From contig NC_057926.1 in the NCBI RefSeq assembly GCF_018873765.1, positions 54,945,378-55,009,377 of the forward strand: a stretch of 64,000 nt of DNA, given 5' to 3'. Each line of letters begins with the position of its first letter. The first letter of the stretch is position 1. Positions 1-64,000 of the stretch are shown one piece after another. Under the pieces are notes generated by a model that saw nothing but the letters and a program-made list of their open reading frames with translations, was not told where the DNA came from and searched no databases. Source of the stretch: Telopea speciosissima (Eukaryota > Streptophyta > Magnoliopsida > Proteales > Proteaceae). The translations under genes were made by a program, and so were the position numbers.

Positions 1-1465
1 ACTATATTTGATGCAGGCCCAGGCCTGCATGCCAAACTAAACCAAGACCAAGATTCAAATCGGTTCAAACTATACCACATCATCAAGGTCGATTTACACC
101 TTGTCATGTGGATTTGACTTCAAGAAGACCTCTAACCGATGGCACGCTGCCCTTAGCCGATTTCTATAATTCATTACCTTCACATTCCTATATTTTAGGA
201 ATTGGAAAATCTATCTAAGAGGTATCGGTTTTAAAGGAAAGACAATCTAATAGAGTTGGGTTTTGGGAAGAATTGATTAATGAGATCTCTCCTTGTTTTA
301 TTTCTTTCCTATATTTTAGTAAGGCTTTTGTTGATTAGAATATCAACAAAAGAGAAGACGCCACATGGACAACAACCTTGCATAGTTTTGACTTTTGAGA
401 GTTCTCCCTCCTTGGGAAGAATTTTGAGGAGAGAGAGAGAGAAATTCTTTAATTTAGTTTTTATTAATTTTGGTATTTCTAATTGTCAAGGAGTGTAGCT
501 TAGATTAGGATTAACTTTTCCTTTATTTTATGATGTAAATTTTGATTTAATTGTAGTCGTAGGATAGAATGCAATTAATGCTTGCAAATTAGATTTTATT
601 TTTCTTTCTATGCTCATTCAATAGTGTAAATAGGAGAATATTGTGGTGAATGCACTCTATGTCTTTTCATTATCAGTGAAGGTATATATATATACAAGTA
701 TAGATGGAGAAATTCTCTCCCTAATCTAAGGTAATTGATCCCTTTATAAAAGGGAACTGGATATACAAGGTATGAATGTAAAGATGGAAGGATATAGTTG
801 TACATGATACAGGATAAGGATGTACAGGTGGAAGGATAAGTCTGTACAGCTAAGTGAAACGGTAATAAATAGTGACAAATTGATTAAAGAAATTTTATTC
901 AGTTGAATATTGTGGAACTTTGTAGTGTTATACCTTATAACCTTAGAAAGTTACATTGCTTCCTTGAAAAGTTGTAAATCTTCATGTATCCTTAAAGAGT
1001 CATGTTAAACCCTTTAAAATGCCTTCTTGACTCTCCCGATCCATATCTCATAATTTTCTAAATATTGACTTCCATACCATTTTATTAAAGCTTAGTTTTG
1101 CGACATGGTAAAACCGTCTTGGCCTGCAATTAATTTCACAACTTAAAGCATGGGAAAAGAGAGGGAGAATGATTTGTGATGTACGCTATTGCCATAGTCC
1201 AAACTCGACAGTTTGCATTATTCTCTCATTAAAGAATCCCTAATTTCATCTTTATTTATCAATAATATATATAAATCAGAAATATCTACAGAAACATTAT
1301 TTGATGTAGTTTTTGTTGACTCTATTACAATATTTGATTTTAGAACGTGGGATCCAATTCATCAACAATAAGAATCAAACTAAAATTTTGAGAACTATAG
1401 ATTACATGAGTTAATATCCTATATAACTTATTAGTAACTCAAGTTTGGTTTCCATTTTTCCTTGT
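1..1465. other. Non-coding unit-start segment, copy 1
   Basis: No convincing gene. It opens with a 9-bp inverted repeat around a 2-bp centre (ATGCAGGCC-CA-GGCCTGCAT, about 13-32). A T-rich stretch resembling retroelement flanks follows, with a short GA run near 430 and a TA run near 683. Small ORFs here have no recognisable domains. The same segment starts every unit. Confidence 0.6.
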
Positions 1466-1571
1466 TCAAAGAGTCAACTTCATTGGTCGTATCATCTCAT
1501 TATCCTCATGGTCCAAAATCTGCATAAATGAGAAACAAAAGATTAGTAAGAGATTATATAACTAACAAAGA

Positions 1572-1763
1572 CAGAGGGTGGGACTTGGTGCAACGGTATA
1601 TAATTAAGGTTGCTCCATTGTGATCAAATGGTCACGGTTCGAGTCTGGAAACAGTTTCTGTGTAAAAGCAGGGATAAAGTTGCATGCATTATGATCCTCC
1701 CCAAACCTATATGTGATGGGAGTCTCGTGCATTAAATACGCTCTTTTTTTTTTCTTTTTTATT
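1572..1763 (+). mobile_element. Au-like SINE in intron 2 of A1
   Basis: tRNA-derived promoter: A-box-like region near TTGGTGCAACGGTA and B box GGTTCGAGTCTGG. The body matches the plant Au SINE pattern (GTTGCTCC, GGAAACAG, GATCCTCCCC, then TACGC and a T-rich tail). It is flanked by an imperfect 18-bp duplication at 1554-1571 and 1764-1781 (16 of 18 match). It lies antisense to the gene, within the 288-bp intron. Confidence 0.85.
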
Positions 1764-3469
1764 TTATATAAGTAACCAAGAGGATATCCATGATTAAAGA
1801 AGCTTACATGACAATGGTAGACATATCCAGGTGCAGCAGTGACATTGAAGGGATATGTTGTATTGGTCTCCACCATATTAAACTTGACAACCACAGTAGT
1901 TTGATATCCAGGCTCTATCTTCACTACATTCTTCCATGTCTTCTCATAGTTAGGGATTGTTAACAATTGCCCAATCGCATAGTCTGTCACGTTGCATGCA
2001 ATTGCATCGTTCTTTGCTGTCATACAATCGGAGAACGTAGTTTCATTTACCAACTCTTGAACCTTGATTGCCTGGAAGGTGGCTAAATGGATGTGGAGTG
2101 GGTGATTATCTGGGGTCAAGTTGATCACCTCCCAAACCTCGCTGGTACCGGATCTCGGAGTTTCCGTCACCGGATCCGAGAAGCTTTTCCCATTAATATA
2201 GAGATGGGTTGGGTTTTCGGTAGCACTATCATACTCATACAACACGATATACCTCTTCTGCACTGCACCTTCACTTGTTGCTACCGGATAATTCACTAGG
2301 CTTTTTGGGATTTTTGAATTATCGGGGCGGGTCGGATTACCCGATGCAATGATGAACTTCATGACGTTTCCGCTCAGCTGGTCTACCGGGCTGCCTGTCG
2401 GGTACGGGTAAGGTGCAGTATTGGTTAAGATAGACTCATTGGTTTGAGAAGGTGAGAAGTCAATTACAACATCGGCAATCTCAGCGGGGGCTAGGAGAAT
2501 ACTCTGAGTCTGGACTGGGGAGTTGAGGTATGATGAATCAGATCCTATTTGGACGAATGGGAGGCCATTGGATAAGGAGAAGTTAAAGTATCTTGCATTG
2601 GCGGCATTGATGATCCTAAAACGGTACTTCCTTCGTTGGACCTTAAGATATGGCCAAGCCTTACCGTTAACTATAATGGCATCACCAAAATATTCTGGTT
2701 GCCATTGTGGGTGAATGGAGGGGTTATCACCAGTTGAGTTGATGTAGATGGATCCATTTTTGAAGAAGCTTCGATCGATGATCATCAAGTGCCGATCAAA
2801 CTCTGATCCAGATGGGAGGTTCAAAGGGTTTTCTACTTTTGGATCACGGATGACGTAAGGCCCAATCAGGCCTGCTAAGAGGTTGACACGTGTTAATCCA
2901 AGTGCATGATCATGGTACCATAAGTTACCGGCAGCTTGGACGTTTGGGTATGTGTAGGTTGCTTGGGTCCATTGAGAGCCGGTATCATTGAAATTGGAGG
3001 TGAACCAGGAAAGTGGGTGACCGTCGTCTTGTGGTGGATGGACGCCACCATGGAGATGGACAACCGTTGGAACTCCACCATTCTTAGGGATGGCAGTGGT
3101 GATGGTGTGGTCCCATGAGAAGATGTGGTTTTGAGGAAGGTGATTCTCCCATGTCACTGATGTTGGCACCTGTTTCAAGGCCTCGATCACTGGTCCAGGT
3201 ATGGTTGCCTCCTCTGCCGATGTACCATATGCGAAGACTGTTGTTTTAGGTAAATCACGGTGGAATTTCTGCATGAGCATGAAAAAACCAAATACTATTA
3301 ATACGTGATTGATCTTAATTTAACGCATACCATAAGTGGAATTTTTTCACTATCAAATACAAGCTTCCTTTGTAAAGATGTTGCTCGCTTGTTAAAGACT
3401 TGGGTAGAACTCATCCTTAATGTCTAGCCATTAAAGAAAAAGGTTCCTAAATACCTAGGAAAATTATTT

Positions 3470-3638
3470 CCTCCAGTTCTCTGCCCGGCCTAGTTCTCCG
3501 AGTGCCTCTAATAAATTTATTTTTTTTTTGGGGGGTTGTGGTTGACTCAACCCAAGCGTGTTCGGGTAGGGGTAGGGTGGTCATTGCGCCCCCTCTCGTT
3601 AGAGGCACTGGGGAACTAGCCGGGCATGGAACTGGAGG
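3470..3638. mobile_element. Foldback MITE in A1 intron 1
   Basis: Long terminal inverted repeats: the left end begins CCTCCAGTTCTCTGCCCGG, and the right end read in reverse complement begins CCTCCAGTTCCATGCCCGG. The arms run on through GTGCCTCTAA. The centre has a T-run followed by a G-run of variable length (6 G here). Confidence 0.75.
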
Positions 3639-3899
3639 GGATAAAGATTATATAATTCTCTATATCGAACTATTCACATCCGATGTGAGATTATTACTTT
3701 GGTCTTCTGCGTGGAACCCCAACAATGCATAAGTACGAGAATTCTTGCATCCATCCATAAGCGGTGCATGATGGAATGCAATTCTAGCTCTTTTGCTTTA
3801 AATGATTATTAAAATCTAATTTATGATGGATGCAATAAGATTATTTCTTTTGAAATCTTTATCACCTAAATTAAACTAGGTGCATGTGCACGTGCACAT

Positions 3900-4011
3900 G
3901 CACGTAAATATGAGAGGCAATCATATGTCCATTTTTGCCATTTAAAGGGGATGAGGGGTATTTATGAAAACAAAACGGACATGTGGTTGCCTCTCAAATG
4001 TACGTACGTGC
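3900..4011. mobile_element. Small inverted-repeat element in A1 intron 1
   Basis: Inverted arms GCACGTAAATATGAGAGGCA and, from the right, GCACGTACGTACATTTGAGA enclose about 50 bp. A perfect 22-bp palindrome (3881-3902) abuts the left arm. The element is present in all A copies, with indels at its edge. Confidence 0.6.
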
Positions 4012-4612
4012 AAATGATATCCATTTTCAACTTCTAGGGGGTGCCGAGGGGTGGTTTTTGTAAGGATTAGCTAGAAGAGGAAGAATTTATATACCCATGT
4101 CTTCTCGAACATGCCTATGGTGAGATTTCCAGGTGCTGGTGAGCTGCGGTGTTGCATTGAATAACCAGAGAGCTTTGGAATTTGGGGGGAGCTCATCAAC
4201 ATACATTTGCAGAGAAGCAGAAACTTGGTGAAGGGTTGCATCAGTCACCGGAGTTTCCGCAGCGGTTGACGGTACTGGGGTGAGCGCTCCACCACAAATC
4301 AGCACGATTAACACTACAAAGATTGATAATAATCTGTTATCCCCCATTCTTGTAGACTTGAAGTGTTGATTTGTCTGTAAACAGAAAGCCAAAGTAAAAC
4401 AAGTCAGTTTATGGAATGGATATACGGAAGTCATTAAATTGGGTTAAGGCACTACTGTGAGAGAGAAGGTCCCTTGTATAAGCACCCTTGTTTCGAATCA
4501 AACTAACCTTAATTTGGGAATGAAAATTATCCAGAGAAAAGAAAAGAATGGATGAGACAAGGCGTGTGGTGAGCAACAAGATTGATGATGAATTGGCCAT
4601 ACTACTCACCCC

Positions 4613-4624
4613 TATATATATATA
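4613..4624 (-). promoter_or_regulatory. TATA box of gene A1 and 5' leader
   Basis: A TATATATATA run lies upstream of A1. A candidate 5'-UTR intron runs 4507-4375 (donor GTTAGT, acceptor TTTACAG). An upstream ATG at 4600 would extend the reading frame in frame across this intron, but it lies only about 13 nt from the TATA box. Transcription would be expected to start downstream of it, which favours the ATG at 4347, directly ahead of a hydrophobic signal peptide. Confidence 0.6.
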
Positions 4625-7600
4625 ATCGAGCAATGACTACTAATTGCAACATTCCTTGACCACATGCAAAGTCTCCTATTTCAAACCCAAAGCCGCGTGC
4701 AGGCGCAATTCAAATTGGCTGCCTAAGCAAGCAATATGGTGGGTTTTTAGTTGAATCCATCAAACAAATTGGTTTAGTTTGCAACTTCACCAGATTGTCC
4801 CTTCCCTTGCGATCATTAGAAATGTTTAAATTAATAAAATGGTGGAAAGCTAGTAGGGTTACTTTTAAGTAAGTGGAAAAATTTCTACCTTTGTCTTCTC
4901 ATTCTTCTCCGGCCTCCATCTTCTTTACGTGGGTGCGGGAGTGGGTGTGTGTGGACAAGAGAGGATCCAAATTGTGTTTGGTTTCTTAGGTGACATGACC
5001 TAATTAAGAGTCCAATCAATACACTGAATGAAGAGGGTTCATAAACATACCTTGATTAAGATCAGTTTGAATGCATGGATTCTCTCTTAAATTCTCTTAT
5101 TAAGGATTTGTATGAACCAAAGAAATTAAGAGCCTTTGTGCTTTTCTACTTCCCTAGTTCGATCTTTTTTTTCTCTTTCCTAAAAGGTTGTCTGGGTTAA
5201 ATAAAATTAGGAAGAAAAATGGGGGAAAAGGAGCCCCACTTCAGCGGTTCTGCACTTTGAAGTTACAGTCCTAGACACGTATATCTTTAATATTGTTTGT
5301 TAAAGCCTAGCTATTCAGCTATTAGTTAATGTATTGACGAACACAGTGGGTTAATCTCACTGCCCACCATTTCTAAGGAGCTAAATTACAGTGCCAAAAT
5401 AATAATAGAGACAGAGATTTATATCTGTTCGTTTATATTAGGGCATCTTATACCCCAAGCCAATAGTGGATAACTAAATAATATATAAATGTGGAGAAAA
5501 AAAAGAGACCCACATATTTTATAAAGAGAGGAGAAAAAAACTGTGAAAGGCAAGTACACACTGGAAACATGTATTTCTTTTTCTCATAATATATATGCAG
5601 TAACTCTAATCTTAGCAAAGTGTTGAGGGTACAATGTCTTGTATTCAGTCGCATACACTTGTGTGGTGATTCCAAAGGGTTGTTAAGAGGTCGTAAGACC
5701 TGAAAAGCTACATGGGTATTTTGGTAATATGTATCTATGTAGTGTTTCACTATATATTTATAGCAAGATGATTTTCTCTAAAAGAATCTAAGAGAGATGT
5801 GAGGAGGAATGGTTATAATCTATTCTCCATCAATACTGATGCAGGTCTCATCTCACCGTGGATGAAGTAATTAAACAATCTTGTCAAATCATGTAAATCA
5901 TTGTATACATTATATGATTGACGTTTACCATTTCAATTATTTTCTTCGTCAATTTACATTCTTGGTTTTTTTGTTTTTTAACAAGTAAGTGGTGGGATAG
6001 ACTTTCCTCTTTTAATTATTCTTCTCCTTTCTCCACATTGAATCAAAATTCTTAAAAGTTTGGAATTTGCTAGCTTTTTGACTGGCTCTTTTTCCGTCTG
6101 AACCATTTGAGAGTCTTATGATCTTGTTTGAAAAGAAAGCTATACAGCTGGTTCTAAAGCTATATACCTCTCTTAGGTTGCACGCTATGAAACCGTTCAA
6201 GACGTCATTGAAGATGTCATTGTAATAAATAAAGACGTTCTTTTTATCATTTTGATGTTGGCCTTGAATATCTAGAAGTTTAATTAAATAAAAAATTGCT
6301 CCTTTTGGCGTTTGGACCTTTGAAGGCATGAAAGAATCCTATTAATCCATCCAAATTTGACTATCTGTTATTATCATCTTAATTTGCCTGTCTGTCAATT
6401 TTCTCAATTCCTCCAATAAAAGGAGGTGGACTCCACTTGAACAGTATATTCGGGCAAGGGGTAAGGTAGTCATTTCTATCCCTCATTAAATGTAATTGAG
6501 GAAATTGAAGAGCAGACAAATTGAGCGGCTAAAGATTCGTGGGTGTAAACCTCCGACTTTGATGTTGCAAGTCAATCAGTTACCCTTTTTGTTTTTGTTT
6601 ATGAAAATACTTAGAAGGGATTACATGTTTACACGTGAAAGGTAGGCTCGATCTAATCATTACATCTAATTCATAACTAACTCAATATTATATTTCAACA
6701 TGTGTCTAAACATCCATGGAGGAAGGTTTTAAATTCCATTTTATTCTTAGAATGGAGATTTTTAAAGGGTTATTTTGGGATCTATTTCTTGGTCTTTTAT
6801 GCATACGTTTAAGTTAACTAATTGTGTGGTGGATATCTTGGTTAACAAAGCCATTTTTGAAATATTCAGGTCATATCGCACTTTTGGTTTTTTAAGTTTT
6901 AATTGGTTTTTTATTGCTGATGGCAATGTCGTAGGTGAGGGATGTAGTCAATTTAGATTTGAGGTGGATGTTGATGGTTATGCCGAAGGTCATCCCGTAG
7001 ATGTGTCTTCCTTATATTGTATTGGTTTGGGTTCACTTAGACTTTATCTTTGTAAAATTTTCATATTAATATATCTTTTGTTGATCTTTAGAAATTTTTT
7101 TTTTAACAATTATTTTTAGGAGAAAGTTTTCCTTCACCATAACATCCTCGGGTTCACAAACCTATATAGGATTTTAACATGTTTCGCAAAATGCCATTCT
7201 CAATACTCTCCCGCAAGCATCTGAAGACCCATGATGAATGAATTCCTATTCACCATATGGCTAAGGAAAACCCAGTCCAATTTTTTGAGTCAGCTTAAAA
7301 GGGTTTTATTTAAAAGTGAATGGCAGTTATGCCAATTTTTTTTAGGAATTTTATCCTCTCAAGGGGCAGTGTACTGACCCGACGTTCTTAGAGTTTTAAT
7401 CCTGTCAACTGCAATGATCACCATTGGATGCACTTTAAATGTGCAGTAAAAATCCTTTTTTTTTTTTTTTTTGGTTATTCAATATATTGTTGCCCTTAGA
7501 TGTTATCAAAAAGCCAAACACCAAGAAGCTTTTTAAGAACCAAATACACATTACATTTTTAATGCTCACACCTGCTTCAACGTACTAGATGATATTCAAC

Positions 7601-8049
7601 TTAATTTTTGAGCACCTCCATTTTTCCAATTAACAGATTTCATTCTTCCAATAGCTGAAATGTGTAGAGAAATTATTTAGAGTTGGACGAGAGCTATAGA
7701 AAGAACCAACGCTTTTCTATTTTGCAAGCACATTGTTAGGTGTCAAATTAAACCTGGTGAGGGGTTAAGAGGGATCCACATGAACCTAGTGTGAAGACAC
7801 TGATCTTGGATTGATTCAGATGGCCAAGTTTTGTTCATTCAGATGTTGTCTGGGGTGCCTAAGAAAGACCGAGATATTGGTTCCTTTGAATAGAAATTTT
7901 ATCTTTGGAATTAGTTGATTGTTTTAAGTTTTCTGCTAATGGCAATGCCAAAGGTGGAAGTTTAAAGATTTTAGTTAGTTTTTGCATTGTCTTAAAGTCT
8001 CTGCTGATGGCAATGCCGAATGTGGAGTTTCAGGTCAAGATTTAGCATT

Positions 8050-8205
8050 GGGGAAAGTTTTCGTACACGACCGTATGCATGCACGATTGTGTCCCCTCTC
8101 ACAAAGAGTTGGAAAAGTCATAAACCCCCACCCATTAATTAATGCCATGAAACTCCCATCCTCTCACATGGATGGCTTACACAGCCATGTATGAAAACTT
8201 TCCGC
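8050..8205. mobile_element. Mutator-like MITE, copy 1
   Basis: Terminal inverted repeats GGGGAAAGTTTTCGTACACG and, from the right, GCGGAAAGTTTTCATACATG. It is flanked by the 9-bp duplication TTTAGCATT at 8041-8049 and 8206-8214, a length typical of Mutator-like elements. Confidence 0.8.
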
Positions 8206-8323
8206 TTTAGCATTTATACTCTTGTATCTTATTATCTGGGTATGCGTGGATTCTGGTATTTATATTATTATAATCATTTATTGACCGTATGTATACATGC
8301 AAATATATTATAAGAAAACAAAT

Positions 8324-8363
8324 GCAGCCCTAATAAAATAACTCGTTAGATTATTAGGGCTGC
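8324..8363. repeat. Perfect 13-bp stem-loop, copy 1
   Basis: GCAGCCCTAATAA and TTATTAGGGCTGC are separated by 14 bases. It is retained in all three spacers. It may be a very small inverted-repeat element or a structural relic. Confidence 0.6.
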
Positions 8364-8476
8364 CAACCGATGCATTCTTTTCTTCTTCTTTCATCATTTT
8401 TTTTTAATTATTTTCAAATTTTTTTGGTCATGTGCCTTAACCTACGTGAGGTTTTCATGTAAGTTGCTTGCTATGG

Positions 8477-8666
8477 GGATCCAGATCCTCTACGGTGCGC
8501 TGCCCGTAACGGCCTGTGCAGCGCAGATTGAGCCACGCGTGCAAAAATCGTCTTACCCCTGCCCAAACACCTTGCCCGAGCGGGGGTAAGGCAGTCATTG
8601 CGTGCACGGCCCAGTCTGCGCCGCATAGGCCGCTACGGACAGTTGCGCCGTAGACGATCTGAATTG
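8477..8666. mobile_element. GC-rich foldback MITE, copy 1
   Basis: Arms GGATCCAGATCCTCTACGG and, from the right, CAATTCAGATCGTCTACGG, continuing into GCCCGTAGCGGCC. It is flanked by the 9-bp duplication TTGCTATGG at 8468-8476 and 8667-8675. It is much richer in GC than its surroundings. Confidence 0.8.
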
Positions 8667-8741
8667 TTGCTATGGAGGATTTAGGTTAATAGAAAACCTA
8701 CTATGGAGGGCACATGCCGGGATGTGTCTGGCACAGCCCAG

Positions 8742-9175
8742 TAGGGCTGTAAATGAATAACCGAAAATTCAAATTCGATCTGTATCCATATCCGTTTAGG
8801 GGCATCTGTATTCGATTAGAGATATCTGGAAAAAAAATCCAAATACTCCGATAAAAATCCGAATCCGAATACTTAATTATAAAAAATTAAGTAAATAACG
8901 ATCTTGAGGGTTTTTGAAGATTCAACAGGTTCTAGAATATGAGGAAAAGAGAACCATGATCTAAAACTATAGATTGAGAGTGAATTGAATCCACTAGGGG
9001 GAGGAAGGTTCGGGTTACACAAGGCAGAGGTGTAAACGGATGGTCGAAAATCCGAATTCGATCCGCATCGAATCCATCCAAATCCGTTTAGAGGTATCCG
9101 TATTCGATCAGAAAATATCCGAATCCGATTACATCGATCCGTATCCAAGCCGAATCCGATCCGTTTATAGACCTA
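8742..9175. mobile_element. hAT-type MITE, copy 1
   Basis: Ends TAGGGCTGTAAATG and, from the right, TAGGTCTATAAACGG, with dense ATCCG/CGGAT subterminal repeats. The left duplication CAGCCCAG is at 8734-8741. The right copy is mutated here but intact in unit 2. Unit 3 has the empty site at 51818-51825, so the insertion happened in the unit 1/2 lineage. Confidence 0.85.
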
Positions 9176-9734
9176 CGGACCATCGGATGCCTCATTGGAC
9201 ACTCATTGGGTGATGCCCTCCAAGGAGAGCAGCCCAATCTAACATTCTTAGAGAGAAGTTGAGTTTTCCAACGAATGGGAGGCGATTGGATGAAAGTTAC
9301 TATTAGAGAATGATCAAGTGGACAGTAATTGCACAAAATGTGAAAGCCAACTAAAGTCTTGCTTACGTTCTCTGTTTCACATATAAGTGATGCAATGAAG
9401 ATGCTTACCGCCCATCGTCATGCCTTTAACACACTCGTATTAAGGGTATCTTGTATTACAACACAAGTTCTATTCAGAGCACTCATAGGATGCTATCAAG
9501 AAAAGCAGGCAAGGAGACTACAACAGGGGTTGCAAGGGGCATTGGAGATGGTATACGTAGAGCTACAAATTTGGATAGATGGCGTGGTGTTGGGACTTAT
9601 TCTAATGTTTATTAAATATTGTTGGGGTTGGTGGTGTCTTTTATTTTGCGGGTCTTTACAATTACTATCGGATATGTATTTATAATTGGGTAAGGTTTTG
9701 GGTTCATTAATATATGTACCGCTTTGGGATTTTT

Positions 9735-10063
9735 GGGTTCCTTACAAATTGTCTCCGTCGAAAAAATCTAAACACAAGTACTAAGAAATCACACTCGAGG
9801 TGGAAAGTAGTGTAGAGAGTTTTTTGAATTAACAAGAAATTTCTAATTCTCTTGGGTGAATGTAAGCATTCATGTGAAGGAAAATCATTATATGGATGAT
9901 TTTAGGGTTTTTGGATTCTCTACAAATTGTCTATGTTGGAAGAACCTAAACACATGTAAAGGGAAATCACATTGTACGTGAGGTGGAAAGTGGTCTAGAA
10001 TTTTTCTCTGAATTAGTGAACAATCTCTGATTCTCTTAGGGGAATATAAGCATTTATGTCGAA
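9735..10063. repeat. Diverged tandem duplication (about 175-bp period), copy 1
   Basis: Two successive blocks, 9735-9880 and 9911-10063, share the order ACAAATTGTCT, AACACA, AAATCACA, GAGGTGGAAAGT, TGAATTA, TTCTCTT and AAGCATT. The divergence is substantial, so the duplication is old. The same pair is present in units 2 and 3. Confidence 0.65.
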
Positions 10064-10483
10064 CCACGTTAAATTCCTCATGTTATATGTAGTTATATGC
10101 TTGAGTTCTTCCTTGTAATTGCACAATCGTCTCCAATAAAAGTGTCAAAAACTTTACCTTTGTTGAAGTCTTCGGATATTCAGATGACGGATGGGATTTT
10201 TTAAAACTTGAAAACTCCACTCCAAATTCTTTTTGTTGAGTGGATTTATATAAAACAAGGATCAATTGCGGCTGGGTTTACCCAAGGCCCAATCAATTGG
10301 GCCCTAAAATCGTCCTAAGTTCCTATATCAGGCCTTACCCTGAAACATTTATATATAAGCTGGGCTAGCTTGGTTGATGTCTACCCAGACTAAGACTTAC
10401 CCAGGCCCAGTCCAAGCTTGGACCATAAACAATCCATTTTTAGAGAGAGAGAGAGAGAAGGGCGTATAACAATTAATAGATAT

Positions 10484-10498
10484 TTTATTTTTTGGTAA
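10484..10498 (-). mobile_element. 15-bp LINE-tail insertion, copy 1
   Basis: TTTATTTTTTGGTAA lies between two copies of AACAATTAATASATAT (10468-10483 and 10499-10514). In reverse complement this reads TTACC followed by an A-rich tail, like the 3' end of the LINE at 14556-21158. It is present in all three units. Confidence 0.6.
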
Positions 10499-10689
10499 AA
10501 CAATTAATACATATTAAAGAATGAAAAGTATAACATACGTTAATTGTTGGAATGTATTCCAAGTCAATTGCGTATTCTTGGGTGAGAATGCGAAATCAAT
10601 CTAGAATGCATACCAAACACGGCCTAACTTTGGCTGCCTTATTCAATTTTGAGAAAGAAATTTTATTAGGACAGAGCTTCGGATGCTTT

Positions 10690-11250
10690 TCAAAGAACCA
10701 TCTTCAATGGTCATATCATCTGGTTATCTTCATGGTCTAAAATCTGCATGTATGAAAAAACAAAACAATTCAATCAAGAGATCTATGTGTTTAAGAGTAC
10801 AAATTCATATATAAGTAACCCCTATATGAAGAGGATCCAGATCCTCTATCGTATGTTGCCCAGAACGGTCTGAGCGGTGCAGACTGAGCTGCACGTGCAA
10901 AGACCGCCTTACCCCCACTGGGCCGCACAAGCCGCTACGGGCACCTGCGCCGTAGAGGATCTGAATTGCTAAGATGATTAGAAAGACTCACATGACAATG
11001 GTAGACATATCCAGGTGCAGCAGTAGCATTGAAAGGATATGTTGCATTAGTCTCCACCATATTAAATCTGACTATCGTAGTAGTTTGATATCCAGGTACT
11101 ATCTTCACTACATTCTTCCATGTCTTCTCATTGTTAGGGATATTTAGCAATTCCCCACTTAAATGGGCTGTCACGTTACACCCAATTGCATCATTCTTCT
11201 GTGTCATCATACAATTTTTAAATGAATTAAGATCCACCAATTCCTGCACC
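10690..11250 (-). pseudogene. Gene B remnant B1: last exon and end of main exon
   Basis: The 3' part of main exon 2 (11250-10992) encodes the region from VQELVDLNSF to YVYHCH and still ends at a GT donor. The last exon (10743-10690) reads ILDHEDNQMI and then has TGA at 10713-10711 where B3 has an arginine codon. Upstream of about 11250 the gene is cut off and joined to copia sequence, so the signal peptide, HLHGG, HDH and HPLHIH sites are all lost. Residues resemble B3 more than A. The nonsense codon is shared with unit 2, so the locus died before units 1 and 2 separated. Confidence 0.88.
10833..10968. mobile_element. Foldback MITE in intron 2 of B1 remnant
   Basis: Arms GGATCCAGATCCTCTA and, from the right, CAATTCAGATCCTCTACGG. 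It belongs to the same family as 8477-8666. Unit 3 has an uninterrupted sequence at this point (tatatgaagatgattag near 53713), so it inserted after B1/B2 and B3 separated. Confidence 0.75.
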
Positions 11251-11884
11251 CTCAGCTCTACTTGCCACGCCAACTGCCACATTTGACTCTACCTGGTATC
11301 CTGATTCAGGTGCAACACATCACCTGACTGCTGATTTAGAAAATATGAATGTCAACACTCCTTATACTGGTTTCGATCAAGTTAGAGTGGGTAATGGAGT
11401 AGGTTTGCCCATACATCATACTGGAACTTCTATATTTTCTACTCCTCCTCATTCTTTTACCGCCCACAGGTTGGTTTCCCTAACCCTTCTCCCTAACCTT
11501 TTCCCAACACCGCCACACCATCCGCCCACCACACATACCCCAACCCGACAACCCACTTCCCCTCTTATCCTCATCCTAACCCGCCACTTCTACCCACTCC
11601 CCATCCATCCACTGTTTTACCTTGGTACCACGATCTGGTGCATTTCACCATGTAAGCGCTTTTCTCGGATTATTATCACATGTGACATGGATCAAACTAT
11701 CTATAGTAACACAACTGGTTGGTCATCACATGCGGATTATACACGCTCTATTTTAGTCATCTAATATTGGTTTCCCATTCTTTGTATCACCCAATATTGG
11801 GTTACCTTGTTTAAATCTAATTGTATGTCATGTATATATATCCCTTTTGGGACTATGAATAAATTGAAGATCATTATTCACTCT
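11251..11884 (+). mobile_element. Ty1/copia fragments replacing the body of gene B, copy 1
   Basis: From 11257 one frame reads LATPTATFDSTWYPDSGATH and continues HLTADLENMNV, a copia protease with the DSGA active site. A proline-rich gag-like stretch follows in another frame and ends in WYPDTGAFHHVT, a second protease start, clear in unit 2 and altered here at 11628-11660. So at least two out-of-frame fragments are joined. The last about 250 bp, up to GATCATTATTCA, looks like the end of an LTR. There is no reverse transcriptase or integrase and no paired LTRs. Confidence 0.75.
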
Positions 11885-12897
11885 AACAAGAGAGAAGGTG
11901 GTAGTGTAATATAGTATAAACAACCGTGTTTCGAATCAAACTAACCTTTAATTTGGGAATAAAAATTATCCAGAGAAATAATGGATGAGACAAGGCGTGT
12001 GGTGAGCACAAGAATGATGATGTATTGGCCGTACTATTCAGCCTATTTATACTATTCAAGGGCCCATAGGTCAACAAAAAAAAAAAAAGATTTAATTAAA
12101 ATTTTTTTTAATAGAAAGAGGCTGCTTTGTTTAATCATGGTGTAAAATACATGGAAGGAGTATTAAGTATTAACAAACTCCGCAGTCCATGGAATGGAAA
12201 TGGACTATACTGTCGTATACGTAACCGACAGAGACCTCGTTGCCAGAGAATCAACAAATCTATTTTCCTCCCTTAAAACATAAGAAAAAAATACATGAAG
12301 ATAATTGATAATTTCACATATGGTGATCACATCATGCATGTTTACTTGAACACATGAAATATCCTAACTAGCTATTTCAAACCCAAAGACGTGTGGGGGC
12401 GATTTTAGTTGAATCCATCTAACAAATTGAAACTTTAATTAAATTTTTTTTAATATGCAACGCACCAGATTGTCCCTTGCTTTGCAATCATTAGAAATGT
12501 TTAAATTGTCTAATCAAGTGGCTGATCATCTTTCCAAGTTGAAGTCATCTATTGGCTGGGAGGAATTCTCTTTTGAGTCTTTGCCCTCGAAGATCCAAGC
12601 CTGTATAGTTAGGGATCTCAGGGGATGCAGACATGCTCGTCTAACATGTAATTAAGAGATCTCTTTTTGTTTTGTGAGGGCCTGTTGTTTTGGCCTTCTG
12701 TTTTTTTTTTTTATTCTCTCTTTCCCTCTTTGATATTTTATTTAATATAAAGCTTTCCTTTTCCAGAAAAAAAAATGTTTAAATTAATAAAATTATGAAC
12801 AACTAAGGTCAGTCCATTGAATTACAATTTTTGGAAAGAGTGGAAGGCTAGAGTTACTTTTAAGTAAGTGGAAAGCATGGATCTCTTAAATTCAATT
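11885..12897 (-). promoter_or_regulatory. Orphan LPR-type promoter, proximal part, copy 1
   Basis: Aligns by eye with the A-gene 5' flank: gtttcgaatcaaactaacct, ttatccagagaa, gacaaggcgtgtggtgagca, then tatttcaaacccaaag and gttgaatccatc. No coding exon follows it; copia sequence lies immediately downstream. About 280 bp near 12060-12340 has no counterpart in A. A LINE tail sits at 12508-12772, and the distal flank resumes at 21200 beyond the Mutator-like element. Confidence 0.7.
12508..12772 (+). mobile_element. 5'-truncated LINE tail, copy 1
   Basis: Starts with 48 codons beginning SNQVADHLSKLKSS and ending RHARLTCN before a stop, which resembles the end of a LINE RNase H domain. About 100 bp of 3' UTR and a short A tail follow. 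It is flanked by a perfect 13-bp duplication AAATGTTTAAATT at 12495-12507 and 12773-12785. Confidence 0.85.
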
Positions 12898-13079
12898 ATT
12901 ATGGAGGGGAAATTTTCATCAACACCCCTTCTGTTGGACCGTGGAATTAATACCACCCCACTAAAGACCAATATATCAATTTGAGCCCAAATACTAACGG
13001 AAATATCTGAGTAACAATTAAATAGTGATGTCACCATGTTAGTAATTTTGTAAAGTCAATGTCGCCCTTTTCATTACAA

Positions 13080-14440
13080 CAACTAAACCTTACCTATCTT
13101 CGTCTTCCCCAGTCTACCTTCTCATCTCTGTAACTCTGCCATCTCCGCCTTTGAACTCTTGCACTTCACCCCATCTTCTTCTTCCTCAGTCGAACGAAGA
13201 ACATTGTAGCTTGCATCACCTACTGCAACTGGCCAAAGTTACCTCTCCAACCTCTGCAGCGGCCCACATCATCCCTGCCTTGCAACCCCAAACCACCGCC
13301 GCCCCTGCGACCCCAAACCACCACCCCACCCCGCCCCTCCCTGACCAACGACATCAAATTTGAGTTCTAGCCCAGCTACTCTAGTCACCACTCTTTGCAA
13401 AGCAATCCAAGCTTTAGGTTGTCGCTTCAATATATACAACTCTGTATTGCAAGGGAGCTTCCTGGGTCTCATCTCATTCACATAGATGAGCAAAACACAA
13501 GGGAAATTAACCCATCAAAACCCAGCTTCAGCTTCACACACATACACACACACACACACACTCTGTTCTGATCGATTTGGATGTTAGGTTCTTGGTTTGC
13601 TGATCTGGGTCTGCTTGCTTGGCTTTTTAAATGATCAATTTGGGTCTGCTTTATTTGTGGAATAGAAATCTGTGAGAACACTAGTTCACTACGCATCCTG
13701 CCCATCGCTGTATGCTCCACCACCGCGATCGGTGTGCCCAGCCGCTGCAACCCGCCATCGCACCCACATCTCCATCTGTTGTCGACGCATCAGAGCCACC
13801 AACATCTTGGCCTAAAACCAAATCTGGTCCAGTTCAGGAATTCATATTCTAGAATGACAATTCTAAAGCACAAATTATGTTCATTCGAGGGTAAAACCCA
13901 CAAGAACATACAATGAAATGAAAAACCAAAACATTGGGGGAAAATCAGTACTTTTGGGTGCCCCAAAAAAAATCAATTGAAGAAATCTTCCACTACCTCA
14001 ACAATATTGACCCTTGATTAGTGATAACCCTGGAAATCTTATCTGAGAGAGAGAGAGAGAGAGGATCTCGCCTTCCCAAATCTTCCACCATGGATCTCTC
14101 TCTCTCTCCTCCTTTCTCGCCTTTAGGTCCTTACTGCCACTGGACCGAGGGATGGAATGCAACGGATGCTGGCTCCAACGAGGATGAAAGGCCGCCATCG
14201 TCTTCTTCCCCGCTATATGCCTTTCTCCTCCGACCTCTGTAACTCACACTCTCTGGAACTTTCTCAACAACCAACCAAACGGTTGAGTGGAATGATAAAC
14301 ATCAATTTCCTTCAAATTTCCTCCACATATAGCAAGGGGTTGAGCAAGGGTTGTGTAGGTGGGTGTTCACAGGTACAACAAGGAGTTCTAGGGTTGCGCC
14401 GGAGAAATTAGGTTGGAGATGGGTTTTTTAAGTTTTTAGA
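13080..14440. other. Interior of the Mutator-like element, copy 1, possible captured sequence
   Basis: Has base composition unlike the flanks: a C-rich block at 13270-13340, a CA run at 13541-13560 and a GA run at 14046-14062 followed by an ATG at 14091. That ATG opens a 50-codon ORF beginning MDLSLSPPFSPLGPYCHW. The arrangement resembles a captured 5' UTR and first exon, but I recognise no protein. Confidence 0.35.
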
Positions 14441-14617
14441 ATAAAGGGTAGTTTGGACATTTTACTCTCATTCAGTTAACTATCAGTTATGTCCGTTAGT
14501 TTTTGGGTCCAAATTGATATATTGGGCCTTAATGGTGTGGCATTAATTCCACGACGATTTTATAGCTTCAACTTCCTACTCTAATTAAAAAATTTGGGAA
14601 GAGAATGCCTCTGTTCC

Positions 14618-14892
14618 TAGGGGTACGTGTAAATGAATAGTCAAAATCCGTTTCCGTATCCGTGTTTGTATCCATTTAGCACTATCTGAATCAGTCCGAA
14701 AGCTAAACGGATGCGGATATGGATAGGCTATAGCTATCCGAAAAGCTATATTTACATGCAAACGGATAAAATATCCGATCCGTATCCGTGTCCGTATCCG
14801 TTTAACACTATCCGAATCCGTCCAGATAGCTAATCGGATGCGGATGCGGATATAGCACTATTCGAGCCGAATCCGATCCGTTTATAGCCCTA
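14618..14892. mobile_element. hAT-type MITE inside the LINE 5' region, copy 1
   Basis: Ends TAGGGGTACGTGTAAATGA and, from the right, TAGGGCTATAAACGGATCGG, with many ATCCG/CGGAT repeats between. The 8-bp duplication TCTGTTCC is at 14610-14617 and 14893-14900. It is the youngest layer of a three-deep nest (MITE in LINE in Mutator-like element). Confidence 0.85.
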
Positions 14893-15260
14893 TCTGTTCC
14901 CCCCCACTCCGCTTTCTTTCCTCTTGTACATGTTTCGTTTCTCACTCTTGATCTCCTACGTCTGACCCCTCTTCTTCTTTAGCCGTCTTGCCTCTTCATT
15001 TTTTCTTCTTTTTTTGGGACTTCGGGCTAGGGACGCAGCTTCATTAACTCCCCATGGAGCGAGGATGGGACGTGGCTTTAATGCTTTCCTTCGTCTTTCA
15101 CTTTACGCTTCATTTTCTTTCAACGTTTTCACTCTTTGTACTCCTGCTTCTCTCGTTCATCTTCACTTTTCCCCTACTGATTCTTCTCTTCTCTCCTTTC
15201 ATCTGGCTCTTTTCTCTTTCTGTTTTTATTAGTTTCCTTCTCGGCGTATCGGTTTTCATT

Positions 15261-16884
15261 ATGTCACAAGCTTCTTTGTCTTTCCGTAGGCGGAGTCCGG
15301 GGTTTAATGTGGGGAGGTCTCTATCACGGTCTGGTTCTTCGCACTCCTCCACCTCGTACCCTAGACGTCAACCACCATCTGTTGTTTGGAGAGGATCTCC
15401 CTCTAGTGCTCCGGGTGATGCGGATGCTCAGTCTTCCACTCCTATTTTCAGGTCTAAGATTCTGTATGGGTTCACTTTGGGGTACCCCAGACCTTCACAA
15501 GATGAGTTATGTTCGAAGTTGGTTGATCTGTGGGAACGGCTTGGCGCTGTTTATCTTTGTTGCTATGAACGTGGAGGTTTCATGGTTGAGTTTACCTCTT
15601 GTCTTGAGGGGGACAAAGTCTGGGGTTTGGGTCCTTGGTGGTGCAGAAGGTCACTCATAAATCTTATCGAACATGCTCTTGATGATGACCGTTATGCCTA
15701 TGAGAGGAAGTTTTTCCCTATCTGGGTGCAACTTTGTGATATTCCTTCGACTGTTTGCTCCTATGATGCAGTTAAGCAGGCTGTTTCTTGTATCGGTTAG
15801 TTACTGGATCTCCATATTCATGAACCTTCCCCTGGGTGTCAGATTGTTCGTGCTAAGGTGTTGTTTCGTATAAGACAGCAGGTGTGTTTGTCTTCCATCA
15901 TCCGTAATGCGTTGTAGATTCCTTTCTGTGGCATTTTTGTATGAGGTGTTTAAGATTTGCTTTCGTTGTGGCCGCTTTTTTCATGTTGTCGATTATTGCT
16001 CTTTTCAACAACCCCCCGATCGACGTTCTCCGTGGGGCTCCTTTGACAAAGTGATTACTTAACCTTTGTTTGTTAACTTGGCAAATGCTCACTCGACTTT
16101 TGTTATGGACGTGACTATGTTAGAGCCTGATATTACTTCTTCGGATGAGCTTGGGCTTCCTGTGAGTCCGGGGCTTTCTGTTTCGATGGATGTGGATGAT
16201 CCAGTGGTGTTTGCGGAGATTCTGGTGTCCTCTTACGCTTTGCTTTTAATGGCTTTATCGGCCCCGACATGGTGGAGCCGGTTGTTGCGTTATGCCCTCT
16301 TCCGGCAAGTATGGATGCGGTATATATTGCGATTCTTGTGTGGTTACGATCTGGTGATCTTTGGGTTGAAGATTAAGACTTCTAGTCCATCTAGCGAAGA
16401 CTCGTTCATTTCATCTCTGTTCGTTAATCTGCAACCCCTTCCGCTGCCTGGCGATTTTTTTGCTGATACTCTGTCGGTGGAGGCGATGATTGGTGGCTCT
16501 TTGGTTGAGAATATTGAGGGCACTGGGGTGGAGGGCTTTAGATGACTTTTCCTGTTGATCCACTGCGGTCCTTTTCTATTACGGGTAGTATGGCGCCAGT
16601 ATATGTTGGGTTAGTTGTCGAGAACCCTCTCCATAAAAAACGAAAGCTTGTGACGATGGACGTTCCTCCCCATATCTCGTCTGCTTTTGATTCTGTCAAA
16701 TATTTCTTTCAGTCGTTCTTGGCTGCTTCTGATGATCCTGATGCTCTCCTTCGTTTGGTTAAAGATTGGTTAAATGAGTTGTCTCTTGGTGCTTCTTCTG
16801 GGTCGGATACTTTTTTGATTCTTTAGTACGTCCGGAGCTCGAGAATCGGGGATACAAGAGTTGCATGTTCCTAGCTCGGTATAG
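15261..16884 (+). pseudogene. LINE ORF1 (DUF4283 plus zinc knuckle), broken, copy 1
   Basis: Starts MSQASLSFRRRSPGFNVG. A DUF4283-like region follows (WERLGAVYLCCYERGGFMVE to FPIWVQLCDIP), and then a CCHC knuckle CFRCGRFFHVVDYC near 15958-15999. A stop after SCIG (15798) and later frameshifts break it into pieces, the last ending at 16884. The family protein binds LINE RNA during retrotransposition. Confidence 0.85.
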
Positions 16885-17076
16885 GTTCCTTTCCTCCACT
16901 CTAATTTCTTTGACTATTGTTTGGTTCTCTTTACTATTTTGATTTGTATTTCTGTTAGTACTTGTATTCTTAACCATTGCTATCTTGCTCGTGCTTTTAT
17001 TCCTAGACGTAATTTTTAATTTATTTACTCTGGTTACTTTTTGTCTCTTATCTATTTTGTTCTGTTGGCTTATCTA

Positions 17077-20000
17077 ATGATCAGTTTGTCTTGGAATATT
17101 AGGGGCTTAAACAACCCCTTTTCTCGTCGTTGCCTGAGGCTTAATATTGCTTCTTATAATCCTGATATTTTGTTTCTTTGTGAAACTAAGGGCCTTGATC
17201 ACTCTTCTCTTCGTATTTCTGGTATTCCTTCTTGTTATGACCTTGTTTCTTTCTCAAACTCTCCTTCTGGAGCTCTGGGGAAAAGAGGTCTTTGCCTGTT
17301 TGTTAAAAAGGCCCTGTAGGTGGTGCAGATTGTTGTGGAACCTCAGTTTATTGGGATTAAAATTATGGATAAAGTTTGGGGTGTATTTTGGTGCATTTTT
17401 GTTTACGCTCCACCTCACCGGCATCTGTGTACCTCTTTCTGGATTGATGTGCATACATTTCTTTGTTCTATTATGGATCCTATTTGTCTTATGGGTGATT
17501 TTAACGAGATTTTGGATCCGTTGGATAAGTTGGGTGGAAAGCCTTTTTGTCATACTCCATCATCTTCACTCCTTTTGGATGTGATTAATTCCTGCTCTTT
17601 GGAGGAAATTAAGTTGATTGGTTCCAGTTTCACTTAGTCTAATCAGTAGAAGCCCCCTCATCTTATCAGAGAACGAGTGCATCGAGCTTTTTGTTCTGCT
17701 GCGTGGTTGAATCTGCTTCCCTTGACTTCCCTTTGTAAAGGCCCTGCTATCTGTTCTGATCATAACCCAATTATCCCAAATACTTTTCCTTCCGGGCCTC
17801 TTTCAAAAAGATGTTTCATTTTCAATTAGCCTGGACTAGTCACCCTGAGTTTAAGGCTGTGGTCTCGGATTTTTGGGACAAGGAGTCTATGGATTCTTTC
17901 CCTTGTAGATTATCTTCTTTTTCCAATTTACTGAGAAGATGGGATCGTGATGTGTTTGGCCATATTAAGATACTTAAAAACCAGCTGGTTAGTGAGATTG
18001 GTGAGTTAGTGGACACCCCTTCCTTCGTAAGGATAGCCTCATCCGTTCAACCAATAGGCTCAACCGGGTCTTGGATGCGGAGGAAAGCTTTTGGTTGCAA
18101 AAATCTGGGTAGAATTATATTCAGTCTGGAGACAGGAACACTAGATTTTTTCATGCTGTGGCCAAGCAAAATCTCAGACGTCGTAAGATTGATTTCCTTT
18201 GCTTAGATAATGGTGAGAAGGTCACTAATCCTGAGGACATTGCCTTTGCCTTTGTTCTGTATTTCTCCAATATCTTCACCTCTTCTTCCCCTTTGGATGC
18301 GGATTTCGTGGAATGTCTTTTTCCATCTTGTATCTCTGAAACCGAAGCTTCTTCTCTTTGCGCCCCCCCTTCTTTGGATGAACTTCGATGGGTGGTGTTT
18401 TCTCTTGGGCCACTTAAAGCCCCTGGTATTGATGGATTCCAAGCCTGTTTTTTTCAAAAATTCTAGGATCACCTTAAGGATTCTCTTTTGAGTTTTGTTT
18501 GTCAGTGTTTCTTGTCTACTTATATACCTGCTAATATCAATCATACCCTCATCTGTTTAATTCCTAAATCTGACTCAGCCTCGGCCCTGAATGATTTTAG
18601 ACCTATAAGTTTGTGCACCCCTCTTTCTAAAATCATTGCTAAATTGCTTGCGAATAGGCTTAAACCTTTTCTTCCTTCCATGATCTCTCCTTTTCAAGGA
18701 GCCTTGTACGGGGTCGTCATAGTTCTGATAATATTATTATTTTACATGAAAATTTTCATTTCCTCAAACACAAGAAGGGTAAGGATGGATGGGCAGCCAT
18801 AAAGATCGATATGTCTAAAGCCTTGACCGCATGGAATGGTCTTTTGTGCTTGCAATATTCAAATTCCTTGGGTTTGGACAGCAGTGGTGCAATTTTATAT
18901 TGACTTCCACTTCTTTTTCGATGAAGGTTGATGGGACCCCTTTTGGGCTGTTCTCGGGGACTAGGCGCATTCGCCAAGGGTGTCCTTTAAGTCCCTATTT
19001 ATTCATTATGGGTATGGAGGTCTTGTCGCATCTGATATCTTCTTATAGAGACCTTAATCTGTTCAAGGGTATTAAGGTGGCTCGTGGTGCTCCTGAGATA
19101 ACTCATTTACTTTTTGCTGATGATATTTTTATCTTTTGTAGAGCATCTTTGGAAGATTTTGGTACTATTAAGGCCATTATGGATCTTTTCTCTGACCTCT
19201 CGGGGCAGGAGATTAACTTTTCTAAAAGTGAATTGTATTTTAGTAAAAATGTTTCTGTGTCTGAGAAGTCTCGTTTGAGCAGGTTTTTGGGTATCCCAGA
19301 GATGAACTCGAATACTTCTTATTTGGGAACTGCCCTCTTTCCTTTGAGATCTAGGGTTAAACAACTAACTCCTTTAGTCAATCGTATATCTGTTAGATTA
19401 TCTAGTTGGAAAGCTAACAATCTGTCTTTTGCAGGACGGGGTGTTTTGATCAAATCAGTTCTCAACTCTTTACCGGCTTATCTTATGAGTTGTTTTTTTT
19501 TTCCTAAATATATTTGTAAACAAATTGACTCTATTAGCTATAATTTTTGGTCTGGTGGTTCTGCTTCTCACAGAAAACTTTCTTTGGTTTCTTGGAAGGC
19601 TATGAGCTCACTCACTTATTTAGGTGGATTAGGATTTCGTTCGGCCCGAACTCAGAATTTGGCCCTTCTCCTTAAACTTGGGTGGAGATTGATTTCTGAA
19701 AAATCATTCTGTCTGGGCCAAGGTCCTTAAGGCTAGGTACTTTCCTCATATTTCCTTGTTTGATGCTAAGACGCGTCTTAAAAAAGGATCTTGGTGTTGG
19801 AATAGTATCACAAGAATTATTCCTTCACTTCAAGCTTTCTGCTTTCGTAAGAACGGTAATGGTAAGCATACTTTCTTTTGGACTGATCCTTGGGTTCCCT
19901 CTTTACCTGGATTCACTATCAAACCGGGTTCTTCGCAGCGATTGTTCCCTGAGAGAGTGGATCTATTTCTCTCTAACCAGGCTTGGAATGTTGATCGCGT

Positions 20001-21119
20001 TCGAGAGGCTACCCCCTCTCTACTGCCCCGAATCATTAATATCCGGTTATCGGATTCCCCTGATTCCTGGTGGTGTACGCTATCACAGGATGGCAAGTTT
20101 AAAACTAAGTTGGCGGCTGCTTTTATTTCTTCCTCCCTTTTATCTGATTTTAGTGCTATCGCTTAGTGGAAATTTTTTCGGAAACTTAAACTTCTTCCTC
20201 AGTTTAAACTTTTTTTTTGGCTTGTATTAAATGCAGGGATTCCGGTTAAGGATTCTATTTCGAAATGGACTCTGATCGATTCCACTTGTGCTCTCTGTGG
20301 CACTTGTAGTGAGACCCTCTGGCATGTCCTCCTTTCTTGTGAATGGGCTAAACACATCTGGGTAGCTGGTCCTTTGGGTCTGAGGACTGAATTCATTTCA
20401 TTTCCTTCTCTCAGACATTTCTGCATCTCCACTTTTCTGGACCGACAGCTTGACAAGTCTACTTTAGTTTGGTTTTTTTCTGTGTTTATTATAACGTGTT
20501 ATGTTATTTGGCAAGTTCGGAACAATTTTCTGTTTAATTCTGTGCACCTTGACCCTGGTCAGACTATTTGTCGAATAAACCAGTGGTTAATTGAGTTAAA
20601 CATCCCCCCCTCTCTAATGACAATGATGCTTGTTCTTCTCCTTTGAATATCCTTACTAACTCTTCTTCTTTATCTAACTTGGATTTACCTATGTTAGATT
20701 TTCCTGTTTTGCTCTGCGCAGGGTTTGACTGCAAGGATTTGGGTAAGCCTGGATGGGTCTTTGGTTTTTTGATTGACGGGAAACTTCTCTTTCTGAATGC
20801 TGGCCGAAGTAAAAACAAACATTTTTAGGAACCTGAGCTGCACGGTATCCTCAATGGACTTCAGTTCGCCAGCCTGAGAGGTTTGAAGCTGAAAGAAGTT
20901 TGGTGCCCAAATGAAGTGCTACCTGGACTTCTTCCAACTCCATCCCTTTCCCCTTGGCCTCTTGAAGTCCTTGACTATTTTGTGAAGATGTCTACTCAAC
21001 TTAACAATATACCTGTTAAGTTAATTCCTCAGATCTCTATTGTAAATTGGTTTAGATATGTTTTTGGATCTGTCCCTAGCACTCCTTGCTGTATAAATCT
21101 TTGTAACTCTTCCTTTTAA
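17077..21119 (+). pseudogene. LINE ORF2 (endonuclease, reverse transcriptase, RNase H), broken, copy 1
   Basis: Domains in order: an AP-endonuclease fold with SLSWNIRGLNN, LCETK, MGDFNEIL and SDHNPI (17090-17770); reverse transcriptase with FRPISLCTPLSKI, RQGCPLSPYLF and the catalytic FADD (18580-19140); a zf-RVT-like CALCGTCSETLWHVLLSCEW near 20290-20345; and an RNase H-like tail to 21119. Stops at 17317 and 17635 are shared with unit 2. A 2-base deletion at the SKAYDRMEW motif (about 18822) is specific to this copy. Confidence 0.9.
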
Positions 21120-21199
21120 TAGTAATTTGGCTTTTTACCACCAAAAAAAAAAAAAAAAATTCCACGACCCAACAGAGGGGGTGTCGATGAAAATTTCCC

Positions 21200-21606
21200 A
21201 TTAAGGATTTATATGAATCAGAGAAATTAAGGTCTTCCCTAGTTCGATCTTTTTTATTCCTAAATGGTTCTTTGGGTTAAGGTAAAATTAGGAAGAAAAA
21301 ATTAAAGGGGGAAAAAAGGAGTCCCACTTCTGCTGTTCTGCGCTTTGAAACCTCAAAATGCACATTGGCATAGTAGTTTCAAGTTGCAGTCCTAAACGCG
21401 TATATCTTTAATTAATACTGTTTGTTAAAGCCTAGCTATTCAGCTATTAGTTGATGCATTGACAAACACATAGTGGGTTAATCTCATTGTCCACCGTTTC
21501 TAAGGGAGTTAAATTACAGTGCCCAAATAATAATAAGGAGAGAGATCAATTTATACATGTTCGTTTATATTAGGGTATCTTATACCCCAAGCCAATAGTG
21601 AATAAC
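21200..21606 (-). promoter_or_regulatory. Orphan LPR-type promoter, distal part, copy 1
   Basis: Continues the A-gene upstream flank interrupted at 12898: attaaggatttatatgaa, aggtaaaattaggaagaaaa, agcctagctattcagctatt, accccaagccaatagtg. Homology to A1 upstream (5095-5480) stops at the unit border. Confidence 0.7.
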
Positions 21607-23293
21607 TAAATAGTATATTTAATACGAAAATAAAAGGCTACTAGACTTCGTGAAGCTTGCGCTAAGACACGAAATGGGAGAAATAACCGCCTCGCCCCAA
21701 GAAATGAAAAATTCCCACACTTGTTGGATGCCCCCATGCATTCTCTCATTGGCCAGACTACCTCTGTCCAACCCTGTTATAGACCTATTGCAGAGGGATG
21801 ACGAAATAGACATGGAATGATTCTTTTAACTATATTTGATGCAGGCCCAGGCCTGCATGCCAAACTAAGCCAAGACCACGATTCAAATCGGTTCAAACTA
21901 TACCACATCATCAAGGTCGATTTACACCTTGTCATGTGGATTTGACTTCAAGAAGACCTCTAACCGATGGCAAGCTGCCCTTAGCCGATTTCTATAATTC
22001 ATTACCTTCACATTCCTATATTTTAGGAATTGGAAAATCTATCTAAGAGGTATCGGTTTTAAAGGAAAGACAATCTAATAGAGTTGGGTTTTGGGAAGAA
22101 TTGATTAATGAGATCTCTCCTTGTTTTATTTCTTTCCTATATTTTAGTAAGGCTTTTGTTGATTAGAATATCAACAAAAGAGAAGACGCCACATGGACAA
22201 CAACCTTGCATAGTTTTGACTTTTGAGAGTTCTCCCTCCTTGGGAAGAATTTTGAGGAGAGAGAGAGAGAAATTCTTTAATTTAGTTTTTATTAATTTTG
22301 GTATTTCTAATTGTCAAGGAGTGTAGCTTAGATTAGGATTAACTTTTCCTTTATTTTATGATGTAAATTTTGATTTAATTGTAGTCGTAGGATAGAATGC
22401 AATTAATGCTTGCAAATTAGATTTTATTTTTCTTTCTATGCTCATTCAATAGTGTAAATAGGAGAATATTGTGGTGAATGCACTCTATGTCTTTTCATTA
22501 TCAGTGAAGGTATATATATATACAAGTATAGATGGAGAAATTCTCTCCCTAATCTAAGGTAATTGATCCCTTTATAAAAGGGAACTGGATATACAAGGTA
22601 TGAATGTAAAGATGGAAGGATATAGTTGTACATGATACAGGATAAGGATGTACAGGTGGAAGGATAAGTCTGTACAGCTAAGTGAAACGGTAATAAATAG
22701 TGACAAATTGATTAAAGAAATTTTATTCAGTTGAATATTGTGGAACTTTGTAGTGTTATACCTTATAACCTTAGAAAGTTACATTGCTTCCTTGAAAAGT
22801 TGTAAATCTTCATGTATCCTTAAAGAGTCATGTTAAACCCTTTAAAATGCCTTCTTGACTCTCCCGATCCATATCTCATAATTTTCTAAATATTGACTTC
22901 CATACCATTTTATTAAAGCTTAGTTTTGCGACATGGTAAAACCGTCTTGGCCTGCAATTAATTTCACAACTTAAAGCATGGGAAAAGAGAGGGAGAATGA
23001 TTTGTGATGTACGCTATTGCCATAGTCCAAACTCGACAGTTTGCATTATTCTCTCATTAAAGAATCCCTAATTTCATCTTTATTTATCAATAATATATAT
23101 AAATCAGAAATATCTACAGAAACATTATTTGATGTAGTTTTTGTTGACTCTATTACAATATTTGATTTTAGAACGTGGGATCCAATTCATCAACAATAAG
23201 AATCAAACTAAAATTTTGAGAACTATAGATTACATGAGTTAATATCCTATATAACTTATTAGTAACTCAAGTTTGGTTTCCATTTTTCCTTGT
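21607..23293. other. Non-coding unit-start segment, copy 2, with left border
   Basis: This copy shows the left border missing from unit 1. Positions 21607-21828 precede the segment seen at position 1. The border part recurs at 43432 and 59828. It has a 64-codon minus-strand ORF (21619-21813) that repeats in all copies but has no domain I recognise. It may belong to an old retroelement. Confidence 0.6.
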
Positions 23294-23399
23294 TCAAAGA
23301 GTCAACTTCATTGGTCGTATCATCTCATTATCCTCATGGTCCAAAATCTGCATAAATGAGAAACAAAAGATTAGTAAGAGATTATATAACTAACAAAGA

Positions 23400-23586
23400 C
23401 AGAGGGTGGGACTTGGTGCAACGGTATATAATTAAGGTTGCTCCATTGTGATCAAATGGTCACGGTTCGAGTCGAAACAGTTTCGTGTAAAAGCAGGGAT
23501 AAAGTTGCATGCATTATGATCCTCCCAAACCTATATGTGATGGGAGTCTCGTGCATTAAATACGCTTTTTTTTTTTTTTTTTTATT
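23400..23586 (+). mobile_element. Au-like SINE in intron 2 of A2
   Basis: Orthologous to 1572-1763. Target duplications are at 23382-23399 and 23587-23604. Small deletions in and after the B box (GGTTCGAGTCGAAACAG) distinguish this copy. Confidence 0.83.
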
Positions 23587-25293
23587 TTATATAAGTAACC
23601 AAGAGGATATCCATGATTAAAGAAGCTTACATGACAATGGTAGACATATCCAGGTGCAGCAGTGACATTGAAGGGATATGTTGTATTGGTCTCCACCATA
23701 TTAAACTTGACAACCACAGTAGTTTGATATCCAGGCTCTATCTTCACTACATTCTTCCATGTCTTCTCATAGTTAGGGATTGTTAACAATTGCCCAATCG
23801 CATAGTCTGTCACGTTGCATGCAATTGCATCGTTCTTTGCTGTCATACAATCGGAGAACGTAGTTTCATTTACCAACTCTTGAACCTTGATTGCCTGGAA
23901 GGTGGCTAAATGGATGTGGAGTGGGTGATTATCTGGGGTCAAGTTGATCACCTCCCAAACCTCGCTGGTACCGGATCTCGGAGTTTCCGTCACCGGATCC
24001 GAGAAGCTTTTCCCATTAATATAGAGATGGGTTGGGTTTTCGGTAGCACTATCATACTCATACAACACGATATACCTCTTCTGCACTGCACCTTCACTTG
24101 TTGCTACCGGATAATTCACTAGGCTTTTTGGGATTTTTGAATTATCGGGGCGGGTCGGATTACCCGATGCAATGATGAACTTCATGACGTTTCCGCTCAG
24201 CTGGTCTACCGGGCTGCCTGTCGGGTACGGGTAAGGTGCAGTATTGGTTAAGATAGACTCATTGGTTTGAGAAGGTGAGAAGTCAATTACAACATCGGCA
24301 ATCTCAGCGGGGGGCTAGGAGAATACTCTGAGTCTGGACTGGGGAGTTGAGGTATGATGAATCAGATCCTATTTGGACGAATGGGAGGCCATTGGATAAG
24401 GAGAAGTTAAAGTATCTTGCATTGGCGGCATTGATGATCCTAAAACGGTACTTCCTTCGTTGGACCTTAAGATATGGCCAAGCCTTACCGTTAACTATAA
24501 TGGCATCACCAAAATATTCTGGTTGCCATTGTGGGTGAATGGAGGGGTTATCACCAGTTGAGTTGATGTAGATGGATCCATTTTTGAAGAAGCTTCGATC
24601 GATGATCATCAAGTGCCGATCAAACTCTGATCCAGATGGGAGGTTCAAAGGGTTTTCTACTTTTGGATCACGGATGACGTAAGGCCCAATCAGGCCTGCT
24701 AAGAGGTTGACACGTGTTAATCCAAGTGCATGATCATGGTACCATAAGTTACCGGCAGCTTGGACGTTTGGGTATGTGTAGGTTGCTTGGGTCCATTGAG
24801 AGCCGGTATCATTGAAATTGGAGGTGAACCAGGAAAGTGGGTGACCGTCGTCTTGTGGTGGATGGACGCCACCATGGAGATGGACAACCGTTGGAACTCC
24901 ACCATTCTTAGGGATGGCAGTGGTGATGGTGTGGTCCCATGAGAAGATGTGGTTTTGAGGAAGGTGATTCTCCCATGTCACTGATGTTGGCACCTGTTTC
25001 AAGGCCTCGATCACTGGTCCAGGTATGGTTGCCTCCTCTGCCGATGTACCATATGCGAAGACTGTTGTTTTAGGTAAATCACGGTGGAATTTCTGCATGA
25101 GCATGAAAAAACCAAATACTATTAATACGTGATTGATCTTAATTTAACGCATACCATAAGTGGAATTTTTTCACTATCAAATACAAGCTTCCTTTGTAAA
25201 GATGTCGCTCGCTTGTTAAAGACTTGGGTAGAACTCATCCTTAATGTCTAGCCATTAAAGAAAAAGGTTCCTAAATACCTAGGAAAATTATTT

Positions 25294-25468
25294 CCTCCAG
25301 TTCTCTGCCCGGCCTAGTTCTCCAGTGCCTCTAATAAATTTATTTTTTTTTGGGGGGGGGGGGTTGTGGTTGACTCAACCCAAGCAGTGTTCGGGTAGGG
25401 GTAGGGTGGTCATTGCGCCCCCCTCTCGTTAGAGGCACTGGGGAACTAGCCGGGCATGGAACTGGAGG
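25294..25468. mobile_element. Foldback MITE in A2 intron 1
   Basis: Orthologous to 3470-3638. The central G run is longer (about 12) than in A1. Confidence 0.72.
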
Positions 25469-25719
25469 GGATAAAGATTATATAATTCTCTATATCGAAC
25501 TATTCACATCCGATGTGAGATTATTACTTTGGTCTTCTGCGTGGAACCCCAACAATGCATAAGTACGAGAATTCTTGCATCCATCCATAAGCGGTGCATG
25601 ATGGAATGCAATTCTAGCTCTTTTGCTTTAAATGATTATTAAAATCTAATTTATGATGGATGCAATAAGATTATTTCTTTTGAAATCTTTATCACCTAAA
25701 TTAAACTAGGTGCATGTGT

Positions 25720-25831
25720 GCACGTAAATATGAGAGGCAATCATATGTCCATTTTTGCCATTTAAAGGGGATGAGGGGTATTTATGAAAACAAAACTGAC
25801 ATGTGGTTGCCTCTCAAATGTACGTACGTGC
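25720..25831. mobile_element. Small inverted-repeat element in A2 intron 1
   Basis: Orthologous to 3900-4011. The neighbouring palindrome is shortened here to tgcatgtgtgca. Confidence 0.55.
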
Positions 25832-26431
25832 AAATGATATCCATTTTCAACTTCTAGGGGGTGCTGAGGGGTGGTTTTTGTAAGGATTAGCTAGAAGAGG
25901 AAGAATTTATATACCCATGTCTTCTCGAACATGCCTATGGTGAGATTTCCAGGTGCTGGTGAGCTGCGGTGTTGCATTGAATAACCAGAGAGCTTTGGAA
26001 TTTGGGGGAGCTCATCAACATACATTTGCAGAGAAGCAGAAACTTGGTGAAGGGTTGCATCAGTCACCGGAGTTTCCGCAGCGGTTGACGGTACTGGGGT
26101 GAGCGCTCCACCACAAATCAGCACGATTAACACTACAAAGATTGATAATAATCTGTTATCCCCCATTCTTGTAGACTTGAAGTGTTGATTTGTCTGTAAA
26201 CAGAAAGCCAAAGTAAAACAAGTCAGTTTATGGAATGGATATACGGAAGTCATTAAATTGGGTTAAGGCACTACTGTGAGAGAGAAGGTCCCTTGTATAA
26301 GCACCCTTGTTTCGAATCAAACTAACCTTAATTTGGGAATGAAAATTATCCAGAGAAAAGAAAAGAATGGATGAGACAAGGCGTGTGGTGGGCAACAAGA
26401 TTGATGATGAATTGGCCATACTACTCACCCC

Positions 26432-26443
26432 TATATATATATA
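26432..26443 (-). promoter_or_regulatory. TATA box of gene A2
   Basis: TATATATATA run in the same position as in A1, about 270 nt upstream of the A2 start codon, with the same candidate 5'-UTR intron in between. Confidence 0.55.
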
Positions 26444-29400
26444 ATCGAGCAATGACTACTAATTGCAACATTCCTTGACCACATGCAAAGTCTCCTATTT
26501 CAAACCCAAAGCCGCGTGCAGGCGCAATTCAAATTGGCTGCCTAAGCAAGCAATATGGTGGGTTTTTAGTTGAATCCATCAAACAAATTGGTTTAGTTTG
26601 CAACTTCACCAGATTGTCCCTTCCCTTGCGATCATTAGAAATGTTTAAATTAATAAAATGGTGGAAAGCTAGTAGGGTTACTTTTAAGTAAGTGGAAAAA
26701 TTTCTACCTTTGTCTTCTCATTCTTCTCCGGCCTCCATCTTCTTTACGTGGGTGCGGGAGTGGGTGTGTGTGGACAAGAGAGGATCCAAATTGTGTTTGG
26801 TTTCTTAGGTGACATTACCTAATTAAGAGTCCAATCAATACACTGAATGAAGAGGGTTCATAAACATACCTTGATTAAGATCAGTTTGAATGCATGGATT
26901 CTCTCTTAAATTCTCTTATTAAGGATTTGTATGAACCAAAGAAATTAAGAGCCTTTGTGCTTTTCTACTTCCCTAGTTCGATCTTTTTTTTCTCTTTCCT
27001 AAAAGGTTGTCTGGGTTAAATAAAATTAGGAAGAAAAATGGGGGAAAAGGAGCCCCACTTCAGCGGTTCTGCACTTTGAAGTTACAGTCCTAGACGCGTA
27101 TATCTTTAATATTGTTTGTTAAAGCCTAGCTATTCAGCTATTAGTTAATGTATTGACGAACACAGTGGGTTAATCTCACTGCCCACCATTTCTAAGGAGC
27201 TAAATTACAGTGCCAAAATAATAATAGAGACAGAGATTTATATCTGTTCGTTTATATTAGGGCATCTTATACCCCAAGCCAATAGTGGATAACTAAATAA
27301 TATATAAATGTGGAGAAAAAAAAGAGACCCACATATTTTATAAAGAGAGGAGAAAAAAACTGTGAAAGGCAAGTACACACTGGAAACATGTATTTCTTTT
27401 TCTCATAATATATATGCAGTAACTCTAATCTTAGCAAAGTGTTGAGGGTACAATGTCTTGTATTCAGTCGCATACACTTGTGTGCTGATTCCAAAGGGTT
27501 GTTAAGAGGTCGTAAGACCTGAAAAGCTACATGGGTATTTTGGTAATATGTATCTATGTAGTGTTTCACTATATATTTATAGCAAGATGATTTTCTCTAA
27601 AAGAATCTAAGAGAGATGTGAGGAGGAATGGTTATAATCTATTCTCCATCAATACTGATGCAGATCTCATCTCACCGTGGATGAAGTAATTAAACAATCT
27701 TGTCAAATCACGTAAATCATTGTATACATTATATGATTGACGTTTACCATTTCAATTATTTTCTTCGTCAATTTACATTCTTGGTTTTTTTGTTTTTTAA
27801 CAAGTAATTGGTGGGATAGACTTTCCTCTTTTAATTATTCTTCTCCTTTCTCCACATTGAATCAAAATTCTTAAGTTTGGAATTTGCTAGCTTTTTGACT
27901 GGCTCTTTTTCCGTCTGAACCATTTGAGAGTCTTATGATCTTGTTTGAAAAGAAAGCTATACAGCTGGTTCTAAAGCTATATACCTCTCTTAGGTTGCAC
28001 GCTATGAAACCGTTCAAGACGTCATTGAAGATGTCATTGTAATTAATAAAGATGTTCTTTTTATCATTTTGATGTTGGCCTTGAATATCTAGAAGTTTAA
28101 TTAAATAAAAAATTGCTCCTTTTGGCGTTTGGACCTTTGAAGGCATGAAAGAATCCTATTAATCCATCCAAATTTGACTATCTGTTATTATCATCTTAAT
28201 TTGTCTGTCTGTCAATTTTCTCAATTCCTCCAATAAAAGGAGGTGGACTCCACTTGAACAGTATATTCGGGCAAGGGGTAAGGTAGTCATTTCTATCCCT
28301 CATTAAATGTAATTGAGGAAATTGAGGAGCAGACAAATTGAGCGGCTAAAGATTCGTGGGTGTAAACCTCCGACTTTGATGTTGCAAGTCAATCAGTTAC
28401 CCTTTTTGTTTTTGTTTATGAAAATACTTAGAAGGGATTACATGTTTACACGTGAAAGGTAGGCTCGATCTAATCATTACATCTAATTCATAACTAACTC
28501 AATATTATATTTCAACATGTGTCTAAACATCCATGGAGGAAGGTTTTAAATTCCATTTTATTCTTAGAATGGAGATTTTTAAAGGGTTATTTTGGGATCT
28601 ATTTCTTGGTCTTTTATGCATACGTTTAAGTTAACTAATTGTGTGGTGGATATCTTGGTTAACAAAGCCATTTTTGAAATATTCAGGTCATATCGCACTT
28701 TTGGTTTTTTAAGTTTTAATTGGTTTTTTATTGCTGATGGCAATGTCGTAGGTGAGGGATGTAGTCAATTTAGATTTGAGGTGGATGTTGATGGTTATGC
28801 CGAAGGTCATCCCGTAGATGTGTCTTCCTTATATTGTATTGGTTTGGGTTCATTTAGACTTTATCTTTGTAAAATTTTCATATTAATATATCTTTTGTTG
28901 ATCTTTAGAAATTTTTTTTTTAACAATTATTTTTAGGAGAAAGTTTTCCTTCACCATAACATCCTCGGGTTCACAAACCTATATAGGATTTTAACATGTT
29001 TCGCAAAATGCCATTCTCAATACTCTCCCGCAAGCATCTGAAGACCCATGATGAATGAATTCCTATTCACCATATGGCTAAGGAAAACCCAGTCCAATTT
29101 TTTGAGTCAGCTTAAAAGGGTTTTATTTAAAAGTGAATGGCAGTTATGCCAATTTTTTTTAGGAATTTTATCCTCTCAAGGGGCAGTGTACTGACCCGAC
29201 GTTCTTAGAGTTTTAAACCTGTCAACTGCAATGATCACCATTGGATACACTTTAAATGTGCAGTAAAAATCCTTTTTTTTTTTTTTTTTTTTTTTTTGTT
29301 ATTCAATATATTGTTGCCCTTAGATGTTATCAAAAAGCCAAACACCAAGAAGCTTTTTAAGAACCAAATACACATTACATTTTTAATGCTCACACCTGCT

Positions 29401-29873
29401 TCAACGTACTAGATGATATTCAACTTAATTTTTGAGCACCTCCATTTTTCCAATTAACAGATTTCATTCTTCCAATAGCTGAAATGTGTGGAGAAATTAT
29501 TTAGAGTTGGACGAGAGCTATAGAAAGAACCAACGCTTTTCTATTTTGCAAGCACATTGTTAGGTGTCAAATTAAACCTGGTGAGGGGTTAAGAGGGATC
29601 CACATGAACCTAGTGTGAAGACACTGTTCTTGGATTGATTCAGATGGCCAAGTTTTGTTCATTCAGATGTTGTCTGGGGTGCCTAAGAAAGACCGAGATA
29701 TTGGTTCCTTTGAATAGAAATTTTATCTTTGGAATTAGTTGATTGTTTTAAGTTTTCTGCTAATGGCAATGCCAAAGGTGGAAGTTTAAAGATTTTAGTT
29801 AGTTTTTGCATTGTCTTAAAGTCTCTGCTGATGGCAATGCCGAATGTGGAGTTTCAGGTCAAGATTTAGCATT

Positions 29874-30029
29874 GGGGAAAGTTTTCGTACACGACCGTAT
29901 GCATGCACGGTTGTGTCCCCTCTCACAAAGAGTTGGAAAAGTCATAAACCCCCACCCATTAATTAATGCCATGAAACTCCCATCCTCGCACATGCATGGC
30001 TTACACAGCCATGTATGAAAACTTTCCGC
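29874..30029. mobile_element. Mutator-like MITE, copy 2
   Basis: Orthologous to 8050-8205. The TTTAGCATT duplication is at 29865-29873 and 30030-30038. Confidence 0.8.
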
Positions 30030-30147
30030 TTTAGCATTTATACTCTTGTATCTTATTATCTGGGTATGCGTGGATTCTGGTATTTATATTATTATAATCA
30101 TTTATTGACCGTATGTATACATGCAAATATATTATAAGAAAACAAAT

Positions 30148-30187
30148 GCAGCCCTAATAAAATAACTCGTTAGATTATTAGGGCTGC
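30148..30187. repeat. Perfect 13-bp stem-loop, copy 2
   Basis: Same GCAGCCCTAATAA stem as at 8324-8363. Confidence 0.6.
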
Positions 30188-30300
30188 CAACCGATGCATT
30201 CTTTTCTTCTTCTTTCTTCATTTTTTTTTAATTATTTTCAAATTTTTTTGGTCATGTGCCTTAACCTACGTGAGGTTTTCATGTAAGTTGCTTGCTATGG

Positions 30301-30490
30301 GGATCCAAATCCTCTACGGTGCGCTGCCCGTAGCGGCCTGTGCAGCGCAGATTGAGCCACGCGTGCAAAAATCGTCTTACCCCTGCCCAAACACCTTGCC
30401 CGAGCGGGGGTAAGGCAGTCATTGCGTGCACGGCCCAGTCTGCGCCGCATAGGCCGCTACGGGCAGTTGCACCGTAGACGATCTGAATTG
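30301..30490. mobile_element. GC-rich foldback MITE, copy 2
   Basis: Orthologous to 8477-8666. The TTGCTATGG duplication is at 30292-30300 and 30491-30499. Confidence 0.8.
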
Positions 30491-30565
30491 TTGCTATGGA
30501 GGATTTAGGTTAATAGAAAACCTACTATGGAGGGCACATGCCGGGATGTGTCTGGCACAGCCCAG

Positions 30566-31001
30566 TAGGGCTGTAAATGAATAACCGAAAATTCAAATTC
30601 GATCTGTATCCATATCCGTTTAGGGGCATCCGTATTCGATTAGAGATATCTGGAAAAAAAATCCAAATACTCCGATAAAAATCCGAATCCGAATACTTAA
30701 TTATAAAAAATTAAGTAAATAACGATCTTGAGGGTTTTTGAAGATTCAACAGGTTCTAGAATATGAGGAAAAGAGAACCATGATCTAAAACTATAGATTG
30801 AGAGTGAATTGAATCCACTAGGGGGAGGAAGGTTCGGGTTACACAAGGCAGAGGTGTAAACGGATGGTCGAAAATCCGAATTCGATCCGCATCCGAATCC
30901 ATCCAAATCCGTTTAGAGGTATCCGTATTCGATCAAAAAATATCCGAATCCGATTACATCTGATCCGTATCCAAGCCGAATCCGATCCGTTTATAGGCCT
31001 A
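30566..31001. mobile_element. hAT-type MITE, copy 2
   Basis: Orthologous to 8742-9175, with both 8-bp duplications intact (CAGCCCAG at 30558-30565 and 31002-31009). This copy proves the ends of the element. Confidence 0.88.
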
Positions 31002-31564
31002 CAGCCCAGCCATCGGATGCCTCATTGGACACTCATTGGGTGATGCCCTCCAAGGAGAGCAGCCCAATCTAACATTCTTAGAGAGAAGTTGAGTTTTCCA
31101 ACGAATGGGAGGCGATTGGATGAAAGTTACTATTAGAGAATGATCAAGTGGACAGTAATTGCACAAAATGTGAAAGCCAACTAAAGTCTTGCTTACGTTC
31201 TCTGTTTCACATATAAGTGATGCAATGAAGATGCTTACCGCCCATCGTCATGCCTTTAACACACTCGTATTAAGGGTATCTTGTATTACAACACAAGTTC
31301 TATTCAGAGCACTCATAGGATGCTATCAAGAAAAGCAGGCAAGGAGACTACAACAGGGGTTGCAAGGGGCATTGGAGATGGTATACGTAGAGCTACAAAT
31401 TTGGATAGATGGCGTGGTGTTGGGACTTATTCTAATGTTTATTAAATATTGTTGGGGTTGGTGGTGTCTTTTATTTTGCGGGTCTTTACAATTACTATCG
31501 GATATGTATTTATAATTGGGTAAGGTTTTGGGTTCATTAATATATGTACCGCTTTGGGATTTTT

Positions 31565-31894
31565 GGGTTCCTTACAAATTGTCTCCGTCGAAAAAATCTA
31601 AACACAAGTACTAAGAAATCACACTCTGAGGTGGAAAGTAGTGTAGAGAGTTTTTTTGAATTAACAAGAAATTTCTAATTCTCTTGGGTGAATGTAAGCA
31701 TTCATGTGAAGGAAAATCATTATATGGATGATTTTAGGGTTTTTGGATTCTCTACAAATTGTCTATGTTGGAAGAACCTAAACACATGTAAAGGGAAATC
31801 ACATTGTACGTGAGGTGGAAAGTGGTCTAGAATTTTTCTCTGAATTAGTGAACAATCTCTGATTCTCTTAGGGGAATATAAGCATTTATGTCGA
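31565..31894. repeat. Diverged tandem duplication, copy 2
   Basis: Same pair of related blocks as at 9735-10063. Confidence 0.62.
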
Positions 31895-32313
31895 ACCACG
31901 TTAAATTCCTCATGTTATATGTAGTTATATGCTTGAGTTCTTCCTTGTAATTGCACAATCGTCTCCAATAAAAGTGTCAAAAACTTTACCTTTGTTGAAG
32001 TCTTCGGATATTCAGATGACGGATGGGATTTTTTAAAACTTGAAAACTCCACTCCAAATTCTTTTTGTTGAGTGGATTTATATAAAACAAGGATCAATTG
32101 CGGCTGGGTTTACCCAAGGCCCAATCAATTGGGCCCTAAAATCGTCCTAAGTTCCTATATCAGGCCTTACCCTGAAACATTTATATATAAGCTGGGCTAG
32201 CTTGGTTGATGTCTACCCAGACTAAGACTTACCCAGGCCCAGTCCAAGCTTGGACCATAAACAATCCATTTTTAGAGAGAGAGAGAGAGAAGGGCGTATA
32301 ACAATTAATAGAT

Positions 32314-32328
32314 ATTTTATTTTTTGGT
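32314..32328 (-). mobile_element. 15-bp LINE-tail insertion, copy 2
   Basis: Orthologous to 10484-10498, between the two AACAATTAATASATAT repeats. Coordinates are good to within one or two bases. Confidence 0.55.
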
Positions 32329-32521
32329 AAAACAATTAATACATATTAAAGAATGAAAAGTATAACATACGTTAATTGTTGGAATGTATTCCAAGTCAAT
32401 TGCGTATTCTTGGGTGAGAATGCGAAATCAATCTAGAATGCATACCAAACACGGCCTAACTTTGGCTGCCTTATTCAATTTTGAGAAAGAAATTTTATTA
32501 GGACAGAGCTTCGGATGCTTT

Positions 32522-33081
32522 TCAAAGAACCATCTTCAATGGTCATATCATCTGGTTATCTTCATGGTCTAAAATCTGCATGTATGAAAAAACAAAACAA
32601 TTCAATCAAGAGATCTATGTGTTTAAGAGTACAAATTCATATATAAGTAACCCCTATATGAAGAGGATCCAGATCCTCTATCGTATGTTGCCTGAACGGT
32701 CTGAGCGGTGCAGACTGAGCTGCACGTGCAAAGACCGCCTTACCCCCACTGGGCCGCACAAGCCGCTACGGGCACCTGCGCCGTAGAGGATCTGAATTGC
32801 TAAGATGATTAGAAAGACTCACATGACAATGGTAGACATATCCAGGTGCAGCAGTAGCATTGAAAGGATATGTTGCATTAGTCTCCACCATATTAAATCT
32901 GACTATCGTAGTAGTTTGATATCCAGGTACTATCTTCACTACATTCTTCCATGTCTTCTCATTGTTAGGGATATTTAGCAATTCCCCACTTAAATGGGCT
33001 GTCACGTTACACCCAATTGCATCATTCTTCTGTGTCATCATACAATTTTTAAATGAATTAAGATCCACCAATTCCTGCACC
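32522..33081 (-). pseudogene. Gene B remnant B2: last exon and end of main exon
   Basis: Same structure as B1: last exon 32575-32522 with TGA at 32545-32543, and exon 2 fragment 33081-32823 joined at its 5' side to copia sequence. The shared nonsense codon and junction show that both lesions predate the unit 1/unit 2 duplication. Confidence 0.88.
32665..32799. mobile_element. Foldback MITE in intron 2 of B2 remnant
   Basis: Orthologous to 10833-10968. Confidence 0.73.
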
Positions 33082-33716
33082 CTCAGCTCTACTTGCCACG
33101 CCAACTGCCACATTTGACTCTACCTGGTATCCTGATTCAGGTGCAACACATCACCTGACTGCTGATTTAGAAAATATGAATGTCAACACTCCTTATACTG
33201 GTTTCGATCAAGTTAGAGTGGGTAATGGAGTAGGTTTGCCCATACATCATACTGGAACTTCTATATTTTCTACTCCTCCTCATTCTTTTACCGCCCACAG
33301 GTTGGTTTCCCTAACCCTTCTCCCTAACCTTTTCCCAACACCGCCACACCATCCGCCCACCACACATACCCCAACCCGACAACCCACTTCCCCTCTTATC
33401 CTCATCCTAACCCGCCACTTCTACCCACTCCCCATCCATCCACTGTTTTACCTTGGTACCCTGATACTGGTGCATTTCACCATGTAACTGCCTTTCTCGG
33501 ATTATTATCACATGTGACATGGATCAAACTATCTATAGTAACACAACTGGTTGGTCATCACATGCGGATTATACACGCTCTATTTTAGTCATCTAATATT
33601 GGTTTCCCATTCTTTGTATCACCCAATATTGGGTTACCTTGTTTAAATCTAATTGTATGTCATGTATATATATCCCTTTTGGGACTATGAATAAATTGAA
33701 GATCATTATTCACTCT
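33082..33716 (+). mobile_element. Ty1/copia fragments replacing the body of gene B, copy 2
   Basis: Orthologous to 11251-11884 and better preserved at the second protease site. One frame reads a proline-rich stretch, then STVLPWYPDTGAFHHVTAFL, while the first site WYPDSGATHHLT lies about 300 bp upstream in a different frame. Two protease starts in one short piece show that it is a composite of fragments. Confidence 0.77.
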
Positions 33717-34728
33717 AACAAGAGAGAAGGTGGTAGTGTAATATAGTATAAACAACCGTGTTTCGAATCAAACTAACCTTTAATTTGGGAATAAAAATTA
33801 TCCAGAGAAATAATGGATGAGACAAGGCGTGTGGTGAGCACAAGAATGATGATGTATTGGCCGTACTATTCAGCCTATTTATACTATTCAAGGGCCCATA
33901 GGTCAACAAAAAAAAAAAAAAGATTTAATTAAAATTTTTTTTAATAGAAAGAGGCTGCTTTGTTTAATCATGGTGTAAAATACATGGAAGGAGTATTAAG
34001 TATTAACAAACTCCGCAGTCCATGGAATGGAAATGGACTATACTTGTCGTATACGTAACCGACAGAGACCTCGTTGCCGAGAATCAACAAATCTATTTTC
34101 CTCCCTTAAAACATAAGAAAAAAATACATGAAGATAATTGATAATTTCACATATGGTGATCACATCATGCATGTTTACTTGAACACATGAAATATCCTAA
34201 CTAGCTATTTCAAACCCAAAGACGTGTGGGGGCGATTTTAGTTGAATCCATCTAACAAATTGAAACTTTAATTAAATTTTTTTAATATGCAACTGCACCA
34301 GATTGTCCCTTGCTTTGCAATCATTAGAAATGTTTAAATTGTCTAATCAAGTGGCTGATCATCTTTCCAAGTTGAAGTCATCTATTGGCTGGGAGGAATT
34401 CTCTTTTGAGTCTTTGCCCTCGAAGATCCAAGCCTGTATAGTTAGGGATCTCAGGGGATGCAGACATGCTCGTCTAACATGTAATTAAGAGATCTCTTTT
34501 TGTTTTGTGAGGGCCTGTTGTTTTGGCCTTCTGTTTTTTTTTTATTCTCTCTTTCCCTCTTTGATATTTTATTTAATATAAAGCTTTCCTTTTCCAGAAA
34601 AAAAAATGTTTAAATTAATAAAATTATGAACAACTAAGGTCAGTCCATTGAATTACAATTTTTGGAAAGAGTGGAAGGCTAGAGTTACTTTTAAGTAAGT
34701 GGAAAGCATGGATCTCTTAAATTCAATT
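33717..34728 (-). promoter_or_regulatory. Orphan LPR-type promoter, proximal part, copy 2
   Basis: Orthologous to 11885-12897, including the interrupting LINE tail. No coding exon lies downstream. Confidence 0.68.
34341..34603 (+). mobile_element. 5'-truncated LINE tail, copy 2
   Basis: Orthologous to 12508-12772. The AAATGTTTAAATT duplication is at 34328-34340 and 34604-34616. Confidence 0.85.
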
Positions 34729-34911
34729 ATTATGGAGGGGAAATTTTCATCAACACCCCTTCTGTTGGACCGTGGAATTAATACCACCCCACTAAAGACC
34801 AATATATCAATTTGAGCCCAAATACTAACGGAAATATCTGAGTAACAATTAAATAGTGATGTCACCATGTTAGTAATTTTGTAAAGTCAATGTCGCCCTT
34901 TTCATTACAAC

Positions 34912-36270
34912 AACTAAACCTTACCTATCTTCGTCTTCCCCAGTCTACCTTCTCATCTCTGTAACTCTGCCATCTCCGCCTTTGAACTCTTGCACTTCAC
35001 CCCATCTTCTTCTTCCTCAGTCGAACGAAGAACATTGTAGCTTGCATCACCTACTGCAACTGGCCAAAGTTACCTCTCCAACCTCTGCAGCGGCCCACAT
35101 CATCCCTGCCTTGCAACCCCAAACCACCGCCGCCCCTGCGACCCCAAACCACCACCCCACCCCGCCCCCTCCCTGACCAACGACATCAAATTTGAGTTCT
35201 AGCCCAGCTACTCTAGTCACCACTCTTTGCAAAGCAATCCAAGCTTTAGGTTGTCGCTTCAATATATACAACTCTGTATTGCAAGGGAGCTTCCTGGGTC
35301 TCATCTCATTCACATAGATGAGCAAAACACAAGGGAAATTAACCCATCAAAACCCAGCTTCAGCTTCACACACATACACACACACACACACACTCTGTTC
35401 TGATCGATTTGGATGTTAGGTTCTTGGTTTGCTGATCTGGGTCTGCTTGCTTGGCTTTTTAAATGATCAATTTGGGTCTGCTTTATTTGTGGAATAGAAA
35501 TCTGTGAGAACACTAGTTCACTACGCATCCTGCCCATCGCTGTATGCTCCACCACCGCGATCGGTGTGCCCAGCCGCTGCAACCCGCCATCGCACCCACA
35601 TCTCCATCTGTTGTCGACGCATCAGAGCCACCAACATCTTGGCCTAAAACCAAATCTGGTCCAGTTCAGGAATTCATATTCTAGAATGACAATTCTAAAG
35701 CACAAATTATGTTCATTCGAGGGTAAAACCCACAAGAACATACAATGAAATGAAAAACCAAAACATTGGGGGAAAATCAGTACTTTTGGGTGCCCCAAAA
35801 AAATCAATTGAAGAAATCTTCCACTACCTCAACAATATTGACCCTTGATTAGTGATAACCCTGGAAATCTTATCTGAGAGAGAGAGAGAGAGAGGATCTC
35901 GCCTTCCCAAATCTTCCACCATGGATCTCTCTCTCTCTCCTCCTTTCTCGCCTTTAGGTCCTTACTGCCACTGGACCGAGGGATGGAATGCAACGGATGC
36001 TGGCTCCAACGAGGATGAAAGGCCGCCATCGTCTTCTTCCCCGCTATATGCCTTTCTCCTCCGACCTCTGTAACTCACACTCTCTGGAACTTTCTCAACA
36101 ACCAACCAAACGGTTGAGTGGAATGATAAACATCAATTTCCTTCAAATTTCCTCCACATATAGCAAGGGGTTGAGCAAGGGTTGTGTAGGTGGGTGTTCA
36201 CAGGTACAACAAGGAGTTCTAGGGTTGCGCCGGAGAAATTAGGTTGGAGATGGGTTTTTTAAGTTTTTAG
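34912..36270. other. Interior of the Mutator-like element, copy 2
   Basis: Orthologous to 13080-14440: C-rich, CA-run and GA-run tracts with short ORFs, and no recognised protein. Confidence 0.35.
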
Positions 36271-36448
36271 AATAAAGGGTAGTTTGGACATTTTACTCTC
36301 ATTCAGTTAACTATCAGTTATGTCCGTTAGTTTTTGGGTCCAAATTGATATATTGGGCCTTAATGGTGTGGCATTAATTCCACGACGATTTTATAGCTTC
36401 AACTTCCTACTCTAATTAAAAAATTTGGGAAGAGAATGCCTCTGTTCC

Positions 36449-36722
36449 TAGGGGTACGTGTAAATGAATAGTCAAAATCCGTTTCCGTATCCGTGTTTGT
36501 ATCCATTTAGCACTATCTGAATCAGTCCGAAAGCTAAACGGATGCGGATATGGATAGGCTATAGCTATCCGAAAAGCTATATTTACATGCAAACGGATAA
36601 AATATCCGATCCGTATCCGTGTCCGTATCCGTTTAACACTATCCGAATCCGTCCGATAGCTAATCGGATGCAGATGCGGATATAGCACTATTCGAGCCGA
36701 ATCCGATCCGTTTATAGCCCTA
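36449..36722. mobile_element. hAT-type MITE inside the LINE 5' region, copy 2
   Basis: Orthologous to 14618-14892. The TCTGTTCC duplication is at 36441-36448 and 36723-36730. Confidence 0.85.
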
Positions 36723-37092
36723 TCTGTTCCCCCCACTCCGCTTTCTTTCCTCTTGTACATGTTTCGTTTCTCACTCTTGATCTCCTACGTCTGACCCCTC
36801 TTCTTCTTTAGCCGTCTTGCCTCTTCATTTTTTCTTCTTTTTTTGGGACTTCGGGCTAGGGACGCAGCTTCATTAACTCCCCATGGAGCGAGGATGGGAC
36901 GTGGCTTTAATGCTTTCCTTCGTCTTTCACTTTACGCTTCATTTTCTTTCAACGTTTTCACTCTTTGTACTCCTGCTTCTCTCGTTCATCTTCACTTTTC
37001 CCCTACTGATTCTTCTCTTCTCTCCTTTCATCTGGCTCTTTTCTCTTTCTGTTTTTATTAGTTTCCTTCTCGGCTGTGTCTGGTTTTTCATT

Positions 37093-38724
37093 ATGTCACA
37101 AGCTTCTTTGTCTTTCCGTAGGCGGAGTCCGGGGTTTAATGTGGGGAGGTCTCTATCACGGTCTGGTTCTTCGCACTCCTCCACCTCGTAACCTAGACGT
37201 CAACCACCATCTGTTGTTTGGAGAGGATCTCCCTCTAGTGCTCCGGGTGATGCGGATGCTCAGTCTTCCACTCCTATTTTCAGGTCTAAGATTCTGTATG
37301 GGTTCACTTTGGGGTACCCCAGACCTTCACAAGATGAGTTATGTTCGAAGTTGGTTGATCTGTGGGAACGGCTTGGCGCTGTTTATCTTTGTTGCTATGA
37401 ACGTGGAGGTTTCATGGTTGAGTTTACCTCTTGTCTTGAGGGGGACAAAGTCTGGGGTTTGGGTCCTTGGTGGTGCAGAAGGTCACTCATAAATCTTATC
37501 GAACATGCTCTTGATGATGACCGTTATGCCTATGAGAGGAAGTTTTTCCCTATCTGGGTGCAACTTTGTGATATTCCTTCGACTGTTTGCTCCTATGATG
37601 CAGTTAAGCAGGCTGTTTCTTGTATCGGTTAGTTACTGGATCTCCATATTCATGAACCTTCCCCTGGGTGTCAGATTGTTCGTGCTAAGGTGTTGTTTCG
37701 TATAAGACAGCAGGTGTGTTTGTCTTCCATCATCCGTAATGCGGCTGTAGATTCCTTTCCTGTGGCATTTTTGTATGAGGTGTTTAAGATTTGCTTTCGT
37801 TGTGGCCGCTTTTTTCATGTTGTCGATTATTGCTCTTTTCAACAACCCCCCGATCGACGTTCTCCGTGGGGCTCCTTTGACAAAGTGATTACTTAACCTT
37901 TGTTTGTTAACTTGGCAAATGCTCACTCGACTTTTGTTATGGACGTGACTATGTTAGAGCCTGATATTACTTCTTCGGATGAGCTTGGGCTTCCTGTGAG
38001 TCCGGGGCTTTCTGTTTCGATGGATGTGGATGATCCAGTGGTGTTTGCGGAGATTCTGGTGTCCTCTTCTGCTTTGCTTTTAATGGCTTTATCTGGCCCT
38101 GACATGGTGGAGCCGGTTGTTGCGTTATGCCCTCTTCCAGCAAGTATGGATGCAGGTATATATTACTGATTCTTGTGTGGTTACACAGTCTGGTGATGCT
38201 GGGTTGAAGATTAAGACTTCTAGTCCATCTAGCGAAGACTCGTTCATTTCATCTCTGTTCGTTAATCTGCAACCCCTTCCGCTGCCTGGCGATTTTTTTG
38301 CTGATACTCTGTCGGTGGAGGCGATGATTGGTGGCTCTTTGGTTGAGAATATTGAGGGCACTGGGGTGGAGGGCTTTAGATGACTTTTCCTGTTGATCCA
38401 CTGCGGTCCTTTTCTATTACGGGTAGTATGGCGCCAGTATATGTTGGGTTAGTTGTCGAGAACCCTCTCCATAAAAAACGAAAGCTTGTGACGATGGACG
38501 TTCCTCCCCATATCTCGTCTGCTTTTGATTCTGTCAAATATTTCTTTCAGTCGTTCTTGGCTGCTTCTGATGATCCTGATGCTCTCCTTCGTTTGGTTAA
38601 AGATTGGTTAAATGAGTTGTCTCTTGGTGCTTCTTCTGGGTCGGATACTTTTTTGATTGCTGGTACGTCCCGGAGCTCAGAATCGGGGGGGATACAAGAG
38701 TTGCATGTTCCTAGCTCGGTATAG
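37093..38724 (+). pseudogene. LINE ORF1 (DUF4283 plus zinc knuckle), broken, copy 2
   Basis: Same order as copy 1. Here a TAA after HSSTS (37189-37191) breaks the N-terminal part, where copy 1 reads tyrosine. The knuckle CFRCGRFFHVVDYC is near 37792-37833, and the C-terminal part runs open to SESGGIQELHVPSSV. Confidence 0.85.
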
Positions 38725-38916
38725 GTTCCTTTCCTCCACTCTAATTTCTTTGACTATTGTTTGGTTCTCTTTACTATTTTGATTTGTATTTCTGTTAGTA
38801 CTTGTATTCTTAACCATTGCTATCTTGCTCGTGCTTTTATTCCTAGACGTAATTTTTAATTTATTTACTCTGGTTACTTTTTGTCTCTTATCTATTTTGT
38901 TATGTTGGCTTATCTA

Positions 38917-41900
38917 ATGATCAGTTTGTCTTGGAATATTAGGGGCTTAAACAACCCCTTTTCTCGTCGTTGCCTGAGGCTTAATATTGCTTCTTATAAT
39001 CCTGATATTTTGTTTCTTTGTGAAACTAAGGGCCTTGATCACTCTTCTCTTCGTATTTCTGGTATTCCTTCTTGTTATGACCTTGTTTCTTTCTCAAACT
39101 CTCCTTCTGGAGCTCTGGGGAAAAGAGGTCTTTGCCTGTTTGTTAAAAAGGCCCTGTAGGTGGTGCAGATTGTTGTGGAACCTCAGTTTATTGGGATTAA
39201 AATTATGGATAAAGTTTGGGGTGTATTTTGGTGCATTTTTGTTTACGCTCCACCTCACCGGCATCTGTGTACCTCTTTCTGGATTGATGTGCATACATTT
39301 CTTTGTTCTATTATGGATCCTATTTGTCTTATGGGTGATTTTAACGAGATTTTGGATCCGTTGGATAAGTTGGGTGGAAAGCCTTTTTGTCATACTCCAT
39401 CATCTTCACTCCTTTTGGATGTGATTAATTCCTGCTCTTTGGAGGAAATTAAGTTGATTGGTTCCAGTTTCACTTAGTCTAATCAGTAGAAGCCCCCTCA
39501 TCTTATCAGAGAACGAGTGCATCGAGCTTTTTGTTCTGCTGCGTGGTTGAATCTGCTTCCCTTGACTTCCCTTTGTAAAGGCCCTGCTATCTGTTCTGAT
39601 CATAACCCAATTATCCCAAATACTTTTCCTTCCCGGGCCTCTTTCAAAAAGATGTTTCATTTTCAATTAGCCTGGACTAGTCACCCTGAGTTTAAGGCTG
39701 TGGTCTCGGATTTTTGGGACAAGGAGTCTATGGATTCTTTCCCTTGTAGATTATCTTCTTTTTCCAATTTACTGAGAAGATGGGATCGTGATGTGTTTGG
39801 CCATATTAAGATACTTAAAAACCAGCTGGTTAGTGAGATTGGTGAGTTAGTGGACACCCCTTCCTTCTGTAAGGATAGCCTCATCCGTTCAACCAATAGG
39901 CTCAACTGGGTGCTGGATGCGGAGGAAAGCTTTTGGTTGCAAAAATCTGGGTAGAATTATATTCAGTCTGGAGACAGGAACACTAGATTTTTTCATGCTG
40001 TGGCCAAGCAAAATCTCAGACGTCGTAAGATTGATTTCCTTTGCTTAGATAATGGTGAGAAGGTCACTAATCCTGAGGACATTGCCTTTGCCTTTGTTCT
40101 GTATTTCTCCAATATCTTCACCTCTTCTTCCCCTTTGGATGCGGATTTCGTGGAATGTCTTTTTCCATCTTGTATCTCTGAAACCGAAGCTTCTTCTCTT
40201 TGCGCCCCCCCTTCTTTGGATGAACTTCGATGGGTGGTGTTTTCTCTTGGGCCACTTAAAGCCCCTGGTATTGATGGATTCCAAGCCTGTTTTTTTCAAA
40301 AATTCTAGGATCACCTTAAGGATTCTCTTTTGAGTTTTGTTTGTCAGTGTTTCTTGTCTACTTATATACCTGCTAATATCAATCATACCCTCATCTGTTT
40401 AATTCCTAAATCTGACTCAGCCTCGGCCCTGAATGATTTTAGACCTATAAGTTTGTGCACCCCTCTTTCTAAAATCATTGCTAAATTGCTTGCGAATAGG
40501 CTTAAACCTTTTCTTCCTTCCATGATCTCTCCTTTTCAAGGAGCCTTGTACGGGGTCGTCATAGTTCTGATAATATTATTATTTTACATGAAAATTTTCA
40601 TTTCCTCAAACACAAGAAGGGTAAGGATGGATGGGCAGCCATAAAGATCGATATGTCTAAAGCCTATGACCGCATGGAATGGTCTTTTGTGCTTTCAATA
40701 TTCAAATTCCTTGGGTTTGGACAGCAGTGGTGCAATTTTATATTGACTTCCACTTCTTTTTCGATGAAGGTTGATGGGACCCCTTTTGGGCTGTTCTCGG
40801 GGACTAGGCGCATTCGCCAAGGGTGTCCTTTAAGTCCCTATTTATTCATTATGGGTATGGAGGTCTTGTCGCATCTGATATCTTCTTATAGAGACCTTAA
40901 TCTGTTCAAGGGTATTAAGGTGGCTCGTGGTGCTCCTGAGATAACTCATTTACTTTTTGCTGATGATATTTTTATCTTTTGTAGAGCATCTTTGGAAGAT
41001 TTTGGTACTATTAAGGCCATTATGGATCTTTTCTCTGACCTCTCGGGGCAGGAGATTAACTTTTCTAAAAGTGAATTGTATTTTAGTAAAAATGTTTCTG
41101 TGTATCGAGAAGTCTCGTTTGAGCAGGTTTTTGGGTATCCCAGAGATGAACTCGAATACTTCTTATTTGGGAACTGCCCTCTTTCCTTTGAGATCTAGGG
41201 TTAAACAACTAACTCCTTTAGTCAATCGTATATCTGTTAGATTATCTAGTTGGAAAGCTAACAATCTGTCTTTTGCAGGACGGGGTGTTTTGATCAAATC
41301 AGTTCTCAACTCTTTACCGGCTTATCTTATGAGTTGTTTTTTTTTTCCTAAATATATTTGTAAACAAATTGACTCTATTAGCTATAATTTTTGGTCTGGT
41401 GGTTCTGCTTCTCACAGAAAACTTTCTTTGGTTTCTTGGAAGGCTATGAGCTAACCCACTTATTTAGGTGGATTAGGATTTCGTTCGGCCCGAACTCAGA
41501 ATTTGGCCCTTCTCCTTAAACTTGGGTGGAGATTGATTTCTGAAAATCATTCTGTCTGGGCCAAGGTCCTTAAGGCTAGGTACTTTCCTCATATTTCCTT
41601 GTTTGATGCTAAGACGCGTCTTAAAAAAGGATCTTGGTGTTGGAATAGTATCACAAGAATTATTCCTTCACTTCAAACTTTCTGCTTTCGTAAGAACGGT
41701 AATGGTAAGCATACTTTCTTTTGGACTGATCCTTGGGTTCCCTCTTTACCTGGATTCACTATCAAACCGGGTTCTTCGCAGCGATTGTTCCCTGAGAGAG
41801 TGGATCTCTTTCTCTCTAACCAGGCTTGGAATGTTGATCGCGTTCGAGAGGCTACCCCCTCTCTACAGCCCCGAATCATTAATATCCGGTTATCGGATTT

Positions 41901-42946
41901 CCCTGATTCCTGGTGGTGTACGCTATCACAGGATGGCAAGTTTAAAACTAAGTTGGTGGCTGCTTTTATTTCTTCCTCCCTTTTATCTGATTTTAGTGCT
42001 ATCGCTTAGTGGAAATTTTTTCGGAAACTTAAACTTCTTTCTCAGTTTAAACTTTTTTTTTGGCTTGTATTAAATGCAGGGATTCCGGTTAAGGATTCTA
42101 TTTCGAAATGGACTCTGATCGATTCCACTTGTGCTCTCTGTGGCACTTGTAGTGAGACCCTCTGGCATGTCCTCCTTTCTTGTGAATGGGCTAAACACAT
42201 CTGGGTAGCTGGTCCTTTGGGTCTGAGGACTGAATTCATTTCATTTCCTTCTCTCAGACTTTTCTGGACCGACAGCTTGACAAGTCTACTTTAGTTTGGT
42301 TTTTTTATGTGTTTATTATAACGTGTTATGTTATTTGGCAAGTTCGGAACAATTTTCTGTTTAATTCTGTGCACCTTGACCCTGGTCAGACTATTTGTCG
42401 AATAAACCAGTGGTTAATTGAGTTAAACATCCCCCCCTCTCTAATGACAATGATGCTTGTTCTTCTCCTTTGAATATCCTTACTAACTCTTCTTCTTTAT
42501 CTAACTTGGATTTACCTATGTTAGATTTTCCTGTTTTGCTCTGCGCAGGGTTTGACTGCAAGGATTTGGGTAAGCCTGGATGGGTCTTTGGTTTTTTGAT
42601 TGACGGGAAACTTCTCTTTCTGAATGCTGGCCGAAGTAAAAACAAACATTTTTAGGAACCTGAGCTGCACGGTATCCTCAATGGACTTCAGTTCGCTAGC
42701 CTGAGAGGTTTGAAGCTGAAAGAAGTTTGGTGCCCAAATGAAGTGCTACCTGGACTTCTTCCAACTCCATCCCTTTCCCCTTGGCCTCTTGAAGTCCTTG
42801 ACTATTTTGTTAAGATGTCTACTCACCTTAACAATATACCTGTTAAGTTAATTCCTCAGATCTCTATTGTAAATTGGTTTAGATATGTTTTTGGATCTGT
42901 CCCTAGCACTCCTTGCTGTATAAATCTTTGTAACTCTTCCTTTTAA
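38917..42946 (+). pseudogene. LINE ORF2 (endonuclease, reverse transcriptase, RNase H), broken, copy 2
   Basis: AP-endonuclease from SLSWNIRGLNN, then reverse transcriptase with SKAYDRMEW, RQGCPLSPYLF and LLFADDIFIF (40650-40985), a zf-RVT-like segment near 42130 and an RNase H-like tail. Stops and frameshifts are scattered through it. The run 40653-41198 is the longest open piece and covers the catalytic core. Confidence 0.9.
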
Positions 42947-43024
42947 TAGTAATTTGGCTTTTTACCACCAAAAAAAAAAAAAAATTCCACGACCCAACAG
43001 AGGGGGTGTCGATGAAAATTTCCC

Positions 43025-43431
43025 ATTAAGGATTTATATGAATCAGAGAAATTAAGGTCTTCCCTAGTTCGATCTTTTTTATTCCTAAATGGTTCTTTGG
43101 GTTAAGGTAAAATTAGGAAGAAAAAATTAAAGGGGGAAAAAAGGAGTCCCACTTCTGCTGTTCTGCGCTTTGAAACCTCAAAATGCACATTGGCATAGTA
43201 GTTTCAAGTTGCAGTCCTAAACGCGTATATCTTTAATTAATACTGTTTGTTAAAGCCTAGCTATTCAGCTATTAGTTGATGCATTGACAAACACATAGTG
43301 GGTTAATCTCATTGTCCACCGTTTCTAAGGGAGTTAAATTATAGTGCCCAAATAATAATAAGGAGAGAGATCAATTTATACATGTTCGTTTATATTAGGG
43401 TATCTTATACCCCAAGCCAATAGTGAATAAC
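43025..43431 (-). promoter_or_regulatory. Orphan LPR-type promoter, distal part, copy 2
   Basis: Orthologous to 21200-21606. It is upstream-flank sequence of an LPR-type gene, ending at the unit 3 border. Confidence 0.66.
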
Positions 43432-44505
43432 TAAATAGTATATTTAATACGAAAATAAAAGGCTACTAGACTTCGTGAAGCTTGCGCTAAGACACGAAAT
43501 GGGAGAAATAACCGCCTCGCCCCAAGAAATGAAAAATTCCCACACTTGTTGGATGCCCCCATGCATTTTCTCATTGGCCAGACTACCTCTGTCCAACCCT
43601 GTTATAGACCTATTGCAGAGGGATGACGAAATAGACATGGAATGATTCTTTTAACTATATTTGATGCAGGCCCAGGCCTGCATGCCAAACTAAGCCAAGA
43701 TCAAGATTCAAATCGGTTCAAACTATACCACATCATCAAGGTCGATTTACACCTTGTCATGTGGATTTGACTTCAAGAAGACCTCTAACCGATGGCAAGC
43801 TGCCCTTAGCCGATTTCTATAATTCATTACCTTCACATTCCTATATTTTAGGAATTGGAAAATCTATCTAAGAGGTATCGGTTTTAAAGGAAAGACAATC
43901 TAATAGAGTTGGGTTTTGGGAAGAATTGATTAATGAGATCTCTCCTTGTTTTATTTCTTTCCTATATTTTAGTAAGGCTTTTGTTGATTAGAATATCAAC
44001 AAAAGAGAAGACGCCACATGGACAACAACCTTGCATAGTTTTGACTTTTGAGAGTTCTCCCTCCTTGGGAAGAATTTTGAGGAGAGAGAGAGAGAAATTT
44101 TTTAATTTAGTTTTTATTAATTTTGGTATTTTTAATTGTCAAGGAGTGTAGCTTAGATTAGGATTAACTTTTCCTTTATTTTATGATGTAAATTTTGATT
44201 TAATTGTAGTCGTAGGATAGAATGCAATTAATGCTTGCAAATTAGATTTTATTTTTCTTTCTATGCTCATTCAATAGTGTAAATAGGAGAATATTGTGGT
44301 GAATGCACTCTATGTCTTTTCATTATCAGTGAAGGTATATATATATACAAGTATAGTGTAAATAGGAGAATATTTGATTTTAGAACGTGGGATCCAATTC
44401 ATCAACAATAAGAATCAAACTAAAATTTTGAGAACTATAGATTACATGAGTTAATATCCTATATAACTTATTAGTAACTCAAGTTTGGTTTCCATTTTTC
44501 CTTGT
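43432..44505. other. Non-coding unit-start segment, copy 3, internally deleted
   Basis: Same segment as 21607-23293, but 613 bp shorter because of a deletion joined near 44352-44371. No gene is seen. Confidence 0.6.
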
Positions 44506-47371
44506 TCAAAGAGTCAACTTCATTGGTCGTATCATCTCATTATCCTCATGGTCCAAAATCTGCATAAATGAGAAACAAAAGATTAGTAAGAGATTATATA
44601 ACTAACAAAGACAGAGGGTGGGACTTGGTGCAACGGTATATAATTAAGGTTGCTCCATTGTGATCAAATGGTCACGGTTCGAGTCTGGAAACAGTTTCTG
44701 TGTAAAAGCAGGGATAAAGTTGCATGCATTATGATCCTCCCCAAACCTATATGTGATGGGAGTCTCGTGCATTAAATACGCTCTTTTTTTTTTCTTTTTT
44801 ATTTTATATAAGTAACCAAGAGGATATCCATGATTAAAGAAGCTTACATGACAATGGTAGACATATCCAGGTGCAGCAGTGACATTGAAGGGATATGTTG
44901 TATTGGTCTCCACCATATTAAACTTGACAACCACAGTAGTTTGATATCCAGGCTCTATCTTCACTACATTCTTCCATGTCTTCTCATAGTTAGGGATTGT
45001 TAACAATTGCCCAATCGCATAGTCTGTCACGTTGCATGCAATTGCATCGTTCTTTGCTGTCATACAATCGGAGAACGTAGTTTCATTTACCAACTCTTGA
45101 ACCTTGATTGCCTGGAAGGTGGCTAAATGGATGTGGAGTGGGTGATTATCTGGGGTCAAGTTGATCACCTCCCAAACCTCGCTGGTACCGGATCTCGGAG
45201 TTTCCGTCACCGGATCCGAGAAGCTTTTCCCATTAATATAGAGATGGGTTGGGTTTTCGGTAGCACTATCATACTCATACAACACGATATACCTCTTCTG
45301 CACTGCACCTTCACTTGTTGCTACCGGATAATTCACTAGGCTTTTTGGGATTTTTGAATTATCGGGGCGGGTCGGATTACCCGATGCAATGATGAACTTC
45401 ATGACGTTTCCGCTCAGCTGGTCTACCGGGCTGCCTGTCGGGTACGGGTAAGGTGCAGTATTGGTTAAGATAGACTCATTGGTTTGAGAAGGTGAGAAGT
45501 CAATTACAACATCGGCAATCTCAGCGGGGGCTAGGAGAATACTCTGAGTCTGGACTGGGGAGTTAAGGTATGATGAATCAGATCCTATTTGGACGAATGG
45601 GAGGCCATTGGATAAGGAGAAGTTAAAGTATCTTGCATTGGCGGCATTGATGATCCTAAAACGATACTTCCTTCGTTGGACCTTAAGATATGGCCAAGCC
45701 TTACCGTTAACTATAATGGCATCACCAAAATATTCTGGTTGCCATTGTGGGTGAATGGAGGGGTTATCACCAGTTGAGTTGATGTAGATGGATCCATTTT
45801 TGAAGAAGCTTCGATCGATGATCATCAAGTGCCGATCAAACTCTGATCCAGATGGGAGGTTCAAAGGGTTTTCTACTTTTGGATCACGGATGACGTAAGG
45901 CCCAATCAGGCCTGCTAAGAGGTTGACACGTGTTAACCCAAGTGCATGATCATGGTACCATAAGTTACCGGCAGCTTGGACGTTTGGGTATGTGTAGGTT
46001 GCTTGGGTCCATTGAGAGCCGGTATCATTGAAATTGGAGGTGAACCAGGAAAGTGGGTGACCGTCGTCTTGTGGTGGATGGACGCCACCATGGAGATGGA
46101 CAACCGTTGGAACTCCACCATTCTTAGGGATGGCAGTGGTGATGGTGTGGTCCCATGAGAAGATGTGGTTTTGAGGAAGGTGATTCTCCCATGTCACTGA
46201 TGTTGGCACCTGTTTCAAGGCCTCGATCACTGGTCCAGGTATGGTTGCCTCCTCTGCCGATGTACCATATGCGAAGACTGTTGTTTTAGGTAAATCACGG
46301 TGGAATTTCTGCATGAGCATGAAAAAACCAAATACTATTAATACGTGATTGATCTTAATTTAACGCATACTATAAGTGGAATTTTTTCACTATCAAATAC
46401 AAGCTTCCTTTGTAAAGATGTCGCTCGCTTGTTAAAGACTTGGGTAGAACTCATCCTTAATGTCTAGCCATTAAAGAAAAGGGTTCCTAAATACCTAGGA
46501 AAATTATTTCCTCCAGTTCTCTGCCCGGCCTAGTTCTCCAGTGCCTCTAATAAATTTATTTTTTTTGGGGGGGGGGGGGGGGTTGTGGTTGACTCAACCC
46601 AAGCAGTGTTCGGGTAGGGGTAGGGTGGTCATTGCGCCCCCCTCTCGTTAGAGGCACTGGGGAACTAGCCGGGCATGGAACTGGAGGGGATAAAGATTCT
46701 AGAAGTCTCTATATATCGAACTATTCACATCCGATGTGAGATTATTACTTTGGTCTTCTGCGTGGAACCCCAACAATGCATAAGTACGAGAATTCTTGCA
46801 TCCATCCATAAGCGGTGCATGATGGAATGCAATTCTAGCTCTTTTGCTTTAAATGATTATTAAAATCTAATTTATGTGGAATGCAATAAGATTATTTCGT
46901 TTGAAATCTTTATCACCTAAAACTAGGTGCATGTAAATGTGAGAGGCAACCATATGCCCATTTTTGCCATTTAAAGGGGTCGAGGGGTAATTATGAAAAT
47001 AAAAAGGACATATGGTTGCCTCTCAAATGTATGTACGTGCAAATGATCCATTTTCAACCTCTAGGCTCTAGGGGGAGGGGTGGTTTTTGTAGGGATAAGA
47101 GGAGGAAGAATTTATATACCCATGTCTTCTCGAACATGCCTATGGTGAGATTTCCAGGTGCTGGTGAGCTGCGGTGTTGCATTGAATAACCAGAGAGCTT
47201 TGGAATTTGGGGGAGCTCATCAACATACATTTGCAGAGAAGCAGAAACTTGCTGAAGGGTTGCATCAGTCACCGGAGTTTCCGCAGCGGTTGACGGTACT
47301 GGGGTGACCGCTCCACCACAAATCAGCACGATTAACACAACAAAGATTGATAATAATCTATTATCTCCCAT
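44506..47371 (-). CDS. LPR1: LPR1-type multicopper oxidase (ferroxidase), gene A3, intact
   Basis: Coding exons 47371-47120, 46308-44848 and 44559-44506 give 588 aa; introns are 46309-47119 and 44560-44847, GT-AG, phase 0. The signal peptide is [20 protein letters not shown]. Copper sites: HLHGG at residues 155-159, HDH at 203-205, HPLHIH at 473-478, and [12 protein letters not shown] at 569-580, giving the type-1 Cys, His and axial Met plus type-2/3 His. Many N-x-S/T sites fit a secreted glycoprotein. Arabidopsis LPR1, about the same length, is an apoplastic/ER ferroxidase that acts with PDR2 in iron-dependent phosphate sensing in roots; the role here is inferred from that family. The start at 47371 is chosen because gene B has an ATG at the same place while its sequence further upstream is out of frame. 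This is the only A copy in the window with all exons open. Confidence 0.93.
44612..44803 (+). mobile_element. Au-like SINE in intron 2 of A3
   Basis: Identical in layout to 1572-1763. The duplications are at 44594-44611 and 44804-44821. Confidence 0.85.
46510..46687. mobile_element. Foldback MITE in A3 intron 1
   Basis: Orthologous to 3470-3638, with the G run grown to about 16. Confidence 0.72.
46929..47040. mobile_element. Small inverted-repeat element in A3 intron 1
   Basis: Orthologous to 3900-4011, here with several substitutions. It lies in the more diverged part of unit 3. Confidence 0.55.
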
Positions 47372-47665
47372 TCTTGTAGATTTGAAGTGTTGATTTGTCT
47401 GTAAACAGAAAGCCAAAGAAAAAACAAGTCAGTTTATAGAATGGATCGATGGAAGTCATTGAATTGGGTTAAGGCACATTCTGTGAGAGAGAATTGAAGG
47501 TCCGGTAGTGGTGGTGGTGCAATATAGTATAAGCACCCTAGCTTGTTTCGAATCAAACTAACCTTAATTTGGGAATGAAAATTATCCAGCTAGAGAAAGG
47601 AATGGAAGGGACAAGGCGTGTGGTGAGCACAAGATTGATGATGAATTGGCCATCCTACTCACCCC

Positions 47666-47686
47666 TATATATATATATATATATAA
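47666..47686 (-). promoter_or_regulatory. TATA region of gene A3, expanded TA run
   Basis: A TA dinucleotide run of about 21 bp stands where A1 and A2 have about 12 bp. The candidate 5'-UTR donor and acceptor seen in A1 are also recognisable here (acceptor TTTACAG just before 47398). Confidence 0.55.
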
Positions 47687-49559
47687 TCGAGCAATGACTA
47701 ATTGCATGTTTCCTTGACCACATCCAAAGTCTCCTATTTCAAACCCAAAGCCGCGTGGCGCAATTCAAATTGGCTGCCTAAGCAAGCAATACGGTGGGTT
47801 TTTAGTTGAATCCATCAAACAAATTGGTTTAGTTTGCAACTTCACCAGATTGTCCCTTTCCCTTGCGATCATTAGAAATGTTTAAATTAATAAAATGGTA
47901 GACAGCTAGGGTCAGCCCATTAAATCACGACTAATATTGCAAACAGTGGAAAGCTAGGGTTACTTTTAATTAAGTGGATGAATTTCTACCTTTGTTTTCT
48001 CATTCTTCTCCGGCCTCCATCTTCTTTACATGGGTGCTGGAGTGGGTGTGTGTGGACAAGAGATAGAAGGGTTTGGTTTCTTAGGTGACATGACCTAAGA
48101 GTCCATTATACACTTAATGAAAAGGGTTCATAAACATACCTTGATTAAGATCGATCAGTTTGAATGCATGGATTCTCTCTTAAATTCACTTATTAAGGAT
48201 TTATATGAACCAAAGAAATTAAGGGCCTTTGATGCTTTTCTACTTCTTCAGTTCGCTTCTTTTTTTCTTCCTAAAAGGTTGTTTGGGTTAGGTAAAATTA
48301 GGAAGAAAAATGGGGGAAAAGGAGTCCCACTTCAGCTGTTTTGCACTTTGAAGTTACAGTCCTAAACGCGTATATCTTTAATTTATATTGTTTCTTAAAG
48401 CCTAGCTATTCAGCTATTAGTTGATGCATTGGCAAACACATAGTGGGTTAATCTCACTTGCCCATCGTTACTAAAGAACTAAATTAAAGTGCCCAAATAA
48501 TAATAGAAAGAGGGATTTATACCTATTCGTTTAATATTAAGGCATTTTATACCTCAAGCCAATAGTGGATAACTAAATAGTATATTAATGTGGAGAAAAA
48601 AGAGAGACCCACATATTTTATAAAGAGAGGGGAAAAAAAACTGTGAAAGACAAGTACACACTGGAAACATGTATTTCTTTTTCTCATAATATATATGCAG
48701 TAACCCTAATCTTAGCATAGTGTTGGGGGTACAATGTCTTGTATTCATTCGCATACACTTGTGCGCTGATTCCAAAGGGTTGTTAAGAGGTCGTAAGACT
48801 TGAAAAGCTACATGGGTATTTTGGTAATATGTATCTATTTAGTGTTTCACTATATATTTGTAGCAAGATGATTTTCTCTAAAAGAATCTAAGAGAGATGT
48901 GAGGAGGAATGGTTATAATCTATTCTCCACCAATACTAATGTAGATCTCATCTCACCGTGGACAAAATAATTAAACAATCTTGTCAAATCACGTAAATCA
49001 TTGTATACATTATATGATTGACGTTTACCATTTCAATTATTTTCTTCGTCAATTTACATTCTTGGTTTTTTTGTTTTTTTACAAGTAATTGGTGGGATAG
49101 ATTTTCCTCTTTTAATTCTTCTTCTCCTTTCTCCACATTGAATCAAAATTCTTAAGTTTGGAATTTGCTAGCTTTTTGACTGGCTCTTTTTCCGTCTGAA
49201 CCATTTGAGAGTCTTATGATCTTGTTTGAAAAGAAAGCTATACAGCTGGTTCTAAAGCTATATACCTCTCTGAGGTTGCACGCTATGAAACCGTTAAAGA
49301 CGTCATTGTAAATTGCTCCTTTTGGCGTTTGGACTTTGGAAGGCATGAAAGAACCCTAATAATCCATCTAAATCTTACTTTCTGTTATTAGGTGGGTTGG
49401 TGTAGATCTCCGAGTTTGATGTTGCAAGTCAACCAGCTACCCTTTTTGTTTTTGTTTATGAAAATACTTAGAAGGGATTACATGTTTACACGTGAAAGGT
49501 CAGCTCTAATCGTTACATCTAATTCATAACTATCTCAGTATTATATTTCAACATGTGTC

Positions 49560-49796
49560 GACAAATTGTTCACGAAGATGCAATGGGGAGGCTGGTGATT
49601 AGATGCTAGAGCACTTTGTAAGGGGCGGGTGTGAGCTGTTGAGCGGTTGAGTGAGCTATTTGAGTATTCGTTTGGGTTAGGGGTAAGGCGGGTATGTCCC
49701 CCCCTCATGTATTCTGTTTCTTTGATTTTATTTTAATAAAATCTTAGGGGTCAGCCCGGGTCCCAGAGAATATTCAGGTTAAAAAAAAAAAAAAAA
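49560..49796 (+). mobile_element. Poly(A) retroposon, probable truncated LINE tail
   Basis: 237-bp insertion ending in about 17 A's, with AATAAAA upstream. It is flanked by ACATGTGTC at 49551-49559 and 49797-49805. Units 1 and 2 have the empty site (caacatgtgtctaaacatcc near 6699). Confidence 0.8.
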
Positions 49797-51135
49797 ACAT
49801 GTGTCTAAACACCCGTGGAGGAAGGTTTTAAACTCTGTCTTATTCTTAGAATGGAGATTTTTAAAGGGTTATTTTGGGATTTATTTCTTGTTCTATTATG
49901 CATACGTTTAGGTTAATTAATTGTGTGGTGGATATCTTGGTTAACAAAGCTGTTTTTGAAATATTCAAGTAATATTGCACTTTTGATTTTTTAAGTTTTA
50001 ATTGGTTTTCTCTTGTTGATGGCAATGTCGTAGGTGAGGGATGTAGTCAATTTGAATTTGAGGTGGATGTTGATGGTTATGCCGAAGGCATCCCTTAGAT
50101 CAGTGTCTTCCTTATATTGTATTGGATTGGGTTCACTTAGACTTTGTCTTTGTAGAATTTTTATATTAATATATCTTTTGTTGATCTTTAGAATTTATTT
50201 ATTTATTTTTTAAAACAATTACTTTTAGAAGAAAGTTTTCCTTCACCATAACATCCTCGGGTTCACAAACCTCTACAGGATTTTAGCATGTTTCGCAAAA
50301 TGTCATTCTCAATACTCTCCCGCAAGCATCTGAAGACCCACGATGAATGAATTCCTATTCACCATGGCTAAGGAAAATCCAGTCCAATTTTTTAAGTCAG
50401 CTTAAAGGGGTTTTATTTAAAAGTGAATGGCAGTTATGCCAATTTTTTTTAGGAATTTTATTCTCTCAAGGGGCAGTGCACTGGCCCGATGTTCTTGGAT
50501 TTTTAATTCTCTCAACTGCAATGGTCACCATTGGATGCACTTTAAATGTGCACTAAAAATCTTTTTTTTTTTTAGTTATTCAATATATTTGCCCTTAGAT
50601 GTTATCGAAAAGCTAAACACCAAGAAGCTTTTTAAGAACCAAAAATACACATTACATTTTTAATGCTCACACCTGCTTCAACGTACTAGATAATATTCAA
50701 CTTAATTTTTAAGTGCCTCCATTTTTCCAATTAACAGATTTCATTCTTCCAATAGCTGAAATGTGTGGAGAAATTAATGAGCTATAGAGAGAACCAACGC
50801 TTTTCTATTTTGCAAGCACATTGTTAGGTGTCAAATTAAACCTCGTGAGGGATTAAGAGGGATCCACATGAACCTAGTGTGAAGACACTATTCTTGGATT
50901 GATTCAGATGGCCAAATTTTGTTCATTCTGAAGTTGTCTGGGGCACCCAAGAAAGACCGAGATATTGGTTCCATTGAATAGAAATTGTCTTTGGAATTGG
51001 TTTATTGTTTTAAGCTTTCTGTTAATGGCAATGTCGAAGGTGAAAGTTTAAAATTTTTAGTTAGTTCTTGCGTTGTCTTAAGGTCTCTGCTAATGACAAT
51101 GCCAAAGGTGGAGTCTCAGGTCAAGATTTAGCATC

Positions 51136-51293
51136 GGGGAAAATTTTTGTACATGGCCGTGTAAGCATGCACGGTCGTGTCCCCTCTCACAAAGAGTTGG
51201 AAAAGTCATAAACCCCCACCCATTAATTAATGCCTTGAAGCTCCCATCCTCTCACATGCATGGCTTACACAGCCATGTATGAAAACTTTCCCC
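51136..51293. mobile_element. Mutator-like MITE, copy 3
   Basis: Orthologous to 8050-8205. The flanks tttagcatc (51127-51135) and tttagcatt (51294-51302) are the 9-bp duplication with one change. Confidence 0.78.
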
Positions 51294-51410
51294 TTTAGCA
51301 TTTATACTCTTGTATCTTATTATCTGGGTATGCGTGGATTCTGGTATTTGTATTATTATAGTCATTTATTGACCGTATATATACATGCAATATATTATAA
51401 GAAAACAAAC

Positions 51411-51452
51411 GCAGCCCTAATAAAATAACTCGTTTTAGATTATTAGGGCTGC
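51411..51452. repeat. 13-bp stem-loop, copy 3
   Basis: Same stem as at 8324-8363, with a loop two bases longer. Confidence 0.58.
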
Positions 51453-51563
51453 CAACCGATGCATTCTTTTCTTATTCTTTCTTCATTTTTTTTATTATTT
51501 TTAATTCTTTTTGGTCATGTGCCTTAATCTATGTGAGGTTCTCATGTAAGTTGCTTGTTATGG

Positions 51564-51750
51564 GCATCCAGATCCTCTACGGTGCGCAGCTTGTAGCGGC
51601 CTGTGCAGCGGAGACTGAGCAACGTGTGCAAAGACCGCCATACCCCTGCCCAAATGCCTTGCCCGAGCGGGGGTAAGGCGGTCATTGCGGATGCGGCCCG
51701 GTCGCTGCACAGGCCGCTACGTGCAGCTGCGCCGCAGACTATCTGAATTG
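51564..51750. mobile_element. GC-rich foldback MITE, copy 3
   Basis: Diverged ortholog of 8477-8666. The left flank is ttgttatgg and the right flank ttgctatgg. Confidence 0.76.
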
Positions 51751-51817
51751 TTGCTATGGAGGATTTAGGTTAACAGAAAACCTGCTATGGAGGGCACATG
51801 CAGGGATGTGTCCGGCA

Positions 51818-51825
51818 TAGCCCAG
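51818..51825. other. Empty target site of the unit 1/2 hAT MITE
   Basis: A single uninterrupted tagcccag stands where units 1 and 2 have the MITE between two CAGCCCAG copies. It shows the pre-insertion state. Confidence 0.85.
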
Positions 51826-52374
51826 CCATCGGATGCCTCACTGAACACTCATTGGGTGATGTCCTCCAAGGAGAGCAGCCCAATCTAACATTCTTAGAGA
51901 GAAGTCGAGTTTTCCAACGAATGGGAGGCGATTGGATGAAAGTTACTGTTGGAGAATGATCAAGTGGACAATAATTGCATAAAATGTGAAAGCCAACTAA
52001 AGTCTTGCTTACGTTCTTTGTTTCACATAAAACTGATGCAATGAAGATGCTTACCGCCCATCCTCATGCCTTTAACACACTCGTATTAAGGGTATCTTGT
52101 ATTACAACACAAGTTCTATTCAGAGCACTCATAGGATGCTATCAAGAAACGCAGGCAAGGAGACTACAACAGGGGTTGCAAGGGGCATTGGAGATGGGAT
52201 ACGTAGAGCTACAAATTTGGATAGATGGCGTGGTGTTGGGACTTATTCTAATGTTTATTAAATATCGTTGGGGTTGATGGTGTCTTTTATTTTGTGGGTC
52301 TTTACAATTACTATCGGATTTGTATTTATAATTGGGTCGGGTTTTGGGTTCATTAATATATGTACCGCTTTGGG

Positions 52375-52714
52375 ATTTTTGGATTCCTTACAAATTGTCT
52401 CTGTTGGAAAAACCTAAACACAAGTAAAGAGAAATCACGCTCTGAGGTGGAAAGTAGTGTAGAGAGGTTTTTTGAATTAACGAGAAATTTCTAATTCTCT
52501 TGGGTGAATGTAAGCATTCATGCGAAGGAAAATCATTATATGTTCGATTTTAGGGTTTTTGGATCCCCTACAAATTGTCTATATATGTTGGAAGAACCTA
52601 AACACATGTAAAAGGAAATCACATTGTACGTGAGGTGGAAAGTGGTCTAGAGTTTTTCTCTGAATTAGTGAACAATCTCTGATTCTCTTGGGTCAATATA
52701 AGCATTTTGTCGAA
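52375..52714. repeat. Diverged tandem duplication, copy 3
   Basis: Same two related blocks as 9735-10063. Confidence 0.6.
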
Positions 52715-52765
52715 CCATGTTAAATGTAGTTATATGCTTGAGTTGTTCCTCGTAATTGTACAATC

Positions 52766-52782
52766 TTTTTTTTTTGGTAAAG
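52766..52782 (-). mobile_element. 17-bp LINE-tail insertion, unit 3 only
   Basis: TTTTTTTTTTGGTAAAG lies between two perfect copies of the 17-bp sequence CTCGTAATTGTACAATC (52749-52765 and 52783-52799). Units 1 and 2 have a single related sequence there. In reverse complement it reads CTTTACC plus A10. Confidence 0.75.
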
Positions 52783-53135
52783 CTCGTAATTGTACAATCG
52801 TCTCCAATAAAAGTGTCAAAAACTTTACCTATGTTGAAGTCTTCGCATATTCAGATGAAGGATGGGATTTTTTCTTTCTCACGTTGTCCCTAATTCCTTA
52901 ATACCAATGTTTTAAAACTTGAAAACTCCACTCCAAACTCTTTTTGTTGAGTGGATTTATATAAAACAAGGATCAAATGGGGCTGGGTTGACCCAAGGCC
53001 CAATCAATTGGGCCCTAAAATCGTCCTAAGTTCCTATATCAGGCCTTACCCTGAAACAGTTATATATAAGCTGGGCTAGGTTGGGTGATGTCTACCCAGG
53101 CCCAGTCCAAGCTTGGACCATAAACAATCCAATTT

Positions 53136-53136
<1 letters not shown>

Positions 53137-53173
<37 letters not shown>
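53137..53173. repeat. (GA)n microsatellite
   Basis: About 18 GA repeats. The orthologous run in units 1 and 2 is about half as long. Confidence 0.9.
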
Positions 53174-53178
<5 letters not shown>

Positions 53179-53200
53179 GCGTATAACAATTAATACATAT

Positions 53201-53215
53201 TTTATTTTTTGGTAA
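53201..53215 (-). mobile_element. 15-bp LINE-tail insertion, copy 3
   Basis: TTTATTTTTTGGTAA lies between perfect copies of AACAATTAATACATAT (53185-53200 and 53216-53231). Orthologous to 10484-10498. Confidence 0.65.
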
Positions 53216-53437
53216 AACAATTAATACATATAAAAGAAAGTAAAATATTTGTACCAAAAAACAAAAGAATGAAAAATATAACATACATTAATTGTTGGAA
53301 TGCATTCCAAGTCAATTTCGTATTCTTGGATGAAAATACGAAATCTATCTAGAATGCATACCAAATACAGCCTAAGTTTGGCTGCCTTATTCAATTCTTA
53401 GAAGGAAATTTTATTAGGACAGAGCTTGGGATGCTTT

Positions 53438-56400
53438 TCAAAGAACCATCTTCAATGGTCGTATCATCTGGTTATTTTCGTGGTCTAAAATCTGCATGTA
53501 TGAAAAAACAAAACAATTCAGTCAGGAGATCTATGTGTTGAGTACAAATTCATATATAAGTAGTAGGATCCGACTCCTCTACTTCTGTCTGCTCGATCGC
53601 CTTGCCCGAACAAGGTAAGGTGGTACTTTCTAACATGCTTGTGTGTGAGGGCACACGGTAGTACCGGACAGGCGGAAATAGAGGAGTCGAATTGATAAAT
53701 AGTAACCCTATATGAAGATGATTAGAAAGACTCACATGACAATGGTAGACATATCCAGGTGCAGCAGTAGCATTGAAAGGATATGTTGTATTAGTCTCCA
53801 CCATATTAAATCTGACTATCGTTGTAGTTTGATATCCAGGTACTATCTTCACTACATTCTTCCATGTCTTCTCATAGTTTGGGATACTTAGCAATTTCCC
53901 ACTTAAATGGGCTGTCACGTTACACCCAACTGCATCATTCTTCTGTGCAATCATGCAGTTTCTAAATGTATCAAGATCCACCAACTCCTCCACCTTGATC
54001 GCTTGAAATGTTGCCAAGTGTATGTGAAGCGGGTGATTATCTTGGGTCAGGTTGATCACCTCCCACACCTCTGTTGTACCAACTTTCGGAAGTTCCGTCA
54101 CCGGGTCCAAGAAGCTCTTCCCATTAATATACAGATGGGTCGGGTTTCCGGTAGTACTTTCATACTCATACAACACTATATACCTCGTCTTCACTGAACC
54201 TTCTGTTGTTGCTGCCGGGTAATTCACTAGGCTTGTCGGAATCTTACAGGGAGAATTCTGGTTTTCTGGTGATATTATGAACTTCATAACATTTCCGGTT
54301 AGATTATCCACCGGGTTGCCTGTCGGGTATGGGTAAGGTGCACTATTAGTTAAGACAGATTCGTTGGTGTTTGGAGTTGAAAAGTCAACTATGACATCAG
54401 CGGTCTCGGCGGGGGATAAGAGGATACTCTGTGTCTGGACTGGGGAGTTGAGGTAGGACGCATCTGATCCTACTTGGATGAACGGAAGACCATTGGATAA
54501 TGAGAAGTTAAAAAATCTCGCATTGGAAGCGTTGATGATTCTAAAACGGTACTTCCTTCGTTGGACTTTAAGAAATGGCCAAGCTTTACCGTTAACTATA
54601 ATGGCATCACCAAAGTATTCTGGTTGCCATTGTGGGTGAATGGAAGGATTGTCACCAGTTGAATTGATGTAAATGGAACCATTCATGTAGAAGCTCCGGT
54701 CGAAGACCATCAGGTGCCGATCAAAATCTGGTCCGGATGGGAGATTCCAAGGTTTTTCTAATTTTGGATCACGGATCACATATGGGCCAACCAGGCCTGC
54801 TAGGATGTTGACACGTGTTAAACCAAGTGCATGATCATGGTACCATAGGTTACCAGCATGTTGGATGTTCAGGTATGTGTAGGTTGGTTGGGTCCAGGCA
54901 GGTCCGGTTTCTCGGTAACTGGAGGTGAACCAAGCATTTGGGTTGCCGTCTTCTTGTGGTGGATGGACACCTCCATGGAGATGGACGACTGTTGGAACCC
55001 CACCATGCTTAGGGATGGCACAAGTGACGGTTGGGTCCCATGAGAGGAAGTGGTTCTGAGGAAGGTAATTTTGCCATGTCACTGATGTTTTTATCCCTTT
55101 TAGAGCTTCGATGAGTGGTCCAGGTACGGTAGCTGCCTCTGCTGATGTACCATATGCGAAGACTGTCGTTGAAGGGAAATCACGGTGGAATTTCTACACA
55201 TCATAAAAAATACTAGTAAGTGATTGATCATTGAAGAATACAATAGCTAGACTAGAAGACAGATGCGGTAACAGTTGGCTTGAGGCTAGTGCAGTAGAGC
55301 CTATTCAATCCTCGAAAAGATTTGGAGGACCTCTTGTTCCTTATCTAGTTTAGTATTTTTCTATGGATCCAGTTCTGGTGCGACATCAAATGACGATACG
55401 TGAATTTAGTGCCATTCGAACAACGAATATCGAACTGAAAATGAGGATTTCAAAAGTAAAAAATCTTTCTCTCCATAGCATATGCACCACATATTTAGAT
55501 GTTTCAGCTCGATCCATGTTGGTCGAAGAACACTACTCCACGTGTCATCATCTGCTGCCGTGCCAATCGAGGTGCAGCACACCCCCAACCCCCAGAGGAG
55601 TCAAATCCATCTCCCCACCTCCGTATCCCCCAAAAAAAAAAAAAACAAAAAAAACAATAGATATGTTTTCATAATTAAAACAATCTTCCTATGTATAAAG
55701 CAGGTTTATGCTTCATCCATATCTTATGGGCAAGAAGTTTATTTATTTATTTTTTTGGCCAAATATTCACATAGCTAAAATCAGTTGAGGTAGATGTGTT
55801 ATTAAGCTCAACATGCTGATGCTGCCACATTGTTACTTGGTGCATGGCCGGATAGGTGTACGGGTGTCAATTGGTTCAGTTTTGATTTTTCGGTTCAATT
55901 CAAGATACAACATGTAAAAACCAAAACCAAATAAGAATATATTTTTCAAAACCAGAGCCAAACTTATTCGGTTCGGTTTTTTATTCGATTCCTCATTCAA
56001 TTTCACATCTAGTCCACTGTTTGGTTTGACATGGTTTGTATCCAGTTTGGATCTTATTTTAGGCGTTTGGGCCAACTTTTTATATATTAACCGGTAAAAA
56101 TTATCCTTGGTAGGACCATAATCCACAAATATTTTTTCTCCCAAAGATTAGAAAGAAAAAGAATTTAGCATCTACATTGATTAAACATTAAAAAAAGAGT
56201 ACATATGATTTATGTGGTTGCTTATTTGGTTCGAAATCGTTAAGTTGGTTCGGTCTAACAGTTTCAATCATGAAATCAAAACCAAATCAAATCAAGAAAA
56301 TATTGCTAATCTTGAAACCAAAATCAAATCAATTTATTTTAGTTCGCTTTGATTCGGGTTTAAAAGGTCGGTTTTGGCTCTAAATTGACACCATTAGATA

Positions 56401-56893
56401 GGTGGTCGATGTGTAGGGTCCAGACTTCCAAAGTTCTAATGCCAGACCTTTGAGATGTACGTTACGTGTATACTTAGGCTGCCTTATATATGCATTCTTA
56501 AAATGCATTCTACGTCAATTTAGCATTGTGAAATGATAAAATCAGTTGACGTAGAATGCATTCCAAGAATGCTTATCAAACGCAGCCTTCTACTAGAAGA
56601 TTTTAATTGTGGTGAAATTCCAGGAGCAAGAATTTATATACCCATTTCTTCTCGAACATGCCTATAGTGAGATTTCCAGGAGCTGGTGAGCCATGTCGCA
56701 TTGAATAACCAAAGAGCTTTGGAATTTTTGGGAGCTCATCAACATACATTTTCAGAGAAGCAGCCACTTGCTGAAGGGTTGCTTCTGTTATCGGAGGTGG
56801 CGCGGCGGTCGACGACGGTGCTGGGGTGGCTGCTCCACTCCAAATCCTCATACTTAACAGTATAAGGATGGTTAACAATCTGATAGCCTCCAT
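53438..56893 (-). CDS. LPR1: LPR1-type multicopper oxidase (ferroxidase), gene B3, intact
   Basis: Coding exons 56893-56642, 55193-53736 and 53491-53438 give 587 aa. The signal peptide is [20 protein letters not shown], followed by a Pro/Ala-rich linker. Copper sites: HLHGG at residues 155-159, HDH at 203-205, HPLHIH at 471-476, and [12 protein letters not shown] at 568-579. It is similar to A3 over its whole length but clearly distinct, for example [15 protein letters not shown] against [15 protein letters not shown]. Intron 1 (55194-56641) holds two MITEs; intron 2 (53492-53735) holds one. The main exon starts with KFHRDFP right after the acceptor, upstream of the first possible in-frame start. 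It has the same strand and exon phases as A3 about 6 kb away, so A and B are an older tandem pair. The role is inferred from the LPR1/LPR2 family. No lesion is seen. Confidence 0.93.
53566..53694. mobile_element. Foldback MITE in intron 2 of B3
   Basis: Arms GGATCCGACTCCTCTACTTC and, from the right, CAATTCGACTCCTCTATTTC. It is related in end design to 8477-8666 and 10833-10968 but is a different subfamily. Flanking atataagta and ataaatagta suggest a degenerate 9-bp duplication. It is absent at the orthologous place in B1 and B2. Confidence 0.75.
55859..56396. mobile_element. hAT-type MITE in intron 1 of B3
   Basis: Ends TACGGGTGTCAATTGG and, from the right, TAATGGTGTCAATTTAG. The interior has many ggttcggtttt-type repeats. 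The perfect 8-bp duplication GATAGGTG is at 55851-55858 and 56397-56404. Confidence 0.87.
56476..56588. mobile_element. Short MITE in intron 1 of B3, near exon 1
   Basis: Inverted ends AGGCTGCCTTATATATGCAT and, from the right, AGGCTGCGTTTGATAAGCAT, both running on to ATGCATTCTACGTCAA. The element is nearly all stem. The target duplication is not clear. Confidence 0.7.
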
Positions 56894-57027
56894 TCTTGTA
56901 GTGTTGATTTGTCTGTAAACAGAGCAGCCAAAGGAAATTAGTATGAGTGAGCGAGGTGTGTGCTCAATGCCAATGCCGAGCACAAGATTTAGGATGAATT
57001 GGGCAACATTAATGTCACCCGGCCCCT

Positions 57028-57035
57028 TATATATA
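57028..57035 (-). promoter_or_regulatory. TATA box of gene B3
   Basis: TATATATA about 135 nt upstream of the B3 start codon. The TTTACAG acceptor-like sequence seen ahead of A exon 1 is also present (56916-56922), so a 5'-UTR intron is possible, but no convincing donor was found. Confidence 0.55.
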
Positions 57036-58919
57036 ACCAGTTAAGAATGCTTTATGGTCACCTTCCAACCTATTTTTTTCGTAGTTTTTTGGAGAACAGC
57101 AACGATGATTTTGACTTGTAATTGTATAAGTCGTGTGGGGAAATCCAACTTTGCTGGGCTGACGGCACCAATCTGGGCAGATGCAGAATTCAGACTAACT
57201 AAAGCTAGGTAGGGAGGGGGGAACTAGGGGAGACTTAGTATTAGCGCTAGATTAATAGTTAATACTAAGTTAACAAGGTTAATTACTTCTAAGTTAACTA
57301 AGTTAAGTAACCCATGACATCTTTTTAATTAGGGAGTACTAACTAATAAAACCTGGAATGGGGGAACAGGATCGGTCACCATTGATTTGAAATCGAATAG
57401 TCTTAGATCGAATTGGCCAAGAGTTGAATTCAATCTTATTTGGCCCAACTCTGTTAGACTCAGCAAAGAATCAAGGTCAATCGGAATTTGCACTGGTCAT
57501 CATCAATTCTAGTTATTCCAGTCTGGTTTTTTCAAAATCATGTTCTTAATTATCAAACAAATTTTCTCACATTTTGCAAGTAAAACTGCGCCAGATAATG
57601 GCTTCTAGCCCCCCTACAAGCATTAGACTGAAAAAATTTGGTTGACTGAGCTTTAATTATTTTGTAAACTTTCAATTCCAAAAGTTTGAACCGTTACGTA
57701 GAGGGACTCCCAAGTGTATAAGGGGGGTTATAGGCTTGTTAGTGACCAATATAAGACTCAATTTGTGTTGCAAACACATGGACACAATGAAAACTCGTTC
57801 TAATATACCATGTAAAGTTTTCATCCCAAAAGTTGAAAATGTTAGAGAGAGAGACTCCCAAACCTATAGGCTTGTTAGTAGGCGATATGGGACTTATCTC
57901 CCAACATAGTTATAGGGTCAGGGTAAGCAATCAACATTCAAACATCAAAGCAATTACTTCTGAAGTGGGAAGGTCCTCTTTAGAGAGAACAAATAAGTAA
58001 TGTCCATTCTTTTTTGTATCCTTTTTTATTTTTCACATTTTATTGGCATCATATATAGGAGAATCAGTAATAAAAAAAGGTTGGGTCAAATGGTAAAATA
58101 TGGATGGTTAGTTAGTCGGTTATATCAATGAAGAAAAAGTTCAAAAGTTTGAATTCACTCGTATTCTGTAATGTGATTTATTAAATTTACAGTTAATTTA
58201 AATTTAAAAGACATCTGCAATGATTTGTCCCATCATCTAATGTGATCATACCATTTTTTGTTGGTATTTTGTAACTTTGTGAACTTTTTTATTAATGATT
58301 TTTAAAATACAAAAATTTCAAAAATACCTCTGGTATGGGTGGGCTTTGGAGTTGTGTCTATACATTATAGAGATGAACCTCTACATCTAAACATGGAAAA
58401 GTGTATCTTTTAGAAACATCTAGGGATCTACAAATGTGGAGAGCTATATGATATTTTTTTTGGTAATGGAGAGGTATATGATATAACTTATGGACAAGTG
58501 TATCTTCTAGAAACATCTAAAGAGATCTAGACACAATGTATGTGGACAAATGTCTCTTTAAGAAGCATGTGTCTATATGTAGAGACATGCTTGTCTAAAG
58601 AGGTGCATCCATCAGCCTTGATTTAGAAACTTTTTCAAACAATCAAATTTTTTTTTGGCAGGCAATTAAATCTCTATTATTCATTTCGAATGCATATATA
58701 TATCTTTTTTTTTTTTTTTTTTTTTTTTTTTGTGATATTCATCTAGGTATACCTGAATGTTAAACATTTGTATTTTCACTTTTAATTAAAATCTTGCTCA
58801 CCTTTAGTAAAAATTCATTTTGAATGGGTGTCCGTAATGTTCAGACTTGTGTGTTGTTACTTCGGTACTTCCCCTCTATAAATTGCTAGAAGGAGGTGGC
58901 CATCCTTCATGGGATTCAA
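57036..58919. other. Region upstream of B3, no gene seen
   Basis: AT-rich, with no domain-bearing ORF. It contains short TAAGTTAAC repeats near 57270-57310, a diverged direct repeat (57690-57760 against 57845-57895, sharing gggactcccaa or gagactcccaa and taggcttgttag), and a T run at about 58707-58731. It has no match in units 1-2. Confidence 0.6.
58455..58466 (-). mobile_element. 12-bp LINE-tail insertion
   Basis: TTTTTTTGGTAA lies between TGGAGAGCTATATGATAT (58437-58454) and TGGAGAGGTATATGATAT (58467-58484), which match at 17 of 18. In reverse complement it reads TTACC plus A7. Confidence 0.65.
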
Positions 58920-59276
58920 ATCTTTTACCTTCTCTCTTTCGTTCACACACTTTTTCTCTCTCTTGAAAAACATGTGCTCGTTTAGCAAGCCTTTGATGAG
59001 AGGAAACGTGTGATTTTTTTTTATTTTTTTTTGGTAAAATAGGACGCGTGTGATGAGCACAAGAATAGTTATGAATTGGACGTTCTACTAACCCTATAAA
59101 TAATAATAAAAAATGGCGTACATGTTTACCAGATCACAGACAAACTGATCTATTTCAAACCAATTTGTTTGGAAATTAAGTTGGATTTGTTAAACAAACC
59201 CGAACTTTAAAAAGTTTTAATCGCAAGCAGCTGCACCCCATGGCCTCATCCCTTTCCATGTTTAGAATTATTTAAT
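58920..59276 (-). promoter_or_regulatory. Possible further LPR-type promoter remnant
   Basis: cgcgtgtgatgagcacaaga followed by atgaattggacgttctacta and a cctataaata box resembles the A promoter (gcgtgtggtgagca, atgaattggccat, actcacccctatata). The flank then has tatttcaaacc and gttaaacaaa in a similar order. It is more diverged than the unit 1/2 orphan promoter, and no exon follows downstream. Confidence 0.4.
59015..59040 (-). mobile_element. 26-bp LINE-tail insertion
   Basis: A T-rich 26-mer ending GGTAAAAT lies between aggaaacgtgtgat (59001-59014) and aggacgcgtgtgat (59041-59054), which match at 12 of 14. The A-gene promoters have a single gcgtgtggtgag at the equivalent place. Confidence 0.6.
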
Positions 59277-59827
59277 GGAAAAATTACACTGCGAGTCTGC
59301 GACCCCTGAGGTTTGTCGTAAATACAAAGTGACCCCCTGTGTTTCTAAATTATACAGTCGCACCCTTTCTGATTGGACGGTGTTAAATAATACAATGTAA
59401 AATGCCAATTTTACCCTCTTCTAATATTATTAACCAAAAACTGTTAAATAATACAATGTAAAATGACAACTTTGCCTTCTTCAAATCCTCTTTCCTCTCT
59501 AACCCTTTCTTCTTCTTCTTGATTTTTTTTTTTTTTTTTTTTGGCTTCTTCTTCTCCTTGGTTGCCGTCGTCGCTTTCATCGCTGCCATTCCGGCCAACC
59601 CACAGCTCCAGGAGGATAAGGAATGCAGAATTCCGGAGAAGCAAAAACCTCTTCTCTTCTCCACGCTCTCCTTTAGCCACTTCTCTCTGTTCTCCTTCCT
59701 TCTCTTCTTGATGAAGACAACCACTTCCAACGCCGCTGCTTCTAATTTCTTTTCTCCGTACCATCCAACTAAGATTATCTCTCTCAGTTGCGGCTCCTCT
59801 TCAACGATGCCAATCTTATCTCTTGAT
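59277..59827. mobile_element. Truncated Mutator-like element with possible captured sequence
   Basis: Begins with GGAAAAATTACACTGCGAGT and runs through cccctgaggtttgtcg and gtgaccccctgtgtttc, a pattern common to plant Mutator-like terminal repeats. An internal repeat of tgttaaataatacaatgtaa occurs (59383 and 59443). A GC-richer stretch (59560-59820) has codon-like composition on both strands but no known domain. The element is cut at the unit 4 border, so its second end is missing. Confidence 0.5.
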
Positions 59828-61516
59828 TAAATAGTATATTTAATACGAAAATAAAAGGCTACTAGACTTCGTGAAGCTTGCGCTAAGACACGAAATGGGA
59901 GAAATAACCGCCTCGCCCCAAGAAATGAAAAATTCCCACACTTGTTGGATGCCCCCATGCATTCTCTCATTGGCCAGACTGCCTCTGTCCAACCCTGTTA
60001 TAGACCTATTGCAGAGGGATGACGAAATAGACATGGAATGATTCTTTTAACTATATTTGATGCAGGCCCAGGCCTGCATGCCAAACTAAGCCAAGACCAA
60101 GATTCAAATCGGTTCAAACTATACCACATCATCAAGGTCGATTTACACCTTGTCATGTGGATTTGACTTCAAGAAGACCTCTAACCGATGGCAAGCTGCC
60201 CTTAGCCGATTTCTATAATTCATTACCTTCACATTCCTATATTTTAGGAATTGGAAAATCTATCTAAGAGGTATCGGTTTTAAAGGAAAGACAATCTAAT
60301 AGAGTTGGGTTTTGGGAAGAATTGATTAATGAGATCTCTCCTTGTTTTATTTCTTTCCTATATTTTAGTAAGGCTTTTGTTGATTAGAATATCAACAAAA
60401 GAGAAGACGCCACATGGACAACAACCTTGCACAGTTTTGACTTTTGAGAGTTCTCCCTCCTTGGGAAGAATTTTGAGGAGAGAGAGACAGAAATTCTTTA
60501 ATTTAGTTTTTATTAATTTTGGTATTTCTAATTGTCAAGGAGTGTAGCTTAGATTAGGATTAACTTTTCCTTTATTTTATGATGTAAATTTTGATTTAAT
60601 TGTAGTCGTAGGATAGAATGCAATTAATGCTTGCAAATTAGATTTTATTTTTCTTTCTATGCTCATTCAATAGTGTAAATAGGAGAATATTGTGGTGAAT
60701 GCACTCTATGTCTTTTCATTATCAGTGAAGGTATATATATATATACAAGTATAGATGGAGAAATTCTCTCCCTAATCTAAGGTAATTGATCCCTTTATAA
60801 AAGGGAACTGGATATACAAGATATGAATGTAAAGATGGAAGGATATAGTTGTACATGATACAGGATAAGGATGTACAGGTGGAAGGATAAGGATGTACAG
60901 CTAAGTGAAACGGTAATAAATAGTGACAAATTGATTAAAGAAATTTTATTCAGTTGAATATTGTGGAACTTTGGAGTGTTCTACCTTATAACCTTAGAAA
61001 GTTACATTGCTTCCTTGAAAAGTTGTAAATCTTCATGTATCCTTAAAGAGTCATGTTAAACCCTTTAAAATGCCTTCTTGACTCTCCCGATCCATATCTC
61101 ATAATTTTCTAAATATTGACTTCCATACCATTTTATTAAAGCTTAGTTTTGCGACATGGTAAAACCGTCTTGGCCTGCAATTAATTTCACAACTTAAAGC
61201 ATGGGAAAAGAGAGGGAGAATGATTTGTGATGTACGCTATTGCCATAGTCCAAACTCGACAGTTTGCATTATTCTCTCATTAAAGAATCCCTAATTTCAT
61301 CTTTATTTATCAATAATATATATAAATCAGAAATATCTACAGAAACATTATTTGATGTAGTTTTTGTTGACTCTATTACAATATTTGATTTTAGAACGTG
61401 GGATCCAATTCATCAACAATAAGAATCAAACTAAAATTTTGAGAACTATAGATTACATGAGTTAATATCCTATATAACTTATTAGTAACTCAAGTTTGGT
61501 TTCCATTTTTCCTTGT
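59828..61516. other. Non-coding unit-start segment, copy 4
   Basis: Same segment as 21607-23293 without the deletion of copy 3. Its left neighbour is a Mutator-like fragment rather than the promoter-like sequence found left of copies 2 and 3. Confidence 0.6.
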
Positions 61517-61622
61517 TCAAAGAGTCAACTTCATTGGTCGTATCATCTCATTATCCTCATGGTCCAAAATCTGCATAAATGAGAAACAAAAGATTAGTAA
61601 GAGATTATATAACTAACAAAGA

Positions 61623-61816
61623 GAGAGGGTGGGACTTGGTGCAACGGTATATAATTAAGGTTGCTCCATTGTGATCAAATAGTCACGGGTTCGAGTCTGG
61701 AAACAGTCTCTTTGTAAAAGCAGGGATAAAGTTGCATGCATTATGATCCTCCCCAAACCTATATGTGATGGGAGTCTCGTGCACTAAATACGCTCTTTTT
61801 TTTTCTCTTTTTTTTT
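61623..61816 (+). mobile_element. Au-like SINE in intron 2 of A4
   Basis: Orthologous to 1572-1763. The B box here reads GGGTTCGAGTCTGG, closest to the consensus plant form. Confidence 0.84.
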
Positions 61817-63523
61817 TTATATAAATAACCAAGAGGATATCCATGATTAGAGAAGCTTACATGACAATGGTAGACATATCCAGGTGCAGCAGTGACATTG
61901 AAGGGATATGTTGTATTGGTCTCCACCATATTAAACTTGACAACCACAGTAGTTTGGTATCCAGGCTCTATCTTCACTACATTCTTCCATGTCTTCTCAT
62001 AGTTAGGGATTGTTAACAATTGCCCAATCGCATAGTCTGTCACGTTGCATGCAATTGCATCGTTCTTTGCTGTCATACAATCGGAGAACGTAGTTTCATT
62101 TACCAGCCCTTGAACCTTGATTGCCTGGAAGGTGGCTAAATGGATGTGGAGTGGGTGATTATCTGGGGTCAAGTTGATCACCTCCCAAACCTCGCTGGTA
62201 CCGGATCTCGGAGTTTCCGTCACCGGATCCGAGAAGCTTTTCCCATTAATATAGAGATGGGTTGGGTTTTCGGTAGCACTATCATACTCATACAATACGA
62301 TATACCTCTTCTGCACTACACCTTCACTTGTTGCTACCGGATAATTCACTAGGCTTTTTGGGATTTTTGAATTATCGGGGCGGGTCGGATTACCCGATGC
62401 AATGATGAACTTCATGACGTTTCCGCTCAGCTGGTCTACCGGGCTGCCTGTCGGGTACGGGTAAGGTGCAGTATTGGTTAAGATAGACTCATTGGTTTGA
62501 GAAGGTGAGAAGTCAATTACAACATCGGCAATCTCAGCGGGGGCTAGGAGAATACTCTGAGTCTGGACTGGGGAGTTAAGGTATGATGAATCAGATCCTA
62601 TTTGGACGAATGGGAGGCCATTGGATAAGGAGAAGTTAAAAGTATCTTGCATTGGCGGCATTGATGATCCTAAAACGATACTTCCTTCGTTGGACCTTAA
62701 GATATGGCCAAGCCTTACCGTTAACTATAATGGCATCACCAAAATATTCTGGTTGCCATTGTGGGTGAATGGAGGGGTTATCACCAGTTGAGTTGATGTA
62801 GATGGATCCATTTTTGAAGAAGCTTCGATCGATGATCATCAAGTGCCGATCAAACTCTGATCCAGATGGGAGGTTCAAAGGGTTTTCTACTTTTGGATCA
62901 CGGATGACGTAAGGCCCAATCAGGCCTGCTAAGAGGTTGACACGTGTTAATCCAAGTGCATGATCATGGTACCATAAGTTACCGGCAGCTTGGACGTTTG
63001 GGTATGTGTAGGTTGCTTGGGTCCATTGAGAGCCGGTATCATTGAAATTGGAGGTGAACCAGGAGAGTGGGTGACCGTCGTCTTGTGGTGGATGGACGCC
63101 ACCATGGAGATGGACAACCGTTGGAACTCCACCATTCTTAGGGATGGCAGTGGTGATGGTGTGGTCCCATGAGAAGATGTGGTTTTGAGGAAGGTGATTC
63201 TCCCATGTCACTGATGTTGGCACCTGTTTCAAGGCCTCGATCACTGGTCCAGGTATGGTTGCCTCCTCTGCCGATGTACCATATGCGAAGACTGTTGTTT
63301 TAGGTAAATCACGGTGGAATTTCTGCATGAGCATGAAAAAACCAAATACTATTAATACGTGATTGATCTTAATTTAACGCATACCATAAGTGGAATTTTT
63401 TCACTATCAAATACAAGCTTCCTTTGTAAAGATGTTGCTCGCTTGTTAAAGACTTGGGTAGAACTCATCCTTAATGTTTAGCCATTAAAGAAAAAGGTTC
63501 CTAAATACCTAGGAAAATTATTT

Positions 63524-63698
63524 CCTCCAGTTCTCTGCCCGGCCTAGTTCTCCAGTGCCTCTAATAAATTTATTTTTTTTTTTGGGGGGGGGGGGGGGGT
63601 TGACTCAACCCAAGCAGTGTTCGGGTAGGGTTAGGGTGGTCATTGCGCCCCCCTCTCGTTAGAGGCACTGGGGAACTAGCCGGGCATGGAACTGGAGG
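63524..63698. mobile_element. Foldback MITE in A4 intron 1
   Basis: Orthologous to 3470-3638. The central T and G runs are expanded, and the ttgtgg after them is lost. Confidence 0.72.
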
Positions 63699-63957
63699 GG
63701 ATAAAGAATATATAATTCTCTATATCGAACTATTCACATCCGATGTGAGATTATTACTTTGGTCTTCTGCGTGGAACCCCAACAATGCATAAGTACGAGA
63801 ATTCTTGCATCCATCCATAAGCGGTGCATGATGGAATGCAATTCTAGCTCTTTTGCTTTAAATGATTATTAAAATCTAATTTATGATGGATGCAATAAGA
63901 TTATTTCTTTTGAAATCTTTATCACCTAAATTAAACTAGGTGCATGTGCACGTACAT

Positions 63958-64000
63958 GCACGTAAATATGAGAGGCAATCATATGTCCATTTTTGCCATT
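63958..64000. mobile_element. Small inverted-repeat element in A4 intron 1, cut by window end
   Basis: Left arm of the element seen complete at 3900-4011. The neighbouring sequence tgcatgtgcacgtacatgca is a near-palindrome that differs from the unit 1 form. Confidence 0.5.

Follow-up and report, generated by a model that had tools for sequence, protein, structure and literature searches.

In Arabidopsis, LPR enzymes couple iron chemistry with phosphate-guided root growth. Tandem expansions of LPR genes are already known from rice and sacred lotus. The five rice genes OsLPR1-5 lie within 65 kb on chromosome 1, some of them have three exons, and a 54-bp last exon is described for the rice LPR genes except OsLPR4 (PMC5048653). 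In sacred lotus, whole-genome and repeated tandem duplication are described as having produced at least 16 COG2132/LPR members, with an expanded clade that is separate from LPR1/LPR2 (PMC4053705), and papers on lotus, Acorus and Cryptocoryne have linked LPR expansion with aquatic life.

Here we analyse a 64-kb stretch of the Telopea speciosissima genome (hereafter the window) and the array to which it belongs. The Telopea genes resemble rice OsLPR1-5 in being clustered, with three exons, as some rice genes have, and a 54-bp last exon (PMC5048653), but differ in comprising 13 loci in 138 kb with near-identical 16-22 kb units, truncated B copies and a lone LPR gene elsewhere in the genome. The likeness to lotus, which lies in an expanded LPR set and a shared order, Proteales, is drawn from the published description rather than from sequences (PMC4053705). 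Like Arabidopsis LPR1 and LPR2 as described, the proteins are CotA-like, with the copper ligands and equivalents of E269 and D462 (PMC9168544), and the 54-bp last exon is also reported in Arabidopsis (PMC5048653); unlike Arabidopsis LPR1, the nine array proteins aligned lack an equivalent of D370, which a Telopea gene on C2 retains. They differ from Bacillus CotA, which is described as lacking a bona fide acidic triad and as having a shorter loop at the surface (PMC9168544). A limited search of titles and abstract openings found no LPR array in Proteaceae, and passages of PMC11528361 and PMC12095975 do not mention one, although this does not show its absence from print.

Organization of the array

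The window contains seven LPR-like multicopper-oxidase loci, four of type A and three of type B, all on the minus strand (Table 1), and the tandem array described in an earlier note on this DNA is thus borne out by the located loci. The same note held that the window ends cut through further units, as indeed they do: beyond the left end come A0 and B0, and beyond the right end the remainder of A4 (with exon 1 just outside, at 64147-64404), followed by B4, C, D and E. In the source genome (822.9 Mb) the array extends to 13 loci at C11:54,923,428-55,061,784, a span of 138 kb, and the flanks tested (18 kb on the left and 24 kb on the right) contain no array match of 250 bp or more. Outside the array are two loci on the unplaced contig C641 and one canonical LPR gene at C2:58.25 Mb, which is probably the single orthologue of canonical LPR1. 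A genome search with the B3 exon-2 protein, the counts from which are lower bounds, gave 19 matched stretches, namely the 13 array loci (A2 and A4 twice each), the two on C641, the C2:58.25 Mb gene and a weak match (34 %) at C2:1.75 Mb. A3 and B3 are the only complete open genes in the window.

Table 1. Features of the 64-kb window
Feature	Position	Strand	Remarks
Unit 1	1..21828		A1, B1 remnant and transposable elements
A1	1466..4347	-	Exons 4347-4095, 3268-1808, 1519-1466; extra C in exon 1 (~4184) breaks frame
B1 remnant	10690..11250	-	Last ~260 bp of exon 2, and exon 3 (10743-10690) with internal stop
Copia-like gag-pol fragment adjoining B1	11231..11764	+	Pfam Pol_BBD, E=6e-4, below curated cut-off
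Degenerate LINE, unit 1	15048..20646	+	Pieces match DUF4283, endonuclease, reverse transcriptase, zf-RVT; ends approximate
Unit 2	21829..43653		A2, B2 remnant and transposable elements; 90 SNPs and 47 indels relative to unit 1
A2	23294..26166	-	Exons 26166-25915, 25092-23631, 23347-23294; 1-bp frameshift in exon 2 at 24309
B2 remnant	32522..33081	-	Structure like B1
Unit 3	43654..60049		A3 and intact B3; about 16.4 kb
A3	44506..47371	-	Exons 47371-47120, 46308-44848, 44559-44506; open, 588 aa, LPR-like
B3	53438..56893	-	Exons 56893-56642, 55193-53736, 53491-53438; open, 587 aa, LPR-like
Unit 4 start	60050..64000		Alignable to ~79069 beyond window; B4 remnant ~70.7-71.3 kb
A4	61517..63322	-	Exons 63322-61861, 61570-61517; 1-bp frameshift in exon 2 at 62638

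Units 1 and 2, at 21.8 kb each, are 99.2 % identical across 22.5 kb, which is far beyond chance, and unit 3 is about 99 % alike to both as far as ~46.5 kb, beyond which identity is mostly 87-97 % per 300-bp tile. The LINE of unit 1 has a copy at the equivalent place in unit 2. The 5' part of B1 has been replaced by Copia-like sequence, and B1, B2 and B4 have the Copia junction and the exon-3 stop in common; of the three window B loci, B1 and B2 thus survive only in truncated form. Unit 0 carries a CACTA-like insertion with a CGT target duplication; unit 3 and C641 have the empty site, and in units 1, 2 and 4 the site is unbroken. There is no tRNA in the window, and two intergenic ORFs of unit 1 outside the transposable-element segment (6766-7119 and 9344-9685) gave no Pfam match. 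For ten array genes, the start of D being approximate, 1.5 kb of upstream sequence contained no P1BS-like motif in six cases and one in four, which lends no support to such motifs.

Paralogue ages and exchange between copies

The dS values of the array paralogues span 0 to 1.1, with exon-2 values of 0.16 for A-E, 0.47 for A-D, 0.57 for A-B (dN/dS 0.21), 0.80 for A-C and 1.13 for B-C. These ages are possibly distorted by conversion, since dS between A3 and B3 is lower in exon 1 (0.32) than in exons 2-3 (0.57). The deep branching order is weakly fixed, because in the exon-2 tree C2L joins the B branch with a support of 67, and C with one of 77.

A3 is a hybrid, of A0 type at its 5' end and of A1 type from intron 1 onward. 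It is identical to A0 at 484 of 484 sites through 80 bp of upstream sequence, exon 1 and the start of intron 1, whereas over columns 1000-1750, in the later part of intron 1 and the first part of exon 2, it mismatches A0 at 29 sites and A1 at 8. Only in this region of intron 1 and early exon 2 does the switch stand out clearly; the counts for columns 750-1000 are mixed (6 against 8) and mid-exon 2 ties. Toward the 3' end the odd copy is A0 itself, since A3 differs from A5 there at one of 497 sites.

Birth-and-death evolution, which the earlier note had suggested, is well supported within the array, and with it unequal exchange: the paralogues are of graded ages, the remnants have one transposable-element junction, A3 records exchange between copies and a transposon is present in a single unit. 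The dosage change that the note also suggested is at most a possibility, as three of the four A copies in the window read as frameshifted and the number of recent units is uncertain. We propose that the array goes back to an ancestral LPR copy and would have grown through repeated tandem duplication, with C and B the oldest members, D arising next, E after it and the A-B units very recently. In one unit B would have been truncated in association with Copia sequence, and this truncated form would later have been copied to three units, and ongoing unequal crossing-over and gene conversion would have duplicated the 22-kb and 27-kb segments and produced the A3 hybrid.

Number of recent units

The recent unit count is not proven, as the divergence between the units resembles heterozygosity. 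Between the unit 0-1 block and the unit 3-4 block there are 185 mismatches in 27 kb (0.69 %), and the heterozygosity given in a published account of the source species is 0.76 % (PMC13080361); recent copy number is weakly supported by reason of this closeness. It is conceivable, although we consider it rather unlikely, that the old paralogues are real but that units 0-1(-2) and 3-4 are two haplotypes of one locus assembled end to end. Not only the similarity of these two percentages but also the further A-B unit on unplaced contig C641 fits such a history, as does an excess of private 1-bp indels in units 1, 2 and 4 (84, against 249 SNPs); the B-intact units have 7 against 111, or 6 against 61 (p=0.003) once the A-gene segment, whose SNPs the hybrid A3 inflates, is set aside. 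However, no N occurs in the 295 kb of sequence read around the array, and hence no gapped scaffold join, and the three distinct B-intact units (0, 3 and C641) and three distinct B-remnant units (1, 2 and 4) are more than two haplotypes with one of each can hold; if all are real, at least one haplotype carries at least two of each type. Moreover, the CACTA-like insertion is unique to unit 0, an E-like exon 1 before A5 is unique to C641, and the A3 hybrid requires exchange between A types. With respect to the assembly artefact that the earlier note had envisaged, judged here from the assembly rather than from reads, A to E stand as different genes (exon-2 dS 0.16-1.13), whereas the number of recent units is uncertain.

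Integrity of the A genes

Three of the four A loci in the window (A1, A2 and A4) are frameshifted, by one 1-bp event each, and these may be consensus errors given the general excess of 1-bp indels in their units. Alternatively, the B-remnant units could be dying, with A1, A2 and A4 being genuine pseudogenes and function confined to A0, A3, B0, B3, C, D and E, a possibility that we regard as doubtful. It draws on the distribution of the A frameshifts, which affect all three B-remnant units and none of the three B-intact ones (A0, A3 and A5), and on the private 1-bp indels of the B-remnant units, only 22 of 84 of which fall in single-base runs of three or more, such that a pure homopolymer-error account falls short. 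Each frameshift is nevertheless private, one base long and inside a single-base run, and the three observed compare with about 7.7 1-bp indels expected in 5.3 kb of coding sequence at a rate of 84 in 57.8 kb. Coding SNPs between A1 and A2 are also absent (0 of 1767 sites, against 90 of 20,013 non-coding; p=0.0008), a deficit that fits constraint or conversion and not decay.

Protein family and predicted iron site

Both A3 and B3 carry the copper motifs HLHGG, WYHDH, HPLHIH and HCHxxxHxxxxM of CotA-like multicopper oxidases, which we take to be T1, T2 and T3 copper sites. Their three exons of 252, 1461 (or 1458) and 54 bp, separated by phase-0 introns, follow the structure of plant LPR genes, in which phase-0 introns are described (PMC9168544). 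The nearest solved structure is CotA (PDB 1gsk), with E values of 2.5e-103 for A3 and 9.7e-101 for B3 and alignments covering A3 residues 46-587 and B3 residues 75-584; in the alignment the A3 loop has three residues more than that of CotA. Among bacterial relatives, one scan of genome contigs gave a single weak locus (26 %), and a plasmid tblastn gave 711 records, all below 60 %, the best 12 of the 711 at 36.8-37.9 %; neither was used for a tree.

Equivalents of E269 and D462 are present in all nine open array-type exon-2 proteins aligned (A0, A3, A5, B0, B3, B5, C, D and E) and in C2L. At the D370 position, which we set on an Arabidopsis LPR1 sequence checked only by its agreement with six published residue numbers, A, D and E have Ser, B and C have Asn (9/9), and the C2 gene has Asp. 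An Asp three residues beyond it, found in all nine and in the C2 protein, might serve in place of D370. Exon-2 identity to this AtLPR1 sequence is 57-62 % for array members and 71 % for the C2 gene. The earlier note's 'LPR1-type ferroxidase' is therefore sound as to family, but since the D370 equivalent is absent in 9/9 the array proteins are classed, on these residues, as LPR1-like with two of three triad positions and not as complete-triad LPR1-type enzymes, and their ferroxidase activity is putative. That they are instead laccase-like oxidases for another substrate, as loss of the D370 equivalent from the nine aligned proteins, a best solved structure that is a laccase and the novel function suggested for the separate lotus clade (PMC4053705) might imply, seems improbable given the retained E269 and D462 equivalents, a loop three residues longer than CotA's in A3 and the reported activity of Arabidopsis D370A, with an Fe2+ affinity about 4-fold lower (PMC9168544).

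Implications

In summary, we think it very likely that this is a real, old and still active tandem LPR-like array, shaped by unequal exchange, whose intact genes would encode cell-wall Fe2+ oxidases. The predicted product of each intact gene is an oxidase with the CotA/LPR fold, secreted and loaded with copper, which would act on Fe2+ in the root cell wall, and with two of the three acidic iron-site residues its Fe2+ binding would be somewhat weaker than that of canonical LPR1. One canonical-looking LPR gene beside a 13-locus array with a two-residue triad offers a natural test of what extra copies do.

Telopea is a land plant of Proteaceae, a family cited for severely phosphate-poor habitats, and its array runs counter to the published association of LPR expansion with an aquatic habit, which calls the aquatic explanation for lotus into question. 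As a speculation to which we give little weight, an LPR-like clade with a two-residue iron site could have been founded before the split of Proteaceae and lotus and amplified in tandem in both lineages. If so, large LPR numbers would be a trait of Proteales linked with iron chemistry and a poor phosphate supply, not with life in water, and the array would amount to a reserve of cell-wall iron oxidases of lower affinity, accompanied by a single canonical LPR sensor of high affinity.

Organization of the array

Around the window at C11:54,945,378-55,009,377, 295 kb read in 25 pieces from the assembly (822.9 Mb in 1287 contigs) hold 13 LPR-like multicopper-oxidase loci in the order A0 B0 A1 B1 A2 B2 A3 B3 A4 B4 C D E, where numbers denote tandem A-B units; the rest of the 295 kb has no more LPR matches. 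The earlier note was right that both ends of the window cut the array, A0 and B0 lying on one side and B4, C, D and E on the other, and its four A and three B loci on one strand within 64 kb are borne out by seven LPR-like loci, all on the minus strand. A search of the whole genome with the protein of B3 exon 2, whose counts are lower bounds, matched at least 19 stretches (A2 and A4 giving two each), which fall in the 13 array loci, in A5 and B5 on the unplaced contig C641, in a gene at C2:58.25 Mb and, as a weak 34% match, at C2:1.75 Mb. An 880-bp stretch of C641 that includes an E-like exon 1 is 99.5% identical to E; the contig represents either part of the array that was left unplaced or a second haplotype. 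A family search of the same genome also found other Cu-oxidase_3 (multicopper-oxidase) clusters at C7:5,166,970-5,199,342 and C1:3,653,923-3,686,712, which are probably laccase-type.

The array and related features extending beyond the window (negative coordinates lie left of the window start)
Feature	Coordinates	Remarks
LPR-like array	C11:54,923,428-55,061,784	13 loci, one strand
CACTA-like insertion	window -12993..-7866 = C11:54,932,384-54,937,511	unit 0
C641 unplaced contig	1-19668	further A-B unit (A5, B5), with E-like exon 1 and LINE end before it
C2 LPR gene	C2:58,249,183-58,250,637	single gene; exon 2 with all three acidic-triad residues

Units 1 and 2 (offset 21,828) are 99.2% identical over 22.5 kb, with 90 SNPs and 47 indels in a unit-length alignment, and much of their remaining sequence is degenerate LINE. 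Unit 3, about 16.4 kb long and bearing the intact B3, matches unit 1 at ~99% until about 46.5 kb and then mostly at 87-97% per 300-bp tile; unit 4 starts at 60,050. A stretch of ~613 bp downstream of A in units 1, 2 and 4 is absent from unit 3 (window 44357-44368 vs 704-1328). Unit 4 and C are separated by ~19 kb (79070-98000 in window coordinates, outside the window) that match no other part of the 295 kb over 250 bp or more.

Genes A1, A2, A3 and B3 each consist of a first exon of 252 or 253 bp, a second of about 1460 bp and a third of 54 bp, separated by phase-0 GT/AG introns. The reading frame is uninterrupted in A3 (588 aa) and B3 (587 aa). A single surplus base, private to the copy concerned, is present in A1 (a C, in exon 1) and in A2 and A4 (both in exon 2). 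All that B1 and B2 keep is the end of exon 2 and an exon 3 with an internal stop; their 5' side abuts a fragment resembling Copia, whose Pfam match falls short of the cut-off, at a junction common to B1, B2 and B4.

Paralogue ages and exchange between copies

Exon-2 dS is 0.16 for A-E, 0.47 for A-D, 0.57 for A-B (dN/dS 0.21), 0.80 for A-C and 1.13 for B-C, and 0.02 or less in all six pairs of recent copies tested; B0 and B3 are identical over the 1458 bp of exon 2. In the exon-2 tree the C2 gene joins the B branch with a support of only 67, which makes the deep order tentative.

Three signs point to exchange between copies. One is a 27-kb block (-7866..19060 vs 52199..79069) at 98.6% identity. 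Another is the hybrid gene A3, which equals A0 at 484/484 sites across 80 bp upstream, exon 1 and the start of intron 1, whereas further into intron 1 and in early exon 2 it has 29 mismatches to A0 and 8 to A1; the comparison gives a mixed signal in columns 750-1000 and no information in mid-exon 2, and at the 3' end it is A0 that stands apart from the other copies. The third is the truncation of B, which appears to have been copied to three units (B1, B2 and B4). The 5.1-kb insertion in unit 0, which we judge from its ends to be of CACTA type, has a CGT target duplication; unit 3 (~52,200) and C641 have a clean empty site, and units 1, 2 and 4 align without gaps across the position.

Assembly artefact or real array

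The recent units could in part be an assembly artefact, for example haplotypes, since the divergence of 0.69% between blocks is near the heterozygosity of 0.76% reported for Telopea (PMC13080361), and private 1-bp indels are in excess in units 1, 2 and 4 (84 vs 249 SNPs) relative to the units with intact B, namely 0, 3 and C641 (7 vs 111; p=1.9e-6; three-way differences and complex indels excluded). The hybrid A3 inflates the SNP count of the latter, which without the A-gene segment give 6 vs 61 (p=0.003). Of the 84 indels, only 22 fall in homopolymers of at least three bases, so simple homopolymer error does not cover all of them. Against an artefact, the 295 kb contain no N, the unit structures are distinct, and there are three B-intact and three B-remnant units for only two haplotypes. 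We take the tandem duplication to be genuine and the number of recent copies to be provisional. Given the indel excess, the three frameshifts in A1, A2 and A4 are no proof of pseudogenes. The SNPs between A1 and A2 number 0 over 1767 coding sites and 90 over 20,013 non-coding ones (p=0.0008), whereas 1-bp indels are equally frequent in both classes, with 2 over the 1767 coding sites and 33 over the 20,013.

The putative iron site

Residues were numbered against a sequence that we take to be Arabidopsis LPR1; when its positions are shifted throughout by ten, six residues agree with the published ones (E269, D370, D462, H464, C563 and H568). By this ruler E269 and D462 of the acidic triad are kept in all nine open array-type exon-2 proteins aligned, and D370 is Ser or Asn in all nine and Asp in the C2 gene. 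An Asp three residues past the D370 position, found in 10/10 (the nine and C2), might substitute partly. Exon-2 identity to this LPR1 sequence is 57-62% for array proteins and 71% for the C2 protein. The Arabidopsis D370A enzyme is reported to be active with a KM of about 13.6 uM instead of 3.6 uM, and the authors of that work regard D370 as expendable for high-affinity binding (PMC9168544); by analogy, the array proteins would be expected to be working iron oxidases of somewhat lower affinity. Their closest solved structures are CotA laccases, as also reported for LPR1 (PMC9168544).

Relation to known LPR expansions

Rice likewise has several LPR genes close together, five within 65 kb (PMC5048653), so that a tandem LPR array as such is already known and that of Telopea is a further case. 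High copy number in Acorus and Cryptocoryne has been tied to an aquatic or wetland habit (PMC9300462, PMC10873505). The Proteaceae are named as a family typical of severely phosphate-poor habitats (PMC11528361), and a duplicated phosphate-transporter array is reported from them (PMC12095975). With 16 LPR loci in its assembly, Telopea, a land plant of this family, weakens a purely aquatic explanation of LPR expansion.
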